Shown here in pieces: positions 1 through 43,797 of a DNA stretch of 43,797 nucleotides. A program made the position numbers and the translations under genes. Every line of letters starts with the position of its first letter. The stretch's first letter is position 1. The stretch is from a virus. The notes under the pieces were generated by a model. The model was not told where the DNA came from, did not search any database, and saw nothing but the letters and a program-made list of their open reading frames with translations. Location of the stretch: IMG/VR virus record IMGVR_UViG_3300045936_000051, positions 1 to 43,797 of that record. The stretch is one strand, 5' to 3'.

Positions 1-30
1 CAGGGCGCGAAGCCGGTGGCTAACAGGTGG

Positions 31-64
31 GGGGGGTACTTGCGACGCGTCATAAGGGGGGTAC
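31..64. repeat. GGGGGGTAC direct repeat near the left edge
   Basis: The nine-base word GGGGGGTAC occurs at 31-39 and 56-64, between the window edge and the end of the first gene. The first 64 bases carry no recognisable gene. G-rich repeats next to a phage genome end can belong to a packaging (cos) region, and the terminase gene lies at the other edge of this window, but nothing here proves a genome end. Confidence 0.4.
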
Positions 65-283
65 CTAGTCGTAAGGGGCGAAGCCGTTGACGAAGCGTTC
101 CCAGTCGTAGGCGTAGACGATCAGCTGCCCCCGTTCGCTGATCGCGCCGGTCTGCCCGTTGAACCAGCGCTGGAAGATTTCCCAGTCGCCTTCGTCCAGG
201 GCGGCGCTGATGTCTTCGACGGCGTAGCCCTTCCAGGCGTCCGTCACGATCAGGGGCAGGACTACGTCGCTTAGCTTCGTCAT
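65..283 (-). CDS. hypothetical protein, 72 aa
   Basis: I do not recognise this family. The protein is soluble-looking, acidic and rich in aromatic residues, with no signal peptide, membrane segment or cysteine cluster. The ATG at 283 is chosen because it forms an ATGA overlap with the stop of the upstream gene (280-282). A longer reading from 334 has no ribosome binding site and would overlap the neighbour heavily. It is the last gene of the leftward accessory operon that starts near 1990, so it is probably translated by coupling with the gene before it. Confidence 0.7.
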   Translation of the reverse strand: MTKLSDVVLPLIVTDAWKGYAVEDISAALDEGDWEIFQRWFNGQTGAISERGQLIVYAYDWERFVNGFAPYD

Positions 284-495
284 GACGTGTAGCGAATGAA
301 GAAATGGGGATAGTCCAGTTCGCCGCATTTGCATTCGACGTCATGGTCGGGGACGTCTTCGGGTCGCGTCCATTCGCGGACGTGACCGCAGGGCAGGGCG
401 ATGCGCAGGAAGGGACCGGAATAGCCACCCCAGTTAACCTTCGCCGCCAGTAGGACGTCGCGATTGGGCGCCGTCATGCCGAAATATGCGTTCAA
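280..495 (-). CDS. small cysteine-containing protein, 71 aa, TTG start
   Basis: Unknown family. The second half holds a PCGHVR element and a later ECKCG element, a spacing compatible with one zinc site (Cys/His/Cys/Cys), so a small zinc-binding fold is possible but unproven. The start is taken as TTG at 495 because an AAGGGGG ribosome binding site (about 502-508) lies at good spacing from it. The ATG six codons later (477) is too far from that site. The binding site overlaps the stop codon of the upstream gene at 507-509. Confidence 0.7.
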   Translation of the reverse strand: MNAYFGMTAPNRDVLLAAKVNWGGYSGPFLRIALPCGHVREWTRPEDVPDHDVECKCGELDYPHFFIRYTS

Positions 496-506
496 TAGCT
501 GCCCCC

Positions 507-722
507 TTACTTCCGGTGAACGGGTCGCCCCGTCTGCCCCTTCCCGACCAGGCGCTTCGAAGCCATTAGCGCGCGCTGGCGCTTCGACCCGCGCTGGCCG
601 AATTGCGCGGCGCGTCGTTGTTGGCGGTTTCGCGGCGGGGATTGCGGCGCTAAAACGCTCGCGATGCGCTCGATTGCATTTGCCAGCAGATCGCCCAGGT
701 CGGGCAGTTGGGGGATCGTCAT
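507..722 (-). CDS. small basic protein, 71 aa
   Basis: Unknown family. The first 25 residues are hydrophobic and acidic (LPDLGDLLANAIERI), and the rest is strongly basic and Gln/Arg-rich, starting with NRQQRRAAQ. That two-part layout suits a small nucleic-acid-binding or protein-bridging factor, but no domain is recognised. The ATG at 722 overlaps the stop of the upstream gene as ATGA (719-722). The open frame runs far upstream of 722, but that part is the shadow of neighbouring genes. Confidence 0.7.
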   Translation of the reverse strand: MTIPQLPDLGDLLANAIERIASVLAPQSPPRNRQQRRAAQFGQRGSKRQRALMASKRLVGKGQTGRPVHRK

Positions 723-967
723 GGGTGCGATTCCCAGCGGGCGCGCAGGGCGCGTATCGAGTTTTCCAGCAACGCCAGACTGGTTTCCAGGGCGACGACC
801 TGCCCGTCGTCCAGTTCGACCGCCATGATGATCGACGGCTTGCCCGACGCCATCCCGTCGCGCAGGCCAGTCATGCGCCAGGTCGTGAAATGGGCGATCT
901 GTTTGCCTTCCCAGTCCGGCCATGCGTCGTCGCCGATCAGGTTTAGCTGGATGCTCGGCATAGTCAT
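719..967 (-). CDS. hypothetical protein, 82 aa
   Basis: Not recognised. The sequence looks like a compact alpha/beta protein: a short first strand (MPSIQLNLIGDD), a central strand-turn region with IIMAVELDDGQVV, and a C-terminal helix (LETSLALLENSIRALRAR). There are no cysteines or membrane segments. The start at 967 (MTMP) forms an ATGA overlap with the upstream stop; the ATG two codons later is the alternative. It sits in the middle of an operon of overlapping small genes, which argues that it is real. Confidence 0.75.
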   Translation of the reverse strand: MTMPSIQLNLIGDDAWPDWEGKQIAHFTTWRMTGLRDGMASGKPSIIMAVELDDGQVVALETSLALLENSIRALRARWESHP

Positions 968-1185
968 GCGGGATGCCCCAGTTCCAGCGACTTACGCGCG
1001 AAGGCGTAGCCGATGGCGACGCGGACCAGCCGCCACGATTCCAGGCATAGACCGACCTCGGCAGGCCGCGCCGGTCGCAGCGCGGGGTCCTGGTCGTGAA
1101 CCAGTTCCAGAACGAACAGGTCCTGGCCGACGGCGCCGCAATGGGCGCAGGCGTTAGCCTGGTACTTGTAGACGACGCTAACCAT
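964..1185 (-). CDS. small CxxC protein, 73 aa
   Basis: Unknown family. A CAHCG element near residues 11-15 resembles half of a zinc ribbon; no second pair is obvious, so zinc binding would need a partner chain or another ligand such as His. The start at 1185 is chosen because a GGGGGTCGGG ribosome binding site lies just upstream. The open frame continues upstream to 1314, but that part has the Arg/Pro-rich look of an out-of-frame shadow of the preceding gene. Overlap with that gene is only eight bases. Confidence 0.7.
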   Translation of the reverse strand: MVSVVYKYQANACAHCGAVGQDLFVLELVHDQDPALRPARPAEVGLCLESWRLVRVAIGYAFARKSLELGHPA

Positions 1186-1744
1186 TTCCCGACCCCCAGG
1201 GACCCGCTGGCGGCGCCAGCGACGGCGGCAGGGATTGCGCAGGGGTAGGGGACGGCAGAACGCCCTGCGGCGCGTCCTGGGCTTCCTGCGCGGCGCTGGA
1301 CCCGTTTCCAGCATGGGGTCCGGCCAGCGGCGGCAGTTCTAAGACGATGTCGCTGAACAGGTCGCGGACCAGGACCTGCGCTTCGATCATCGCGTCGACC
1401 TGCGCGGCGTCGATCTGGGGGTTCAGGGACCGCAGCTTGATCGCGTAGCCGTGACGGAAGCAATGCAGGATTTCCCCCGCCATGCCAGCGCTGATCCCTC
1501 GGTCGACGTAGACGACGACGCAGCGCGCCAGATCGATCCAGGCCAGTTCTGCCGCGATGCCCTGTTCGCGTTCGGCGCCGTCCCCGTCGTCCAGGACCTG
1601 CGGGTATAGCAGATGGGACGCGAACGGCGCTTCGCCGCGCGCCAGCGCGTCGGCCATCGCTTCCTGGGCGTACAGCTTGTTACGGGTCCGTTCCAGGATG
1701 GTCGGCGCCCTGAACGGCGATAGCAGAACGACCGGTTTCGACAT
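1178..1744 (-). CDS. DUF7768-like / nucleoside deoxyribosyltransferase-fold protein, 188 aa
   Basis: Residues 4-125 have the layout of a phage family related to nucleoside 2-deoxyribosyltransferases (I recall it as DUF7768): an opening VVLLSPFRA strand, a helix with TRNKLYAQEAMADAL, a PFASHLLYPQVLDD segment, then the acidic helix and CVVVYVDRGISAGM strand. In that fold these parts form a nucleotide pocket, but catalysis here is not shown. The last 50 residues are Pro/Ala/Gly-rich and probably disordered. The start at 1744 has a strong AAGGGGGAT ribosome binding site. Confidence 0.75.
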   Translation of the reverse strand: MSKPVVLLSPFRAPTILERTRNKLYAQEAMADALARGEAPFASHLLYPQVLDDGDGAEREQGIAAELAWIDLARCVVVYVDRGISAGMAGEILHCFRHGYAIKLRSLNPQIDAAQVDAMIEAQVLVRDLFSDIVLELPPLAGPHAGNGSSAAQEAQDAPQGVLPSPTPAQSLPPSLAPPAGPWGSGNG

Positions 1745-1747
1745 TAG

Positions 1748-1990
1748 TTATCCCCCTTCGTAGTGCGGAAGCTCGCCCAGGGCGACCTGGATGCGGGCGG
1801 GATGCTTCAAATGGCGCGGGCAGAACGGAATCCCGTTGCCCAGTTCGAAGCGCAGGTCCGGCGCGTCATGGATGCGGTCGGCGCTGGCGGCGCGGCTGTT
1901 ACAGGACGGCCATTGACACCAGCCGCCATAGCGCCGCTGGACCATGATTTGCCAGGTCGTTTCGCGGGTGTCGACCGACGTTTGTTGCAT
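1748..1990 (-). CDS. small HNH-like zinc protein, 80 aa
   Basis: The protein holds a CQWPSC pair (about residues 26-31), an RIHDAPDL segment, GNGIPFC and a CPRHLKH end. This recalls the order of a short HNH endonuclease (Cys pair, His-containing strand, Asn, then Cys-x-x-His), but the double His of active HNH enzymes is not seen, so it may be an inactive HNH fold or just a zinc protein. It is the first gene of the leftward operon ending at 65. The ATG at 1990 lacks a clear ribosome binding site. A candidate operator lies at 2000-2008 in its leader. Confidence 0.6.
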   Translation of the reverse strand: MQQTSVDTRETTWQIMVQRRYGGWCQWPSCNSRAASADRIHDAPDLRFELGNGIPFCPRHLKHPARIQVALGELPHYEGG

Positions 1991-1999
1991 CGCCGCATA

Positions 2000-2008
2000 T
2001 GTCCGACA
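2000..2008. promoter_or_regulatory. candidate repressor operator TGTCCGACA
   Basis: A nine-base palindrome (TGTC-N-GACA) lies in the leader of the leftward operon, ten bases from its first ATG. The same palindrome occurs at 6013-6021 and 18743-18751, each time in a promoter region, and I found no exact copy inside a gene. Binding by the repressor at 18852 is inferred. Confidence 0.6.
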
Positions 2009-2024
2009 ACTTGTGTTAACGTAC

Positions 2025-2059
2025 CGCCGTGACGACAATACTAGCTTTTCGTCACGGCG
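2025..2059. repeat. 11-base inverted repeat in divergent promoter region
   Basis: The arms at 2025-2035 (CGCCGTGACGA) and 2049-2059 (TCGTCACGGCG) match perfectly across a 13-base spacer. The spacer contains the -10 element of the leftward promoter. This could be an operator for a dimeric regulator or a hairpin in rightward RNA. It lies between the divergent genes starting at 1990 and 2115. Confidence 0.6.
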
Positions 2060-2066
2060 TCAGACA
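2038..2066 (-). promoter_or_regulatory. leftward promoter candidate (TGTCTG-17-TAGTAT)
   Basis: On the minus strand TGTCTG (2061-2066) and TAGTAT (2038-2043) are 17 bases apart. The -10 continues into TTGTCG, giving an 11-base word shared with the promoter at 6022-6050, which has the same spacing and also an upstream AATGT. The -35 region overlaps an imperfect operator (CGTCAGACA, 2058-2066). Confidence 0.5.
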
Positions 2067-2114
2067 TTTGAGACTTTAACGAGATTTGGCGGACCTGGAA
2101 GGGGAAGGCAACCC

Positions 2115-2399
2115 ATGCCGGATCAACGATTTGCGGTCGTTGGCAACTGCGATCAGGCTCACCTGGAAAGCCTCGCGCAGGCGCTTAGGGACTGGTCGCA
2201 GGCGGTCGGCGCCGACGTAACCATCGTCTTCCCCGACCTGAACGAAGGGGACGGCGAAGCGCTACTGGGACATCTCGATCTGGAAGGTCTGGCGGTTACG
2301 TTCGACGGTCCCGCCAACGAATGGGGGAACCCGTCGCCCCATGCGGGCGTCGGCGCGATCATGGCGCTGTTCTTACTGGAATTCCTGCCGTATGTGTGA
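2115..2399 (+). CDS. hypothetical protein, 94 aa, plus strand
   Basis: Unknown family, and one of the few rightward genes. The protein is acidic and looks like a small alpha/beta fold: an AVVGNCDQ strand, an amphipathic helix (LESLAQALRDWSQAV), a VTIVFPDL strand and a hydrophobic C-terminal helix (GAIMALFLLEFL). The opening could recall a small nucleotide-binding fold, but no motif is complete. The ATG at 2115 follows a GGAAGGGGAAGG ribosome binding site. It is divergent from the operon starting at 1990 and shares an operator-rich promoter region with it, so control by the phage repressor is plausible. Confidence 0.7.
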   Translation: MPDQRFAVVGNCDQAHLESLAQALRDWSQAVGADVTIVFPDLNEGDGEALLGHLDLEGLAVTFDGPANEWGNPSPHAGVGAIMALFLLEFLPYV

Positions 2400-2401
2400 C
2401 C
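2395..2401. promoter_or_regulatory. isolated TGTGACC (GGTCACA) site
   Basis: The 13 bases around this point (TATGTGTGACCAG) match the site at 39251-39263, which is part of a promoter module. Here there is no -35 or good -10 at the expected spacing, and the site overlaps the stop codon of the plus-strand gene. It may be a stand-alone binding site for the regulator of the GGTCACA promoters, or chance. Confidence 0.35.
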
Positions 2402-2462
2402 AGCAGCGTCGGCGCGGTCGCGCCGTGCTAACGTAGGCGCCGGAAGTTATCCCCTTCCATTT

Positions 2463-2492
2463 GCGACCCCTGTTTCACGGGACGGGGGTCGC
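2463..2492. terminator. hairpin between convergent genes
   Basis: GCGACCCC (2463-2470) pairs with GGGGTCGC (2485-2492) around a 14-base loop, just past the plus-strand gene ending at 2399 and touching the minus-strand gene ending at 2494. The T-run after it is weak, so termination is likely but not certain. Confidence 0.5.
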
Positions 2493-2493
2493 G

Positions 2494-2673
2494 TCATTTC
2501 TTCGAAGGGGACCTGCCGCGTTTCTGGCGCGCCAGCGTCTGGCGGCAGGACGGCGAACAGGTCTGGACGTCGGCGCGACCCGTGGCGGGGTTGCCGCAGA
2601 TCACGCAGGGACGCGTCGTCTTCGGACGCGGCGGGCGCCGCCCATGCATGGATCGCTTCGGTTCGTTCGTCAT
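2494..2673 (-). CDS. zinc-ribbon microprotein, 59 aa
   Basis: This short gene was read directly from the sequence. The protein has a basic N-terminus (HGRRPPRPKTTRP), then CVICG and a later CSPSC, giving Cys-x2-Cys...Cys-x3-Cys, a compact zinc finger often seen in small phage proteins, and ends in a basic tail (RQKRGRSPSKK). A nucleic-acid-binding role is plausible. The ATG at 2673 follows a long AAGGGGGGG ribosome binding site and overlaps the upstream stop as ATGA (2670-2673). Confidence 0.75.
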   Translation of the reverse strand: MTNEPKRSMHGRRPPRPKTTRPCVICGNPATGRADVQTCSPSCRQTLARQKRGRSPSKK

Positions 2674-2903
2674 GCTTCCCCCCCTTCGACCAGGTCGTCC
2701 GACCGGACCATCAGGCGCAGGCAGACCAGGCAGGTCGTTTCGTCCAGGTCCTGGGACGTCTGGCGGTAGCTGAACGTTCGGAAGGGCAGACCTGGCGCCG
2801 ACGAACAGACCGTCACGCGCCAGGTTCCTTCCTCTTCCAGGCTGAAATGGACGCCGCGACGCGGTTCGCGCCGCTGGGCGCCGACCGTGCTAATACGCGG
2901 CAT
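2670..2903 (-). CDS. hypothetical protein, 77 aa
   Basis: Unknown. The chain is mostly predicted beta (GVHFSLEEEGTWRVTVC and FRTFSYRQTSQ) with a CLVC pair near residue 60, which might complete a zinc site with the Cys of VTVC. The start at 2903 (MPRIS) is chosen over a longer reading to 2933 that would overlap the previous gene by more than 40 bases; at 2903 the overlap is 14 bases. It is the second gene of a three-gene operon driven by the promoter at 3246-3311. Confidence 0.7.
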   Translation of the reverse strand: MPRISTVGAQRREPRRGVHFSLEEEGTWRVTVCSSAPGLPFRTFSYRQTSQDLDETTCLVCLRLMVRSDDLVEGGEA

Positions 2904-3228
2904 CGCCGCCCGCCTGGACGACGCCGCAGACAATGCATTTGCGGCGCCCGTCGCCCATTTCGCCGATAACGCCGCGACAAACGTCCAGGCCCTGCGTCGC
3001 CGTACAGCAGTCGATCACGCGCGGCGACCCGTCCAGGTAACGCGTCGGCAGCGAATGCGCGTAGGCGATCAGCGACTGGACTTCCCAGTCGAAATAGGCG
3101 ACCAGGTCGGCGTCGTTGCTCGGCATATCGCGGAAGCGGGTCGCGTTGGCAATGGACCCGCCGTCCAGGAACAACCGCCGCCCAGCGTCGGCGGTTACGG
3201 GATCGTTGTTGAATGTCTTCGTCGTCAT
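2890..3228 (-). CDS. hypothetical protein, 112 aa, first gene of a GGTCACA operon
   Basis: Unknown. The N-terminal two thirds read as a soluble helical protein (DLVAYFDWEVQSLIAYAHSL), and the end carries several cysteines (DCC, VCRG, CIVCG) that could bind zinc. The start at 3228 is supported by the AAGGGGAT ribosome binding site and by the promoter and 5' hairpin directly upstream. Because the promoter module is shared with the integrase gene (7904) and the gene at 39204, this operon (3228 to 2494) is probably co-regulated with them. Confidence 0.75.
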   Translation of the reverse strand: MTTKTFNNDPVTADAGRRLFLDGGSIANATRFRDMPSNDADLVAYFDWEVQSLIAYAHSLPTRYLDGSPRVIDCCTATQGLDVCRGVIGEMGDGRRKCIVCGVVQAGGDAAY

Positions 3229-3245
3229 TAGTAGAAATCCCCTTC

Positions 3246-3311
3246 CGGACGGTTCCCCCGTCCGTTGTCGATTATCTGTGACCAGCTTCGCGCGCGTCAA
3301 TAACTGTGACC
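3246..3311 (-). promoter_or_regulatory. GGTCACA promoter module, copy 1
   Basis: On the minus strand: a distal GGTCACA (3305-3311), -35 TTGACG (3295-3300), an 18-base spacer ending in GGTCACA (3277-3283), -10 GATAAT (3271-3276), then a 7-bp hairpin (3246-3252 with 3258-3264) at the expected RNA start, followed by AAGGGGAT and the gene at 3228. The two GGTCACA words are 28 bases apart. The same layout recurs at 7926-7996 and 39225-39289. Confidence 0.8.
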
Positions 3312-3374
3312 AGAGGTAGACTGGGACCAGACCAGGGCTTCGCAGGTGCCTAGACGAAGCGCTGGTCGGTTACA

Positions 3375-3410
3375 GGCCGACGTTCGCTGCGGGGCAGGCG
3401 TCGGCCTTTT
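3375..3410. terminator. hairpin terminator after the 4699-3411 genes
   Basis: GGCCGACG (3375-3382) pairs with CGTCGGCC (3399-3406), followed on the plus strand by TTTT. It directly abuts the stop codon of the leftward gene at 3411 and separates that operon from the next promoter. The T-run favours rightward termination, but the hairpin may act on both strands. Confidence 0.6.
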
Positions 3411-4031
3411 CTATTCGACGTAGCAACCTTCGCGGACGGCGCGAATGATGCGCCCGATTTCCGACCGGTAGCGTTTCAAGCCCAGGCGCCAGTCGGGGGA
3501 ATCGCGCCAGCTTTCCAGGTCGGGGCGCAGCTTGTATTCGACGAAGGCTTCGCCGCCGTTGATTCGATAGGTCCAGGTCGCGCCCGCGTAGACGTCGGCG
3601 TCGAATTCGAAGCAATGCGGTTCCAGGTTGATCCCCTTTTCGGGGCGGCTGGCCTGGTCCAGCGATAGGTCGACCAGGAAGGCGCCGACAACGGCTACGA
3701 CGTGTCCGGCGGGATTCACGCCCTGGGTCGCCAGTTCCCGCATATGTTCTTCCAGGCCGATCCCGATGCCCCAGGCGCCAGCCGCGAAGTCTGCGTCCGT
3801 CGGTAGGCGGTCCGGCGCGATCAGGCCAGCTTCCAGGCGGCGATGGTATTCGGCATTGACGACCAGGGCTTCGACGTTCAGCGGCGCCGCCACGTAGCCG
3901 AAATGATTCAGGACTTCGACGCCGACCCGCGTCATAGCGATACAGCTATCGGGGCGGACCTTTTCCAGCATGATCGGGCGGGCGAATTCGCACAGGCCAG
4001 CGATTACCTGCGTCAGGGTTAGCCGCGTCAT
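3411..4031 (-). CDS. putative papain/transglutaminase-fold protein, 206 aa
   Basis: The family name is not certain, but three segments are in the order of a Cys-His-Asp hydrolase of the papain/transglutaminase fold: Cys30 at the start of a helix (DSCIAMTRVGVEVL), His110 on a strand (GHVVAVV), and Asp121 on the next strand (FLVDLSLDQ). The surroundings fit the fold (helix after Cys; two strands carrying His and Asp). A cysteine peptidase, a transferase or an inactive relative are all possible. No signal peptide. It starts at 4031 in an ATGA overlap with the upstream gene; the two may act together. Confidence 0.65.
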   Translation of the reverse strand: MTRLTLTQVIAGLCEFARPIMLEKVRPDSCIAMTRVGVEVLNHFGYVAAPLNVEALVVNAEYHRRLEAGLIAPDRLPTDADFAAGAWGIGIGLEEHMRELATQGVNPAGHVVAVVGAFLVDLSLDQASRPEKGINLEPHCFEFDADVYAGATWTYRINGGEAFVEYKLRPDLESWRDSPDWRLGLKRYRSEIGRIIRAVREGCYVE

Positions 4032-4699
4032 TTCGACCAGCGCCGCATGACGCGCCCGATTTCGTGTTCTTCGAACAGGCCTTCGCCGAAGTTGTGAACG
4101 GCGGCGCGGCGCGCCGCCCGCCGCATCGAAAACGTATCGCCGATGCCCAGGTCCTGGGCGGCGCCATCGAACATGCCCCCCAGGGCGACCGTTTGCGCGA
4201 CCCCATGCCAGAATTCGCCGAAGGTCCAGTCTTCGACGTGTTCGCCCGTCTGCCATTCCCTAGGCGGCGCCCAGCGTAGCTTCCCCTTCCGGCGCTTGAA
4301 AACCTGAACGACCATTCCCGCAGGCGATTCGGTTGGCGTCAGTTCCATTACCTGGATCGCCGACTGCCGGTCGGGGCGTTCGCTGGGCGGGACCAGGTCG
4401 CCGCGCCGGAATGCCGCAATGCGTTCCTGGACGTCGGCGTCGGTCCCGCTGAATTCTTCCTGGGCGATCCACATTTCGACCGCGACATAGATACGCTGCG
4501 CGTCCAGGCCGAAGCCCAGCAGACCGCCTAGGCTTCGCATGGTCTGGCGCCGCTGCCGGTGGTCGCCCCAGTAGGGGTTTGCGTCGAAGAACATCGGCGG
4601 GTCGTCGGCGCCTTCGATCACAACCAGGGGATGCAACGGACCGTTGGCGCGGACCCGACGCGCGACGGCCAGCAGATGGTTTCGGTAGTCCGCGCTCAC
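4028..4699 (-). CDS. hypothetical protein, 223 aa
   Basis: Not recognised. It is a mixed alpha/beta soluble protein with a first helix (YRNHLLAVARRVRANG), a strand (LHPLVVIEGADD), an extended middle with AQRIYVAVEMWIA, and a basic helical C-terminus. The segment IYVAVEMWIAQEEF followed by an SAIQVMEL strand looks like a beta-sheet core. It forms an ATGA overlap with the Cys-His-Asp protein downstream and with the gene upstream (4696-4699), so these genes are made from one message. The start at 4699 is the only one consistent with those overlaps. Confidence 0.7.
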   Translation of the reverse strand: MSADYRNHLLAVARRVRANGPLHPLVVIEGADDPPMFFDANPYWGDHRQRRQTMRSLGGLLGFGLDAQRIYVAVEMWIAQEEFSGTDADVQERIAAFRRGDLVPPSERPDRQSAIQVMELTPTESPAGMVVQVFKRRKGKLRWAPPREWQTGEHVEDWTFGEFWHGVAQTVALGGMFDGAAQDLGIGDTFSMRRAARRAAVHNFGEGLFEEHEIGRVMRRWSK

Positions 4700-5007
4700 G
4701 TCAGCAGTTCGAAGAAATGCCAGACGTAGGGACCGGCGAAGATCGTATCGACATACAACCAGCGCAGGGACCAGTCGTCCGGAAGGCGCTTCCCCGTCGC
4801 GACGACGCGATAGGTCGCTTTCGCGTCCCGTGGTTCGTCCAGGCTAACCAGCGCCCAGATGCATATGTCGTCGCCCTGGGGCGCCAGTTTCAAAGCGAAG
4901 GCGCCCGCTGGTAGCGAAACGCTGATTTCCTGGGCGCCTGGATCAATGCCCATCGACAACGCTTCGAAGCCGTTTTCCAGCAGAACGTATTTGAAGATCG
5001 CTTTCAT
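4696..5007 (-). CDS. DUF7352-like phage protein, 103 aa
   Basis: The pattern is that of a small phage family I recall as DUF7352: an MKAIFKYVL opening strand, SVSLPAGA, ICIWALV, and a closing RVVATGKRLPDDW ... WHFFELL. Its function is unknown; the predicted fold is mainly beta. The start at 5007 gives an ATGA overlap (5004-5007) with the upstream gene and matches the family start. A ten-residue N-terminal extension is open but would run into that gene. Family assignment is from memory of the pattern, not from a search. Confidence 0.7.
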   Translation of the reverse strand: MKAIFKYVLLENGFEALSMGIDPGAQEISVSLPAGAFALKLAPQGDDICIWALVSLDEPRDAKATYRVVATGKRLPDDWSLRWLYVDTIFAGPYVWHFFELLT

Positions 5008-5372
5008 TGCGGCGCCGTCCCCAGGCGTTCCAGCCAAACGGGGTCGGACCGGATCGCGATGCCGTGCGCGACCGCCATATGGATTTCGAAGGCCTTCGAA
5101 AAGCGCCGACCGGCGGCGTTGCTGCGCTGCGCCATGCGCCCAGGCTGGCGGGCGTCCAGGTGAACGGGGTCGCCCAGACGGACGCCGCAGCTACACCAGG
5201 CCGTAACGTCGACGAAGGGATGATCTTCGGCGTAAAGCCCGTCAGGGCAGATATGGGCGTGAGCCATCCCCTGCCAGCGGCGGGCGCAGATCGGGTCGCA
5301 GTCCGGCGCCGTCTCCGTATGGTTTTCGGACGTCTCGCGAATGACTGCCTGGAACATCGTCGGTTCGTTCAT
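5004..5372 (-). CDS. hypothetical cysteine/histidine-rich protein, 122 aa
   Basis: Unknown. The protein contains DCDPICARRW, HAHICPDG, a CSCG pair and later HMAVAHG. These Cys and His residues could build one or two zinc sites, as in several other small proteins of this phage. The start at 5372 (MNEPTMF) is in an ATGA overlap with the upstream winged-helix-like gene, and the open frame upstream of it is short. It lies in the operon 5605-3411. Confidence 0.7.
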   Translation of the reverse strand: MNEPTMFQAVIRETSENHTETAPDCDPICARRWQGMAHAHICPDGLYAEDHPFVDVTAWCSCGVRLGDPVHLDARQPGRMAQRSNAAGRRFSKAFEIHMAVAHGIAIRSDPVWLERLGTAPQ

Positions 5373-5605
5373 TGCAACGCGTACTCCCATTTCGTTCGCG
5401 GCGCCGTCCCCGTGTAGGGGCGCCGCTGGACCAGGCCGTCGTTTAGCAGCTTCCGCATGATCTGGTCGATATGTGCCTGGGCGCCGTCGTAGCCGAAGGC
5501 CTGCGATACCTGCGCCAGGGTCGTCCAGTCATGGCCGCGCGCCTTACGTCCGGCCAGGTAGGTCTGGACCAGGGTCGCCGTCGATGATTGTTTGGTCGTG
5601 TTCAC
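5369..5605 (-). CDS. winged-helix-like small protein, 78 aa
   Basis: The central part reads as a short winged helix: helix TLVQTYLAGRKARG, then TTLAQVSQAFG, then AQAHIDQIMRKLLNDGLVQRR, ending in a wing-like TKWEYAL strand. This suggests DNA binding or an MarR/DprA-like helper domain, but the assignment is by pattern only. It starts with GTG at 5605 behind a clear GGAAGGGGAT ribosome binding site and heads an operon of at least four overlapping genes, so it may regulate that operon or its GGTCACA neighbours. Confidence 0.65.
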   Translation of the reverse strand: MNTTKQSSTATLVQTYLAGRKARGHDWTTLAQVSQAFGYDGAQAHIDQIMRKLLNDGLVQRRPYTGTAPRTKWEYALQ

Positions 5606-5641
5606 TGTGATCCCCTTCCGGTTTGACTGATTGCAGCGGGG

Positions 5642-5992
5642 TTAATCGATTTCGCTTTCGAAGCAAAGTAGGACGTTGCCGACGACGTGTTCGAAGTCGG
5701 CGGGGTCGCCCAGGATCAGGACGTTCGGGGGCAGGTTGCGCGGGATGCCAGGGTGCGCGTAAATCGCGGTCGCGTTCCAGTTGACGGGCAGGCCGTAGCG
5801 TTTGCCGTTTTCGTTGACGACCATGTAAAGCGTTTCCCAGCCGCGCAGATGGGGGCGGACGATTTCGATAAAGCCTTCGTCGTCGGGGTCGTCGCCCCTG
5901 ACGAAGCCGTGTAGTTCGTCCAGGGTGAACGTGCGACCGTTCTTCGGTCCGACCGCGACTTCGGTCCCGTCGGCCTTAATCCAGCTAGCCAT
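5642..5992 (-). CDS. DUF3846-like protein, 116 aa
   Basis: The chain matches the pattern of DUF3846-type phage and plasmid proteins: DGTEVAVGP, a short helix (TLDELHGFV), an IEIV strand, LYMVVNENGKRYGLPVN, and a final ILGDP...GNVLLC. Members are of unknown function and often lie among early or anti-defence genes. It is transcribed from its own promoter (6022-6050), which has a candidate repressor operator touching the -10. The ribosome binding site contains GAGGGGGAT, one of the rare GAG sites in this phage. Confidence 0.75.
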   Translation of the reverse strand: MASWIKADGTEVAVGPKNGRTFTLDELHGFVRGDDPDDEGFIEIVRPHLRGWETLYMVVNENGKRYGLPVNWNATAIYAHPGIPRNLPPNVLILGDPADFEHVVGNVLLCFESEID

Positions 5993-6011
5993 TCTTCGTT
6001 ATCCCCCTCGG

Positions 6012-6022
6012 TTGTCCGACAA
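6012..6022. promoter_or_regulatory. candidate repressor operator TTGTCCGACAA
   Basis: A perfect 11-base palindrome immediately downstream of, and overlapping by one base, the -10 (6022-6027) of the leftward promoter for the gene at 5992. Protein bound here would block transcription. It shares the TGTCNGACA core with 2000-2008 and 18743-18751. Confidence 0.65.
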
Positions 6023-6050
6023 TACTAACGGTCTGACGAAAAGGTGAACA
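6022..6050 (-). promoter_or_regulatory. leftward promoter (TGTTCA-17-TAGTAT)
   Basis: On the minus strand TGTTCA (6045-6050) and TAGTAT (6022-6027) lie 17 bases apart, and the -10 runs into TTGTCG as at 2038-2066. The two promoters also share AATGT at the -35. This pair probably forms one regulated class, controlled by the TGTCNGACA operator. Confidence 0.6.
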
Positions 6051-6104
6051 TTGCGGGTTTCTCGTAAGATTGTCGCGGTTCCCCCAACGACCCGAAGGAC
6101 CGTA

Positions 6105-6154
6105 CTAGTGGAAAACGTCCCGCACTTCTGGAGTAACGGGACGTTTTACACTAG
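6105..6154. terminator. large near-perfect hairpin; terminator or attP candidate
   Basis: CTAGTG-g-AAAACGTCCCG (6105-6122) pairs with CGGGACGTTTT-a-CACTAG (6137-6154), broken by one mismatch, around a 14-base loop. It follows the integrase operon (ends 6171) and has A- and T-runs in the stem, as in a bidirectional terminator. A roughly 50-base inverted repeat near a serine integrase is also the size of an attP site, so both readings are kept. Confidence 0.6.
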
Positions 6155-6170
6155 CTAGCCGATTGGGGTT

Positions 6171-6323
6171 CTACGCTGCGGGCGTTTCCGGCGCCTGGGG
6201 CGCTTCCGCCGCCTGGTCGCCTTCGCCTTCCGCCTTTTCTTCGTCGCCCTCGGCTTCCGACTTTTCCGCGTCCTTCGCGTCTTCGTCGGTCGGGGGCGTC
6301 TGCCCTGGGGTCGTGTTAACCAT
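6171..6323 (-). CDS. small acidic, disordered protein, 50 aa
   Basis: The protein is made almost entirely of Glu, Asp, Ala, Lys, Gly and Pro, with no hydrophobic core, so it is probably disordered. It starts at 6323 behind a GGAAGGAAGG ribosome binding site and lies 60 bases past the integrase stop on the same strand, so it is probably co-transcribed with the integrase. Nothing in the sequence shows its role. Its position makes an integrase helper, a DNA mimic or simply a lysogen-expressed accessory protein possible; all of these are guesses. Confidence 0.6.
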   Translation of the reverse strand: MVNTTPGQTPPTDEDAKDAEKSEAEGDEEKAEGEGDQAAEAPQAPETPAA

Positions 6324-6383
6324 GTTTGCCTTCCTTCCAGCTAAGCGCCCCGACCGCCCCATGACGGTCGCGGGCGTTGAATC

Positions 6384-7904
6384 TTACGCCAGGACGCCGA
6401 CGGCGCCGACCCGCGCCGCCAGCTTTTCGTAGACGTCGGTTCGCAGGCTAACCTGGGCGACTTCGGCGTCGACGTCGATGCGGTCGACGGTCGCGCGAAT
6501 TAGGTCCCGCCAGCCTTCGACCGTGACGGCGCTTAGGTCCCGCAGTTCCGCCGTCAGCGCCAGAACGTCGTCAAGGTCGGCCATCGGGCGAACGTCGACC
6601 AGATCGGCCAGTTCGGTTTCGACGGTCCGTAGCTGGGCGGCATAACGGGCGTCCTGCGCCCTGAACAGGTCGACGTCGATGGCGCCGCGCATGACCAGAT
6701 CGGCGCCGTTCAGCCGCGCGCCTTCCAGCTTTTGCTTCGACGCTTCCAGCGACTTTTTGCGGACCTGCGCGGCGTCCAGCGCGTCGTCGCCCATCGCTTC
6801 CAGTTCGCGCAGGGCGGCTTCGCGGTTGTCGCCGACGAAGATGCGCAGGACCTTCGCGACGGTCGCCTTAACCTGATCGTCCAGCTTGAAAACCGCGACG
6901 TAGTTCTGGTCGCAGGTCCCGCGCAGGTTGCGCTGGGGGCAGTAGTAAAACGCGCCGCCGTTGCCGTTCGACTTGCCCTGGATGCGGGCGCCGCACTTGC
7001 AAAAGATCGACCCGACCAGTAGCTGGCGCTGCGCCGGACGGGGCGCCTTCGCCGTCTGGTTGCGCCCCAGAACGACCTGAACCGCGTCGAACGTAACCTG
7101 CGGGACGATGGGGTCGTGGTCGCCCTGATAAATGCCCCAGTCGGCCTTCGCTTGCAGGTTCAGATGGCGTTTGCCGTCGGCGCCGTACTGTTTCTTCCGG
7201 CGACCCCAGACCAGCTTCCCGACGTAGGACTGATTCGTCAGCATTCGGCTAAGGTTCGACTTCGACTGGCCGTTGCCCAGACCCAGGACGGCGGCTTCGC
7301 GCGCCAGTTGCGTCAGGCCGTATTTGCCGGTCGCGTACAGGTCGAACAGGCGAAGGACCTTCCAGGCCGTATCGGGGTCCTGTTCCAGACGGCGCCCGCC
7401 TTCGGGGTGCGCGACGATGCGATAGCCCAGGGGGGCGCGACCGATCCAGCGGCCAGATTCCAGACGGGCGCGCTGGTTCGGGACGACGCGGGCGCTGATC
7501 TTGCGGGTTTCTTCCGCCGCCATGCCGATCATGATCGAAACCATGAAACGGTTCGTCACGTCCTGCGTCGCCGACCGCAGCTTGACGCCGTAGACGTCGA
7601 AGTCGCGCATCAGGCTAAAGAATTCCAGTTCGTCGCGGCTGATACGGTCCAGCGCCCAGACGACGACCGTGTCGACCTGACGGGCGGCGACCATCGCCTT
7701 AAGCCGCAGGTATTCGGGGTTGTCATTGTCGCGCCCCGACTTCGCTTCGTCGCGAAGGACCGCCGTGATCTTCCCGCCGTTGCGGTCGGCGTAGGCGGCG
7801 GACTCGCGTTCCTGGGTATCAAGCGAGACGTGATCTTTACCGACCTGCCCCCAGCTTGAAACCCTCACGTAGTTGACGGTCCGCCCGAATGATTCCGTTT
7901 GCAA
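6384..7904 (-). CDS. int: large serine recombinase (integrase), 506 aa
   Basis: This is the phage integrase, which joins attP to the host attB by serine-mediated strand exchange. The N-terminal resolvase domain (about 1-145) has YVRVSS with the likely catalytic Ser16 next to Arg14, and VVWALDRISRD with Arg87 and Arg90. A recombinase domain follows (about 150-290), then a zinc ribbon with Cys302, Cys304, Cys322 and Cys331, and a coiled-coil region (about 370-450). The length fits the family. It starts with TTG at 7904 behind GGAAGGGGAT and is driven by the GGTCACA promoter at 7926-7996. The matching directionality factor is not identified. Confidence 0.95.
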   Translation of the reverse strand: MQTESFGRTVNYVRVSSWGQVGKDHVSLDTQERESAAYADRNGGKITAVLRDEAKSGRDNDNPEYLRLKAMVAARQVDTVVVWALDRISRDELEFFSLMRDFDVYGVKLRSATQDVTNRFMVSIMIGMAAEETRKISARVVPNQRARLESGRWIGRAPLGYRIVAHPEGGRRLEQDPDTAWKVLRLFDLYATGKYGLTQLAREAAVLGLGNGQSKSNLSRMLTNQSYVGKLVWGRRKKQYGADGKRHLNLQAKADWGIYQGDHDPIVPQVTFDAVQVVLGRNQTAKAPRPAQRQLLVGSIFCKCGARIQGKSNGNGGAFYYCPQRNLRGTCDQNYVAVFKLDDQVKATVAKVLRIFVGDNREAALRELEAMGDDALDAAQVRKKSLEASKQKLEGARLNGADLVMRGAIDVDLFRAQDARYAAQLRTVETELADLVDVRPMADLDDVLALTAELRDLSAVTVEGWRDLIRATVDRIDVDAEVAQVSLRTDVYEKLAARVGAVGVLA

Positions 7905-7925
7905 TGTGTATCCCCTTCCGGTTCC

Positions 7926-7996
7926 CCGCCGGTCGTCCGGCGGTTTCCGATGTCATTATCTGTGACCGGCGGACGCAGCGTCAATTATTTGTGACC
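7926..7996 (-). promoter_or_regulatory. GGTCACA promoter module, copy 2 (integrase promoter)
   Basis: Minus strand: distal GGTCACA (7990-7996), -35 TTGACG (7979-7984), 18-base spacer ending in GGTCACA (7961-7967), -10 GATAAT (7955-7960), hairpin with 7-bp arms (7926-7932 and 7937-7943), then GGAAGGGGAT and the integrase TTG. The GGTCACA words are 29 bases apart. The distal word lies inside the last codons of the gene ending at 7981. Confidence 0.8.
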
Positions 7997-8184
7997 GCGC
8001 GACGGCGGGTTTTCTTCGGCGCCGGACGGGTCCAGCCGCAGATCAGGCAGCGGGCGCCTTCGTCAACCAGGGCGCCGCCGCAGTCGGGGCAGCGCGGCGA
8101 CGTCGCCTTCGCCATTTCGCGGGACCGGCGCCGCGCGTCAATTGCCAGGGCTTTCCCCCAGCGTTCGGTCGGGTCGTTTGTCAT
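7981..8184 (-). CDS. zinc-ribbon microprotein, 67 aa
   Basis: The protein has a basic helical N-terminus (ALAIDARRRSREMAKA), a classic zinc ribbon with CPDCG and CLICGW, and a basic tail (PAPKKTRRRAV). A DNA- or RNA-binding accessory role is likely, but no specific function can be given. The ATG at 8184 has a GGAAGGGGAACCC ribosome binding site. Its 3' end encodes the distal GGTCACA half-site and reaches into the -35 region of the integrase promoter, so transcription of this gene and firing of the integrase promoter may interfere. Confidence 0.8.
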   Translation of the reverse strand: MTNDPTERWGKALAIDARRRSREMAKATSPRCPDCGGALVDEGARCLICGWTRPAPKKTRRRAVTNN

Positions 8185-8203
8185 GGGTTCCCCTTCCGTT
8201 GTT

Positions 8204-8278
8204 TGGTTGCAGCGGGCGGAATCGAACCGTCCGTCTGGGGATTAAGAGTCCCCGATCCTACCTTTAGACGACGCTGCA
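8204..8278 (-). tRNA. tRNA-Lys (anticodon CTT), CCA encoded
   Basis: The 75-base gene folds into a full cloverleaf: acceptor TGCAGCG/CGCTGCA, D stem GTCT/GGAT, anticodon stem GGGGA/TCCCC with loop CTCTTAA (anticodon CTT, reading AAG), a T-loop TTCGATT, discriminator A and an encoded CCA. The T stem has one A-C mismatch. It lies between two leftward protein genes and is probably cut from their message. Confidence 0.92.
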
Positions 8279-8282
8279 ACGT

Positions 8283-8798
8283 CTATTCCCCCGCCGCGTC
8301 TTCGACGACAACCGCCAGCGGGACCGGCGCCTGGACCTGGGCGACCCCGTGTTCGCGCTTCCCCCAGCGCCAGCCGCTGGGTCGCCTTATGTGCGCGTCG
8401 CGCCCGCGTTCGGTCCTGAACCGGTCGCCGCAGGCGCAGGCCCAGGGCTTTTCGGCCAGCTTCCGCGCGATTTCCTGGTCGCGATACTGCCGGTTCGCCA
8501 GCCGTCGCAGCGCGGCTTCGTCGGGGTCGTATTTGCGACCGCTAACCGCCGACCAATAAGCGTCATGGGCAGACTGCGTCGCGGCGCCCAGGATCGGGAA
8601 GGTCTGATAACCCGCCCAGGTAACGTCGTGAACGTCGCCCCAGGACGTGACTACGACGACGGCGTCGGCGGCGACTTCGCCTTCCTCTATCGCCCGCGCC
8701 ATGCGTCGCAGGAAGTCGACGGCCTGGGCGCGCCGGTACAGGTCCAGCTTTAGCAGACGGGCGGGCGGGTCCGGCAGTAGACGGATCGTTTCGTTCAT
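8283..8798 (-). CDS. hypothetical protein with C-terminal zinc-finger-like element, 171 aa
   Basis: Unknown family. Residues 20-60 look helical (YRRAQAVDFLRRMARAIEEGEV), followed by a beta strand (ADAVVVVTSW) and a conserved-looking TWAGYQTFPILGAA segment. Near residues 120-140 is CACGDRFRTERGRDAHIRR, a Cys-x-Cys...His arrangement that resembles a degenerate zinc finger. The start at 8798 overlaps nothing upstream except the ATGA junction (8795-8798). It belongs to the leftward operon running from 10660 down to the tRNA. Confidence 0.7.
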   Translation of the reverse strand: MNETIRLLPDPPARLLKLDLYRRAQAVDFLRRMARAIEEGEVAADAVVVVTSWGDVHDVTWAGYQTFPILGAATQSAHDAYWSAVSGRKYDPDEAALRRLANRQYRDQEIARKLAEKPWACACGDRFRTERGRDAHIRRPSGWRWGKREHGVAQVQAPVPLAVVVEDAAGE

Positions 8799-8974
8799 AG
8801 CCGCCGCGCCTTCCGGCGCCGGTTTATCGCCATCGCCCAGCCCAGCATGATCAGGCAAGCCCGACCGACCAGGCGCCGCCGCAGTGACGGCGACTGGATC
8901 AGGGCGCGCGCTTCGGCTTCGTATTGATCTTCCCGCGCCAGCATTCGCAGGCGGTCGACTTCCTTAGCGTTCAT
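8795..8974 (-). CDS. short protein with one possible membrane helix, 59 aa
   Basis: This gene has ATGA overlaps on both sides (8795-8798 and 8971-8974), which supports it. The first half is charged and helical (KEVDRLRMLAREDQYEAEARAL). The second half has a hydrophobic stretch (ACLIMLGWAMAI) flanked by Arg-rich ends, which may be a short membrane helix with positive flanks. Function unknown; a minor holin-like or membrane-tethering role cannot be excluded but is not shown. Confidence 0.65.
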   Translation of the reverse strand: MNAKEVDRLRMLAREDQYEAEARALIQSPSLRRRLVGRACLIMLGWAMAINRRRKARRL

Positions 8975-9195
8975 AGCCGCCGCCGCGACTGCGCCAGATG
9001 GCGCGCGCACAGGTCCGACCCCGCGACCGGCGGCTGGGCGCATAACCAGGACCAGGCGCAACCCAGTTCGACGACGCGGCGCCGGTCCCGTTCGGCGGGC
9101 GTGACTTCGCCCAGGCCGCGCGCCGCCAGGATGTAGCCGCCAGCGGTCCAGCGCGCTTCCTGTTCCGGCGTCATGGTCCGGACGACCTTCGTCAC
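8971..9195 (-). CDS. small cysteine protein, 74 aa
   Basis: Unknown. After a helical start (TPEQEARWTAGGYILAARGL) there is GCAWSWLCAQPP and then SDLCARHLAQ, that is Cys...Cys...Cys-x2-His, which could hold one zinc ion in the manner of a short HNH-like knuckle without catalytic residues. The start at 9195 overlaps the upstream stop by ATGA. It is one of at least eight small Cys-pair proteins spread over the early and accessory regions. Confidence 0.7.
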   Translation of the reverse strand: MTKVVRTMTPEQEARWTAGGYILAARGLGEVTPAERDRRRVVELGCAWSWLCAQPPVAGSDLCARHLAQSRRRL

Positions 9196-9461
9196 GGTTC
9201 TAACTCCCCGTCGATGTCCTGTTCGACGAAAACCAGCAGGCTATGCAGGTCGTCCAGTTCTTCCGATTCGAAGACGCGTTGCAGGTCGACCCCTTCGACG
9301 TCCCCGTGTTGGCAGGGCGCGGCGATGGCGAAGATAAGCGCCTTCGGCATGGGGTCGTCGCCGCGCTCGATTGCCGCGACCAGGTCCTTAACCATGCTTA
9401 GCGCGGTTTGCATATCGAAGCCCAGCAGCGGGCGGCGCCGCCGCATATGTTCGTCAGACAT
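9192..9461 (-). CDS. hypothetical protein, 89 aa
   Basis: Unknown and acidic at the C-terminus (ESEELDD, VEQDIDGELEP). The middle has a hydrophobic helix (ALSMVKDLVAAIERG) followed by ALIFAIAAPCQHGDVEG. The ATG at 9461 (MSDEHM) is preferred; the longer open frame to 9680 is Arg-rich and reads as a shadow of the upstream gene. It overlaps that gene's end by eight bases and shares the ATGA junction at 9192-9195 with the gene downstream. Confidence 0.7.
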   Translation of the reverse strand: MSDEHMRRRRPLLGFDMQTALSMVKDLVAAIERGDDPMPKALIFAIAAPCQHGDVEGVDLQRVFESEELDDLHSLLVFVEQDIDGELEP

Positions 9462-9771
9462 TGCCGCCCCCGTCCTGGTTGCGGTCCCTGCCGCGCAGCA
9501 GATACTGGCCTTCGTTTTCGAACCAGGCGCGCGCTTCCTCTTGCGACGCGTCGAATTCGCCGTCCATAACGCGGTCCAGAATGCCGCCAGGACCATGCTT
9601 ATCTGCGGTCGGCGACGCTTCGCGGATGTCGCGGACCAGGTCCATAAGCGGCGTCGCCGACGCGGATTCGAAATCGTCATAGCGACCCTGTTCCGCCGCC
9701 GTCGCCAGCCGGTCCAGGCCGACGTCGCGCAGGGCGCGCGCCAGCTTTAGCTTCGTCGGTTCGGCGTTCAT
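9454..9771 (-). CDS. hypothetical helical protein, 105 aa
   Basis: Not recognised. It is mainly helical and charged: KLKLARALRDVGLDRLATAAEQG, then LMDLVRDIREA, then GGILDRVMDGEFDASQEEARAW. The repeated helix-turn pattern without cysteines suggests a small protein-interaction domain. The start at 9771 overlaps the stop of the J-domain gene as ATGA (9768-9771), so the two proteins are translationally coupled and may act in one pathway. Confidence 0.75.
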   Translation of the reverse strand: MNAEPTKLKLARALRDVGLDRLATAAEQGRYDDFESASATPLMDLVRDIREASPTADKHGPGGILDRVMDGEFDASQEEARAWFENEGQYLLRGRDRNQDGGGNV

Positions 9772-10316
9772 AGCGCGGTCTGCCCCTTCCGTAGTTGCTC
9801 GATTGCGTCGTTCAGTTCGGCCATCGCTTCGTTGCTGCCGCCCTGGTCGGGATGCGCCAGCCGCGCCAGGACTTTGTAGCTGGCTTCGGCCTGGTCCAGT
9901 GACGCCGTCGGCAAGATGTTCAGGACGTCGTAGGGCGACCGTTTGGGGCGCGCCGCCGGTCCCGCCGGAAGCTGGGCGTAATACTGGCGCAGGACCTGGT
10001 CGATCCCCCGTACTTCGTTCAGGCGGATCGCTTCGACGGCCTTATAGAGAACCCGCAGGTTATCGACGCTGCGCGCCTGTAGGTTGTAGGCCAGGTGAAA
10101 TTCGCGCCCCGACGACCAGCGGACCGTCAAGTCGACCGTCGCCTGTTCGGGGGTTTCAAAGAACCGTTGCGATTCGCGCAGCGGCTTCGCGCCGTCGGTC
10201 GGCGTCCCGCGAACCAGGATGTAATCCTTCGCGCCCCATAGCGCCAGTTCCTTCCGCAGGTCGGCTTCCGTGTCCGCCCAGGACTTAGACGTATTCATGC
10301 GATAGCGCTGCGGCAT
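9768..10316 (-). CDS. J-domain (DnaJ-like) protein, 182 aa
   Basis: The C-terminal part (about 128-178) is a J-domain: SPYDVLNILPTASL, helix II, then AHPDQGG with the His-Pro-Asp motif at 155-157 that contacts Hsp70, then helices III and IV. The first 110 residues form an unknown domain. Most J-proteins carry the J-domain at the N-terminus, so this C-terminal placement is as in T-antigen-unlike adaptor proteins. It probably recruits host DnaK to a phage complex, for example during replication, as it lies in the early operon near the ATPase. The start at 10316 lacks a strong ribosome binding site; 10298 is an alternative. Confidence 0.85.
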   Translation of the reverse strand: MPQRYRMNTSKSWADTEADLRKELALWGAKDYILVRGTPTDGAKPLRESQRFFETPEQATVDLTVRWSSGREFHLAYNLQARSVDNLRVLYKAVEAIRLNEVRGIDQVLRQYYAQLPAGPAARPKRSPYDVLNILPTASLDQAEASYKVLARLAHPDQGGSNEAMAELNDAIEQLRKGQTAL

Positions 10317-10318
10317 GG

Positions 10319-10660
10319 TTACGTCTCTAGGGCTGACGGACGGCGGTCGAAGTCGTCTTCCGGTTCCGTCTCAGGCCGCAGCGCGTGGTCGCCATTCGCG
10401 CCTGCGACCGTCGCAATCAGTTCGGGTGTCTGACGTGTAAACGCCGCAGGCGTTTCGAATTTTTCCAGCGCCAGGTAGCGCGGCGGCGCGGGGACACGCT
10501 CGATAACGTAGGCGTCCAGGTAATGGGCGCGGTCCAGGGCGCCCTGGCGGATTTCCGCCCAGACCAGCGGCGCCGGTTGCTGTTCGTTGACGTTGGCGAT
10601 CTGCCGCAACCAGTCGGATAGGTCGGCCAGGTTGGTCGGGATGTCGTCTCGCAGGTCCAT
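10319..10660 (-). CDS. hypothetical protein, 113 aa
   Basis: Unknown. It opens with an acidic helical region (DDIPTNLADLSDWLRQIANV), passes through PAPLVWAEIRQGALDRAHYLDAYVIERV, and ends in a disordered acidic tail (RPETEPEDDFDRRP). No cysteines or membrane segments. The ATG at 10660 follows an AGGGGGAT ribosome binding site that overlaps the end of the upstream gene. It immediately precedes the J-domain gene, two bases apart, and should be co-expressed with it. Confidence 0.75.
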   Translation of the reverse strand: MDLRDDIPTNLADLSDWLRQIANVNEQQPAPLVWAEIRQGALDRAHYLDAYVIERVPAPPRYLALEKFETPAAFTRQTPELIATVAGANGDHALRPETEPEDDFDRRPSALET

Positions 10661-10945
10661 TTAGCTATCCCCCTCGGTTTTTTCTGGGCGCCGTTGGGCG
10701 CGGATTTCGACGTAAGCCGCTACGAATGCCAGAAAACGGACGGCGCGCGGTCCCTGGGCTTCCCAGGTCCAGGTCTGGTCGGGTTTCCATAACCAGGGTT
10801 TGCCGCCGCCGAATTGCTTCGCCAGTTCCGCCGCCAGGTCCTCGGTCGCCAGTCCAGAAATGCGGACGCAGACCGCCGAATGCTTCCGGTTGATCCAGAC
10901 GTGGCCGTTTGCCAGGAACAGGTCGGCTAGCTGACGGGCGTTCAA
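10661..10945 (-). CDS. degenerate LAGLIDADG-fold protein, 94 aa
   Basis: The protein reads like one half of a LAGLIDADG homing endonuclease: LADLFLANG at residues 6-14 stands where the family has LAGLIDADG, followed by HVWIN and CVRIS strands, a helix ending in KQFGGG, WTWEA, and a final helix AVRFLAFVAAYVEIRAQR. The acidic residue that binds the metal is Asn13 here, so cleavage is unlikely and the fold may serve only for DNA binding. It is next to the TGAGGAT iteron array (10952-11125), a tempting target, but that link is inference. Confidence 0.65.
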   Translation of the reverse strand: MNARQLADLFLANGHVWINRKHSAVCVRISGLATEDLAAELAKQFGGGKPWLWKPDQTWTWEAQGPRAVRFLAFVAAYVEIRAQRRPEKTEGDS

Positions 10946-10951
10946 AATCAG

Positions 10952-11125
10952 TCCTCTTCCTCATTCGGTCCTCATTCGGTGGTTGGACCCCCACCCTAAA
11001 GGGGGGTCCACCGACTGAGGATTAAAAACGTGAGGATTAAATGAGGATCGAAATGAGGATTCATTTCCCAGACTCGCGTCAGATACGCGGACCAGGCCGA
11101 CCCCCCGATCAGGCGTGAGGATTTC
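10952..11125. repeat. TGAGGAT iteron array, candidate replication origin
   Basis: This 178-base gap holds TCCTC words at 10952, 10958 and 10969 (the last two inside perfect tandem copies of TCCTCATTCGGT), a hairpin, and TGAGGAT words at 11016, 11031, 11042, 11054 and 11116 on the plus strand. The part around 11021-11065 is AT-rich. Directly repeated sites plus an AT-rich stretch beside a helicase-like gene fit an iteron-type origin. A related array lies at 38181-38211. Confidence 0.6.
10984..11010. terminator. GC-rich hairpin inside the iteron array
   Basis: TGGACCCCC (10984-10992) pairs with GGGGGTCCA (11002-11010) around a nine-base loop. It separates the two orientations of iterons. No T-run follows on either strand, so it may be part of the origin structure or a weak terminator after the ATPase gene. 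Confidence 0.5.
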
Positions 11126-12566
11126 ACGGGTGATAGCCATTGCCGCCCCCCGTCTGCCCCTTAAGGCGCCAGATCGCCGCGCCGCGACCGCGACCGCCGC
11201 CGTCGCTGACGAAGGCGTCCCCGCGCCGCAGGGCGTTTTCGACCGTCTTTTTTTCCAGTCCCGTAGCGCCGACCAGTTCGGGAATCGTCGCGGCGCCGCC
11301 GCCGCGCAGGGCGGCGATCAGCTGCAACGTCGGCGATAGCTTCGCCTGTAGATCAGGCGTGACGTCGGTCGGGTTGATCTGTCGTATTCGGGTCCAGACG
11401 GACGGCGGTTCAGGCGTTAGGGGTAGCTCAGGGCGCCGCCGATCAACGTCGTCGGGCGAAAACGACAATTCGAACGCCAGGGGTTGGAACCTGGGGACCT
11501 GATTCGCCTTCGTACAGGAGATCACCAGGTCCCGCACGGCGTTACCTTCCAGGTCGCGGCGCGGTTCCGGCGCCGCTTGGAAGTTGACTGTCATAGCGGA
11601 TAGCGTCCGCCACAACTGAGAACCGAAGGGCGCCGCCGACGACGTCGGGGATTCCTTCGTTTCGTGGGCGATCACGATTGACGGGCGGTTAAGCATCGCC
11701 AGCGCGCTAAAGAAACTGCCCACTGGTTCCGGTTTGATCACGTCCCCGCCGCAGGCAGGGATGGCGCTGTCGATTATGTAGCCATCGGTTCCCCCCATCG
11801 CTTCGACCTTCGCGCGCAGCGAATGGACGATGTCGATAAACAGGCGCCCGCGCGGGTCGAAGCGGCGGACCGTGGTTAGCGGCGCCACTTCGCCGCCGTT
11901 CGCATAGCGGTTTATGCGCAGGTTGAATTCGTCGAACGAATCTTCATAGTCGACGTAAACCAGGCCGCGCGGCAGGTAGCGCGTCGCCAGGGCAGCGAAG
12001 TTGCGCCCCAGGCACAGGTCGAAGGCCGCGCCTATCGCCATAACGCCCTTACCAGTCTCGCCCTGCCCGTACCAAATGACGGGACGCTTCGATTCCGGCC
12101 AGATCGGTTTTATGTAGTAGCTGCGGATCAGTTGTTCCGGCGCGTCGATCCAGGTCGGTTCTTCCAGATCGCCCGTCGCCGCCAGGAATTCGTTCAGCCG
12201 ACCGGCGGCGAATTCGATCAGCTTCGGCCATGCCGTCCCGCTTTTCTTCGACGGGTCGAAGTAGTTGCGAATGCGGCGTTCCAGGGTTTCCTTCGACGAC
12301 CCCGACCGCCAGTCGCAATGCAACGGCTGGAAGGGCGCGCGCGGCATCGGGACCGTCTGGGGCAGGACCTTTTCCTGGCGCGGCGCCCAGTCGACGCTGA
12401 CGTTCGCGTGTAGCTGGTTGTAGGTCGGCTGAATGCGCGTAAACCGGAAGAACCAGATCAGGTCGGTTTCCGGTTCGACGATGCGGACCGTACAGGCGTC
12501 CGGTTCGTCGGCAATGGGGATCAGCCGCGTCAGGTCGGGAAGCTCGGAAAAATGCTGCGCTGTCAT
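11124..12566 (-). CDS. RecA/KaiC-fold ATPase, RepA-helicase-like, 480 aa
   Basis: This is the likely replicative ATPase/helicase. Walker A is GQGETGKG at 167-174, a YVDYEDS strand with an acidic residue follows at 204-210, and Walker B is DGYIID at 261-266. That order matches the AAA_25/RepA-like branch of the RecA fold. The last 60 residues form a winged helix (TLQLIAALRGG...TIPELVGATGLEKKTVENAL), usual for DNA-binding or loading. The N-terminal 150 residues are unassigned and could hold a primase-like or interaction domain. It is followed directly by the iteron array, so it may be the protein acting at that origin. Confidence 0.85.
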   Translation of the reverse strand: MTAQHFSELPDLTRLIPIADEPDACTVRIVEPETDLIWFFRFTRIQPTYNQLHANVSVDWAPRQEKVLPQTVPMPRAPFQPLHCDWRSGSSKETLERRIRNYFDPSKKSGTAWPKLIEFAAGRLNEFLAATGDLEEPTWIDAPEQLIRSYYIKPIWPESKRPVIWYGQGETGKGVMAIGAAFDLCLGRNFAALATRYLPRGLVYVDYEDSFDEFNLRINRYANGGEVAPLTTVRRFDPRGRLFIDIVHSLRAKVEAMGGTDGYIIDSAIPACGGDVIKPEPVGSFFSALAMLNRPSIVIAHETKESPTSSAAPFGSQLWRTLSAMTVNFQAAPEPRRDLEGNAVRDLVISCTKANQVPRFQPLAFELSFSPDDVDRRRPELPLTPEPPSVWTRIRQINPTDVTPDLQAKLSPTLQLIAALRGGGAATIPELVGATGLEKKTVENALRRGDAFVSDGGGRGRGAAIWRLKGQTGGGNGYHP

Positions 12567-13165
12567 GAATCACGGCGGTCGATAGACTCCCATTCGTCGG
12601 CAGCTATTACCTGTTGCCGTGGCGCGGCGGGGGACGCCTTGCCATAGCGCAATGCGCGGCGACCCATTACCGCGCTGCGGATGCGGTCCCAGACGGCGTC
12701 GTCGACGGTCTGGTCGACCGCCAGCGGCGCGTAGGCGAACCCGTCGCGCAGGACCGTCGCGACGTTCGCTTCGATTTCGTCCATATCGACCAGCGCGTCC
12801 AGGACGGCGTCGACGTAGTCGCCGACGACCGTAAACGGGTCATACCAGTCGTCGAAGGTGATTTCCCAGAAATGGCGGTAGGCTTCGACGGCGCCGCCGG
12901 TCGCGTCTTCGTCGTAAGCGGCCAGGTCCAGCGCGGCCAGCCCTTCGACCAGCTTCCGCCGGTTCGTCTTCGGGTCGTAGGTCCCCTTCGCCAGCTTGCC
13001 CGCCAGCGAATAGAACGCGATGCGCAGGTCGTAGTCGCGGGCGAAGACTTCGGGCGTCAGCTTTTCCAGGCAGCGGACCAGGACGTCGTCGCGCTCGATA
13101 CAGCGTTCGACCAGCCCTTCCAGGGCGCGGCGCGGCGGTATGTGGCGCAGGTCGAAGGCCGTCAT
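12563..13165 (-). CDS. hypothetical protein with weak DnaB N-terminal-like pattern, 200 aa
   Basis: Residues 10-60 (ALEGLVERCIERDDVLVRCL...LTPEVFARDYDLRIAFYSLAGKLAKG) recall the helical N-terminal domain of DnaB helicases, where a first protein-protein helix bundle precedes the ATPase. Here no ATPase follows in the same chain, but the next gene (ATGA overlap at 12563-12566) is one. A split helicase or loader arrangement is therefore possible. The rest is helical and acidic (YDPFTVVGDYVDAVLDALVDMDEIEANV) and not recognised. The DnaB comparison is weak. Confidence 0.7.
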   Translation of the reverse strand: MTAFDLRHIPPRRALEGLVERCIERDDVLVRCLEKLTPEVFARDYDLRIAFYSLAGKLAKGTYDPKTNRRKLVEGLAALDLAAYDEDATGGAVEAYRHFWEITFDDWYDPFTVVGDYVDAVLDALVDMDEIEANVATVLRDGFAYAPLAVDQTVDDAVWDRIRSAVMGRRALRYGKASPAAPRQQVIAADEWESIDRRDS

Positions 13166-13488
13166 AGGAACCCCACCATGTTTTCGATCTGCAACCGGAC
13201 GTCGCTGGCGGCTTTACTACGCCCGCATCCCGAATTGCGGCTGGACGGGCAGCTAATCGCCAGGTACAGCGGACCGGTCGTTTCGCCGCCGCGCTTCGCC
13301 GCCGACTTCCGGAAGCGGAAGCAATGGATCGGGTCGCCGCAATGGACGCAGGTAACGACCATCCCCGACGCCCTGCCGACCAGGTCGACGGGCGGGCGCA
13401 GTTCCAGGCCGCGCTTATGCCGGACGCGCAGATAGGGCAGGAAGGCGCGGAAGTCGGGACCCAGCCACCAGGCCGTCGACGTCGTCAT
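13162..13488 (-). CDS. zinc-ribbon-like protein, 108 aa
   Basis: The middle carries CVHCGDPIHCFRFR, and further on CPSSRNSGCGRSKAAS, giving two cysteine pairs for one zinc site separated by a 30-residue insert. The N-terminus is aromatic (AWWLGPDF) and the end is short and hydrophobic. In context (between a DNA methyltransferase and an ATPase-associated protein, with ATGA overlaps at both ends) it is probably a nucleic-acid-binding accessory protein. Family not recognised. Confidence 0.75.
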   Translation of the reverse strand: MTTSTAWWLGPDFRAFLPYLRVRHKRGLELRPPVDLVGRASGMVVTCVHCGDPIHCFRFRKSAAKRGGETTGPLYLAISCPSSRNSGCGRSKAASDVRLQIENMVGFL

Positions 13489-14072
13489 AGCGCCACGTCC
13501 TGAAACGCTTCGTTACCCCAGGTCGCCCAGCCCAGACGCTGGCGCCGCGCGAACAGTTCCAGATAGGGACCAGGCGACGTCGCTTCGACCAGGTCGTAAA
13601 AGACGTCGGGTTTCGACGAATGCCCGCCAGGTCCGCGCGGCGCGACGAAGGCCAGCCCGTCGCCATCGCATTCGGTTTCGAAGACGTTGGGGCGGCGGTT
13701 GCTGGGCGGGACCGGCAGGCGCCCCCTGACGCCAAATAGGACGTGTTCCGTCTTCCCTCGGAAGTAGAATCCCAGGCCGACCTGACGCTTAACCCAGGTT
13801 AGGCACGTCTTATAGACGAACCCCCAGGCCTTCATTAGGTCGTTGGGGTTGATCGAATCGTCGTCGCGTTCCCCGTACAGACGCGGGTTCGTAACCCACA
13901 AATACAGGTGCGCGTCGTCCGCCGCCAGGTCGCCGACCGGCAGCGCCAGGATGTCGCGGTTCGTCATGGTCGGGTAGTTGTCTTCGGCGGTCCGCCCGCC
14001 ATGCGTCGACGGCGGCAGCGTCCCAGGTCCATAGCGCCAGGGCGGGTCGATAACCAGCGTCGCGTATTTCAT
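13485..14072 (-). CDS. MT-A70 family DNA adenine methyltransferase, 195 aa
   Basis: The family transfers a methyl group from S-adenosylmethionine to N6 of adenine. The catalytic DPPW is at residues 9-12, just after an opening strand (YATLVID), followed by HLYLWVTNPRLY (motif of the central sheet), AWGFVYKTCLTWVK, and a C-terminal SSKPDVFYDLVEATSPGPYLELFARR segment with the usual P-E/Y-L-E-L-F-A-R end. All family landmarks are present, so it should be active. It is an orphan enzyme with no nuclease beside it. Its target site is unknown; protection from host restriction or marking of phage DNA is the common explanation. Confidence 0.93.
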   Translation of the reverse strand: MKYATLVIDPPWRYGPGTLPPSTHGGRTAEDNYPTMTNRDILALPVGDLAADDAHLYLWVTNPRLYGERDDDSINPNDLMKAWGFVYKTCLTWVKRQVGLGFYFRGKTEHVLFGVRGRLPVPPSNRRPNVFETECDGDGLAFVAPRGPGGHSSKPDVFYDLVEATSPGPYLELFARRQRLGWATWGNEAFQDVAL

Positions 14073-14269
14073 CGCGCGAACGCCTTTACGAATTCCAGCG
14101 TGATTTGCTCATACCAGGCCGTCAGGCTTCCCGCTTCCTGGACGCGGTCCAGGGGCGCCAGTCCAGCGCCGCACTTCGAACAGACGACTAGGCTTCCGTC
14201 CGGTCCGATTTCGGGGCGGGCGTTGCGATAGCAGTATTTGCAGTAAACCCAGCGGCCTAATTTCGTCAT
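14069..14269 (-). CDS. zinc-ribbon microprotein, 66 aa
   Basis: Two cysteine pairs, CKYC near residue 10 and CSKCG near residue 30, separated by a beta-hairpin (RPEIGPDGSLVV), form a standard zinc ribbon. A C-terminal amphipathic helix (LTAWYEQITLEFVKAFAR) follows and may mediate protein contacts. It is joined by ATGA overlaps to the methyltransferase downstream and to the gene upstream, so it may help target or accompany the methylase. No specific function can be named. Confidence 0.8.
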   Translation of the reverse strand: MTKLGRWVYCKYCYRNARPEIGPDGSLVVCSKCGAGLAPLDRVQEAGSLTAWYEQITLEFVKAFAR

Positions 14270-14739
14270 GGCTTCCGGTTCTGTCGGATTCGGGCGTCGA
14301 TGCGTTCCAGGCAGGCGTCGACGCGGTCCGACGCGGGGCGCAGGGTGTCAATCGTGTCCGCGACCGCCAGCATTTGGTTACGTGCCGACAACGCCAGGGC
14401 GTTAGAAACGGGCAGGCGCCGCGCCTTCGTTACCCTGAACAACCGGCGCCATTCCGCCGCCGTTGCCAGGACGCGCCTGTCTTCTGCCAGGATCGCGACG
14501 TCGTCGGTCGGCGCCGCCGTCCACCAGTGACGGCGTTCGCGGACGGGCAGGATGCTTAAGCCGCGTTCGGCGCCCAGGTCCTTCGCCTGCGCCATCGCCT
14601 GGGTGAATCGGGGTCCGGACGCGGCGTCATGGGGGTCCAAACCCAGCAGGAACATGATCCTATCGCGGTGTAGGTCGCACTTCGCTTCGAATTCATCCAG
14701 CAGGTTTTCCATTCGCTTCGTGTCGCGCGGCTTAGACAT
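14266..14739 (-). CDS. hypothetical protein, 157 aa
   Basis: Unknown. It is a helical protein with a charged N-terminus (MENLLDEFEAKCDLHRDRIMFLLGL), an aromatic segment (ERRHWWTAAP), and a basic helical end (ACLERIDARIRQNRKP). No cysteine pairs or membrane segments. The start at 14739 overlaps the previous gene by eight bases. It sits between the RusA/HTH-like genes and the methylase and is probably a DNA-metabolism helper, but only the neighbourhood supports that. Confidence 0.7.
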   Translation of the reverse strand: MSKPRDTKRMENLLDEFEAKCDLHRDRIMFLLGLDPHDAASGPRFTQAMAQAKDLGAERGLSILPVRERRHWWTAAPTDDVAILAEDRRVLATAAEWRRLFRVTKARRLPVSNALALSARNQMLAVADTIDTLRPASDRVDACLERIDARIRQNRKP

Positions 14740-15538
14740 TGCGGCGCTCCTGGATCAGCATCGCTTCGATGTCTTCCAGCAGTTCGCGCGCTGGGCTTTC
14801 GCCCTTTAGCAGCGCCGCCCCCGCGTTCGCCCAATCCGCGATCTGATCAAACTGTCGGATGATCCTGGCGACGCGTTCCGGTTCCAGATGGCCATCCTTA
14901 ACTTTCCCGTAAGCCCAATACAGGCGGTTGAAGACGTGCAATAGCTGGGACTCGATTTCCCAGTTACGGTCGAACGCCAGCGGCGCCAGGGGTTCCGGAT
15001 GGGTCGCCCGATGCGCCTGTTCGACGGCGTTATCGACCCTGGTCCGCAGGTCGACGTCCTGTTCCAGGCGGGCGCGGACGGCGGGCGTCTCGATCAGCCG
15101 TTCGAAGGTTTCGACCTGGACGGCGGGCGCAGCTTCGTCGACGACGCCGCGCATGTAGCGGTCATCGAACATTTCGTCCTTTGACGTCCCGCGCTCGCCC
15201 TGCCAATAACCTTCGTCCCAGGACATATCAGGTTCGACGTAGTCGTCGCCTGGTTTGACGGGCGCTGCCTTGCCCGCGTCGACGGCGCGCTGCCAGCAGT
15301 TGCGGTATTGGCGGACCGTCGAATCGGACTTAAGCCCTGAAATGCCCAGGGCGGCGAATTCGCGGATTCCTAGCTGACTTCGCGTTGAAGTACGCGAAGT
15401 TAAATCGTTGCGCTCCCCCTGGGCGTCACGCGTGAACGCATAGACGATGGCCGCGCGTTCCCATTCCTTCGCCCGTAGCAGGACATCGATCCCGTTCAGG
15501 TTCTTTTTGGCGTCGCCGATGGTTGCTGGAATTTTCAC
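14732..15538 (-). CDS. hypothetical protein with N-terminal HTH-like region, 268 aa
   Basis: The first 90 residues have a helix-turn-helix flavour: SQLGIREFAALGISGLKSDSTVRQYRNCWQRAV resembles the recognition part of phage or plasmid DNA-binding proteins in which a helix pair is followed by a Tyr-Arg-x-x-Trp helix. The remainder is acidic and helical, with ETFERLIETPAVRARLEQDVDLRTRVDNAVEQA and a final helical bundle. It starts with GTG at 15538 behind GGAAGGGG. A role as replication or partition DNA-binding protein is a guess. Confidence 0.7.
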   Translation of the reverse strand: MKIPATIGDAKKNLNGIDVLLRAKEWERAAIVYAFTRDAQGERNDLTSRTSTRSQLGIREFAALGISGLKSDSTVRQYRNCWQRAVDAGKAAPVKPGDDYVEPDMSWDEGYWQGERGTSKDEMFDDRYMRGVVDEAAPAVQVETFERLIETPAVRARLEQDVDLRTRVDNAVEQAHRATHPEPLAPLAFDRNWEIESQLLHVFNRLYWAYGKVKDGHLEPERVARIIRQFDQIADWANAGAALLKGESPARELLEDIEAMLIQERRNV

Positions 15539-15557
15539 GCTGTTAACCCCTTCCGGT

Positions 15558-15959
15558 TTAGGCTTCCGCCCCCGCTAGGTCCAGGCAGATAGCAACGCCC
15601 GCCCGACCGTCGGGCGGCATGATTCGTTTCTTCGCGTGTAGGTCCGTTACCTGGGAATCGTCGTTATAGGCCTTAGCGTCCGTCAGGGCGTCGCAGACCG
15701 CGCGAACCAGCTTGTCCAGGTCGTATTTGCGCTCGCCGAAGATCGGCGACCCTGGCGGGAACAGGAAGTCCAAACCCAGGTAAACCCGCGCCGTGAACGT
15801 CGCGCGACCGGCCTGCGCCATCGCCGCTTCGGTCCCTTCCTGGACGCGGTCGCGCCAGAATTTCAATTCGAAGTCGTTCGAATAGCGCAGTCCGCCGCCC
15901 TTCCCCTGTTGTAGGGACCCCTGCGGGATCGGGAAGCCTGCGACGAAGTACGTGATCAC
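15558..15959 (-). CDS. rusA: RusA-like Holliday junction resolvase, 133 aa
   Basis: RusA is a dimeric nuclease that cuts four-way DNA junctions. The family pattern is clear: a starting strand (YFVAGFPIPQGS), a middle strand (ARVYLGLDFLF), and the metal-binding helix RKYDLDKLVRAVCDAL with acidic residues at 80, 82 and 90, then AYNDDSQV with acids at 100-101 and HAKKR with Lys110. Length is typical. It starts with GTG at 15959. It pairs with the RecT gene upstream as a recombination module resolving replication or annealing intermediates. Confidence 0.92.
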   Translation of the reverse strand: MITYFVAGFPIPQGSLQQGKGGGLRYSNDFELKFWRDRVQEGTEAAMAQAGRATFTARVYLGLDFLFPPGSPIFGERKYDLDKLVRAVCDALTDAKAYNDDSQVTDLHAKKRIMPPDGRAGVAICLDLAGAEA

Positions 15960-15967
15960 GGCGCCGC

Positions 15968-16294
15968 CTAGTCGTCCGCCAGCCGATGGATGTCCAGCCG
16001 CGTCGTCGTCCCCGCTGGCGCCGGTTTGGTTCCGGCGGGTCGGCGCGCGGTCTGGTACAGGAAGCGATGCCCGCCGCAGACGTTCCAGCGCCCCCTGCCG
16101 TTGTCCAGGACCTGGTTGATCGCGTCGGCGTGTTCGGTTTGCATACGCGTCTTCACGATCTGGCGCGCTTCGCGGTAAGCCTTCGCAGCGGATTCGTTAT
16201 CTGTGACCGTCTGTAACGCGTCTTCCAGTTCCGCGTCTTCCAGGACCAGGTCGTCGATGGTTCGCTGGCGTTTGTCGACCTTCGGGCGTGGCAT
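15968..16294 (-). CDS. hypothetical basic/helical protein, 108 aa
   Basis: Unknown. A basic start (RPKVDKRQRTIDDLV) leads to a long helix (EDAELEDALQTVTDNESAAKAYREARQIVKTRMQ), then GRGRWNVCGGHRFLYQTARRP and a short end. It resembles small phage proteins placed beside RusA or RecT that are thought to be exonuclease accessory factors, but no motif proves it. The ATG at 16294 has a GGAAGGAAGG ribosome binding site. A GGTCACAGATAA word lies inside this gene (16197-16208). Confidence 0.7.
   Translation of the reverse strand: MPRPKVDKRQRTIDDLVLEDAELEDALQTVTDNESAAKAYREARQIVKTRMQTEHADAINQVLDNGRGRWNVCGGHRFLYQTARRPAGTKPAPAGTTTRLDIHRLADD
16197..16208. promoter_or_regulatory. internal GGTCACAGATAA word
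   Basis: Read on the minus strand, 12 bases match the core of the GGTCACA promoter modules at 3271-3283 and 7955-7967, but inside a coding gene and without a -35 at the right spacing. It may be an extra binding site or chance. Confidence 0.3.
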
Positions 16295-16320
16295 TGATCC
16301 TTCCTTCCTGGGTACAAAAA

Positions 16321-16371
16321 GGGGACCAGACGAAGCGAGCGACGGAGCGGTCCCCGCTTCGCTGGGTCCCC
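16321..16371. terminator. alternative hairpins between RecT and the next gene
   Basis: GGGGACC (16321-16327) can pair with GGTCCCC (16349-16355) or, in a longer fold supported by CGAAGCG with CGCTTCG (16355-16361), with the GGTCCCC at 16365-16371. Two mutually exclusive stems in the gap downstream of recT are the layout of an attenuator, though no leader peptide is seen. Two of the rare GAG words lie here. Confidence 0.5.
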
Positions 16372-16381
16372 AGACGGGGCG

Positions 16382-17596
16382 TTACAAAAGTCCGGCGGTT
16401 GTGTCCGGTGGGGAACCGTCGCGGGAATCCAGGGCGGCGCGCAACCAGGCGATATAGGCCGATGCGTCGCTGGACGTCAGCCTGGACGCCCTGAACCGGT
16501 GGTCGTCTTCCTGGGCGGCATACGCCCATTTGTCGCCAGCGGCGTCCTGGAAGCGCGTCAGGGCGTCGGAACCGTGCCGTTCTTCCATTGCCGCCTGGTA
16601 GTCCGCGATGGTCGCTAGCTGGTCGTCGTCGGCCAGGGCGACGTCGATCACGGGTTCCGCCAGGGGGCGCGTGTTCGACTTGACGCCTGGGACCTCGCGC
16701 GCTTCGTTGCGCTCGGCCAGGGCTTCGGCGGCGTCTTCGTCGCGCTGCCGCATTTCGTCGGCGACGGCGTCGGCGGTATAACCAGGGTCCAGGTCGACCG
16801 GTCCCTGGTCGCGGTAGTCGGCTTCGATGGCGTCGTCGGGCGCCCCCAGTTCGGGATCATGCGGCGGCGCCTGGACGCCCGCCGGTCGCGGCAGGTTGGC
16901 GGGGTCGTCCTGGTCTGGTCCCTGGATCGGCTTCATAACGCCGTTGATCAGGTCGGGGCAGTAGGCGCGCGTCAGGCGTTTGAACCCCGACCATTGCCGC
17001 ATGACGGCGCGATGGCCGACCCAGGCGCCCTTATTGATCAGGCCTGCGTCTTTCGCCATTTGGTCGGTATAAGTGAATTCCTTGACGTAACCCTTCGACG
17101 GGCGGGTTAGACGGACCGTCGTCGACGTGGCGTCTTCGCGCATGACTTCGAAGCGGATGTCGTCTTCCTTCGTCATGCAAATCGCGACCATAAGCTGGGC
17201 GTCAGGTTCGGTTTTGCCGTTAATAACGGCGATATGGCGCAGCGAAGTCATGGGCTGAACGCCGCATTCCAGACCGGCCAGCATGACGGCGACGACTTCG
17301 CCTTCGTTTTTCAGGTTCTCAGGGACGGCGACCGACCCAGCTTCGATCAGTTGCGCCGCTAGCAGCGTCAGGGTCCGCAGGTCGTCCGGCGAAAACGGGA
17401 CGACGGCGGTCTGGTTCGGTACGCTTAGCGCTCGATTTGTCATTTCCTCGGACCCCCCAACTTCGTCAGCCGCCCAGCAATGCCCCCAGCGTTCGAACCC
17501 TGGGCAGGTACAGAACGCGCCGCCTGGTCCGACCAGGACGTAATGAAACCCTTCGCCGTGTTCGCGTTTGATCGCGACCAGATCGCCATCGTTCAC
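16382..17596 (-). CDS. recT: RecT-like single-strand annealing protein with SWIM-like N-terminal extension, 404 aa
   Basis: From about residue 52 the chain matches phage RecT proteins: a helix around SPDDLRTLTLLAAQLIEA, then GLECGVQPMTSLRHIAVINGK, PDAQLMVAICM, a beta region, and GAWVGHRAVMRQWSGFKRLTRAY with PDLINGV. RecT anneals complementary DNA strands during recombination. The reading from GTG 17596 (GTGA overlap with the upstream stop) adds 51 residues holding CTCPGFERWGHCWA, a near-SWIM zinc element in which the last His is Ala. A start at ATG 17443 would drop it. The C-terminal 150 residues are acidic and Pro-rich, then helical. Confidence 0.88.
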   Translation of the reverse strand: MNDGDLVAIKREHGEGFHYVLVGPGGAFCTCPGFERWGHCWAADEVGGSEEMTNRALSVPNQTAVVPFSPDDLRTLTLLAAQLIEAGSVAVPENLKNEGEVVAVMLAGLECGVQPMTSLRHIAVINGKTEPDAQLMVAICMTKEDDIRFEVMREDATSTTVRLTRPSKGYVKEFTYTDQMAKDAGLINKGAWVGHRAVMRQWSGFKRLTRAYCPDLINGVMKPIQGPDQDDPANLPRPAGVQAPPHDPELGAPDDAIEADYRDQGPVDLDPGYTADAVADEMRQRDEDAAEALAERNEAREVPGVKSNTRPLAEPVIDVALADDDQLATIADYQAAMEERHGSDALTRFQDAAGDKWAYAAQEDDHRFRASRLTSSDASAYIAWLRAALDSRDGSPPDTTAGLL

Positions 17597-18324
17597 ACCT
17601 TCCGCCCGACTTCGACGGGGTCGTGAATGTGGTCCAGGACTTGCATACGGCGCCCGCTGCGCCCGATGCCGTCGACCAGGACGTCGGGGCGCGCGTTGCC
17701 GTCGCGCCATTGCTCATTCGCGAAATGGATCGCCGTCCCGCAGGTCGCGCAGACCGGTTGCGGCGGCGACGTGATCGTCTGGTCCGGCGCCGCGCGCCAG
17801 TTGCCCGTATCGACGTACAGACCGCCGCCGCGAACGTCCAGGCTGTCCAGCTTCGCCAGCGCCGACTGGACCCGATGCAGGGTTTCCATGACGCGCTGGG
17901 CGCAGGCTTCGTTTCGCGGGGTCGCGTAGGGACCGGACTGGGATTCGCAGCAGCAACCGCACCAGGCCGACAACTTCGTCAGGACCCCGCGCGTCGTCAC
18001 GTAGGAACATTCGACGTGACGGGCGTCGTAAAGCGAAATGCGCTCGCCGCCAGGGGTGTCGCGCTTGCCTTCCAGTTCGTCCAGGGTCGCGGGTCGCGAC
18101 GTGATCGCCAGCCGGACGATGCGGTCGACGATGTAGCCGTGCCGGTGGTCGGCGGTTAATTCTTCGATAAAGTCGGCGACGTCGGTAAAGCGGACCTGGA
18201 AGGTCGAAACCGTCTGGGCGTCGCGGCGCTGCCAGGTGTCGTCGGTCGGACGGACGGACGCCAGGGACGTATCGCGGGGGTCCAGGGGGTCGTTGTCGAC
18301 GTCACGTTCGGACGCTATATTCAT
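17593..18324 (-). CDS. hypothetical cysteine-containing protein, 243 aa
   Basis: Unknown. The N-terminal 60 residues are acidic and disordered-looking; then comes FIEELTADHRHGYIVDRIVRLAITSRPATLDELEGKR, a CGCCCESQSG cluster of cysteines, a long helix (NEACAQRVMETLHRVQSALAKLD) and a C-terminal CATCG pair. The cysteines suggest one or two zinc sites. It starts at 18324 behind GGGAAG and overlaps the RecT gene by GTGA. Its place upstream of RecT suggests an exonuclease or recombination partner, but no nuclease motif is seen. Confidence 0.7.
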   Translation of the reverse strand: MNIASERDVDNDPLDPRDTSLASVRPTDDTWQRRDAQTVSTFQVRFTDVADFIEELTADHRHGYIVDRIVRLAITSRPATLDELEGKRDTPGGERISLYDARHVECSYVTTRGVLTKLSAWCGCCCESQSGPYATPRNEACAQRVMETLHRVQSALAKLDSLDVRGGGLYVDTGNWRAAPDQTITSPPQPVCATCGTAIHFANEQWRDGNARPDVLVDGIGRSGRRMQVLDHIHDPVEVGRKV

Positions 18325-18336
18325 CGCATCTTCCCT

Positions 18337-18383
18337 GGTCCGGTTCGCGCGAAGGCCACCCCGCGCGCCGGACCTTTTCTTTT
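18337..18383 (+). terminator. strong rightward intrinsic terminator
   Basis: GGTCCGG (18337-18343) and CGCGCG (18346-18351) pair with CGCGCG (18362-18367) and CCGGACC (18368-18374), followed by TTTTCTTTT on the plus strand. It faces rightward transcription, opposite to the genes around it. It would stop antisense RNA before the immunity region, and in leftward RNA it forms a hairpin just before the gene at 18324. Confidence 0.7.
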
Positions 18384-18386
18384 GCC

Positions 18387-18641
18387 CTAGACCGCGACGG
18401 GTTCGGAATTCTTCGTCGCAGTGTCAGACTTTTCGTCGCCCGAAGGCAAATGGAAATAGTTCCCGACGGCTTCGCGGATCAGGACCGATATGACGCCCTG
18501 GCGCCCGCCCCGTCTGGACCTGGGCAGGGTGCCGTCGCGCAGGCGCTGTTCGCCGATCTGCGCCAGGGCTTCGACCCAGGCGGTCGTAAATCGGGTCGAG
18601 ATTTTCTGGTCGGCGTTCGCGGGTTCGGCGTTGTCTGTCAT
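18387..18641 (-). CDS. ribbon-helix-helix-like regulator, 84 aa
   Basis: After a disordered start, KISTRFTTAWVEALAQIGEQRLRDG and later GVISVLIREAVGNYF give a strand-helix-helix pattern typical of MetJ/Arc/CopG repressors, with the strand residues (Ser, Arg, Thr) that contact DNA. It is the first gene leftward of the immunity region, divergent from the repressor at 18852, in the position of a cro-like or early regulator. The transcription start predicted from the promoter at 18652-18680 is only a few bases before this ATG, so the message may have almost no leader. Confidence 0.7.
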   Translation of the reverse strand: MTDNAEPANADQKISTRFTTAWVEALAQIGEQRLRDGTLPRSRRGGRQGVISVLIREAVGNYFHLPSGDEKSDTATKNSEPVAV

Positions 18642-18651
18642 GGGGCGTAAA

Positions 18652-18680
18652 TCTACACCCCGCCCAGGGACGCATGACAA
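18652..18680 (-). promoter_or_regulatory. leftward early promoter (TTGTCA-17-TGTAGA)
   Basis: On the minus strand TTGTCA (18675-18680) and TGTAGA (18652-18657) are 17 bases apart; TAGATT (18650-18655) is a second -10 reading at 19. The predicted RNA start is about three to five bases before the ATG at 18641, and there is no ribosome binding site in so short a leader. This probably drives the leftward recombination and replication genes. Confidence 0.55.
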
Positions 18681-18741
18681 GCGTTTCGTCGTCACTACAA
18701 GAAAAATAACCAAACGGCAGATGTCGGCCTACGCAGGGGGG

Positions 18742-18771
18742 TTGTCAGACATTTCGACGCCGTGTTAGCGT
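18742..18771 (+). promoter_or_regulatory. repressor promoter with overlapping operator
   Basis: On the plus strand TTGTCA (18742-18747) and TAGCGT (18766-18771) are 18 bases apart, upstream of the repressor gene. The palindrome TGTCAGACA (18743-18751) covers the -35, which suggests autoregulation. A 7-base inverted repeat (TAGAAAT at 18781 and ATTTCTA near 18803) lies in the roughly 75-base leader. Confidence 0.6.
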
Positions 18772-18851
18772 CGTCGTCGTTAGAAATGTTACGCAACGGG
18801 GTATTTCTACGAATGGGAAAACTGCCCAAAGCTGGGAAGGGGATTCAACCG

Positions 18852-19175
18852 ATGTCGTCGAATGTGAGTACGTTGCTAGCCGATCATCGCAAGGCCAAAG
18901 ACTTAACCCAGGCGGACGTCGCCGACCGTCTGGGGATGTCCCGAACCAATTACAGCCATATGGAAACGACGCGGAAGAACAACGGGTTCGCGCCGCTGGC
19001 GCAGGCCTGCGACGTCCTGGACATCGACCCGCTGGAAATGGCGCTGGCCTGCGGCTTTAAGGTCCGTCTTCCGGAAGGGGTTCGGGACCTGGACGAAATC
19101 CGTTTGTTGGAACGCTGGCGGACGCTGCCAGAGACGACGAAGCAATTCCTTCGCGACGGCCTGGGTTTGCTTTGA
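18852..19175 (+). CDS. XRE-family (cI/cro-like) immunity repressor, 107 aa
   Basis: Residues 6-55 are a helix-turn-helix of the XRE class: LLADHRKAKDLTQADVADRLG, MSRTNYSHMETT, then FAPLAQACDVLDI. A short C-terminal helical part (EIRLLERWRTLPETTKQFL) probably makes the dimer. There is no cleavage protease domain, so induction would not use RecA-type self-cleavage. The ATG at 18852 has a GGAAGGGGATTCAACC ribosome binding site; an upstream in-frame start is not supported. It most likely keeps the prophage silent by binding TGTCNGACA sites. Confidence 0.88.
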   Translation: MSSNVSTLLADHRKAKDLTQADVADRLGMSRTNYSHMETTRKNNGFAPLAQACDVLDIDPLEMALACGFKVRLPEGVRDLDEIRLLERWRTLPETTKQFLRDGLGLL

Positions 19176-19275
19176 ACCCTCGGATCAGGATCGTCGCGAT
19201 GTCGGGCGGGACCCTTCCCAGGTCCAGGTCGTTCGGCAGAATATCGTCGTCGACGTCCATCGTTAGCTTAGCCAT
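19057..19275 (-). CDS. doubtful small ORF overlapping the repressor 3' end, 72 aa
   Basis: The first 33 residues (MAKLTMDVDD, then LGRVPPDIATILIRGF) read like a real acidic protein and fill the 100-base gap after the repressor stop, but the rest is antisense to the repressor gene and looks like a shadow (Pro/Ser/Gly-rich). The ribosome binding site is weak. If real, it is expressed opposite to the repressor and could interfere with it. I give it low weight. Confidence 0.3.
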   Translation of the reverse strand: MAKLTMDVDDDILPNDLDLGRVPPDIATILIRGFKANPGRREGIASSSLAASASVPTNGFRPGPEPLPEDGP

Positions 19276-19396
19276 CGGTTCTTCGCCCCCCCAACGGTCG
19301 GTAAGTCTACGCCTGGGCAGTATTCAACCTGTCAAGGGTTTTTTGTCAGCCAAACTACATTAGGCGCCACTGCGAGAATCACGGAAGGGGATCAAC

Positions 19397-20335
19397 ATGG
19401 TTGCCGCAACAACGCCCACACCCCAGGAAGCCCTGGTCGCCCATGCGAAGGCGCGGGGGTTCCTGGAAGTCCGCCAGACCGCGACCCACTGGTTTATCAA
19501 AAAGGGGACGGCCAATTTCAAGATTCCGAAGCGGGAGTCCGTCAACGAATACACCAGGTCGGCAATCAATAAGATTTGCGTCGAAGTCGACCAGCGCGCG
19601 AACCGCAGTAAAGGCAGTCAGTCACTGTTGCCGCTGGCCGTCAATTACCAGAACGAAACCTGGGCGGTCGTATCGAAAAACGCTACTGAATTCAATATTC
19701 AGTCGCTGGAAAACGGGACCCGTAAATGGGTCGACAAAAACGACGTCCAGATCGTGACGGACGAAGAATTGCGGGCGATGCCTGGGGACGACGAAGTAAC
19801 GGTCGCGCAGGCCGAAGCTGCCCTGCCGCCCGCGCCAGGGGGTCCTAAATTGACGGTTCATAGCAACGGCGCCAGCGTCCCGCCGCCGCCGACCGCGCAG
19901 GCCAATCACGACGACGAACCGGCGCCGCCGCCCAGGTCGACCCTGGATCAGCTGGAAGAATTGGACCCGATGGCTTATTGGCGCCGTATGACGCAGCGCC
20001 AGATCGACAACTACGAAGGCCAGATCGCCGAAGCGATGGCGAAAATCCAGCCGATTGTCGAACGCCGCGACGCCCTGATCGCCGCGCTGGAAGCGGCAGG
20101 CGGGAAGACAATTTCGGGCAGCGCGACGCGTAGGGTCCAGTTGCCGCCGTCGGCGCCAGGACGACGCCCAGGCGCCGCCCCGAAGACGACCGGCCAGGGG
20201 GTCGGGAAGCGTTATCCGCCGGAAAAGATCGCCGAAGTCAAACGGCTGATCGACCAGGGGAAGGACAACCCGACGATCAGCGCCGCGACCGGCGTCGCCG
20301 CGTCGACCGTCAGCTATTACAGGTCGAAGAAATAG
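19397..20335 (+). CDS. HTH-containing protein, 312 aa
   Basis: The N-terminal 105 residues form an unknown domain, perhaps DNA- or ligand-binding (ALVAHAKARGFLEVRQTATHWFIKKGTANFKIPKR, then LLPLAVNYQNETWAVVSKN). A Pro/Ala-rich linker follows, then a coiled-coil helix (YWRRMTQRQIDNYEGQIAEAMAKIQPIVERRDALIAAL), and at the end a helix-turn-helix (EKIAEVKRLIDQGKDNPTISAATGVAASTVSYYR). The start at 19397 has GGAAGGGGATCAAC. It follows the repressor on the same strand, so it may be a lysogen-expressed regulator or host-targeting protein. Confidence 0.8.
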   Translation: MVAATTPTPQEALVAHAKARGFLEVRQTATHWFIKKGTANFKIPKRESVNEYTRSAINKICVEVDQRANRSKGSQSLLPLAVNYQNETWAVVSKNATEFNIQSLENGTRKWVDKNDVQIVTDEELRAMPGDDEVTVAQAEAALPPAPGGPKLTVHSNGASVPPPPTAQANHDDEPAPPPRSTLDQLEELDPMAYWRRMTQRQIDNYEGQIAEAMAKIQPIVERRDALIAALEAAGGKTISGSATRRVQLPPSAPGRRPGAAPKTTGQGVGKRYPPEKIAEVKRLIDQGKDNPTISAATGVAASTVSYYRSKK

Positions 20336-20345
20336 CGGCCATCGC

Positions 20346-20420
20346 AGCGGCGTCGTTCAACGGTAGGACGCGGGACCGCAGACCCCGAAATGGATCGTTC
20401 AACTCGGCCCGCCGCTGCCA
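20346..20420 (+). tRNA. tRNA-like gene, anticodon GCA (Cys), with unusual anticodon loop
   Basis: A 75-base cloverleaf can be drawn: acceptor AGCGGCG/CGCCGCT, D stem GTTC/GGAC with an AACGGTA loop, T-loop TTCAACT, discriminator G and an encoded CCA. The anticodon stem CGGGA/CCCCG has an A-C pair at the loop end, and the loop CCGCAGA has C at position 33 where tRNAs have U, and G at 37. Its discriminator G does not fit tRNA-Cys (U73). It may be a degenerate or repurposed tRNA. Confidence 0.7.
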
Positions 20421-20444
20421 GAAAACCGAAGGGGATAACTTAAC

Positions 20445-21080
20445 TTGGATTTCGACTTCCTGCCCGACCGCATCGCCGCCCTGGACCGCGACGAACGCGG
20501 CTACCCCGTCCCCTACATCGTCATGCGCGACGGCGCAGGGCGCCCCGTGTTTTCGGGGAATGACGTCCTGCGCATCGCCCAGGCGGTCCAGGAAAACCGC
20601 TGCCATATCTGCGGCCAGGACCTGGACGACGACGACGTCTGGTTCGTCGGCGGGCAGGGGTCGGCGTTGCTGAACGGCGGCGTCGGCCTGTTCAACGATG
20701 GTCCGATGCACGGCGACTGTATGCGCTTCGCCGTCCGTTACTGCCCCCATCTGTCGCAGCGTATGGTCCGGCGCGTCGGTCCGTCGAAGGCGCCCGCGAT
20801 GCGCGCCGCCGGTTACATGGTCCGCGACACGACGTCGATCCCAGGCGTCCCGCCGATTAGCGTCGCGGTCCAGACGGTCCTGCCCTGGGGGTACTCAGGC
20901 GGCGTCGGCGGCATGTTCAGCGTCCCGAAGCCCTATCGCCGCGTCGAATATTGGCAGGACGGCGCGTTGCTGCCGCTGGACCGTGGTCGCAAGCTGGCGA
21001 AGCGGCTGGCGGGGGAATTGGCGCGCGACCTGGGCTTCGACCGGCGCCACGACCCAGGACGGCGGGGGTTGCTGGGTTGA
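20445..21080 (+). CDS. conserved actinobacterial/phage protein with CxxC zinc element, 211 aa
   Basis: The pattern is one I recall from many actinobacteria and their phages: IAALDRDERGYPVPYIVMRDG, then a zinc-type RCHICGQDL, FVGGQGSALLNGGVGLFNDGPMHGDCMRFAVRYCPHL, and a strand-rich end. Function unknown; it looks like a single zinc domain with the ligands Cys, Cys, His and Cys. It starts with TTG at 20445 behind GAAGGGGAT, 25 bases after the tRNA-like gene. The next gene overlaps by TTGA. Confidence 0.8.
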   Translation: MDFDFLPDRIAALDRDERGYPVPYIVMRDGAGRPVFSGNDVLRIAQAVQENRCHICGQDLDDDDVWFVGGQGSALLNGGVGLFNDGPMHGDCMRFAVRYCPHLSQRMVRRVGPSKAPAMRAAGYMVRDTTSIPGVPPISVAVQTVLPWGYSGGVGGMFSVPKPYRRVEYWQDGALLPLDRGRKLAKRLAGELARDLGFDRRHDPGRRGLLG

Positions 21081-21340
21081 ACGTCCCCGACGACCTGCGC
21101 GAAATCATGCCCTGGCGCCACGACTTCGACGAATTAGGTCCGCGCGTCTATCGCGGTCCGTACTTCGACGGGGTTCACGCCTTCCGCGTCGCCAACGTGA
21201 TCGACGCGGTTATGGCTTGCAACCTGTTGAACGGCTACACCCTGGCGATGCATACGGAAGGGCTGGGCGACGTCGACCCGTTCCTGGTTCTTCTGGGCTT
21301 CCTGGAAAGACGGTTCAGCGGTGAATCACTGGACCATTGA
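21077..21340 (+). CDS. hypothetical protein, 87 aa, TTG start
   Basis: Unknown. It is an acidic alpha/beta protein (PYFDGVHAFRVANVIDAVMACNLL, then GYTLAMHTEGLGDVDPFLVLLGFLERRF). The TTG at 21077 overlaps the preceding stop codon (TTGA); an ATG at 21107 would give a shorter version. It ends in a 20-base overlap with the next gene. The three plus-strand genes 20445-21608 seem to be one operon transcribed with the repressor side of the genome, so they may be expressed in lysogens. Confidence 0.7.
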   Translation: MNVPDDLREIMPWRHDFDELGPRVYRGPYFDGVHAFRVANVIDAVMACNLLNGYTLAMHTEGLGDVDPFLVLLGFLERRFSGESLDH

Positions 21341-21608
21341 CGAAGATCACCAGGTCCACCCTACGGACGCCGTCGGCTGGACGGAATGGCATCTGGCGAC
21401 CTATGCCGACTTCGAACGCCTGCGCCGCGTCGCCTGGACCCAGATCGACGGCGATAGCTGGGTTAGCACGGTGTTTATCGGCATCCCCGCCCCATTCGAA
21501 ACCTACGCCATCGCGGGCGGGAACGGGCGCGTCATGGCGCGCTATCGGACCTGGGACGAAGCCCAGGCAGGCCACGACCGCGTCGTCGCGGCGATCCTGG
21601 GCGGCTAG
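21321..21608 (+). CDS. conserved small phage protein, 95 aa
   Basis: A small protein type I have seen in several actinophages: an FERLRRVAWTQI segment, a beta-rich middle (WVSTVFIGIPAPFETYAIAGG), and a final RYRTWDEAQAGHDRVVAAIL helix. Its function is not known. It starts with GTG at 21321 and ends just before a strong terminator at 21612-21644, where it meets the leftward lysis gene head-on. Confidence 0.75.
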   Translation: MNHWTIDEDHQVHPTDAVGWTEWHLATYADFERLRRVAWTQIDGDSWVSTVFIGIPAPFETYAIAGGNGRVMARYRTWDEAQAGHDRVVAAILGG

Positions 21609-21611
21609 GGC

Positions 21612-21644
21612 GGCAGGGGGACGGGTGTCGGACCGCCCCCTGCC
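21612..21644. terminator. bidirectional terminator between convergent operons
   Basis: GGCAGGGGG (21612-21620) pairs perfectly with CCCCCTGCC (21636-21644) across a 15-base loop. It sits between the plus-strand gene ending at 21608 and the minus-strand endolysin ending at 21648, where both transcripts should stop. Confidence 0.7.
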
Positions 21645-21647
21645 CCC

Positions 21648-22403
21648 TTAGTCGCCTTCCTCGCGCGACCAGAACGCTTCGCCGTTTGGTCCCTTCCGTA
21701 GCCAATACCAGATGTCGCCCGCTTCGAAGCCGTCTTCGGGACCGTAGTTCTTCGCGATGCGCCCGACGCCCTGGAATTCGGGGTCGCCGATGCTGGCGAC
21801 TTCGACGCCGTTAACCCAGAAAACATGTTGCCCCGTTCGTAGCTCGCAACCCAGCTTCTGGTCGCCGTAGGCGAAGCGGGGGAAGGCAGATAGATCAGAC
21901 ATGATCGTCTCCCAGGGAATGCGCCCCGAAGGGCAGGCGGTCGGATCGTTGCCGACCTGGGTATGTTCCGCCATCGTCCAGAGTCCCAGTTGGGCGGGGT
22001 AGCGCCCGAAGGCCGACCGCCCGAATTGCAGCGCCATCCAGCGCGTCAGGTCCTCGGTTCGCGCGATCTGGCGCGGCGTCAGTGTCAGGTCGACGCCCGC
22101 GACCCCCAGGTGTTCGACGCCGACCAGGGCGAAGTTCGACCGGACCCTGCCGTCAAGGTCGGTATCGTTGGCATGCCAGCAGTTGGCGTCCAGGGGGTAA
22201 TGTTGTTCCAGCCTGTCGTCGCCGACGGTGAAATGCCACGACGACGACGTTCCCAGGTCGTCTAGGACGGCATGGGCGCCGTCCCAGTAGCCTTCGGCGC
22301 TATGTTTGACTTCGCCGCGTTTGGGGGTCGCCAGGTCGCCGCCCGCGCCCAGCTTCTGGGGCGGACCGTCGCGCCGGACGGCGAAGGGGCACCAAAGGTC
22401 CAT
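21648..22403 (-). CDS. endolysin, N-acetylmuramoyl-L-alanine amidase (PGRP/amidase_2), 251 aa
   Basis: The N-terminal domain (about 25-165) is an amidase_2 fold that cuts the bond between MurNAc and the peptide stem. Likely zinc ligands are His34 (EVKHSAEGY), His147 (MAEHTQVG) and Cys157 (ACPSGR), with SWHF and CWHAND as fold strands and EHLG nearby. The C-terminal 75 residues (from about 175) are aromatic and beta-rich, and may bind the cell wall. It has no signal peptide, so a holin or other release step is needed. It is the last gene of the leftward late operon. Confidence 0.92.
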   Translation of the reverse strand: MDLWCPFAVRRDGPPQKLGAGGDLATPKRGEVKHSAEGYWDGAHAVLDDLGTSSSWHFTVGDDRLEQHYPLDANCWHANDTDLDGRVRSNFALVGVEHLGVAGVDLTLTPRQIARTEDLTRWMALQFGRSAFGRYPAQLGLWTMAEHTQVGNDPTACPSGRIPWETIMSDLSAFPRFAYGDQKLGCELRTGQHVFWVNGVEVASIGDPEFQGVGRIAKNYGPEDGFEAGDIWYWLRKGPNGEAFWSREEGD

Positions 22404-22405
22404 AG

Positions 22406-22864
22406 CTATCTACCCCCGCGAAGCTGGCGCCGCCGCGTCGCCCTGCCGCCGCCGATCATCGGCTTTTCGCCAGCCTTCGCCAGGTCGTCGATGGCTTCGG
22501 CGATGGTTTCCAGTTCTTCGGCCAGGGCGTCGCATTCTTGCAACGCGTTTTCCAGATCGAGACGGGCGCGGACGACGCCAGCTTCCCGCGCCTGCCGTTC
22601 GACGGCGCTTAGCTGCGCGCTGCGATCTTCCAGTTCGTTTTCTTTCAGTTCCAGCATGGTCCGCGCCGTCCGGACGTTCGACATCGCCTTAATCAGCGAA
22701 TCCTGGCGCGACGTGCGCAGTTCTTCCAGATGCCCCTTACGGGCGCCGACTTCGATCCCGTTCCAGGCGCGTTTAACGGCGGGAGAAAAGGCGAATTCGT
22801 CGACGTCCGGCGACGCGTCTTCCGGCGCCGTCGCGCCGTTCTGTTTCAGGTCTACGTCGCTCAT
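22406..22864 (-). CDS. coiled-coil protein, 152 aa
   Basis: The sequence is a long charged helix, with heptad-like runs from about 55 to 130 (SLIKAMSNVRTARTMLELKENELEDRSAQLSAVERQAREAG, then RARLDLENALQECDALAEEL). There is no membrane segment, so it is not a classical holin. It sits directly before the endolysin in the late operon, so it may be a tail-fibre-associated, lysis or scaffold-like factor. The start at 22864 forms an ATGA overlap with the upstream gene. Confidence 0.75.
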   Translation of the reverse strand: MSDVDLKQNGATAPEDASPDVDEFAFSPAVKRAWNGIEVGARKGHLEELRTSRQDSLIKAMSNVRTARTMLELKENELEDRSAQLSAVERQAREAGVVRARLDLENALQECDALAEELETIAEAIDDLAKAGEKPMIGGGRATRRRQLRGGR

Positions 22865-23073
22865 GCCGTTTCGTCCCAATCTTCGCCGCTAAGGTCCTCG
22901 CGATGTTGCTGGGCGGCTAGCGTCGTTTCGTAGTTGATCGTCGTCGACTGTATCCAGTCGCGGCATATGCCCTCTAGTTGCGTCTTTTGTTCGACCGGCG
23001 TTCCCGTCAGGCCATAGGCGGCGCTGATCCTGGGGACGACGCCGTCGGGAACCGTGACCGTAAACGTAGCCAT
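22861..23073 (-). CDS. hypothetical protein, 70 aa
   Basis: This matches a small phage protein type that often follows tail fibre genes: FTVTVPDGVVPRISAAYG, then EGICRDWIQSTTINYET and an acidic end. It is probably a soluble helical protein. The function is not known. The ATG at 23073 follows GAAGGGGGC, 15 bases after the fibre gene ends, and its stop overlaps the coiled-coil gene start. Confidence 0.75.
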   Translation of the reverse strand: MATFTVTVPDGVVPRISAAYGLTGTPVEQKTQLEGICRDWIQSTTINYETTLAAQQHREDLSGEDWDETA

Positions 23074-23088
23074 TCGTTGCCCCCTTCA

Positions 23089-25665
23089 CTAAGCGTTGAA
23101 TACGTGCAGGTATTTCATCAGGCCGTTATACAGGACGGGGACCCTTCCGTAGTAGGTTCCCGCCAGCGTTAAATCGACGCGCGAAAAGCCCATGTCGTAG
23201 TTGTTAATCGCGCCGGTCTGGGCGTTGACCATCAGCCCGACGGCGTTCCCGATCCCCGACGACCCGTGGTTGGCGATTGCCAGGGCGTAAACCGTCGTCG
23301 GTTTGACCGATCCATAGTTGGGCAGAATGAAGGCGTTATACAGGTTGGAAATCGCGCCGCCGCCGCTGCCCGTCGTGGCGAAGTAGTAGGTCGAAATCGC
23401 CGCCGCTATCGTCGTCCCCGCGCCTGGGTTAAAGGCCGTGTTTAGCAGCAAACCATGCGCTTCGCTGATGTTGGCGGTCGTTGTGTGTGTGCCGCCGATC
23501 ACGGCGATGTTGCCGAAGTCGCCATTAGTCAGGGTCGGGCGGACCCACAGTCCCACGGTGGCGCCACGAATGTCCAGTACCGACCCAGGCACGGCGTCGG
23601 CGCCCATGATCGTATTGCCGACGAAGCGGTTCTGCCCCCCCAGGGACTGGATCGCGATCAGGGTGGTCGAACCAGTCTGGTTCTGGATCAGCAGGCCGAC
23701 GGTCGTCGCAACCCCCGTGGTGCCCTGGTCGCGGATTTCGATCCCGTAGGTGTTCGTCGGCCTAACCGTCGCCGTGTAGGCGGGCGCATCGACGCGGACG
23801 CCCTTAAAGTTCTGAACGCTGCCCGTACTGGCGAAGCTGGCGACGACGGGGCGGAAGCCGACCAGGTCGCCTATCTGCCCGCTGCCGTGGATCGCTGACA
23901 GCGACCCGCCCATCGCCAGGGTGATCGGCGACGACGGGTTGAAGAACGGACGGAAATACGCCGCCGCCGGTTCGTCGCCCGCGCCCCCGAAGGTCGGCCC
24001 GACGTGTAGAGCGTTGACCGCAATGTGTGAGTTAGCGACGGTCGGGGCGCTATAAACCCATGCGTCCAGCGTGGCCGTCGATGTGAATGACCCGCCGAAA
24101 AAGGTCTTTGTCCGGACGTCCAGGCCGTAACCAGCGGTCGCGGCGGCGTTGCTGCCGATTGTCGTTATGCCGACGAAGCGGTTCTGACCCCCCAGCGACT
24201 GGATCGCGATGTCGTTCGCAACGCTGCCGCTGACGGCCTGGATGCGAATGCCGACGGCGGTCGGCAAGCTGCCGCCTGCGGCGACCGTGCGGATCACGTC
24301 CAGGCCATAACCGGCGGTCATGGTCGCGCCCGTGTTAACCGTTAGACGCCCTTCCAGCGCCTTCCCGTCCGCGATGGTCCCCGCCGCCGCCCAGACTTCG
24401 TTCGCCGACCCCAGGGCGTTCGTCACGGTCGATCCCGCGACGTTCTGTTTCGCCGTGTTATGTGTTCCGTGCATCCAGATCAGGCTGAACGCCCCCTGGT
24501 CGTGTTCGACGAAGGATTCGATCCCGTCGAAGCCGTTACCCGACGTGTTCGCCAGGGTCGGGCGGACGTAGCTGATCTGACGGATGCCCGCGTTGCTGCC
24601 GCTGGCGTTGTCGACGTTCAGCGTCGCTTCGACGTAGACCAGCGAGTCTTCGACGATGGGCGACCAGGTCCGGACGAACCGCGTCTGCACCTGGAACGTA
24701 TGGATGGCCGACCAGGTAATCGGGGAAGACGTGTCCAGCACCAGAAAACCAGCCCCGATGATCAGACCGGCCCCGACGTTGATCACTTCGCCGATGCCCG
24801 CCCCCGCCGACGACCGTCCGACCAGGACCCCCGTCGGCATCGTCAGGCGGCTAACGCCGACGCTGTTCGTCCGCAACGACGCCGTGATCGACGGCGTCGC
24901 GTCGGCGTAGGTGAAGTCGATTTCCGTCGAATCGACCAGGATGTTCCCGACGGCGTCCTGTGCCTGTTCGTCGGTGTAGCTGGCGCCGCCGGTCGCGCTT
25001 AGTACGCCGCCGACCAGCGCCAGCCCTGCGCCGATGCTGATCGCTTCGCCCGCGCCGGTCCCAGCGGACGACCGCCCGACCAGGGTCCCCGTAGCCAACG
25101 TCAGGCGCGGCGGCGCTATCGAGTTATCGCGCAGGACGGCGCTAATCGACGGCGCCGCGTCGTCGTAAGTGAAGTCGATTTCCGTCGAATCGACCAGGAT
25201 GTTCCCGACGGCGTCCTGGGCGTCTTCGACCGTGATCCCGCCGCCGCCCGCAGCGCCAGCCGTCGACGGTCCCGTAAATTCGACCAGGATCAGTTCGTCG
25301 TCGGCGCCCGCTTCCAGGGCGATAGCGCAGGACCCCGCAGGCGGCGGCGTCGTGGCGCCGTTGACGACGCCCGTCGACCGCAGCTTGCCCGCCAGGGTTC
25401 CGGTTTCCAGGTAGTCGCCGCGCCCGACCGCCCCCTGGATGCGGCAGTAAACCGTCCCCGCGATCTGGATGCGACCGCGTTCGCCGTCGGGGATCGTTTC
25501 CGTCGTGACGCCGATGGCGCGGTAGTCGGCGGCGGTAGCGACCAGCCAAACCGCCGCGTCCGCCGTCGGCGCTAGGCCGACGACCGAACCGGCCAGGATT
25601 TCGTCGCCTTCGACGTTGCGCAGCAGGACCGTTAAGGGGCGTCCGGTCAGGGTCGGTGAAGTCAT
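23089..25665 (-). CDS. large tail fibre / receptor-binding candidate, 858 aa
   Basis: Residues 1-135 (PLTVLLRNVEGDEILAGSV ... AGSCAIALEAGADDELILVEF) resemble a small beta-barrel, also found in the protein encoded at 25680. Two near-copies of a repeat follow (AQDAVGNILVDSTEIDFTY, then GTLVGRSSAGTGAGEAISIGAG), a pattern common in phage tail fibres and collagen-like stalks. The long C-terminal part is strand-rich and Gly/Ala/Thr-rich, with a repeated AIQSLGGQNRFVG. It most likely forms a trimeric fibre that contacts the host. It starts at 25665 behind AAGGAAGG and has no peptidase motif. Confidence 0.85.
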   Translation of the reverse strand: MTSPTLTGRPLTVLLRNVEGDEILAGSVVGLAPTADAAVWLVATAADYRAIGVTTETIPDGERGRIQIAGTVYCRIQGAVGRGDYLETGTLAGKLRSTGVVNGATTPPPAGSCAIALEAGADDELILVEFTGPSTAGAAGGGGITVEDAQDAVGNILVDSTEIDFTYDDAAPSISAVLRDNSIAPPRLTLATGTLVGRSSAGTGAGEAISIGAGLALVGGVLSATGGASYTDEQAQDAVGNILVDSTEIDFTYADATPSITASLRTNSVGVSRLTMPTGVLVGRSSAGAGIGEVINVGAGLIIGAGFLVLDTSSPITWSAIHTFQVQTRFVRTWSPIVEDSLVYVEATLNVDNASGSNAGIRQISYVRPTLANTSGNGFDGIESFVEHDQGAFSLIWMHGTHNTAKQNVAGSTVTNALGSANEVWAAAGTIADGKALEGRLTVNTGATMTAGYGLDVIRTVAAGGSLPTAVGIRIQAVSGSVANDIAIQSLGGQNRFVGITTIGSNAAATAGYGLDVRTKTFFGGSFTSTATLDAWVYSAPTVANSHIAVNALHVGPTFGGAGDEPAAAYFRPFFNPSSPITLAMGGSLSAIHGSGQIGDLVGFRPVVASFASTGSVQNFKGVRVDAPAYTATVRPTNTYGIEIRDQGTTGVATTVGLLIQNQTGSTTLIAIQSLGGQNRFVGNTIMGADAVPGSVLDIRGATVGLWVRPTLTNGDFGNIAVIGGTHTTTANISEAHGLLLNTAFNPGAGTTIAAAISTYYFATTGSGGGAISNLYNAFILPNYGSVKPTTVYALAIANHGSSGIGNAVGLMVNAQTGAINNYDMGFSRVDLTLAGTYYGRVPVLYNGLMKYLHVFNA

Positions 25666-25679
25666 GGCGGGTTCCTTCC

Positions 25680-26999
25680 TTAGCCTACGCCGCCGACTTC
25701 GAAAACGGACCCTGGGAAGGTCCGGACGAAGTCCCAGTAAACGTGTGCCCGCGCAGTCGATGCCGAATAGACGACCAGCTTTATCCGCCCAATCGTTCCC
25801 GACCGGTTGGCGCCTTCCAGGCGTTGCCAGACGTGGCCGTCGCCCGATACGAAGGCGCCGATATTGTTGGCGCCCCCCTCGTATTGCAGCATCAGCCAGG
25901 TTTCGCCGACGTTCCCCGTAACGTTGGTCAGGGCGTAGGTCCGCGCCGCGCTGGAATCGGCGACCTGCCAGTTGTTGGTCGCGCCCTGGATTTTGCCGAC
26001 GCCGTAGATCAGCGCCCCGCCCGTGTCCTGGATTTCCATTCGCACCAGACAACCGGCGTTGTCGTTGACGTTGGCGAAGCCACGCGCGACGACCGTCGTC
26101 GGCGCCCCTGCGGGGTTGAAAGCCTTCCAAACGCCCGTGTTACAGGCGCCGCCGGTCGCCGTCATTGACTGGTATAGCCAGCCTGGGCGCTGGGTAACGC
26201 TGCCGACGCGCGTCCCCGCGCCGCTGTCCTGTTGCGTCCAGGCCGCGTTCAGGACCCCGCCCAGGAATTCGTCGTCGTAGGCCGACGGTGCCGACGGTGG
26301 CTTAAGCGGCGAGTATTCGCCCGACGGCCAGCCGCCGCCGCCGCCGCCCGCAGGCGTACCGCTGACGACGGTCGCGCCGACGCGCCGCAGGTATTCGCCG
26401 TCGGTAATCGCGTTAACGGCCAGGACCGTCCCGTCGGCGTCTAGCTGGGTCGCAGGTCCTGCCGCCGGTCCCGCGTCGCTGACGATGGTCGCGCCGACGC
26501 GTTTCAGATACTGCCCGTCGCCGATCACGTTGACGGCCAGGGTCGTCCCGTCGGCGTCCAGTTCGGTCGCTGGTCCGCCAGCGCCGCCGCCGCCGCCCAG
26601 CAGACCGACAAACTGGACCGCGATTTCGTCGCCGTCGGCGCCCGCTTCCAGCGCCAGGGCGCAGGTCCCAGCGGGCGGTTCGCCCGCCGCCGAAACCAGA
26701 ACGCCAGCGTCTTCCAGGGCGCCAGGGGTCGCGCTGGCGCGCAGGTAGTGTCCGCGCGTTACGGCGCCTTCGATCAGGCAGGAAGTTACGCCCTGGACGA
26801 CGACGCGACCGCTGGCAGCGTCGGCGATGGCTTCCAGGGTGATCCCCAGAACCCGCAGGTCGCCCGCCGCCGACGGCAGGGCGAAGCTGGAATCAGCCGA
26901 CGTATCCAGGACGACGACGCGGCGCTTCGCGACGTCGGCGCCCGCGTTGTTGATCAGCGACGCAACCAGCGCGCGACCCAGGATGCTAGGCATAACCAT
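25680..26999 (-). CDS. minor tail protein with duplicated fibre repeats, 439 aa
   Basis: The N-terminal 120 residues (DVAKRRVVVLDTSAD, RVLGITLEAIAD, GTCALALEAGADGDEIAVQF) are a domain shared with the neighbouring fibre gene at 23089. Next come two near-identical units (GPATELDADGTTLAVNVIGDGQYLKRVGATIV and GPATQLDADGTVLAVNAITDGEYLRRVGATVV), then a Gly-rich linker, and a C-terminal beta-sandwich-like region (about 230-435) that resembles carbohydrate-binding or concanavalin-type lectin folds. It is probably a host-contact fibre. The start at 26999 follows AAGGGGGTACCGCA. Confidence 0.85.
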   Translation of the reverse strand: MVMPSILGRALVASLINNAGADVAKRRVVVLDTSADSSFALPSAAGDLRVLGITLEAIADAASGRVVVQGVTSCLIEGAVTRGHYLRASATPGALEDAGVLVSAAGEPPAGTCALALEAGADGDEIAVQFVGLLGGGGGAGGPATELDADGTTLAVNVIGDGQYLKRVGATIVSDAGPAAGPATQLDADGTVLAVNAITDGEYLRRVGATVVSGTPAGGGGGGWPSGEYSPLKPPSAPSAYDDEFLGGVLNAAWTQQDSGAGTRVGSVTQRPGWLYQSMTATGGACNTGVWKAFNPAGAPTTVVARGFANVNDNAGCLVRMEIQDTGGALIYGVGKIQGATNNWQVADSSAARTYALTNVTGNVGETWLMLQYEGGANNIGAFVSGDGHVWQRLEGANRSGTIGRIKLVVYSASTARAHVYWDFVRTFPGSVFEVGGVG

Positions 27000-27011
27000 T
27001 GCGGTACCCCC

Positions 27012-27377
27012 TTAGATCACGGCGGCGAGATATTCGACCGCTAGCTGCGTCCCAGGCATCGGCGCCCAGGCCAGAACGACGCCGTCGCCCGTCGGCGCTT
27101 CGGCCCAGTCGATTTCGGGTTCTAATAACAGGCCTTCGGCGAAGACGCGGGTCGATCCTTCGACGAAGACGTTCGTCGTCGGGAAGCTGGCCGTCGACCC
27201 GTCGGTCTGCCCCGTCAGCGATTCCAGGACCGGCCAGGGTGCCGGACCCGCTTCGCCGCCGCCGCCCCCTTCGAAGTCGGCCAGGGCTTCGTCGATCAGC
27301 GCCTGGATATAGGCTTCCAGACCGGCGACGTTGTCGGGCAGATGATGATGGGTCCCCAGGACTCGCGGAAACGTCAT
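27012..27377 (-). CDS. minor tail protein, 121 aa
   Basis: A short late-operon protein with a His-rich start (LGTHHHLPDN), a helix (GLEAYIQALIDEALADF), a Gly-rich linker and a small beta C-terminus (SFPTTNVFVEGSTRVFAEGLLLEPEIDW). It resembles connector-like fibre proteins that bridge the tail tip and the larger fibres. It overlaps the upstream gene by ATGA (27374-27377) and ends 13 bases before the next gene start. Exact role not known. Confidence 0.7.
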   Translation of the reverse strand: MTFPRVLGTHHHLPDNVAGLEAYIQALIDEALADFEGGGGGEAGPAPWPVLESLTGQTDGSTASFPTTNVFVEGSTRVFAEGLLLEPEIDWAEAPTGDGVVLAWAPMPGTQLAVEYLAAVI

Positions 27378-29299
27378 GGGACAATCGTTGCCCCCAGGGT
27401 GCTAGGCGTCGTCGCGTATTCGGGGTCGCCGTCCGGCGAAATCGGTTCGAAGTCGCCGTCGATTTCCGCCGCGAACCCAGGTCCGAAACCGAAGGGGCGT
27501 TCATAGGCCTGGATATTGACGCTGGCGGGCGCCAAGTCTTCCCGCAGGCCGCACATACGGACGCTAGCTTCGAAGGCAGGCCAGGTAATCGACCCGCTTT
27601 CGCCAGGGTGAACCGCCGGACCGCGATAGATCACCATCTGGCCGTTCGACGCCAGGACCATCCAGGAATCGTCGCTAGTGATCGGGACGGGGTCGGTCGT
27701 GGCGCAGAAGAACCGAATGTAGCTGCCTTCCTCTACGTTCTGGTAACTGATTTCGCCCGACGACGTCACGATCACGTTGCGCCACGCGGCGCGGACGTCG
27801 CCGCCCCCTGGAACCGGCGGTTCCTCTTCGTCGATGTCTTCCGGCGGCGGGTCCAGGTCGCCTTCGCCGTCTGTCGTTTTATCGGGGCAGCATGGTTGAT
27901 AGTTTCCTGGTTCCCTTCCAGGCGGGACCAGGTCCGGCGGTATGCCTGCGGGCGGCGGTTCGCCAAACGGCGGGACTTCGGGCGCCGCAGGCAGGTCCAG
28001 CGGTCCTTCCTTATCTTCCTTGGCTTCCTCGGCGGTCCGGTCGGCGCCGGTCGAAGGGTCCGGCGGGTCCGGCGGCGGATGGGCGGGCGGCGGGATCGGG
28101 ATTTCGTTGGGCAGGCTGGGGACGCGCAGCGGGATTTCCGGCGCCGTCAGGGTGAACGAAACGCCCCTGACGCCAGCGGTCGCGGCAGCGTCGCGGCGTT
28201 TGTTGATCAGGAACCATGCGTCAAGGTCCCAGAACGACCCGTTCCTGGCGCGCCCGCGAAACTGGATACGGACGCGGTCCCCAGGCAGGGCGTCGATCTG
28301 GGACCCGTTGGCGATTTCGCTGGCGAAGGCGATCACGTCCGACCGGCGCTGGATCAGCGTCCCCGCCGCCAGCGCATACAGGGCGGTCGCGGCCAGGATG
28401 CGCGTAACGGGGTTGTCGCTGGGGTTCTTGATGTCCGACCGGACCAGTTGCATTTCGACGACTTCGTAACGCGCGACGGCCTTCGCGTCTTCCAGGTACC
28501 AGTAGGTCGACCCGTTGGGGTTGATCCCCGTCTGGACGGCGTAAGGCAGGGCGGGGATCGCCGCGATGGGCGCCAGGGTTAGCGGGTTGCCGTCGTGGTC
28601 GACGCCGACGGGGATAATCCGCGTCGCCAGGTCGCGCCCGTTGTAGGTGATACGCGGCGTCCCCGCGATTAAGCCCATGCCTGCGGCGGCGGCGCCGTCC
28701 AGGTCGGGACCGGCCTGGTCGACCGTGACGAAGCGGAAACCGGAATCGGGGACGTTGTCCCAGGAAACCAGTTCGAAGCTGTCTTCGTCGAAGGTTTCGC
28801 GGACCGATAGGCGGGCGTATTCGCAGGCCGTAATCAGCGCCGCCAGCCGCGACGTTTCGTTGAACGTGACGGTCGGCGTCCGCGACGCGGCGTCGGGGAC
28901 GGTTGGCGCCGTCACGGTTTCGCCCGTCAGGGTCGACGCGATTTCCAGGATCGACTGCCCGCTAAAACTCAGGCCCAGATGGGTCGACTGCCGCGCGACG
29001 CCATACAGCCGCGTCAGCCCTGATAGGCGCAGGACGCCGTCGCCCGTCCGCCCGCCCGTGTATTGCCGGTCGGTAATGATGCCGCGACGCAGGAGATAAC
29101 CAGGGCGCCCTTCCTCGGTAATCGAGACGCGATAACGGCTTCGAATCTGGGACGTCAGCGTTTCGCTGGCGGGGAATTCAACAACCCAGGTTCCGGCGGC
29201 GTTGATCTCGCGTTCGATGTCGTAGGCGGCGACGGCGATGATCGGCAGGCCGACGCGGACCAGGGCGGGCGTCTCGATAATGATCTGAACGCGCGGCAT
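27374..29299 (-). CDS. tail hub / baseplate (Tal-like) protein, 641 aa
   Basis: The first 380 residues have the pattern of the gp27-like hub found after the distal tail gene in siphoviruses: a beta-rich start, YLLRRGIITDRQYTGGRTGDGVLRLSGLTRLYGVA, then ITACEYARLSVRETFD and a VEMQLVRSDI section. From about 390 a long Pro/Asp/Glu-rich segment is disordered and acts as a linker, followed by a separate C-terminal domain (from about 500) with strand-rich and ITW-type segments that may bind the receptor or fibres. It starts in a TAATG overlap with the distal tail gene. Confidence 0.85.
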   Translation of the reverse strand: MPRVQIIIETPALVRVGLPIIAVAAYDIEREINAAGTWVVEFPASETLTSQIRSRYRVSITEEGRPGYLLRRGIITDRQYTGGRTGDGVLRLSGLTRLYGVARQSTHLGLSFSGQSILEIASTLTGETVTAPTVPDAASRTPTVTFNETSRLAALITACEYARLSVRETFDEDSFELVSWDNVPDSGFRFVTVDQAGPDLDGAAAAGMGLIAGTPRITYNGRDLATRIIPVGVDHDGNPLTLAPIAAIPALPYAVQTGINPNGSTYWYLEDAKAVARYEVVEMQLVRSDIKNPSDNPVTRILAATALYALAAGTLIQRRSDVIAFASEIANGSQIDALPGDRVRIQFRGRARNGSFWDLDAWFLINKRRDAAATAGVRGVSFTLTAPEIPLRVPSLPNEIPIPPPAHPPPDPPDPSTGADRTAEEAKEDKEGPLDLPAAPEVPPFGEPPPAGIPPDLVPPGREPGNYQPCCPDKTTDGEGDLDPPPEDIDEEEPPVPGGGDVRAAWRNVIVTSSGEISYQNVEEGSYIRFFCATTDPVPITSDDSWMVLASNGQMVIYRGPAVHPGESGSITWPAFEASVRMCGLREDLAPASVNIQAYERPFGFGPGFAAEIDGDFEPISPDGDPEYATTPSTLGATIVP

Positions 29300-30117
29300 T
29301 AGACGAAGGTCCCCCTGTATTCCCAGCCCAGGTTCCCGCCGACGGCGCCGACGACGCTAAGGTCGTTGTCGCCCGCGCCCAGCGCGAACAGGCCGACCTG
29401 CCCGTCCTGTAAGACGACGTTGTCGGCGTCGTCTTCCCAGGTCCCGCCCGCGTCGGCGCTAAACCGGACCGTGTTCGCTGCGGCGTCGATTTCCAGCCAT
29501 TCGCCCGCCGCCGCGACGCGGTCGCTGACGAAGGTCCAGGGCGTCGACGTGCCTGGGACGTTGGCCGACGTGTTGACGATTTGCAGGCCGTCAAACGGAC
29601 CCTTAACCAGCAGCTTGACGCCGTAGACCGCCCCGTCGCCAGGGTTGTTCAGTCTGACGACCTGCGGGTCGGTCGTGATGTCGTCGTCGCCCGTGATCAC
29701 TTCGTCGCCCTGGAAGTCGCTTAGTTGCGTGAACGTCAGGATCACGGGCGCCCGCTGGCGGTCGCGGACGCCTAACGTGATCTGCGGCATTCCGGTTATG
29801 CGCGCGACGCAGGACCGCAGGTCGCCGCCGTCGCCCTGTAGGACCAGCCGCCCGCGCGCGCCCAGGTAGCAGACGCGCCGCATTTCGTCCATTTCGGCTT
29901 CGACGTCCCCCGCTTCGCCGACCAGCAGGAAGCGCAGGGTATGAGTCCCGACGCCCTTGATTGCGGGACGGTCGCCCAACTGGTCGAAGGCGTAGTCGGC
30001 GCCTGGAAGGTCGATCAACGCCAGGATCAGCGGTTGCTGCGGGTCGTATTCCAGTTGATAGCGCGGCCAGGTGTAGCTGCCTGCGGACGTGTCGAAGCGA
30101 AGCGGTCGGCGGATCAT
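29299..30117 (-). CDS. distal tail protein (Dit-like), 272 aa
   Basis: In siphoviruses Dit forms the ring at the tail tip. The family pattern is seen: TWPRYQLEYDPQQPLILALIDLPGADYAFD, HTLRFLLVG, RRVCYLGARGRLVLQG and APVILTFTQLSDFQGDE, followed by a C-terminal beta-sandwich carbohydrate-binding-like half (about 150-270: TPWTFVSDRV, WLEIDAAANTVRF). Size and place (directly after the tape measure) fit. It overlaps the tape measure gene by ATGA (30114-30117). Confidence 0.88.
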   Translation of the reverse strand: MIRRPLRFDTSAGSYTWPRYQLEYDPQQPLILALIDLPGADYAFDQLGDRPAIKGVGTHTLRFLLVGEAGDVEAEMDEMRRVCYLGARGRLVLQGDGGDLRSCVARITGMPQITLGVRDRQRAPVILTFTQLSDFQGDEVITGDDDITTDPQVVRLNNPGDGAVYGVKLLVKGPFDGLQIVNTSANVPGTSTPWTFVSDRVAAAGEWLEIDAAANTVRFSADAGGTWEDDADNVVLQDGQVGLFALGAGDNDLSVVGAVGGNLGWEYRGTFV

Positions 30118-33080
30118 ATGTAGGCTCCCCGTCGTTGCATTTCTTCCTGAACGCCCCAGCCGATGGTCCGCAGACCCTGCGACGGCTTCATGGGGACCAT
30201 TTCGATAGGACCGAAGGAATTGACGACGATCCCGCCAGCGGCGCGACCGCCAATCGGCGCCAGGACGTTGTTAGCGGCGTCGCCCGCCGGTCCAGAACCG
30301 GCGCCAGCGCGGATGCCGCCGAAGCTGGACCGCGTAATGTTCGGCGCCATCCAGTCCTGCGTCATATCGCCAATCGCGGCGCTATAGCCGCTTAGCTGCG
30401 TCTGGACCGGCGCCCAGCCTGCGGCCAGCCCGTTCGCCAGACCTTCCATGATCAGCTGCCCCGCTGGGTACAGCAGCTTCCGGTCCTCTTCCGGCGGTCC
30501 CTTCCAGTTCGGGATCAATTTCTTGACGCCGCCCAGGACGTCCTTAAGGTTGGGAAGCGCGTCCTTTATGCCCCTGATCAGGCCGTTGATCACGTCCTTA
30601 CCAGCGCCGGTTAGGAAGTCCTTCGCGCCGTTGAACGCGCTTTTAAGCGCGCCTGGGATGCCGAAACCGCCCTTCGCCGAATCCAGCGCCGCGTTGAACG
30701 GCGCGACGACCAGGTCCTTAACGCCCTTCCAGGCGCCGCCCAGGAAGTCCAGAACCGACCCGAAGGCGTCTTCCAGCGCCGACCGGATACCGAACGCGTC
30801 CGTCGCCAGCGCGACCAGCGGGAAGAACGGTCCGCTGATCAGGCTCGCGACTTCCGGCCAGTTGTTTTTCAGGAAGCCCAGGACGTCGCCCAGGGCGTCC
30901 AGAACCCCGTCCTTGACGCCGTTAACCAGGCCGACGATTTTGTCCCAGTTCTTCCAGGCGACATAGGCGGCGACGACCGCCAGCGTGATCGCGCCGATCA
31001 CCAGCAGCAGCGGACCCAGCGAAATGCTCAGACCGCCGAACGCCAGCGCCAGCAGGCCGATGCTGCCGATCAACGGACCGATCACGGCGGCGAAGCCGAC
31101 CAGTCCGACGACGATCATCTGGACCGGTCCAGGCAGGGATGCGAAGGCCATCGCCATATCCGCCGTCAGGTTCACTACAGGCTGAACGTCGGTAATGAAT
31201 TGTTTCAGCATGGGGACCAGTTCGCCGCCGACAATCGACGCGTTATTCGTCATGCTGTTATTGAGCATTTGCATTTGCGACGCCAGCGTTTCGTTGGCGA
31301 TGCCGGACTGCCGCGTCAGTTGGTTCGTCGTCGGGTACTCTTCGCGGGCGACGCGCAGATGATCTTCGATCTTGATGGCGCCGTCGGCGACGCTGTTCTG
31401 GCCGCGCGCCAGACGCGTCAGGGCGTCGATTTCGCGGACTTCCTGGATGCCCAGGTCGCGCAGGGTTTGGTAGACGTTGCCGCCCTCTTTATCGATGCGC
31501 GCCAGCCCGTTGATAACGGCCAGGGTCGCGTCGGCGGAATTCTTGTTGAACAGGTCGGCGAAGGCCTCGCGCGACATCCCTGCCAGCTTCGCGTACTTGC
31601 CCAGCTTGTTATTGGCCGAATCCGTCAGTCCGTTCAGCAGCTTCTGGGCGCTGGCGTACTGGTCGGAAGAACGGGTCGCTTTCTTATTCGCTTCGTCGAC
31701 GCCTTCGTAAGCGTCACGCTGTCGGCGTTTGGCGTCGTTTGTGCCTTCGATGGCGTTGCGCTTATTGCGTTCGGCCTGCGTGACTTGCCGTTGCGCCCGA
31801 TCTTCGTCTTCCGCCGCCCGTTTCGCCGTCGCGCCCTGTTGACTGATCGCGTCGACGACGCCCAGCCGCGCCCGCTGGACGTCCAGTTGGTAGCCGCGTT
31901 GCTGAACCGCCAACTGGTTCATTCGCTGATAGGCCTGCGCCAGGTTCAGTTCGGCGCGGACGACGTCGTTTGGCTTCCCGTCTCGCCGCGCTTTGTTCAG
32001 GCGTTCCTGCGCTTCCGCGACCCCGATCTGGGCGGCTTTCATATCCAGCGCTAGGGACGGCGCCCGCGATAGGACTTCGTCCAGCCGTTGCTGGGCTTCC
32101 ATCAGCGATAGGGTTTCGCGGCGGGTGTCGATGCTCGCCATAACCTGATCGCGCTGGGCGTCGGCCAGGTTCTTATAGGCGTCTTCCAGGTCCAGGTTGG
32201 CGTCGCTGACGGCTTCGTTGGCGTCGCGGACGCCGCGCCCAGCGTCGGCGACTTCCTCGTGCGCGTCGCGGACGCTGCGCTGGGCTTCGACCAGGGCGTC
32301 GCCACTGTCGCGGACTTTCAGGTTCGCCTGGGCGATCTGTTCCAGGGTTTCCGCGCTGGGCGCCAGTCCCATGACGGCTTCGTTGATGCTGATAACGGTT
32401 TTGCTGAACGCCGTCCCGCCCGCTTCCGGTTCCAGGTTCAGGTTTACCATCGCGTTCGCGAAGGCCAGGATGTCGGGCGTATGCATGCGCGCCGTCGCGC
32501 CTGCGGCGGCGATGCGGACCGCCATATCGGTAATGTTCGAAGCTTCGGACCTGCCGATGCCTTCCAGCGCCAGGATCGTCGACCCGATGTTGGCGAATTC
32601 CTTCGTCGAAGCGCCGACGATGTTGGCGAAACCAGAAATCGACTTCGCGGCCTGTTCAGCCGTCATGTCGGTGGTCTGCGCCATCTGGATCATCGTCTTC
32701 GCGAAGCCCAGGGCGTCTTCGCCCGCGACGCCTAGCTGTCCGGCGGTTTTAACCAGGTCCAGGATGTCGGCGGTCGACGCGGGAAGCTCCGTCGACATCT
32801 GACGGGCGCCGTCCAGGATTTGCTGGAAGAATTCGGGCGTCCCCTTCATCTTCATCTGGACGCCCGCCATCGCCGTATCGATGTCCATTGCGGACTTAAG
32901 GGCGAACGCCGTGAACCCCGTGATAGGGACCGTCAGGGCGGCGGTTAGACCGGCGCCCAGCTTGGTTAAGGAACCCGTGATCCCCGATAGGCCGCGCGTG
33001 ATCCCGTCGCCCGCTTCGCTACCGAATTTCGATAGGTCTGGGCGTAGGGTTACGAATGCTTCGCCGATGGGGTTAGCCAT
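30114..33080 (-). CDS. tail tape measure protein, 988 aa
   Basis: The tape measure sets tail length, about 1.5 angstrom per residue, so this 988-residue protein predicts a tail near 150 nm. The start (GEAFVTLRPDLSKFGSEAG) is the usual small-tape-measure opening. A hydrophobic phage tail domain (about 40-70), long charged coiled-coils (about 280-500), hydrophobic membrane-like segments (about 640-720: IVVGLVGFAAVIGPLIGSIGLL, LLLVIGAITLAVVAAYVAW) and a Gly-rich C-terminal part follow. No peptidase or lysozyme domain is evident. It starts at 33080, where the frameshifted chaperone extension ends. Confidence 0.93.
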   Translation of the reverse strand: MANPIGEAFVTLRPDLSKFGSEAGDGITRGLSGITGSLTKLGAGLTAALTVPITGFTAFALKSAMDIDTAMAGVQMKMKGTPEFFQQILDGARQMSTELPASTADILDLVKTAGQLGVAGEDALGFAKTMIQMAQTTDMTAEQAAKSISGFANIVGASTKEFANIGSTILALEGIGRSEASNITDMAVRIAAAGATARMHTPDILAFANAMVNLNLEPEAGGTAFSKTVISINEAVMGLAPSAETLEQIAQANLKVRDSGDALVEAQRSVRDAHEEVADAGRGVRDANEAVSDANLDLEDAYKNLADAQRDQVMASIDTRRETLSLMEAQQRLDEVLSRAPSLALDMKAAQIGVAEAQERLNKARRDGKPNDVVRAELNLAQAYQRMNQLAVQQRGYQLDVQRARLGVVDAISQQGATAKRAAEDEDRAQRQVTQAERNKRNAIEGTNDAKRRQRDAYEGVDEANKKATRSSDQYASAQKLLNGLTDSANNKLGKYAKLAGMSREAFADLFNKNSADATLAVINGLARIDKEGGNVYQTLRDLGIQEVREIDALTRLARGQNSVADGAIKIEDHLRVAREEYPTTNQLTRQSGIANETLASQMQMLNNSMTNNASIVGGELVPMLKQFITDVQPVVNLTADMAMAFASLPGPVQMIVVGLVGFAAVIGPLIGSIGLLALAFGGLSISLGPLLLVIGAITLAVVAAYVAWKNWDKIVGLVNGVKDGVLDALGDVLGFLKNNWPEVASLISGPFFPLVALATDAFGIRSALEDAFGSVLDFLGGAWKGVKDLVVAPFNAALDSAKGGFGIPGALKSAFNGAKDFLTGAGKDVINGLIRGIKDALPNLKDVLGGVKKLIPNWKGPPEEDRKLLYPAGQLIMEGLANGLAAGWAPVQTQLSGYSAAIGDMTQDWMAPNITRSSFGGIRAGAGSGPAGDAANNVLAPIGGRAAGGIVVNSFGPIEMVPMKPSQGLRTIGWGVQEEMQRRGAYI

Positions 33081-33365
33081 GCGTCGGGTCCCTTGATCGG
33101 CGCCCCGTCCGGACGTCGCCGCCCACTAGGGAAGCAACGTCCGCGCGTTCGCGCCGCGTCGACCGCGCCTGGGGACCCGCCAGGTCGCGATCCAGTTCCG
33201 CCCGCTGGTCGGGCGTCAGGTTCTCGGTTATCAGGAAATAGGCGACGTTCAGGATTCGGGCGATAGACCATCCAGCGACGACGCTGGCGCCACTTCGACC
33301 GTGCCCCGCGAGAATGAGACGTGCCTCGTAAGCTCCCCAGTTGGCGGCGACCCATCGGGCGATTC
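33073..33365 (-). CDS. tail assembly chaperone T-extension (made by -1 frameshift)
   Basis: Reading in the frame one base back from the upstream chaperone gives an open reading from about 33450 to the TAA at 33073-33075. It includes GIARWVAANWGAYEARLILAG, SVVAGWSIARILNVAYFLITE and LTPDQRAELDRDL, a pattern I recall as typical of the T-part of tail assembly chaperones. It has no start codon of its own, so it must be made by -1 frameshifting from the G gene. Its stop overlaps the tape measure start. No classical slippery heptamer is certain; GGG GAA at about 33413-33418 is one candidate. Confidence 0.75.
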
Positions 33366-33665
33366 CGACGGTCGCTCGGTAGGGCGCGCGGTGTAGCTGC
33401 GCAGCAGTTCCCCAGCCGCTTCCGTCAATTCGTTGTAGTCCAGGATGTTTTCGGTGTCGTATAGCAGACGCCGATAACGTTCCTGATCTTCCGGAATGAC
33501 CAGCGCTTTCAGGAAGCGGCCAATCGCTGCCGCGACCCGCATGGGGTTGTCGTCGCTTTGTAGCTCGGCGAAGTCGAACAGTAGACCAGGCGGCAGGGCG
33601 CCGATGCAGTGAATCTCTTCACCCCTCAGAACCATGACCTTCGTCGTCTCAGGCTGGAATTCCAT
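33249..33665 (-). CDS. tail assembly chaperone G, 138 aa
   Basis: A small acidic helical protein in the position of the lambda G gene, directly before the tape measure. The typical pattern is FAELQSDDNPMRVAAAIGRFLKALVIPEDQERYRRLLYDTENILDYNELTEAAGELLRSY. These proteins bind the tape measure and help tail tube assembly. The last 40 residues (Pro/Ser-rich) are the unshifted C-terminus. The T-extension is produced by a -1 shift within the 33365-33450 region. The ATG at 33665 follows CAGGGGATAGG. Confidence 0.85.
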   Translation of the reverse strand: MEFQPETTKVMVLRGEEIHCIGALPPGLLFDFAELQSDDNPMRVAAAIGRFLKALVIPEDQERYRRLLYDTENILDYNELTEAAGELLRSYTARPTERPSESPDGSPPTGELTRHVSFSRGTVEVAPASSLDGLSPES

Positions 33666-33691
33666 AAGTCACCTATCCCCTGACGGGCGCC

Positions 33692-34243
33692 TTACGGCGT
33701 GGCGGGGTCGTAATCTTCGTCGTGAATGAAGACGAAGGCCGGTTCCGCAGGCGGCTTAAGGGCGCGGAAGGCCATCGGGACGATGGCTTTGTCGGTTCCC
33801 TTCCGGCGCGGGATGTTGACGCTGCCCGTGTTACGGCAGCGGCGGAAAACCCAGCGTTCCAGGCCGTCGTCGGATTCCCAGCCGATCATCAGGTCGGTAA
33901 ACGACCCGACGGACGGCGGTTCGAACGTGACGACGCCCAGGGCGGTCGTGATCGTCCCGCCGTTCAACGCGCGTTGCATGTTGATCGCGGTTAGCTCGGC
34001 GGCGGCGAAGTTAACGGTCGTCTGACGCGCCGTCTGGATCACCTGGACCGGTTCCAGTTCTTCGGCGACTTCGATGTCTTCGAAGGTCTGGTCGAAGACG
34101 AATTCAGAACCTTCGTCGGTATATCCGACGGGAACCCATGCGACATCCCAGGCGGCGGCTAGGTCCGCCGGTTCGGGCGTCCCGATGGGCGCGATGCGCA
34201 GGACGCCAGGTCCTACGCGCACGGCTAGGGGGTTGGAAGGCAT
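33692..34243 (-). CDS. major tail protein, 183 aa
   Basis: The tail tube subunit, a beta-barrel that stacks into hexameric rings. Typical features: GVLRIAPIG, WVPVGYTDEGSEFVFDQTFEDIEVAEELEPVQVIQTARQTTVNFAAAELTAINMQRALNGG (a region close to the tube-loop consensus), then GLERWVFRRC and GTDKAIVPMAFRAL. Its ribosome binding site CGAGG at about 34252-34256 is one of the few GAG-containing ones in this phage and probably gives strong translation. It lies downstream of two hairpins and upstream of the chaperones. Confidence 0.88.
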   Translation of the reverse strand: MPSNPLAVRVGPGVLRIAPIGTPEPADLAAAWDVAWVPVGYTDEGSEFVFDQTFEDIEVAEELEPVQVIQTARQTTVNFAAAELTAINMQRALNGGTITTALGVVTFEPPSVGSFTDLMIGWESDDGLERWVFRRCRNTGSVNIPRRKGTDKAIVPMAFRALKPPAEPAFVFIHDEDYDPATP

Positions 34244-34256
34244 CGTCTGGTCCTCG

Positions 34257-34290
34257 GTCCGCGCGGGCGGACGCCTTCCCCGTGTCGGGG
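34257..34290. terminator. two tandem hairpins before the major tail gene
   Basis: GTCCGC/GCGGAC (34257-34262 with 34267-34272) and CCCCG/CGGGG (34278-34282 with 34286-34290) form two close hairpins in the 60-base gap between the tail terminator gene (ends 34304) and the major tail gene (starts 34243). They have no clear T-run. They could be partial terminators, RNA processing or stability elements. Confidence 0.4.
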
Positions 34291-34303
34291 ACGCTGCCGT
34301 CGC

Positions 34304-34726
34304 TTAGCTGACGGCACTTCCTGAAAGCGCGGCAGGCGGACCCACTGCCCATGCCGCGAATGTCACCTGGACGATGTACCGCGGCAGATTGCTTTCGTCG
34401 TCTGGTAGCCACTGGTTATCTTCGATGCGCGCCGACTTTAGCTGGACGCCGTCGCTGATAAACCCGCCTACCCCGTCTGCGGCGGTTTCCAGTTCCGCCG
34501 CTAGCTGCGCTGCCTGGGCTTTCCCCTGCGATTTGCTCGCCCAGACGTCAAACTGGATCAGGACCTCGTGATCGGGACCGCTGACCCTGAACAGACTTAC
34601 CTGCGGCATCGCCGCCTGGTTGTTCGCTCCAAAGAATACGCGACCGTCAATCGATGGCAATGCCCCCCGCGCCCAGGTCCGGACGCATTGTTCGACGTCC
34701 CCGTGTAACCGCGCTTCGGCGACCAT
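34304..34726 (-). CDS. tail terminator protein, 140 aa
   Basis: The pattern AEARLHGDVEQCVRTWARGALP, RVFFG, SLFRVSG, VLIQFDVWASKSQGKAQAAQLAAELETA, then PRYIVQVTFAAWA is usual for gpU/gp37-type tail terminators, which cap the tail tube and join it to the neck. Position before the major tail gene agrees. The start at 34726 is three bases after the upstream stop codon, whose ribosome binding site lies within the upstream gene. Confidence 0.8.
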   Translation of the reverse strand: MVAEARLHGDVEQCVRTWARGALPSIDGRVFFGANNQAAMPQVSLFRVSGPDHEVLIQFDVWASKSQGKAQAAQLAAELETAADGVGGFISDGVQLKSARIEDNQWLPDDESNLPRYIVQVTFAAWAVGPPAALSGSAVS

Positions 34727-34729
34727 CGG

Positions 34730-35035
34730 CTAGATACCCCCCCTAAGCGCCTTCCGCAGCGGCGCGACGGCGCGGCGGCGCCGCGTCCCGAATTCGATTG
34801 CCAGGGCGCCAGGTCCCCGCATGATTACCTGCGAGAACCCGCCCTGGGGACCGATGCCCGCGCGGGTCGATAGCTTCAATCCCTTCGCGCGGCTGGGCAG
34901 ACGGACCCGCGACGCGATCTTCCGCGCGCCGGTTCGCAGTTCGCCGACCGATAGCGCGTTCAGGGTCGCGTCGGCGGTCGCGTTGAAATGGACCGTCCCG
35001 TATTTCTTGCTACTGACGCCCTTCGGACTCGGCAT
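34730..35035 (-). CDS. head-tail connector / tail completion protein, 101 aa
   Basis: A basic protein of the HK97 gp10-like neck type: YGTVHFNATADATLNALSVGELRTGARKIASRVRL, RGPGALAIEFGTRRRRAV. These proteins bridge the head completion ring and the tail. It overlaps the previous gene by sharing 35035 (TAATG), consistent with one operon of neck genes. Assignment is by pattern and position. Confidence 0.75.
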   Translation of the reverse strand: MPSPKGVSSKKYGTVHFNATADATLNALSVGELRTGARKIASRVRLPSRAKGLKLSTRAGIGPQGGFSQVIMRGPGALAIEFGTRRRRAVAPLRKALRGGI

Positions 35036-35382
35036 TAGAACCCCGCGACGACGCTGGCGGCGACGCCTTCGACCTGCCGCAGGCCAGCTTCCATATGGTC
35101 CAGGCCCAGACCGCGACGCAGTCGGGCGTATTCGACGTCGTAGACCAGACCGGTCGCGTCGTCGATAACCTGGTCGGCGTTATCCAGGTCGCAGGGGTCG
35201 CAGGTTAGCCGGTGATAGACGACTTCCTGGTCGCCGCCGACGACGTTTTCGGCGCCGCGTCCCAGGCTGATATGGGCGCGAACGCCCGCCACGACGGTCG
35301 ACGGCGGACCTGGCGGTTCGTAGGGTTCGTCGGTCGGCGCCGGTCGCGTGATCGTGATCGTCGTCGTGGCGAAGGGGATCAT
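35035..35382 (-). CDS. head-tail stopper-like protein, 115 aa
   Basis: A beta-rich small protein of the neck (TTTITITRPAP, VVAGVRAHISLGRG, EVVYHRLTCDPCDLDNADQVIDDATGLVYDVEYARL). Proteins of this type close the head after packaging and dock the tail. It starts at 35382, overlapping the upstream gene as ATGA, and ends where the next neck gene starts. Family assignment from pattern and place only. Confidence 0.75.
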   Translation of the reverse strand: MIPFATTTITITRPAPTDEPYEPPGPPSTVVAGVRAHISLGRGAENVVGGDQEVVYHRLTCDPCDLDNADQVIDDATGLVYDVEYARLRRGLGLDHMEAGLRQVEGVAASVVAGF

Positions 35383-35597
35383 GGCGCGGGTTCTTCCCCT
35401 TCCGGCGGTTCTGGGGCGTCCTGCGGCGCGCTGGGCGCCGCTGGCGCGTCTTTAAGCGTGACCAGCGCCCCCACTAGCGACAAACCGACGAAGACGCGTT
35501 CCTGCCCGTCCTGGACGTAGCCTTCGGCGTCGACGCGCAGGGTTCGCGGTTTCGCTTCGTCGGCGGGTTCTGGGTCGGGTTGTCGGCGGGTCGGCAT
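35379..35597 (-). CDS. hypothetical neck-region protein, 72 aa
   Basis: A short protein with a central beta part (TLRVDAEGYVQDGQERVFVGLSLVGALVTL) between Pro-rich disordered ends. Unknown; it may be a small head decoration or neck-associated factor. The ATG at 35597 has a GGAAGGACTGAACC leader, and a hairpin lies just upstream of it (35623-35662). Confidence 0.7.
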   Translation of the reverse strand: MPTRRQPDPEPADEAKPRTLRVDAEGYVQDGQERVFVGLSLVGALVTLKDAPAAPSAPQDAPEPPEGEEPAP

Positions 35598-35622
35598 GGT
35601 TCAGTCCTTCCTGCGCCGTTGC

Positions 35623-35662
35623 GCCCCCGACGCGCCTGCGGGTCCGGCAGACGGTCGGGGGC
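35623..35662. terminator. GC-rich hairpin in the neck region
   Basis: GCCCCCGAC (35623-35631) pairs perfectly with GTCGGGGGC (35654-35662) across a 22-base loop between the connector gene (ends 35672) and the next gene (starts 35597). There is no T-run. It may reduce read-through or protect RNA ends. Confidence 0.5.
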
Positions 35663-35671
35663 GGTCCGGTG

Positions 35672-36187
35672 CTATCGCTCCCAGGGGACGGGTCCCAGGG
35701 GAACGGGGTCGCCGCCGTCGGGATCGGGCGCATACAGGTTGTCGCGACCGTTGGGCGGGACGAATTCCGTCACAAACTGGACCGACGATAGGGCTGAAAG
35801 TCCCATCGCCTTACGGATCAGCCGGACTTCGGCGTTCGTCAGGAAGACGGTTCCTTCGCCCCCTCGCGAGTAGGTAACGGACGCGTCGCCGACGGTCGCC
35901 TGGACCGCCCCCTGCGGGTTCATATACGCCCGCGACGCGACGGATAGCGTCACGGTCTGGATCGTCGGGGGGACGGCTTCCAGGTCGCCGTTTTCGTCCA
36001 GCCAGTCTTCCCCTGCGACCGTGCGGACCAGGGCGGACGCGTCGTTCAGCGCCGCCCCAGCGCGCAGGCCGTCGGGGGTGGTCGGCATGCCGTTTACGTC
36101 GACGGGGAAGACGACGCCCAGACGGGCGCCCAGTTGTTCCAGGGTCGCCAGCGGCGGCGGCATCGGGACAACGGGCGGCGTCGTCAT
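35672..36187 (-). CDS. head-tail adaptor (gp6/gp15-like), 171 aa
   Basis: A helical connector protein: LATLEQLGARLGVVF, LNDASALVRTVAGEDWL, AVPPTIQTVTLSVASRAYMNPQGAVQATVGDASVTYSRGGEGTVFLTNAEVRLIRKAMG. That pattern (helix pair, VASRAY segment, glycine hairpin and a late helix) is typical for adaptor proteins that form the ring under the portal. It follows the capsid gene and overlaps its neighbour by sharing 36187. Confidence 0.85.
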   Translation of the reverse strand: MTTPPVVPMPPPLATLEQLGARLGVVFPVDVNGMPTTPDGLRAGAALNDASALVRTVAGEDWLDENGDLEAVPPTIQTVTLSVASRAYMNPQGAVQATVGDASVTYSRGGEGTVFLTNAEVRLIRKAMGLSALSSVQFVTEFVPPNGRDNLYAPDPDGGDPVPLGPVPWER

Positions 36188-36402
36188 TAGGGCGCCGTCG
36201 CTTCCGGTTCAGGCAGCGTCAGGCGATGGTTGCCAGCGTGGTTAGGCGGCATGACGCAGGTCCCGTTCCCGACGGGGAAGCCGCATAGGGCTTCCGCCGC
36301 CGTCGTCGGGACGCCAGGTTCGCCGAAGACGATGTCGTCGCCGCGCGCCAGTTCACCTTCCGGCAGTTCCTTTAGTTGCTGGGGATGCTTGCCGAACCCC
36401 AT
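36187..36402 (-). CDS. hypothetical protein after the capsid gene, 71 aa
   Basis: A small protein with an ELPEGELARGDDIVFGEPG start, a single Cys pair (CGFPVGNGTCVMPPNHAGNHRLTLPEPE) and a His. The Cys...Cys...His arrangement is similar to a small zinc protein recurring in actinophages. The ATG shares a base with the capsid stop (TAATG at 36400-36404), so it is translated with the capsid gene. Role unknown. Confidence 0.7.
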   Translation of the reverse strand: MGFGKHPQQLKELPEGELARGDDIVFGEPGVPTTAAEALCGFPVGNGTCVMPPNHAGNHRLTLPEPEATAP

Positions 36403-37355
36403 TACGGCGCCGCCGCAGTGAAGTCGATCAGGACCGCGCGGCAGTTCTTCCCCGTCAGGGCGCCGGTCGCGGGGTTGCGTTCGTCGGCGACGCTGGCGGC
36501 GCCAGCGAAGGACGAATAGATCGACCGGTCGCGCAGGAAGTTTGCATCGTAGTCCCTGATCCAGCGCATCGTCAGATTTTCGAACGTCAGGCTGGCGCCC
36601 GCGCTGGCGCCGCTGGGGACTTCCGGCGCGACGTTGGCGAAGACGAAGGCGCTGGGGTGAAACGCGATGGCGAAGTCCGGCGGCAGGGACTGGACGTTGC
36701 CGATCACGCTGAAACCGGCCACGTTGCCGATGATGCCCTGGCGCAGGGCGTCCGTTGAACCGCTGTCCTGGTAGCGCCGGAAGCCCTCTTCCTTAAGCGC
36801 CGCCGCTTCGACCGTCGACCCCAGGGCGATCACGCGACCGGCGGCTGGGACCTTCGCATCGTTCAGCGCCTTACGCGCGTCGACCGCCGCCCGATGGAAC
36901 GGCGCGCCAGCGCCCGCCGCGTCTTCGGCGTAGGCGATGGGGGCGTGAGAGTACAGTGTCAGCGGGTCCGTCATGACGTCGGCGATGTAGCTTTCCAGCA
37001 GTTCGGCGACGGCGATGATCTGGGGTTCCGCGACCTGGGTTCCCCAGTCGCGAATGTCCAGCGTCATTTCTTCGTCGGTAATCGGGACCGCCGAATAGGG
37101 ATGCTTGTCCAGCTTTACGGGGATCGACTCTTCGACAATCGTGTCGTAGGTGATCGGCGCGGTGCGGGTCCGCCATTCGTATTCGCGGGCGGTTAGCAGC
37201 GCAGGGACGCGAACGTTAACCGTGTCGTCCTTCGCGCCGCGAAAATCGTCGATGCCCATGCGGGCGACCAGGCGCGGCAGGATCAGTTCCCGCCGCAGGA
37301 TGCCCAGACCCATCGATACGATCTGTTCTGCGCTTAGGAATTCGTTAGGGGGCAT
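36402..37355 (-). CDS. major capsid protein, 317 aa
   Basis: The capsid shell subunit of the HK97 fold group. Features: SAEQIVSMGLGILRRELILPRLVARMGIDDF (N-arm helix), YEWRTRTAPITYDTIVEESIPVKLDKHPYSAVPITDEEMTLDIRDWG (E-loop and strands), LLESYIADVMTDP, AVDARKALNDAKVPAAGRVIALGSTVEAAAL (spine helix) and GFSVIGNVQSLPPDFAIAFHPSAFVFANVAPEVPS. The size is typical for a protein without a large protease delta domain. Its CGAGG ribosome binding site, unlike most genes here, probably reflects high expression. Confidence 0.92.
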   Translation of the reverse strand: MPPNEFLSAEQIVSMGLGILRRELILPRLVARMGIDDFRGAKDDTVNVRVPALLTAREYEWRTRTAPITYDTIVEESIPVKLDKHPYSAVPITDEEMTLDIRDWGTQVAEPQIIAVAELLESYIADVMTDPLTLYSHAPIAYAEDAAGAGAPFHRAAVDARKALNDAKVPAAGRVIALGSTVEAAALKEEGFRRYQDSGSTDALRQGIIGNVAGFSVIGNVQSLPPDFAIAFHPSAFVFANVAPEVPSGASAGASLTFENLTMRWIRDYDANFLRDRSIYSSFAGAASVADERNPATGALTGKNCRAVLIDFTAAAP

Positions 37356-37399
37356 TTCGACGCCTCGTTTCGCTAGGTATCGGGATTGATCCCGAACGA

Positions 37400-37445
37400 A
37401 CCCCTAAGCGGCGTTCGAACGGGGGTCCCGACCCCTAAGCGGCGT
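37400..37445. repeat. 15-base direct repeat ACCCCTAAGCGGCGT
   Basis: Two exact copies at 37400-37414 and 37431-37445, 31 bases apart, in the 112-base gap between scaffold and capsid genes. A perfect CGGGAT/ATCCCG palindrome (37381-37394) lies beside them. No promoter is clear. The repeat may be a protein or RNA-binding site controlling scaffold and capsid levels, or a leftover duplication. Confidence 0.5.
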
Positions 37446-37467
37446 CGGTTGTTGGGGCGGTAGCTGG

Positions 37468-38118
37468 TTAGCCGATGCCGCCGCGCGGGACGGATTCGGC
37501 CAGCTTTATCGGGTCCAGTTCTTCAGGTTTCGACTCTGGACGGCTACCAGGCCGAAGGTTCTCCCTGGGACGGTTCCCGCCGCCGCCGCCGCCGTTGCGG
37601 TCGCTGCCGTTGCGCCCGTTCCGGTCGCGGTCGCGGTCGTTATCGTTGCGGTCGTCGGCGCCCCTGCCGCCGCCGCCGAATGTCTCTAACAGTTCGTCCG
37701 CGTCGTCTTCCATTTCCTGTTCGTTGTCGCCGACCAGACGCTTCGCCTGGGTTTCGTTCAACCCCTTACGAAGCGCGACGCGGGTCCGTAACAGGTCGCG
37801 TTCCAGGGTCGCCAGCTTGCCTTCGGCGGCTTCCGCGCGCGCCGTCATTTTGTCCAGGTCGGACTTCGAAGCGTTTTCCAGTTCGGCCAGCCGGTCCGCC
37901 GCGCCCTTATTCGTCTTCGCGGCTTCCTCGTGACGGCGCGCGTCGCGGCGCCAGCGCTCGGCTTCGGCCTTCCAGTCGGTTTTATCGTCGTCGTCCCCGC
38001 CGCCCTTGCCGCCGCCCTTGCCCTTGCCTTTGTCGTCGTCGTCGTCGTCGTCGTCCGGCGGCGCGAACAGGGGCAGGCCAGCGAAGCGGTTGTAACGGCG
38101 GTCGTAGCGCGTGATCAT
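37468..38118 (-). CDS. scaffolding protein, 216 aa
   Basis: Internal scaffold that guides capsid assembly. It lies just before the capsid gene and is highly charged: a stretch of eight Asp, KGKGGGKGGG, then a long coiled-coil (TDWKAEAERWRRDARRHEEAAKTNKG, LDKMTARAEAAEGKLATLERDLLRTRVALRKGL), and a C-terminal disordered Gly/Asp/Arg/Asn region with a final LDPIKLAESVPRGG. The poly-Asp run is coded by a GTC/TCG-type tandem (38034-38054), which could be slippage-prone. The start at 38118 has GGGACGGA. Confidence 0.88.
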   Translation of the reverse strand: MITRYDRRYNRFAGLPLFAPPDDDDDDDDKGKGKGGGKGGGDDDDKTDWKAEAERWRRDARRHEEAAKTNKGAADRLAELENASKSDLDKMTARAEAAEGKLATLERDLLRTRVALRKGLNETQAKRLVGDNEQEMEDDADELLETFGGGGRGADDRNDNDRDRDRNGRNGSDRNGGGGGGNRPRENLRPGSRPESKPEELDPIKLAESVPRGGIG

Positions 38119-38180
38119 TCCGTCCCTGTTTTTACGTCTAGTAGCGCCTTCGCGTCAACTTTTTAGGCGTCGTGACGATA

Positions 38181-38211
38181 ATCCTCACCTTCGATCCTCA
38201 CCAGTCCTCAC
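38181..38211. repeat. TCCTCAC iteron array, second copy
   Basis: Three TCCTCAC words (38182, 38195, 38205) lie within 30 bases. On the minus strand this reads TGAGGA-CTGG-TGAGGATCGAAGG-TGAGGATT, very close to the array at 11042-11060 (TGAGGATCGAAATGAGGATT). Both arrays sit beside a GC-rich hairpin. Confidence 0.65.
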
Positions 38212-38220
38212 AAAAGGAAA

Positions 38221-38244
38221 CCCCCCTGGGCTGGACCAGGGGGG
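38221..38244. terminator. strong hairpin terminator after the lipoprotein gene
   Basis: CCCCCCTGG (38221-38229) pairs perfectly with CCAGGGGGG (38236-38244) around a six-base loop, flanked by an A-run upstream and TCGTTT downstream on the plus strand. On the minus strand it follows the lipoprotein gene (ends 38287), is followed by TTTCCTTTT, and would end its message before the iterons and the scaffold gene. Confidence 0.75.
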
Positions 38245-38286
38245 TCGTTTGCGTCGACGGTCGTTGGGTCGGCGCGCCGGTTCAGC

Positions 38287-38784
38287 TTACAGGCAGGGCG
38301 CCGACTTGATTTGCTGGATCGCTTTCACAAACTGCCCGTCCGCCCGCGTCAGTAGGTCCCTGCCCATTTCCAGTTCCCCCCGCCGACGGTCCGGCAGCGG
38401 GTCGCGCATCCCCGTCAGGGTCCAGTAGACGCCGTCGTCGATGCCGCGCGACGCGGCGACGACCAGCTTATGCGTGACGAACAGGCAGTTCGGCGGCGTC
38501 AGGTCGCGCAGGGCGGCGTTGTTGGCCTTAACCAGCGCGGTCTGGGCTTCGTAGGCGGCAGGCGGCGTCGACGGGTTCAGGGTCGCCAGGATCGCTTCGT
38601 TGGCGGCGACCAGGCGGGCGACTTCCGACTGATAGGCGTCGGCTTCCTCGCGTTCGGACGGCATCGCCGCGATCTTAGCCTGTTGCGCGGCGATTGGCGC
38701 CGACGGCGCGGGTTCAGCGGCGCCGCCGCAGGCGACGGCCAGGGCGCCGACGGCGATTACGATGGTTCCCAGAAAACGTTTCAT
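38287..38784 (-). CDS. secreted lipoprotein, possible superinfection-exclusion factor, 165 aa
   Basis: An N-terminal signal peptide ends with the lipobox LAVAC (residues 15-19), so Cys19 would be lipid-modified and the protein anchored outside the membrane. The rest is Ala-rich and helical (ADAYQSEVARLVAANEAILATL), with a second Cys pair (PPNCLF and the final APCL). A lipoprotein between head genes is typical of a moron that blocks infection by other phages or alters the cell surface, but function is inferred from position. It has its own ribosome binding site (AGGGGGAT) and is bracketed by terminators. Confidence 0.8.
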   Translation of the reverse strand: MKRFLGTIVIAVGALAVACGGAAEPAPSAPIAAQQAKIAAMPSEREEADAYQSEVARLVAANEAILATLNPSTPPAAYEAQTALVKANNAALRDLTPPNCLFVTHKLVVAASRGIDDGVYWTLTGMRDPLPDRRRGELEMGRDLLTRADGQFVKAIQQIKSAPCL

Positions 38785-38831
38785 GCGTGAGTTATCCCCC
38801 TGTTGTACTAGTTAGATAGTCGGCGCGAAAA

Positions 38832-38857
38832 CGCCCGCCCCGTTGTCAGGGCGGGCG
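38832..38857 (-). terminator. intrinsic terminator upstream of the lipoprotein gene
   Basis: CGCCCGCCC (38832-38840) pairs with GGGCGGGCG (38849-38857) across an eight-base loop, followed on the minus strand by TTTTCGC. It ends the message of the gene at 38881 and isolates the lipoprotein gene, which must have its own promoter in the 48 bases that follow. Confidence 0.8.
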
Positions 38858-38880
38858 CTGGGGGGGTTTGTTACCCCCTG

Positions 38881-39204
38881 TTACCAGTCTTCGCGAACGG
38901 CCAGCGCCAGCGGGCGCCACGCGCGCCCCGACGAAGGGGGCGGGGGCGGCTGGTCCAGGGCGTCCAGTTCGTCGGCCAGTTCTTCGTCGAAGGCGCAGGC
39001 CGTAGGGTGATAAACCCCGCGCAGGCAACCGACCAGCTTTTGGCAACGGGCGTAACCGTTGAACCAGGTGTTACCCCAATCGGCCAGTTCGCGGGCGGAA
39101 TCTTCGTCCCAGCCGCGCGTTTCCAGGTAACGTTCGTAACCCTGTTCGGCAGCGTAAGCAGCGCCGCCGTCGTCGTCGAAGTCGTGGTCGTGTACGTAAG
39201 TCAT
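38881..39204 (-). CDS. hypothetical protein, 107 aa, under the third GGTCACA promoter
   Basis: Unknown family. The N-terminus is His/Asp-rich (THVHDHDFDDD type) and is followed by helical parts (YAAEQGYERYLETRGWDEDSARELADWGNTWFNGYARC, then FDEELADELDALDQPPPPP). A Cys pair (ARCQKLVGCLRG) is present. It is preceded by the third copy of the GGTCACA promoter module and followed by an intrinsic terminator, so it is a single-gene transcript within the head module. It likely belongs with the integrase regulon rather than with virion genes. Confidence 0.75.
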   Translation of the reverse strand: MTYVHDHDFDDDGGAAYAAEQGYERYLETRGWDEDSARELADWGNTWFNGYARCQKLVGCLRGVYHPTACAFDEELADELDALDQPPPPPSSGRAWRPLALAVREDW

Positions 39205-39224
39205 TTCTTGTAATCCCCTTCCGT

Positions 39225-39289
39225 CCGGCAATTCCTGCCGGTGATGTCATTATGTGTGACCAGTCGAAGGGGTGTCAACAAGTGTGACC
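39225..39289 (-). promoter_or_regulatory. GGTCACA promoter module, copy 3
   Basis: Minus strand: distal GGTCACA (39283-39289), -35 TTGACA (39273-39278), 18-base spacer ending in GGTCACA (39255-39261), -10 CATAAT (39249-39254), a 6-bp hairpin (39225-39230 with 39236-39241), then GGAAGGGGAT. The GGTCACA words are 28 bases apart. The layout equals those at 3246-3311 and 7926-7996. A partial word (TGTGACG) lies at 39291. Confidence 0.8.
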
Positions 39290-39314
39290 GTGTGACGAAG
39301 AAACTGTAATGCCG

Positions 39315-40037
39315 TCAGGCGGCGGCTTCGTAGGCGCGCCGGAAGGCGTTCAGGGGGTCGTCGGCGCCGACGGTCGACGACTTGTAAAGTTCTTCGAATT
39401 CATGGGCGCGCCCAGGCCAGCGGGTCCGGCGGTCGTAGACCGGTTCGCCCGTACAGCCGCAGTGATCATGCGCGTCGAATTCGACCGTCGTCTTCCGGAA
39501 GACGGGTCCCCTGCCCGCGATCATGGCGCAGAACGCGCAGGGGCGCGGCGACGTCACGCGCGCGTAACCCAGGGACCGCCGGTCGCGCCGGATCGCGTTG
39601 CCCAGCAGTTCCCGACCGCCGTCGGCGACGACGCGGGTTGCGACGCCCGTGGCGCGGACCAGGGCGACCTTTTCCGGTTGCGGCGCCTTTTGCTGGACCA
39701 GCCGTTTCGCCGTCACGGGTCCCGTCACGCGTAGCGATACCTTCGCGGGCGTCTGCCAGTCGCGGGCGACGCGGTAGTCGGTCGGCGCCGGTCCTGGGAC
39801 GTCTTCGGCGTCGCGGAAGCTGCGGAAGTAAACGTCGGTGATGTCTTCGCTTTCGCGGCGGGCGCGCTCGATAACGGCCATCAGCGCCGGTTCCAGGAAC
39901 AGCCAGGATTCGTCGATGCGGCGGATGTCGAAGCCGCCCCAGATTTGCAGGACCTGTATCGAGACGACCGACATCAGCCGCGCCTGGACCAGGCGATGAT
40001 CCTCGGTTAGCCGTTCGCCCAGCAGCGTCATTGCCAT
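39315..40037 (-). CDS. MuF-like minor capsid protein, 240 aa
   Basis: The Mu-F type minor head protein, usually a few copies inside the head near the portal. The typical C-terminal motif is seen: TSPRPCAFCAMIAGRGPVF with Cys167 and Cys170, then FDAHDHCGCTGEPVY with His190, His192, Cys193 and Cys195, which may bind zinc. The N-terminal part is helical (EPALMAVIERARRESEDITDVYFRSF). It lies between the portal module and the scaffold, the usual place. The start at 40037 overlaps the upstream gene by ten bases. Confidence 0.85.
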   Translation of the reverse strand: MAMTLLGERLTEDHRLVQARLMSVVSIQVLQIWGGFDIRRIDESWLFLEPALMAVIERARRESEDITDVYFRSFRDAEDVPGPAPTDYRVARDWQTPAKVSLRVTGPVTAKRLVQQKAPQPEKVALVRATGVATRVVADGGRELLGNAIRRDRRSLGYARVTSPRPCAFCAMIAGRGPVFRKTTVEFDAHDHCGCTGEPVYDRRTRWPGRAHEFEELYKSSTVGADDPLNAFRRAYEAAA

Positions 40038-40276
40038 AGGTCGCCGATCCTTACGTAGGCGCCGTCGCGCCAGGTCCGACTATCCAGGAACCAGTCGGCG
40101 GCGTTGTCGGCGCCGTCGATCATTTCCAGCGTCGCTTCCGCGACCCAGAACGGCATCGCGTCCTGGGACCAGCATTCGCGGCAGTTGCCGACCGACATAG
40201 GGATTCCAGGCAGGGCGTAGACCGCCAGTTCGCGTTCGCGACCGCAGGTATCGCAGGCTCTAACGTCCGTCGTCAT
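40028..40276 (-). CDS. zinc-ribbon microprotein in the head module, 82 aa
   Basis: CDTCG near residue 8 and CRECW near 32 form a zinc ribbon, followed by a helix (AEATLEMIDGADNAADWFL) and an acidic end. It is embedded in the head operon between a membrane protein and the MuF-like gene (ATGA overlap at 40273-40276). Small zinc proteins inside head modules are often not part of the virion. Function unknown. Confidence 0.75.
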   Translation of the reverse strand: MTTDVRACDTCGRERELAVYALPGIPMSVGNCRECWSQDAMPFWVAEATLEMIDGADNAADWFLDSRTWRDGAYVRIGDLWQ

Positions 40277-40449
40277 TCTTCCAGTTCCGCGAACAGGCCC
40301 AGGCCTAACAGGACCGCCGACGCCCCGAAGATAGCCCAGCCCAGGCACAAGCTGAAAGCGCCAACTGTCGGCGCCAGGGCGACGACGCCGAAGATGCCTA
40401 GGCTAAGCGCGATCAGGGCGCGCGGGCGGCGGAAGCGACGGCGCCGCAT
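40273..40449 (-). CDS. membrane microprotein with two predicted helices, 58 aa
   Basis: This short gene was read directly from the sequence. After a basic start (MRRRRFRRPR) there are two hydrophobic segments (ALIALSLGIFGVVALAPTVG and LCLGWAIFGASAVLLGLGLF) and a short acidic end. This is the size and layout of a small two-helix phage membrane protein, and a holin-like function is possible though it is far from the endolysin. The start at 40449 shares a base with the upstream stop (TAATG), and the stop overlaps the next gene. Confidence 0.75.
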   Translation of the reverse strand: MRRRRFRRPRALIALSLGIFGVVALAPTVGAFSLCLGWAIFGASAVLLGLGLFAELEE

Positions 40450-40718
40450 TAGTCGGGGTCGGTCGTTTCGAAGCCACGATCCAGGGCGCCTTCGATGTAG
40501 CGCGCCAGTCCCATCCCGACGATTTCGTCGGCGTAGTGCGAATGCAGCATGATCGCCGTCGGGTCGTCGGGCGTCCCCCGCTTTTCGACCCAGACGATCA
40601 ACCAGTGACCGACGCGGTCGGCGTCGCGATGCGCCTGGATCATGCCCAGGGCTTCCGCCAGGTCGGACCCGCGCGCGGCTTCGCGGAAGGCGCCTAGGGG
40701 GTCGTCGGCGTCCGGCAT
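40449..40718 (-). CDS. hypothetical protein, 89 aa
   Basis: Unknown. It opens with an acidic helical part (DPLGAFREAARGSDLAEALGMIQAHRDADRV), then HWLIVWVEKRG, a short strand-turn region with AIMLHSHYADEIVG, and an acidic end. A TAATG overlap couples it to the portal gene (40718) and to the membrane protein downstream. In many siphoviruses a small protein of unknown role follows the portal gene. The longer open frame upstream is a shadow of the portal. Confidence 0.75.
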   Translation of the reverse strand: MPDADDPLGAFREAARGSDLAEALGMIQAHRDADRVGHWLIVWVEKRGTPDDPTAIMLHSHYADEIVGMGLARYIEGALDRGFETTDPD

Positions 40719-42043
40719 TACTGCCCGCCTGGGGGAAGCTGACGCGGCGGGTTGTTGCCCATGCTGCGTTCCAGCAACCCCGCCAGACCAGCCATCGGGT
40801 CCAGTTCTTCGGCGGCTTGCTTCCAGCGCTCGATTTCGCCCTGGGAAGTGTTCGGTATACGTTCCCATAGGGCTTGTGGCGGGATGCCCAGTTGCGACGC
40901 CATCTTGCCCAGCGCGTCGACGGTCGCGGCCAGGGCGCGGGATTCCGTGTCGCGCCAGCGGATTTCGGCGTTGTCGTCCGGCGCCTGCCCGTTTAGCTCG
41001 CCCGCCAGCGCCAGCGTCTGTTCCCAGGATTCGCCGAAGCTAACCTGGCGTTCGACGATCTTGCGTCGCTGCCCAGCTTCCGCCGCGACCAGGGCTTCGG
41101 CGGATAGGTTGATCAGCGCGCCCGTAAGCTCGTGAATAGGTGTCTGGGACAACGTAGCCGCCTGCCGTAGGCTCGATTCGCGCGAATCCAGGTATCCGTC
41201 CAGCGACGCCTGTTCAAATTCGCCGACCTTGACGTCGTCCGGCGAGTCTTCGAACGTCAGCATTCGCGCCGCGTTCGCCTTGATCAGGGCTTCCTCAGAC
41301 TCAGCCGCCCACCCTATCGCCCAGCGCTGGCGAAATGCCTGGTAATGCTGGGCGACCAGCAGACCGAAGGTCGTGATGTCGATCTGGTCCTGTAGTTCGA
41401 CCAGCGGTTCGACTTCGCCCTGATTGTCTTCGTCCAGGTCCTGGACGTTCAGGAAGCGGACGACGGGGCAGACGCCCGCGTCGTGTTCCTGGAAGCCCAG
41501 ATATTCCGGCGCCGACTTCGACCGTTCGGCGAATAGGTAGACGGCTTCGGCGTCATACAGGCGGACCGTCTTATCACTGTCCGACCGCAGCGCCCAGACC
41601 GGCCAGTAGGGGTCGTCGACGTCGTAAAGCGTCGTCATGTTGCGCGGCGAGTAACCGCGTATGACCGGCAGGGGTTCCCCAGGCAGGATCGACGTGTAGG
41701 CGGTCCCATACGTCAGGGCGGCGCGGTGAACGCCGATCTGTCCGGCGTCCAGGGCGTTCGCCTGCCAGATGTCCCAGGCGGCGGCGTTGTCTTCGTCCCT
41801 GGGGGCGCGGTAGCCGTCGACGTACAGCGCCTGCGCCAGCGAATTGACGACGATTTGCATGACGTTGACGCGGGCGATCTTCGCCAGGGTGCGGACTTCC
41901 AGCGGCGATCCCTTCGGGACGGCGACGTTGGGTTGCCTGCCCCTGACGTACTCGTGAATCTTGTTTAGCTGGCGGCGTTCGGCGTCTCGATAGCCCAGCA
42001 TGACGCGCGCCTGTTCGACTGCGGCTTCGGGGGATAACGGCAT
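40718..42043 (-). CDS. portal protein (SPP1 gp6-like), 441 aa
   Basis: The portal is a ring at one vertex of the head through which DNA is packaged. Family features: HEYVRGRQPNVAVPKG, KIARVNVMQIVVNSLAQALYVDGY (clip-core segment), QANALDAGQIGVHRAALTYGTAYTSILPG, RLYDAEAVYLFAERSK, VPLVELQDQIDITTFGLLVAQHYQAFRQRW, DGYLDSRESSLRQAATLSQTPIHELTGALINLSAEALVAAEAG and a C-terminal Gly/Pro tail. Length fits the type. It starts at 42043, two bases after the previous stop. Position next to terminase is as expected. Confidence 0.92.
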   Translation of the reverse strand: MPLSPEAAVEQARVMLGYRDAERRQLNKIHEYVRGRQPNVAVPKGSPLEVRTLAKIARVNVMQIVVNSLAQALYVDGYRAPRDEDNAAAWDIWQANALDAGQIGVHRAALTYGTAYTSILPGEPLPVIRGYSPRNMTTLYDVDDPYWPVWALRSDSDKTVRLYDAEAVYLFAERSKSAPEYLGFQEHDAGVCPVVRFLNVQDLDEDNQGEVEPLVELQDQIDITTFGLLVAQHYQAFRQRWAIGWAAESEEALIKANAARMLTFEDSPDDVKVGEFEQASLDGYLDSRESSLRQAATLSQTPIHELTGALINLSAEALVAAEAGQRRKIVERQVSFGESWEQTLALAGELNGQAPDDNAEIRWRDTESRALAATVDALGKMASQLGIPPQALWERIPNTSQGEIERWKQAAEELDPMAGLAGLLERSMGNNPPRQLPPGGQ

Positions 42044-42045
42044 CG

Positions 42046-42225
42046 CTACGCCCCCCTGCGGAACCAGCGCGACGGGATCACGACGTTCAGCAACGCCAGT
42101 CCCAGCGCCAGGAAGCAAAAGGCCAGGACGACGACGTCGACGCCCTTTTCGACGGGATCGACGACGTCGATGGCGCGCAGGAAGAACAGGAAAGCGGCTA
42201 ACAGGAATAGGACGATGCTAGCCAT
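42046..42225 (-). CDS. membrane microprotein with two predicted helices, 59 aa
   Basis: This short gene was read directly from the sequence. Two hydrophobic stretches (ASIVLFLLAAFLFFLRAI and VDVVVLAFCFLALGLALLNVVI) are separated by a short charged turn (DVVDPVEKG) and followed by a basic end. It lies between terminase and portal genes and has an AAGGGGG ribosome binding site upstream of the ATG at 42225. Possible roles include a membrane anchor or a holin-like pore; none is proven. Confidence 0.75.
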   Translation of the reverse strand: MASIVLFLLAAFLFFLRAIDVVDPVEKGVDVVVLAFCFLALGLALLNVVIPSRWFRRGA

Positions 42226-42230
42226 CGGCG

Positions 42231-42281
42231 GGGTCCCCCTTTGTCAACTTAGCGGACGTGGATTGTCAACCTGGGGGACCC
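42231..42281. repeat. inverted repeat enclosing two TGTCAAC words
   Basis: GGGTCCCCC (42231-42239) pairs with GGGGGACCC (42273-42281). Between them TGTCAAC occurs at 42242-42248 and 42264-42270, 22 bases apart. On the minus strand the words read GTTGACA, like -35 elements, but no matching -10 was found at normal spacing. It may be a hairpin, a regulator site or a partial terminator after terminase. Confidence 0.5.
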
Positions 42282-42291
42282 GCCCAGGCCG

Positions 42292-43797
42292 TTACAGCGC
42301 CATCATACGACCGGTCCGTTTGCGATGCCGCTTCGATCTCGGCAAGCCCAGCCAAAGGCGCCGCAGCATACGGGCGCCGACCGCGCAGACCGCCAGGTCG
42401 ATTTTGTAGTTCGACGACGGATGATCCTTCGAAATCGCGACGCCGTAGGCGTTCGGGCGGCGTTTGGCGTTAGTGACGTGTTCGCGCAGGACGGGATGGC
42501 CGTCATGCGTCAGGTTGCCGTCCTGGATATCGGTCGCCGTCGCTTCGCAGGCTTCCGTAAACAGGCGCTGGCGCAGTCCCTTCGACGTCCCCGACATATC
42601 CCATTTGACGGCGTGACGGTCGGCGCCGGACTCGGACGCCCATAGGTCCAGTTCGGCGCCGTAGGTCGCGGACCATCTGTCGATCAGGGGGTACCAGTAG
42701 CGTTCGCCTTCGTCGTCCTTCCCGCTGCCAGGGTCCGCCCAGAACGCGCGGACGTCGTAGTTGGCGAAGACGCGGTCGACGATGTCGGCGACTTCCTGAC
42801 GCGGGACGGTCCATTCAGCCACGCCCGCCGGTCTGCGCCAGACCCCGAACGTCCAGACGTGGCCGTCGTCGATCCTACAACCGACCAGGCCGGTCGCGTC
42901 GTCGGACTTCGACCCGTCGAAGAACAGGGTTATCTGGTCGTCTTCGGCCAGTTCGCGTTCGTCGTCGCGGCAGGCGTCCCATTCGTAGGGGCGAACCCAG
43001 GCGTCTTCGGCGACTACCAACTGGTTCAAATAGAACCGGCGCGCTTCGCTGGGCGGGGTGTCGGGGTCGTGGATTTCGTCCAGGATGCGGTCGATCTGGA
43101 CCCAGGTCGAATTCCCGTAGACCAGCCGCAGGCCGTCGGCCAGGTCGTCGTCGTCGTAAAGGTTGGTTTCCGGCGGCGCCTCGCGGCTGTCGTAAAGGAT
43201 CGTCGACCCCCGCGCGCGCCCCGTCCGCTGGGCTTCGAAGGCCAGATAGGACCGTTCGGCGACCGATTCCTGCCCCATTTCGTGCGCGTTCGTCGTTTCG
43301 CAGGACCGCGCCAGCCCATCGCGCGACTTGCCCAGGTTGCGGCGGATCGTCTCGGCAAACTTGATCAGGCCGTCGGCAGGCTTCCAAAGGTGGGTTTCAT
43401 CTAACACGACAAACGTCGGGCGCGCGCCCTCGGTCGTCGACCCCGAAGACGTGATCGGTTCCAGCTTGCCGCCGCCAGCAGTGAAGATGCGCGTCAGTCC
43501 CAGGTCCAGGCGGTAATCGCTGACGGCGGGGGATTCTTCCAGCATCGCCAGGACCATCGCCATAGTGTTATTCGTCTGGGCGATGCTGAACCCCGCGATC
43601 TGGACCAGCGGCAGGGGGACCGGTCGCCCGACGGGGTTCCCGTCGGCGTCGTCGCGCCAGTAGCGGACCGGTCCCAGGAATTCGGCGATGGCGATAGCGG
43701 CCATAAACGGCGACTTTCCCCAGCCCTTCGCCCGCCGCAGGACGGCGCGCGTATACAACCAGCGCCCGCGTTCGTCGACGGCGTAGAAATGCCAAAG
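42292..43797 (-). CDS. terminase large subunit (5' end outside the window), 501 aa visible
   Basis: The packaging motor, with an ATPase and a nuclease. The visible chain starts mid-protein with FYAVDERGRWLYTRAVLRRAKGWGKSP, where RRAKGWGKS is the unusual Walker A, and continues with VVLDETHLW (Walker B). The RNase H-like nuclease has acids in LFFDGSKSDD, AFWADPGSGKDD and YKIDLAVCAVG. The frame stays open through the window edge, so the true start lies beyond 43797. It is followed by a membrane microprotein and the portal in the usual order. The small subunit is not in the window. Confidence 0.93.
   Translation of the reverse strand, partial: LWHFYAVDERGRWLYTRAVLRRAKGWGKSPFMAAIAIAEFLGPVRYWRDDADGNPVGRPVPLPLVQIAGFSIAQTNNTMAMVLAMLEESPAVSDYRLDLGLTRIFTAGGGKLEPITSSGSTTEGARPTFVVLDETHLWKPADGLIKFAETIRRNLGKSRDGLARSCETTNAHEMGQESVAERSYLAFEAQRTGRARGSTILYDSREAPPETNLYDDDDLADGLRLVYGNSTWVQIDRILDEIHDPDTPPSEARRFYLNQLVVAEDAWVRPYEWDACRDDERELAEDDQITLFFDGSKSDDATGLVGCRIDDGHVWTFGVWRRPAGVAEWTVPRQEVADIVDRVFANYDVRAFWADPGSGKDDEGERYWYPLIDRWSATYGAELDLWASESGADRHAVKWDMSGTSKGLRQRLFTEACEATATDIQDGNLTHDGHPVLREHVTNAKRRPNAYGVAISKDHPSSNYKIDLAVCAVGARMLRRLWLGLPRSKRHRKRTGRMMAL

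What the first reader, a model, noticed from the sequence alone, without database searches (positions are those of the whole stretch)
1..43797. Near-absence of GAG/CTC trinucleotides in both strands and all frames
Two 600-base samples counted by eye gave 0 (3421-4020) and 2 (30121-30720) occurrences of GAG plus CTC, where about 20 would be expected if bases were independent at roughly 63% GC. Because both strands, several gene types and out-of-frame positions are affected, codon preference for GAA and CTG alone does not explain it. Most ribosome binding sites use GGAAGGGGAT, with G-U pairing at the position where a GAG would occur. This is strong selection against a very short word, as might come from a host restriction, BREX-like or phosphorothioate-based system, or from a phage DNA-processing protein that reads GAGGA.
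Basis: partly seen in the sequence, partly recalled or inferred. Interest (0 to 1): 0.85.

Follow-up and report, generated by a model that had tools for sequence, protein, structure and literature searches.

The report
Phage genome nearly lacking GAG/CTC
A probably temperate phage genome has purged about nine tenths of one three-letter DNA word (GAG and its complement CTC), in every reading frame and on both strands, together with many longer restriction-type words, which suggests its hosts attack DNA by recognising unusually short sequences.

Summary
GAG+CTC occur 175 times against 1,434 expected from dinucleotides (O/E 0.12); GTG/CAC is second (0.33). Both are low on both strands, in all codon phases and between genes. 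At fixed protein and codon usage, out-of-frame GAG/CTC is 0.13 of synonymous shuffles. Serine codons switch with their neighbour (AGY 4% after ..G, 52% otherwise; relatives 28% and 28%). Codon preference and sequencing error are excluded; a single mutation bias is unlikely. 634 bases of the same virus outside the window hold 0 GAG/CTC (23 expected). About 155 homologous phage loci lack the effect, and pattern counts in about 650 cellular genomes found no GAG-poor host. Many longer words are absent: CCSGG 0 (171-220 expected), CGGCCG 0/58, GCCGGC 0/44, GCAGCC 0/50, RGATCY 0/33, while CCWGG (484) and GATC (272) remain abundant. Best reading: long-term selection at the DNA level against sites read by host DNA-targeting defences, with a G-W-G core (strongest GAG) as an unusually short target. 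The agent is inferred; the host and the protein reading GAG are unidentified. Restriction-site avoidance is the nearest known kind; a 3-bp determinant in a phage with an integrase is unusual.

The parts
1..43797 (.). Whole window: GAG/CTC (175 places) and GTG/CAC (422) depleted on both strands and in all frames; evenly spread
6249..7803 (.). Longest stretch (about 1.55 kb) between successive GAG/CTC words; most of it lies in the integrase gene
3313..4695 (.).
13485..14072 (-). MT-A70 family N6-adenine methyltransferase (195 aa, DPPW motif present), the only DNA-modifying enzyme recognised
   Evidence: Pfam PF05063 E 3e-19; phrog_359 DNA methyltransferase E 5e-48; PADLOC Type II MTase E 5e-46; PDB MT-A70/METTL chains
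6384..7904 (-). Large serine recombinase/integrase (506 aa): phage probably temperate
   Evidence: Pfam Resolvase, Recombinase, Zn_ribbon_recom; phrog_95 integrase E 1e-75
42292..43704 (-). Terminase large subunit (best isolate relatives at 43-47% identity are mostly Arthrobacter phages)
   Evidence: phrog_9, tblastn, L002 100% identical
40718..42043 (-). Portal protein
   Evidence: phrog_104 E 2e-112
36402..37355 (-). Major capsid protein (relatives at up to about 61% identity, normal GAG)
   Evidence: phrog_283
8204..8278 (-). tRNA-Lys(CTT) next to the integrase
   Evidence: ARAGORN, Rfam RF00005 49.8 bits

Best explanation
The genome has been shaped over a long time by selection, acting on double-stranded DNA, against short sequences read by host DNA-targeting defences (restriction-modification or a similar system). 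Longer sites that would be cut (CCSGG, CGGCCG, GCCGGC, CGATCG, RGATCY and others) have been removed completely. Shown: the depletion, its independence of frame, strand and protein, and the parallel elimination of longer words. Inferred: that a host defence is the agent. Unknown: the host, and whether one reader of GWG or several readers sharing a GAG core is responsible.
For: GAG/CTC and GTG/CAC are low in all three codon phases and on both strands, between genes, and out of frame when protein and codon usage are held fixed: CTC 0.10, GAG 0.18, GTG 0.19, CAC 0.44 of synonymous shuffles, z -16 to -20. Codon choice changes with the neighbouring base: Ser AGY 4.1% after ..G and 51.6% otherwise, TCN 12.9% after ..C and 84.1% otherwise; relatives show 27.7/28.3% and 67.7/74.7%. 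31 six-base words with expectation of 8 or more are absent, where 0.02 would be by chance. Sites are discriminated finely: CCSGG 0 (171-220 expected) while CCWGG is 484 (150-342 expected); RGATCY 0 and CGATCG 0 while GATC occurs 272 times. Bipartite words are eliminated too: CAGN6TGG 0/37, GCCN5GGC 2/48. About 155 homologous phage loci lack the GAG effect (lowest 0.66), so it is not inherited from the family or forced by GC. Recognition-site avoidance by prokaryotic viruses is established (PMC6286503).
Against: No known restriction enzyme or defence that I know of reads three bases (own knowledge; one search tested only sites of 4 or more bases). 175 sites remain, so a nuclease that cuts every GAG would still cut this DNA. 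The phage has an integrase; the survey in PMC6286503 found eliminated sites mainly in non-temperate phages, and avoidance only for orthodox Type II sites, not Type I or IIG. No host, host methylome or defence gene could be tied to it.
Confidence: 0.55

Rival explanations
1. Union of many sites: GAG is low because the phage meets many hosts whose asymmetric adenine-methylating systems (Type IIL/IIG, III, BREX, Type I half-sites) often contain or end in GAG, CAC or similar; no single 3-bp reader exists.
For: Several other asymmetric words are low (GCAGCC, CCAAG, AGAAG, GACAG, CTGRAG). Control actinophages avoid 4-5-base words, some containing GAG: Attoomi CGAG 0.10 by base composition, AGAGG 0.14; L044 AGGAG 0.05, GCGAG 0.09.
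Against: All 16 NGAGN contexts are low (0-0.29 of relatives) and, relative to the GAG average, flanks differ little except GGAG; a union should leave some contexts free.
Confidence: 0.25
2. A neutral, context-dependent mutation or biased-repair process in the phage or host destroys GWG words, as very-short-patch repair shifts words in E. coli (recalled).
For: Symmetric between strands, all frames, even along the genome. Low CTTGG (5 against 91) with high CCWGG resembles a short-patch-repair signature.
Against: No single substitution fits: compared with relatives, CTC loss goes with more CTG and CTA but fewer CTT; GAG with more GAA; GTG with more GTC. Six-base palindromes are eliminated while sister words are kept. 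CTAGG is not low.
Confidence: 0.1
3. Depletion is a property of the host chromosome that the phage shares (composition matching).
For: The signature is uniform along the window, as if the gene pool it exchanges with had it too.
Against: 251 Chloroflexota and 396 Actinomycetota genomes screened by pattern count; outliers followed up had ordinary GAG. Host phylum is not known, so this is not excluded.
Confidence: 0.07
4. Escape from CRISPR-Cas by PAM loss.
For: PAM depletion in phages is reported (PMC4246573, PMC12174588). GAG is listed among weaker I-E PAM variants.
Against: The I-E consensus AAG (O/E 1.17) and the I-C word TTC (1.30) are not depleted. Losing nearly all PAMs is not needed to escape single spacers (inference).
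Confidence: 0.03

Closest known systems
Restriction-site avoidance by prokaryotic dsDNA viruses (Rusinov et al. 2018, PMC6286503)
   Same: Words read by restriction systems are missing on both strands and in all frames; elimination to zero occurs
   Different: Known cases concern mostly orthodox Type II sites, with elimination mainly in non-temperate phages; here a 3-bp asymmetric core is depleted, Type I-like bipartite words and asymmetric words are lost too, and the phage carries an integrase
PAM depletion in phages (Kupczok and Bollback 2014, PMC4246573; Ortega-Sanz et al. 2025, PMC12174588)
   Same: Selection against a 2-3-base word in a phage genome
   Different: The best-known PAM words (AAG, TTC) are not low here
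Actinophages Arthrobacter phage Emotion (OQ709216) and Streptomyces phage Attoomi (MG593801)
   Same: Homologous terminase and/or portal; many absent six-base words (34 and 14) with expectation of 8 or more; Attoomi has low CGAG
   Different: No trinucleotide-level loss of GAG (O/E 1.39 and 0.87)
IMG/VR locus L040/L049 (71% GC phage, portal 26% identical)
   Same: Another S-W-S trinucleotide, GAC/GTC, is depleted in all phases (O/E 0.29; synonymous shuffle 0.32)
   Different: Different word and weaker effect

Membership tests
Restriction-site avoidance in phages | Word depleted on both strands independent of coding frame | tested here: met
Restriction-site avoidance in phages | Word is the recognition site of a restriction system of the host | not testable with these tools
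   Host unknown; no 3-bp restriction site known to me
Restriction-site avoidance in phages | Related phages without that host pressure lack the depletion | tested here: inconclusive
   Relatives lack it, but their hosts' systems are unknown
BREX-like defence target | Fixed asymmetric site of about 6 bp | tested here: not met
   Depletion holds for all flanks of GAG, not one 6-bp word
Dnd/Ssp phosphorothioate target | Depletion of GAAC/GTTC, GATC, GGCC or CCA type words | tested here: not met
   GAAC/GTTC 1.85 and GATC 1.92 by base composition; CCA O/E 1.44; GGCC is low (0.38), but it is also an ordinary restriction palindrome
CRISPR PAM depletion | Depleted word equals the PAM of a CRISPR system in the host | not testable with these tools
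   Host unknown; common PAM words AAG and TTC are not low
Codon-usage bias | Depletion only in frame 0 and only on the coding strand | tested here: not met

The most novel reading that the evidence does not exclude
A host carries a so far undescribed DNA-targeting defence whose recognition core is only three bases (GAG, with GTG as a weaker variant and flanking G/C helping), tolerates some sites and acts by density, so that phages escape by global depletion of the word; other phages (L040, GAC/GTC) may face relatives of it with another three-base core.
Probability: 0.25. Interest if true: 0.85.

Novelty: new variant of a known kind. Interest (0 to 1): 0.6.

Why it matters
Avoided words in phage genomes are traces of host defences. 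A three-base word purged ninefold in all frames implies either a defence with an unusually short target or exposure to very many defences sharing one core. Both could be tested once the host is found. It also sits badly with the view, drawn from a survey of known phages, that temperate phages rarely eliminate sites and that only orthodox Type II sites are avoided.

Tried and rejected
(1) Sequencing or assembly error: L002, a separate IMG/VR contig, is 100% identical over 5,288 bases, reading frames are long, and Leu, Glu, Val and His counts are ordinary. (2) Codon bias: rejected. (3) Avoidance of Shine-Dalgarno-like words in mRNA: rejected as the main cause, since CTC on the coding strand is lower than GAG and non-SD contexts such as CGAGT are low too. 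An altered anti-SD tail (GGATCCCCTTCC) that would pair perfectly with GGAAGGGGAT was considered; canonical pairing with G-U also works and no 16S with that tail was found in 21 genomes; left open, not needed. (4) Host signature: pattern counts in 251 Chloroflexota and 396 Actinomycetota genomes, outliers read: none. (5) Other phages found by the ribosome-binding-site pattern: 43 hits, about chance, lowest GAG O/E 0.33 in a 5-kb contig. (6) Close relatives through integrase, AAA ATPase or tail protein: none in IMG/VR. (7) Genomes with the capsid gene in Actinomycetota and Chloroflexota: few, normal GAG. (8) MT-A70 gene as the cause: 36 phage loci with homologous enzymes show no comparable GAG depletion.

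Full report
Observation. The two hand counts are exact, and the full count confirms the claim. GAG+CTC occur 175 times in 43,797 bases at 65.0% GC. O/E is 0.108 from base composition and 0.122 from dinucleotides, the lowest of all 32 complementary word pairs. GTG/CAC is second (0.26 and 0.33). No other pair is below 0.72 by the dinucleotide model. The depletion is even along the window. 634 bases of the same virus beyond the window end, on contig L002, hold no GAG or CTC where 23 are expected, so the window is a fragment and the property continues.

Not codon usage. Depletion holds in all three codon phases on the coding strand for all four words and, more weakly, between genes. Shuffling synonymous codons genome-wide while keeping every protein and the codon usage leaves out-of-frame counts at 0.18 (GAG), 0.10 (CTC), 0.19 (GTG) and 0.44 (CAC) of the shuffles, at z -16 to -20. 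Serine codons show it directly: AGY is 4.1% after a codon ending in G (which would make G|AG) and 51.6% otherwise; TCN is 12.9% after a codon ending in C and 84.1% otherwise; in relatives the two conditions hardly differ. In frame, CTC (Leu, six codons) falls furthest and GAG and CAC (two-codon amino acids) less, as expected if selection is limited by available synonyms (inference).

Which word. Compared with 70 related loci of like GC, all 16 NGAGN contexts are at 0-0.29, lowest for GGAGN; GGAGG is absent (0 against 136). GTG is low mainly as GGTG or GTG followed by G or C; CGTGA is near normal (0.8). The core is therefore G-W-G with A preferred and G/C flanks helping. Relatives of the terminase, portal, capsid and methyltransferase genes show no such loss: lowest GAG O/E 0.66 among about 155 loci, apart from the identical contig L002. 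Among 240 loci checked, no other has any trinucleotide with expectation of 100 or more as low. However, the AT-only word TAA/TTA reaches 0.11 in synonymous shuffles of other high-GC phages, so strong trinucleotide loss as such is not unique.

More than GAG. The window also lacks many longer words. 31 six-base words with expectation of 8 or more are absent where 0.02 would be by chance. Known restriction sites at zero include CCSGG (0; 171-220 expected), CGGCCG (0; 58), GCAGCC (0; 50), GCCGGC (0; 44), CGATCG (0; 59 by the window's own model, 38 from relatives), RGATCY (0; 33) and BstXI CCAN6TGG (0; 15), with CCGCGG at 1 (39-53). Bipartite words CAGN6TGG (0/37), CAGN5TGG (1/37) and GCCN5GGC (2/48) are nearly gone as well. 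Close sister words stay common: CCWGG 484, GATC 272 sites. Among controls, Arthrobacter phage Emotion has 34 absent words and Streptomyces phage Attoomi 14, Thermobifida phage P1312 only 2; the median of 48 loci of about 20 kb is 1. Multi-site avoidance thus exists in other actinophages; the trinucleotide-level GAG loss was not seen in them.

What the virus is. Siphovirus-type head genes related at 40-60% to actinophages and uncultured viruses, a large serine integrase (6384-7904), RecT-like and RusA-like proteins, an amidase, two predicted tRNAs and an MT-A70 N6-adenine methyltransferase (13485-14072). The host is unknown. The nearest cellular capsid match is a Dehalococcoidia MAG contig at 57%, then Streptomyces. 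Pattern screens of 251 Chloroflexota and 396 Actinomycetota genomes found no GAG-poor genome.

How it most likely works. Shown: selection-like, frame-independent, strand-independent loss of short words, with complete loss of several restriction-type words. Inferred: the agent is host defence acting on double-stranded DNA. A mutation bias would need several unrelated substitutions at once (CTC to CTG and CTA but not CTT, GAG to GAA, GTG to GTC) and would not spare sister sites. An RNA-level agent would have to read both a word and its complement. Not shown: which system. A nuclease that cuts every GAG would still find 175 sites, so either the cost per site is small or flanks matter. A union of many asymmetric sites with a GAG core remains the main rival.

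Compared with what is known. The survey of Rusinov et al. (PMC6286503) establishes site avoidance in phages but found it mostly for orthodox Type II sites, not for Type I or IIG, with elimination mainly in non-temperate phages. PAM depletion is known (PMC4246573, PMC12174588), but the common PAM words AAG and TTC are not low here. I therefore rate this a new variant of a known kind, with an open possibility of a new short-target defence.

Noticed in passing
L040 1-16537 (IMGVR_UViG_3300009162_000008) and identical stretch L049: A 71% GC phage with GAC/GTC depleted in all phases (O/E 0.29; out-of-frame synonymous shuffle 0.32): a second S-W-S trinucleotide loss, in a distantly related phage.
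   Followed up: partly
window 1-43797: TAA/TTA and other TA words are about threefold commoner than in related phages (468 against 144), where TAA/TTA is otherwise strongly avoided.
   Followed up: no
window 1-43797: CCWGG is threefold over-represented (484 sites) while CCSGG is absent; CTTGG is nearly absent (5 against 91).
   Followed up: partly
L236 (Arthrobacter phage Emotion, OQ709216) and L239 (Streptomyces phage Attoomi, MG593801): Both isolates lack many restriction-type and bipartite words (Emotion: GGATC 0 against 79, CGAN6TCG 1 against 46; Attoomi: CGAG 0.10 by base composition, CAGN6TGG 2 against 43), suggesting avoidance of Type I-like sites, which the 2018 survey did not find.
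   Followed up: partly
L223 1-20000 (a Chloroflexota genome, G183): CAC/GTG is low (0.27 by base composition) in a cellular genome, mostly in frame, so partly codon usage.
   Followed up: no
window 20346-20420: tRNA-Cys predicted by ARAGORN with an unusual T arm; not reached by the Rfam tRNA model at its cut-off.
   Followed up: no
window 43797 end; L002 1-634: L002 (metagenome 3300049733) is identical to the window over 5,288 bases and extends it by 634 bases, so the window is an incomplete virus genome.
   Followed up: yes
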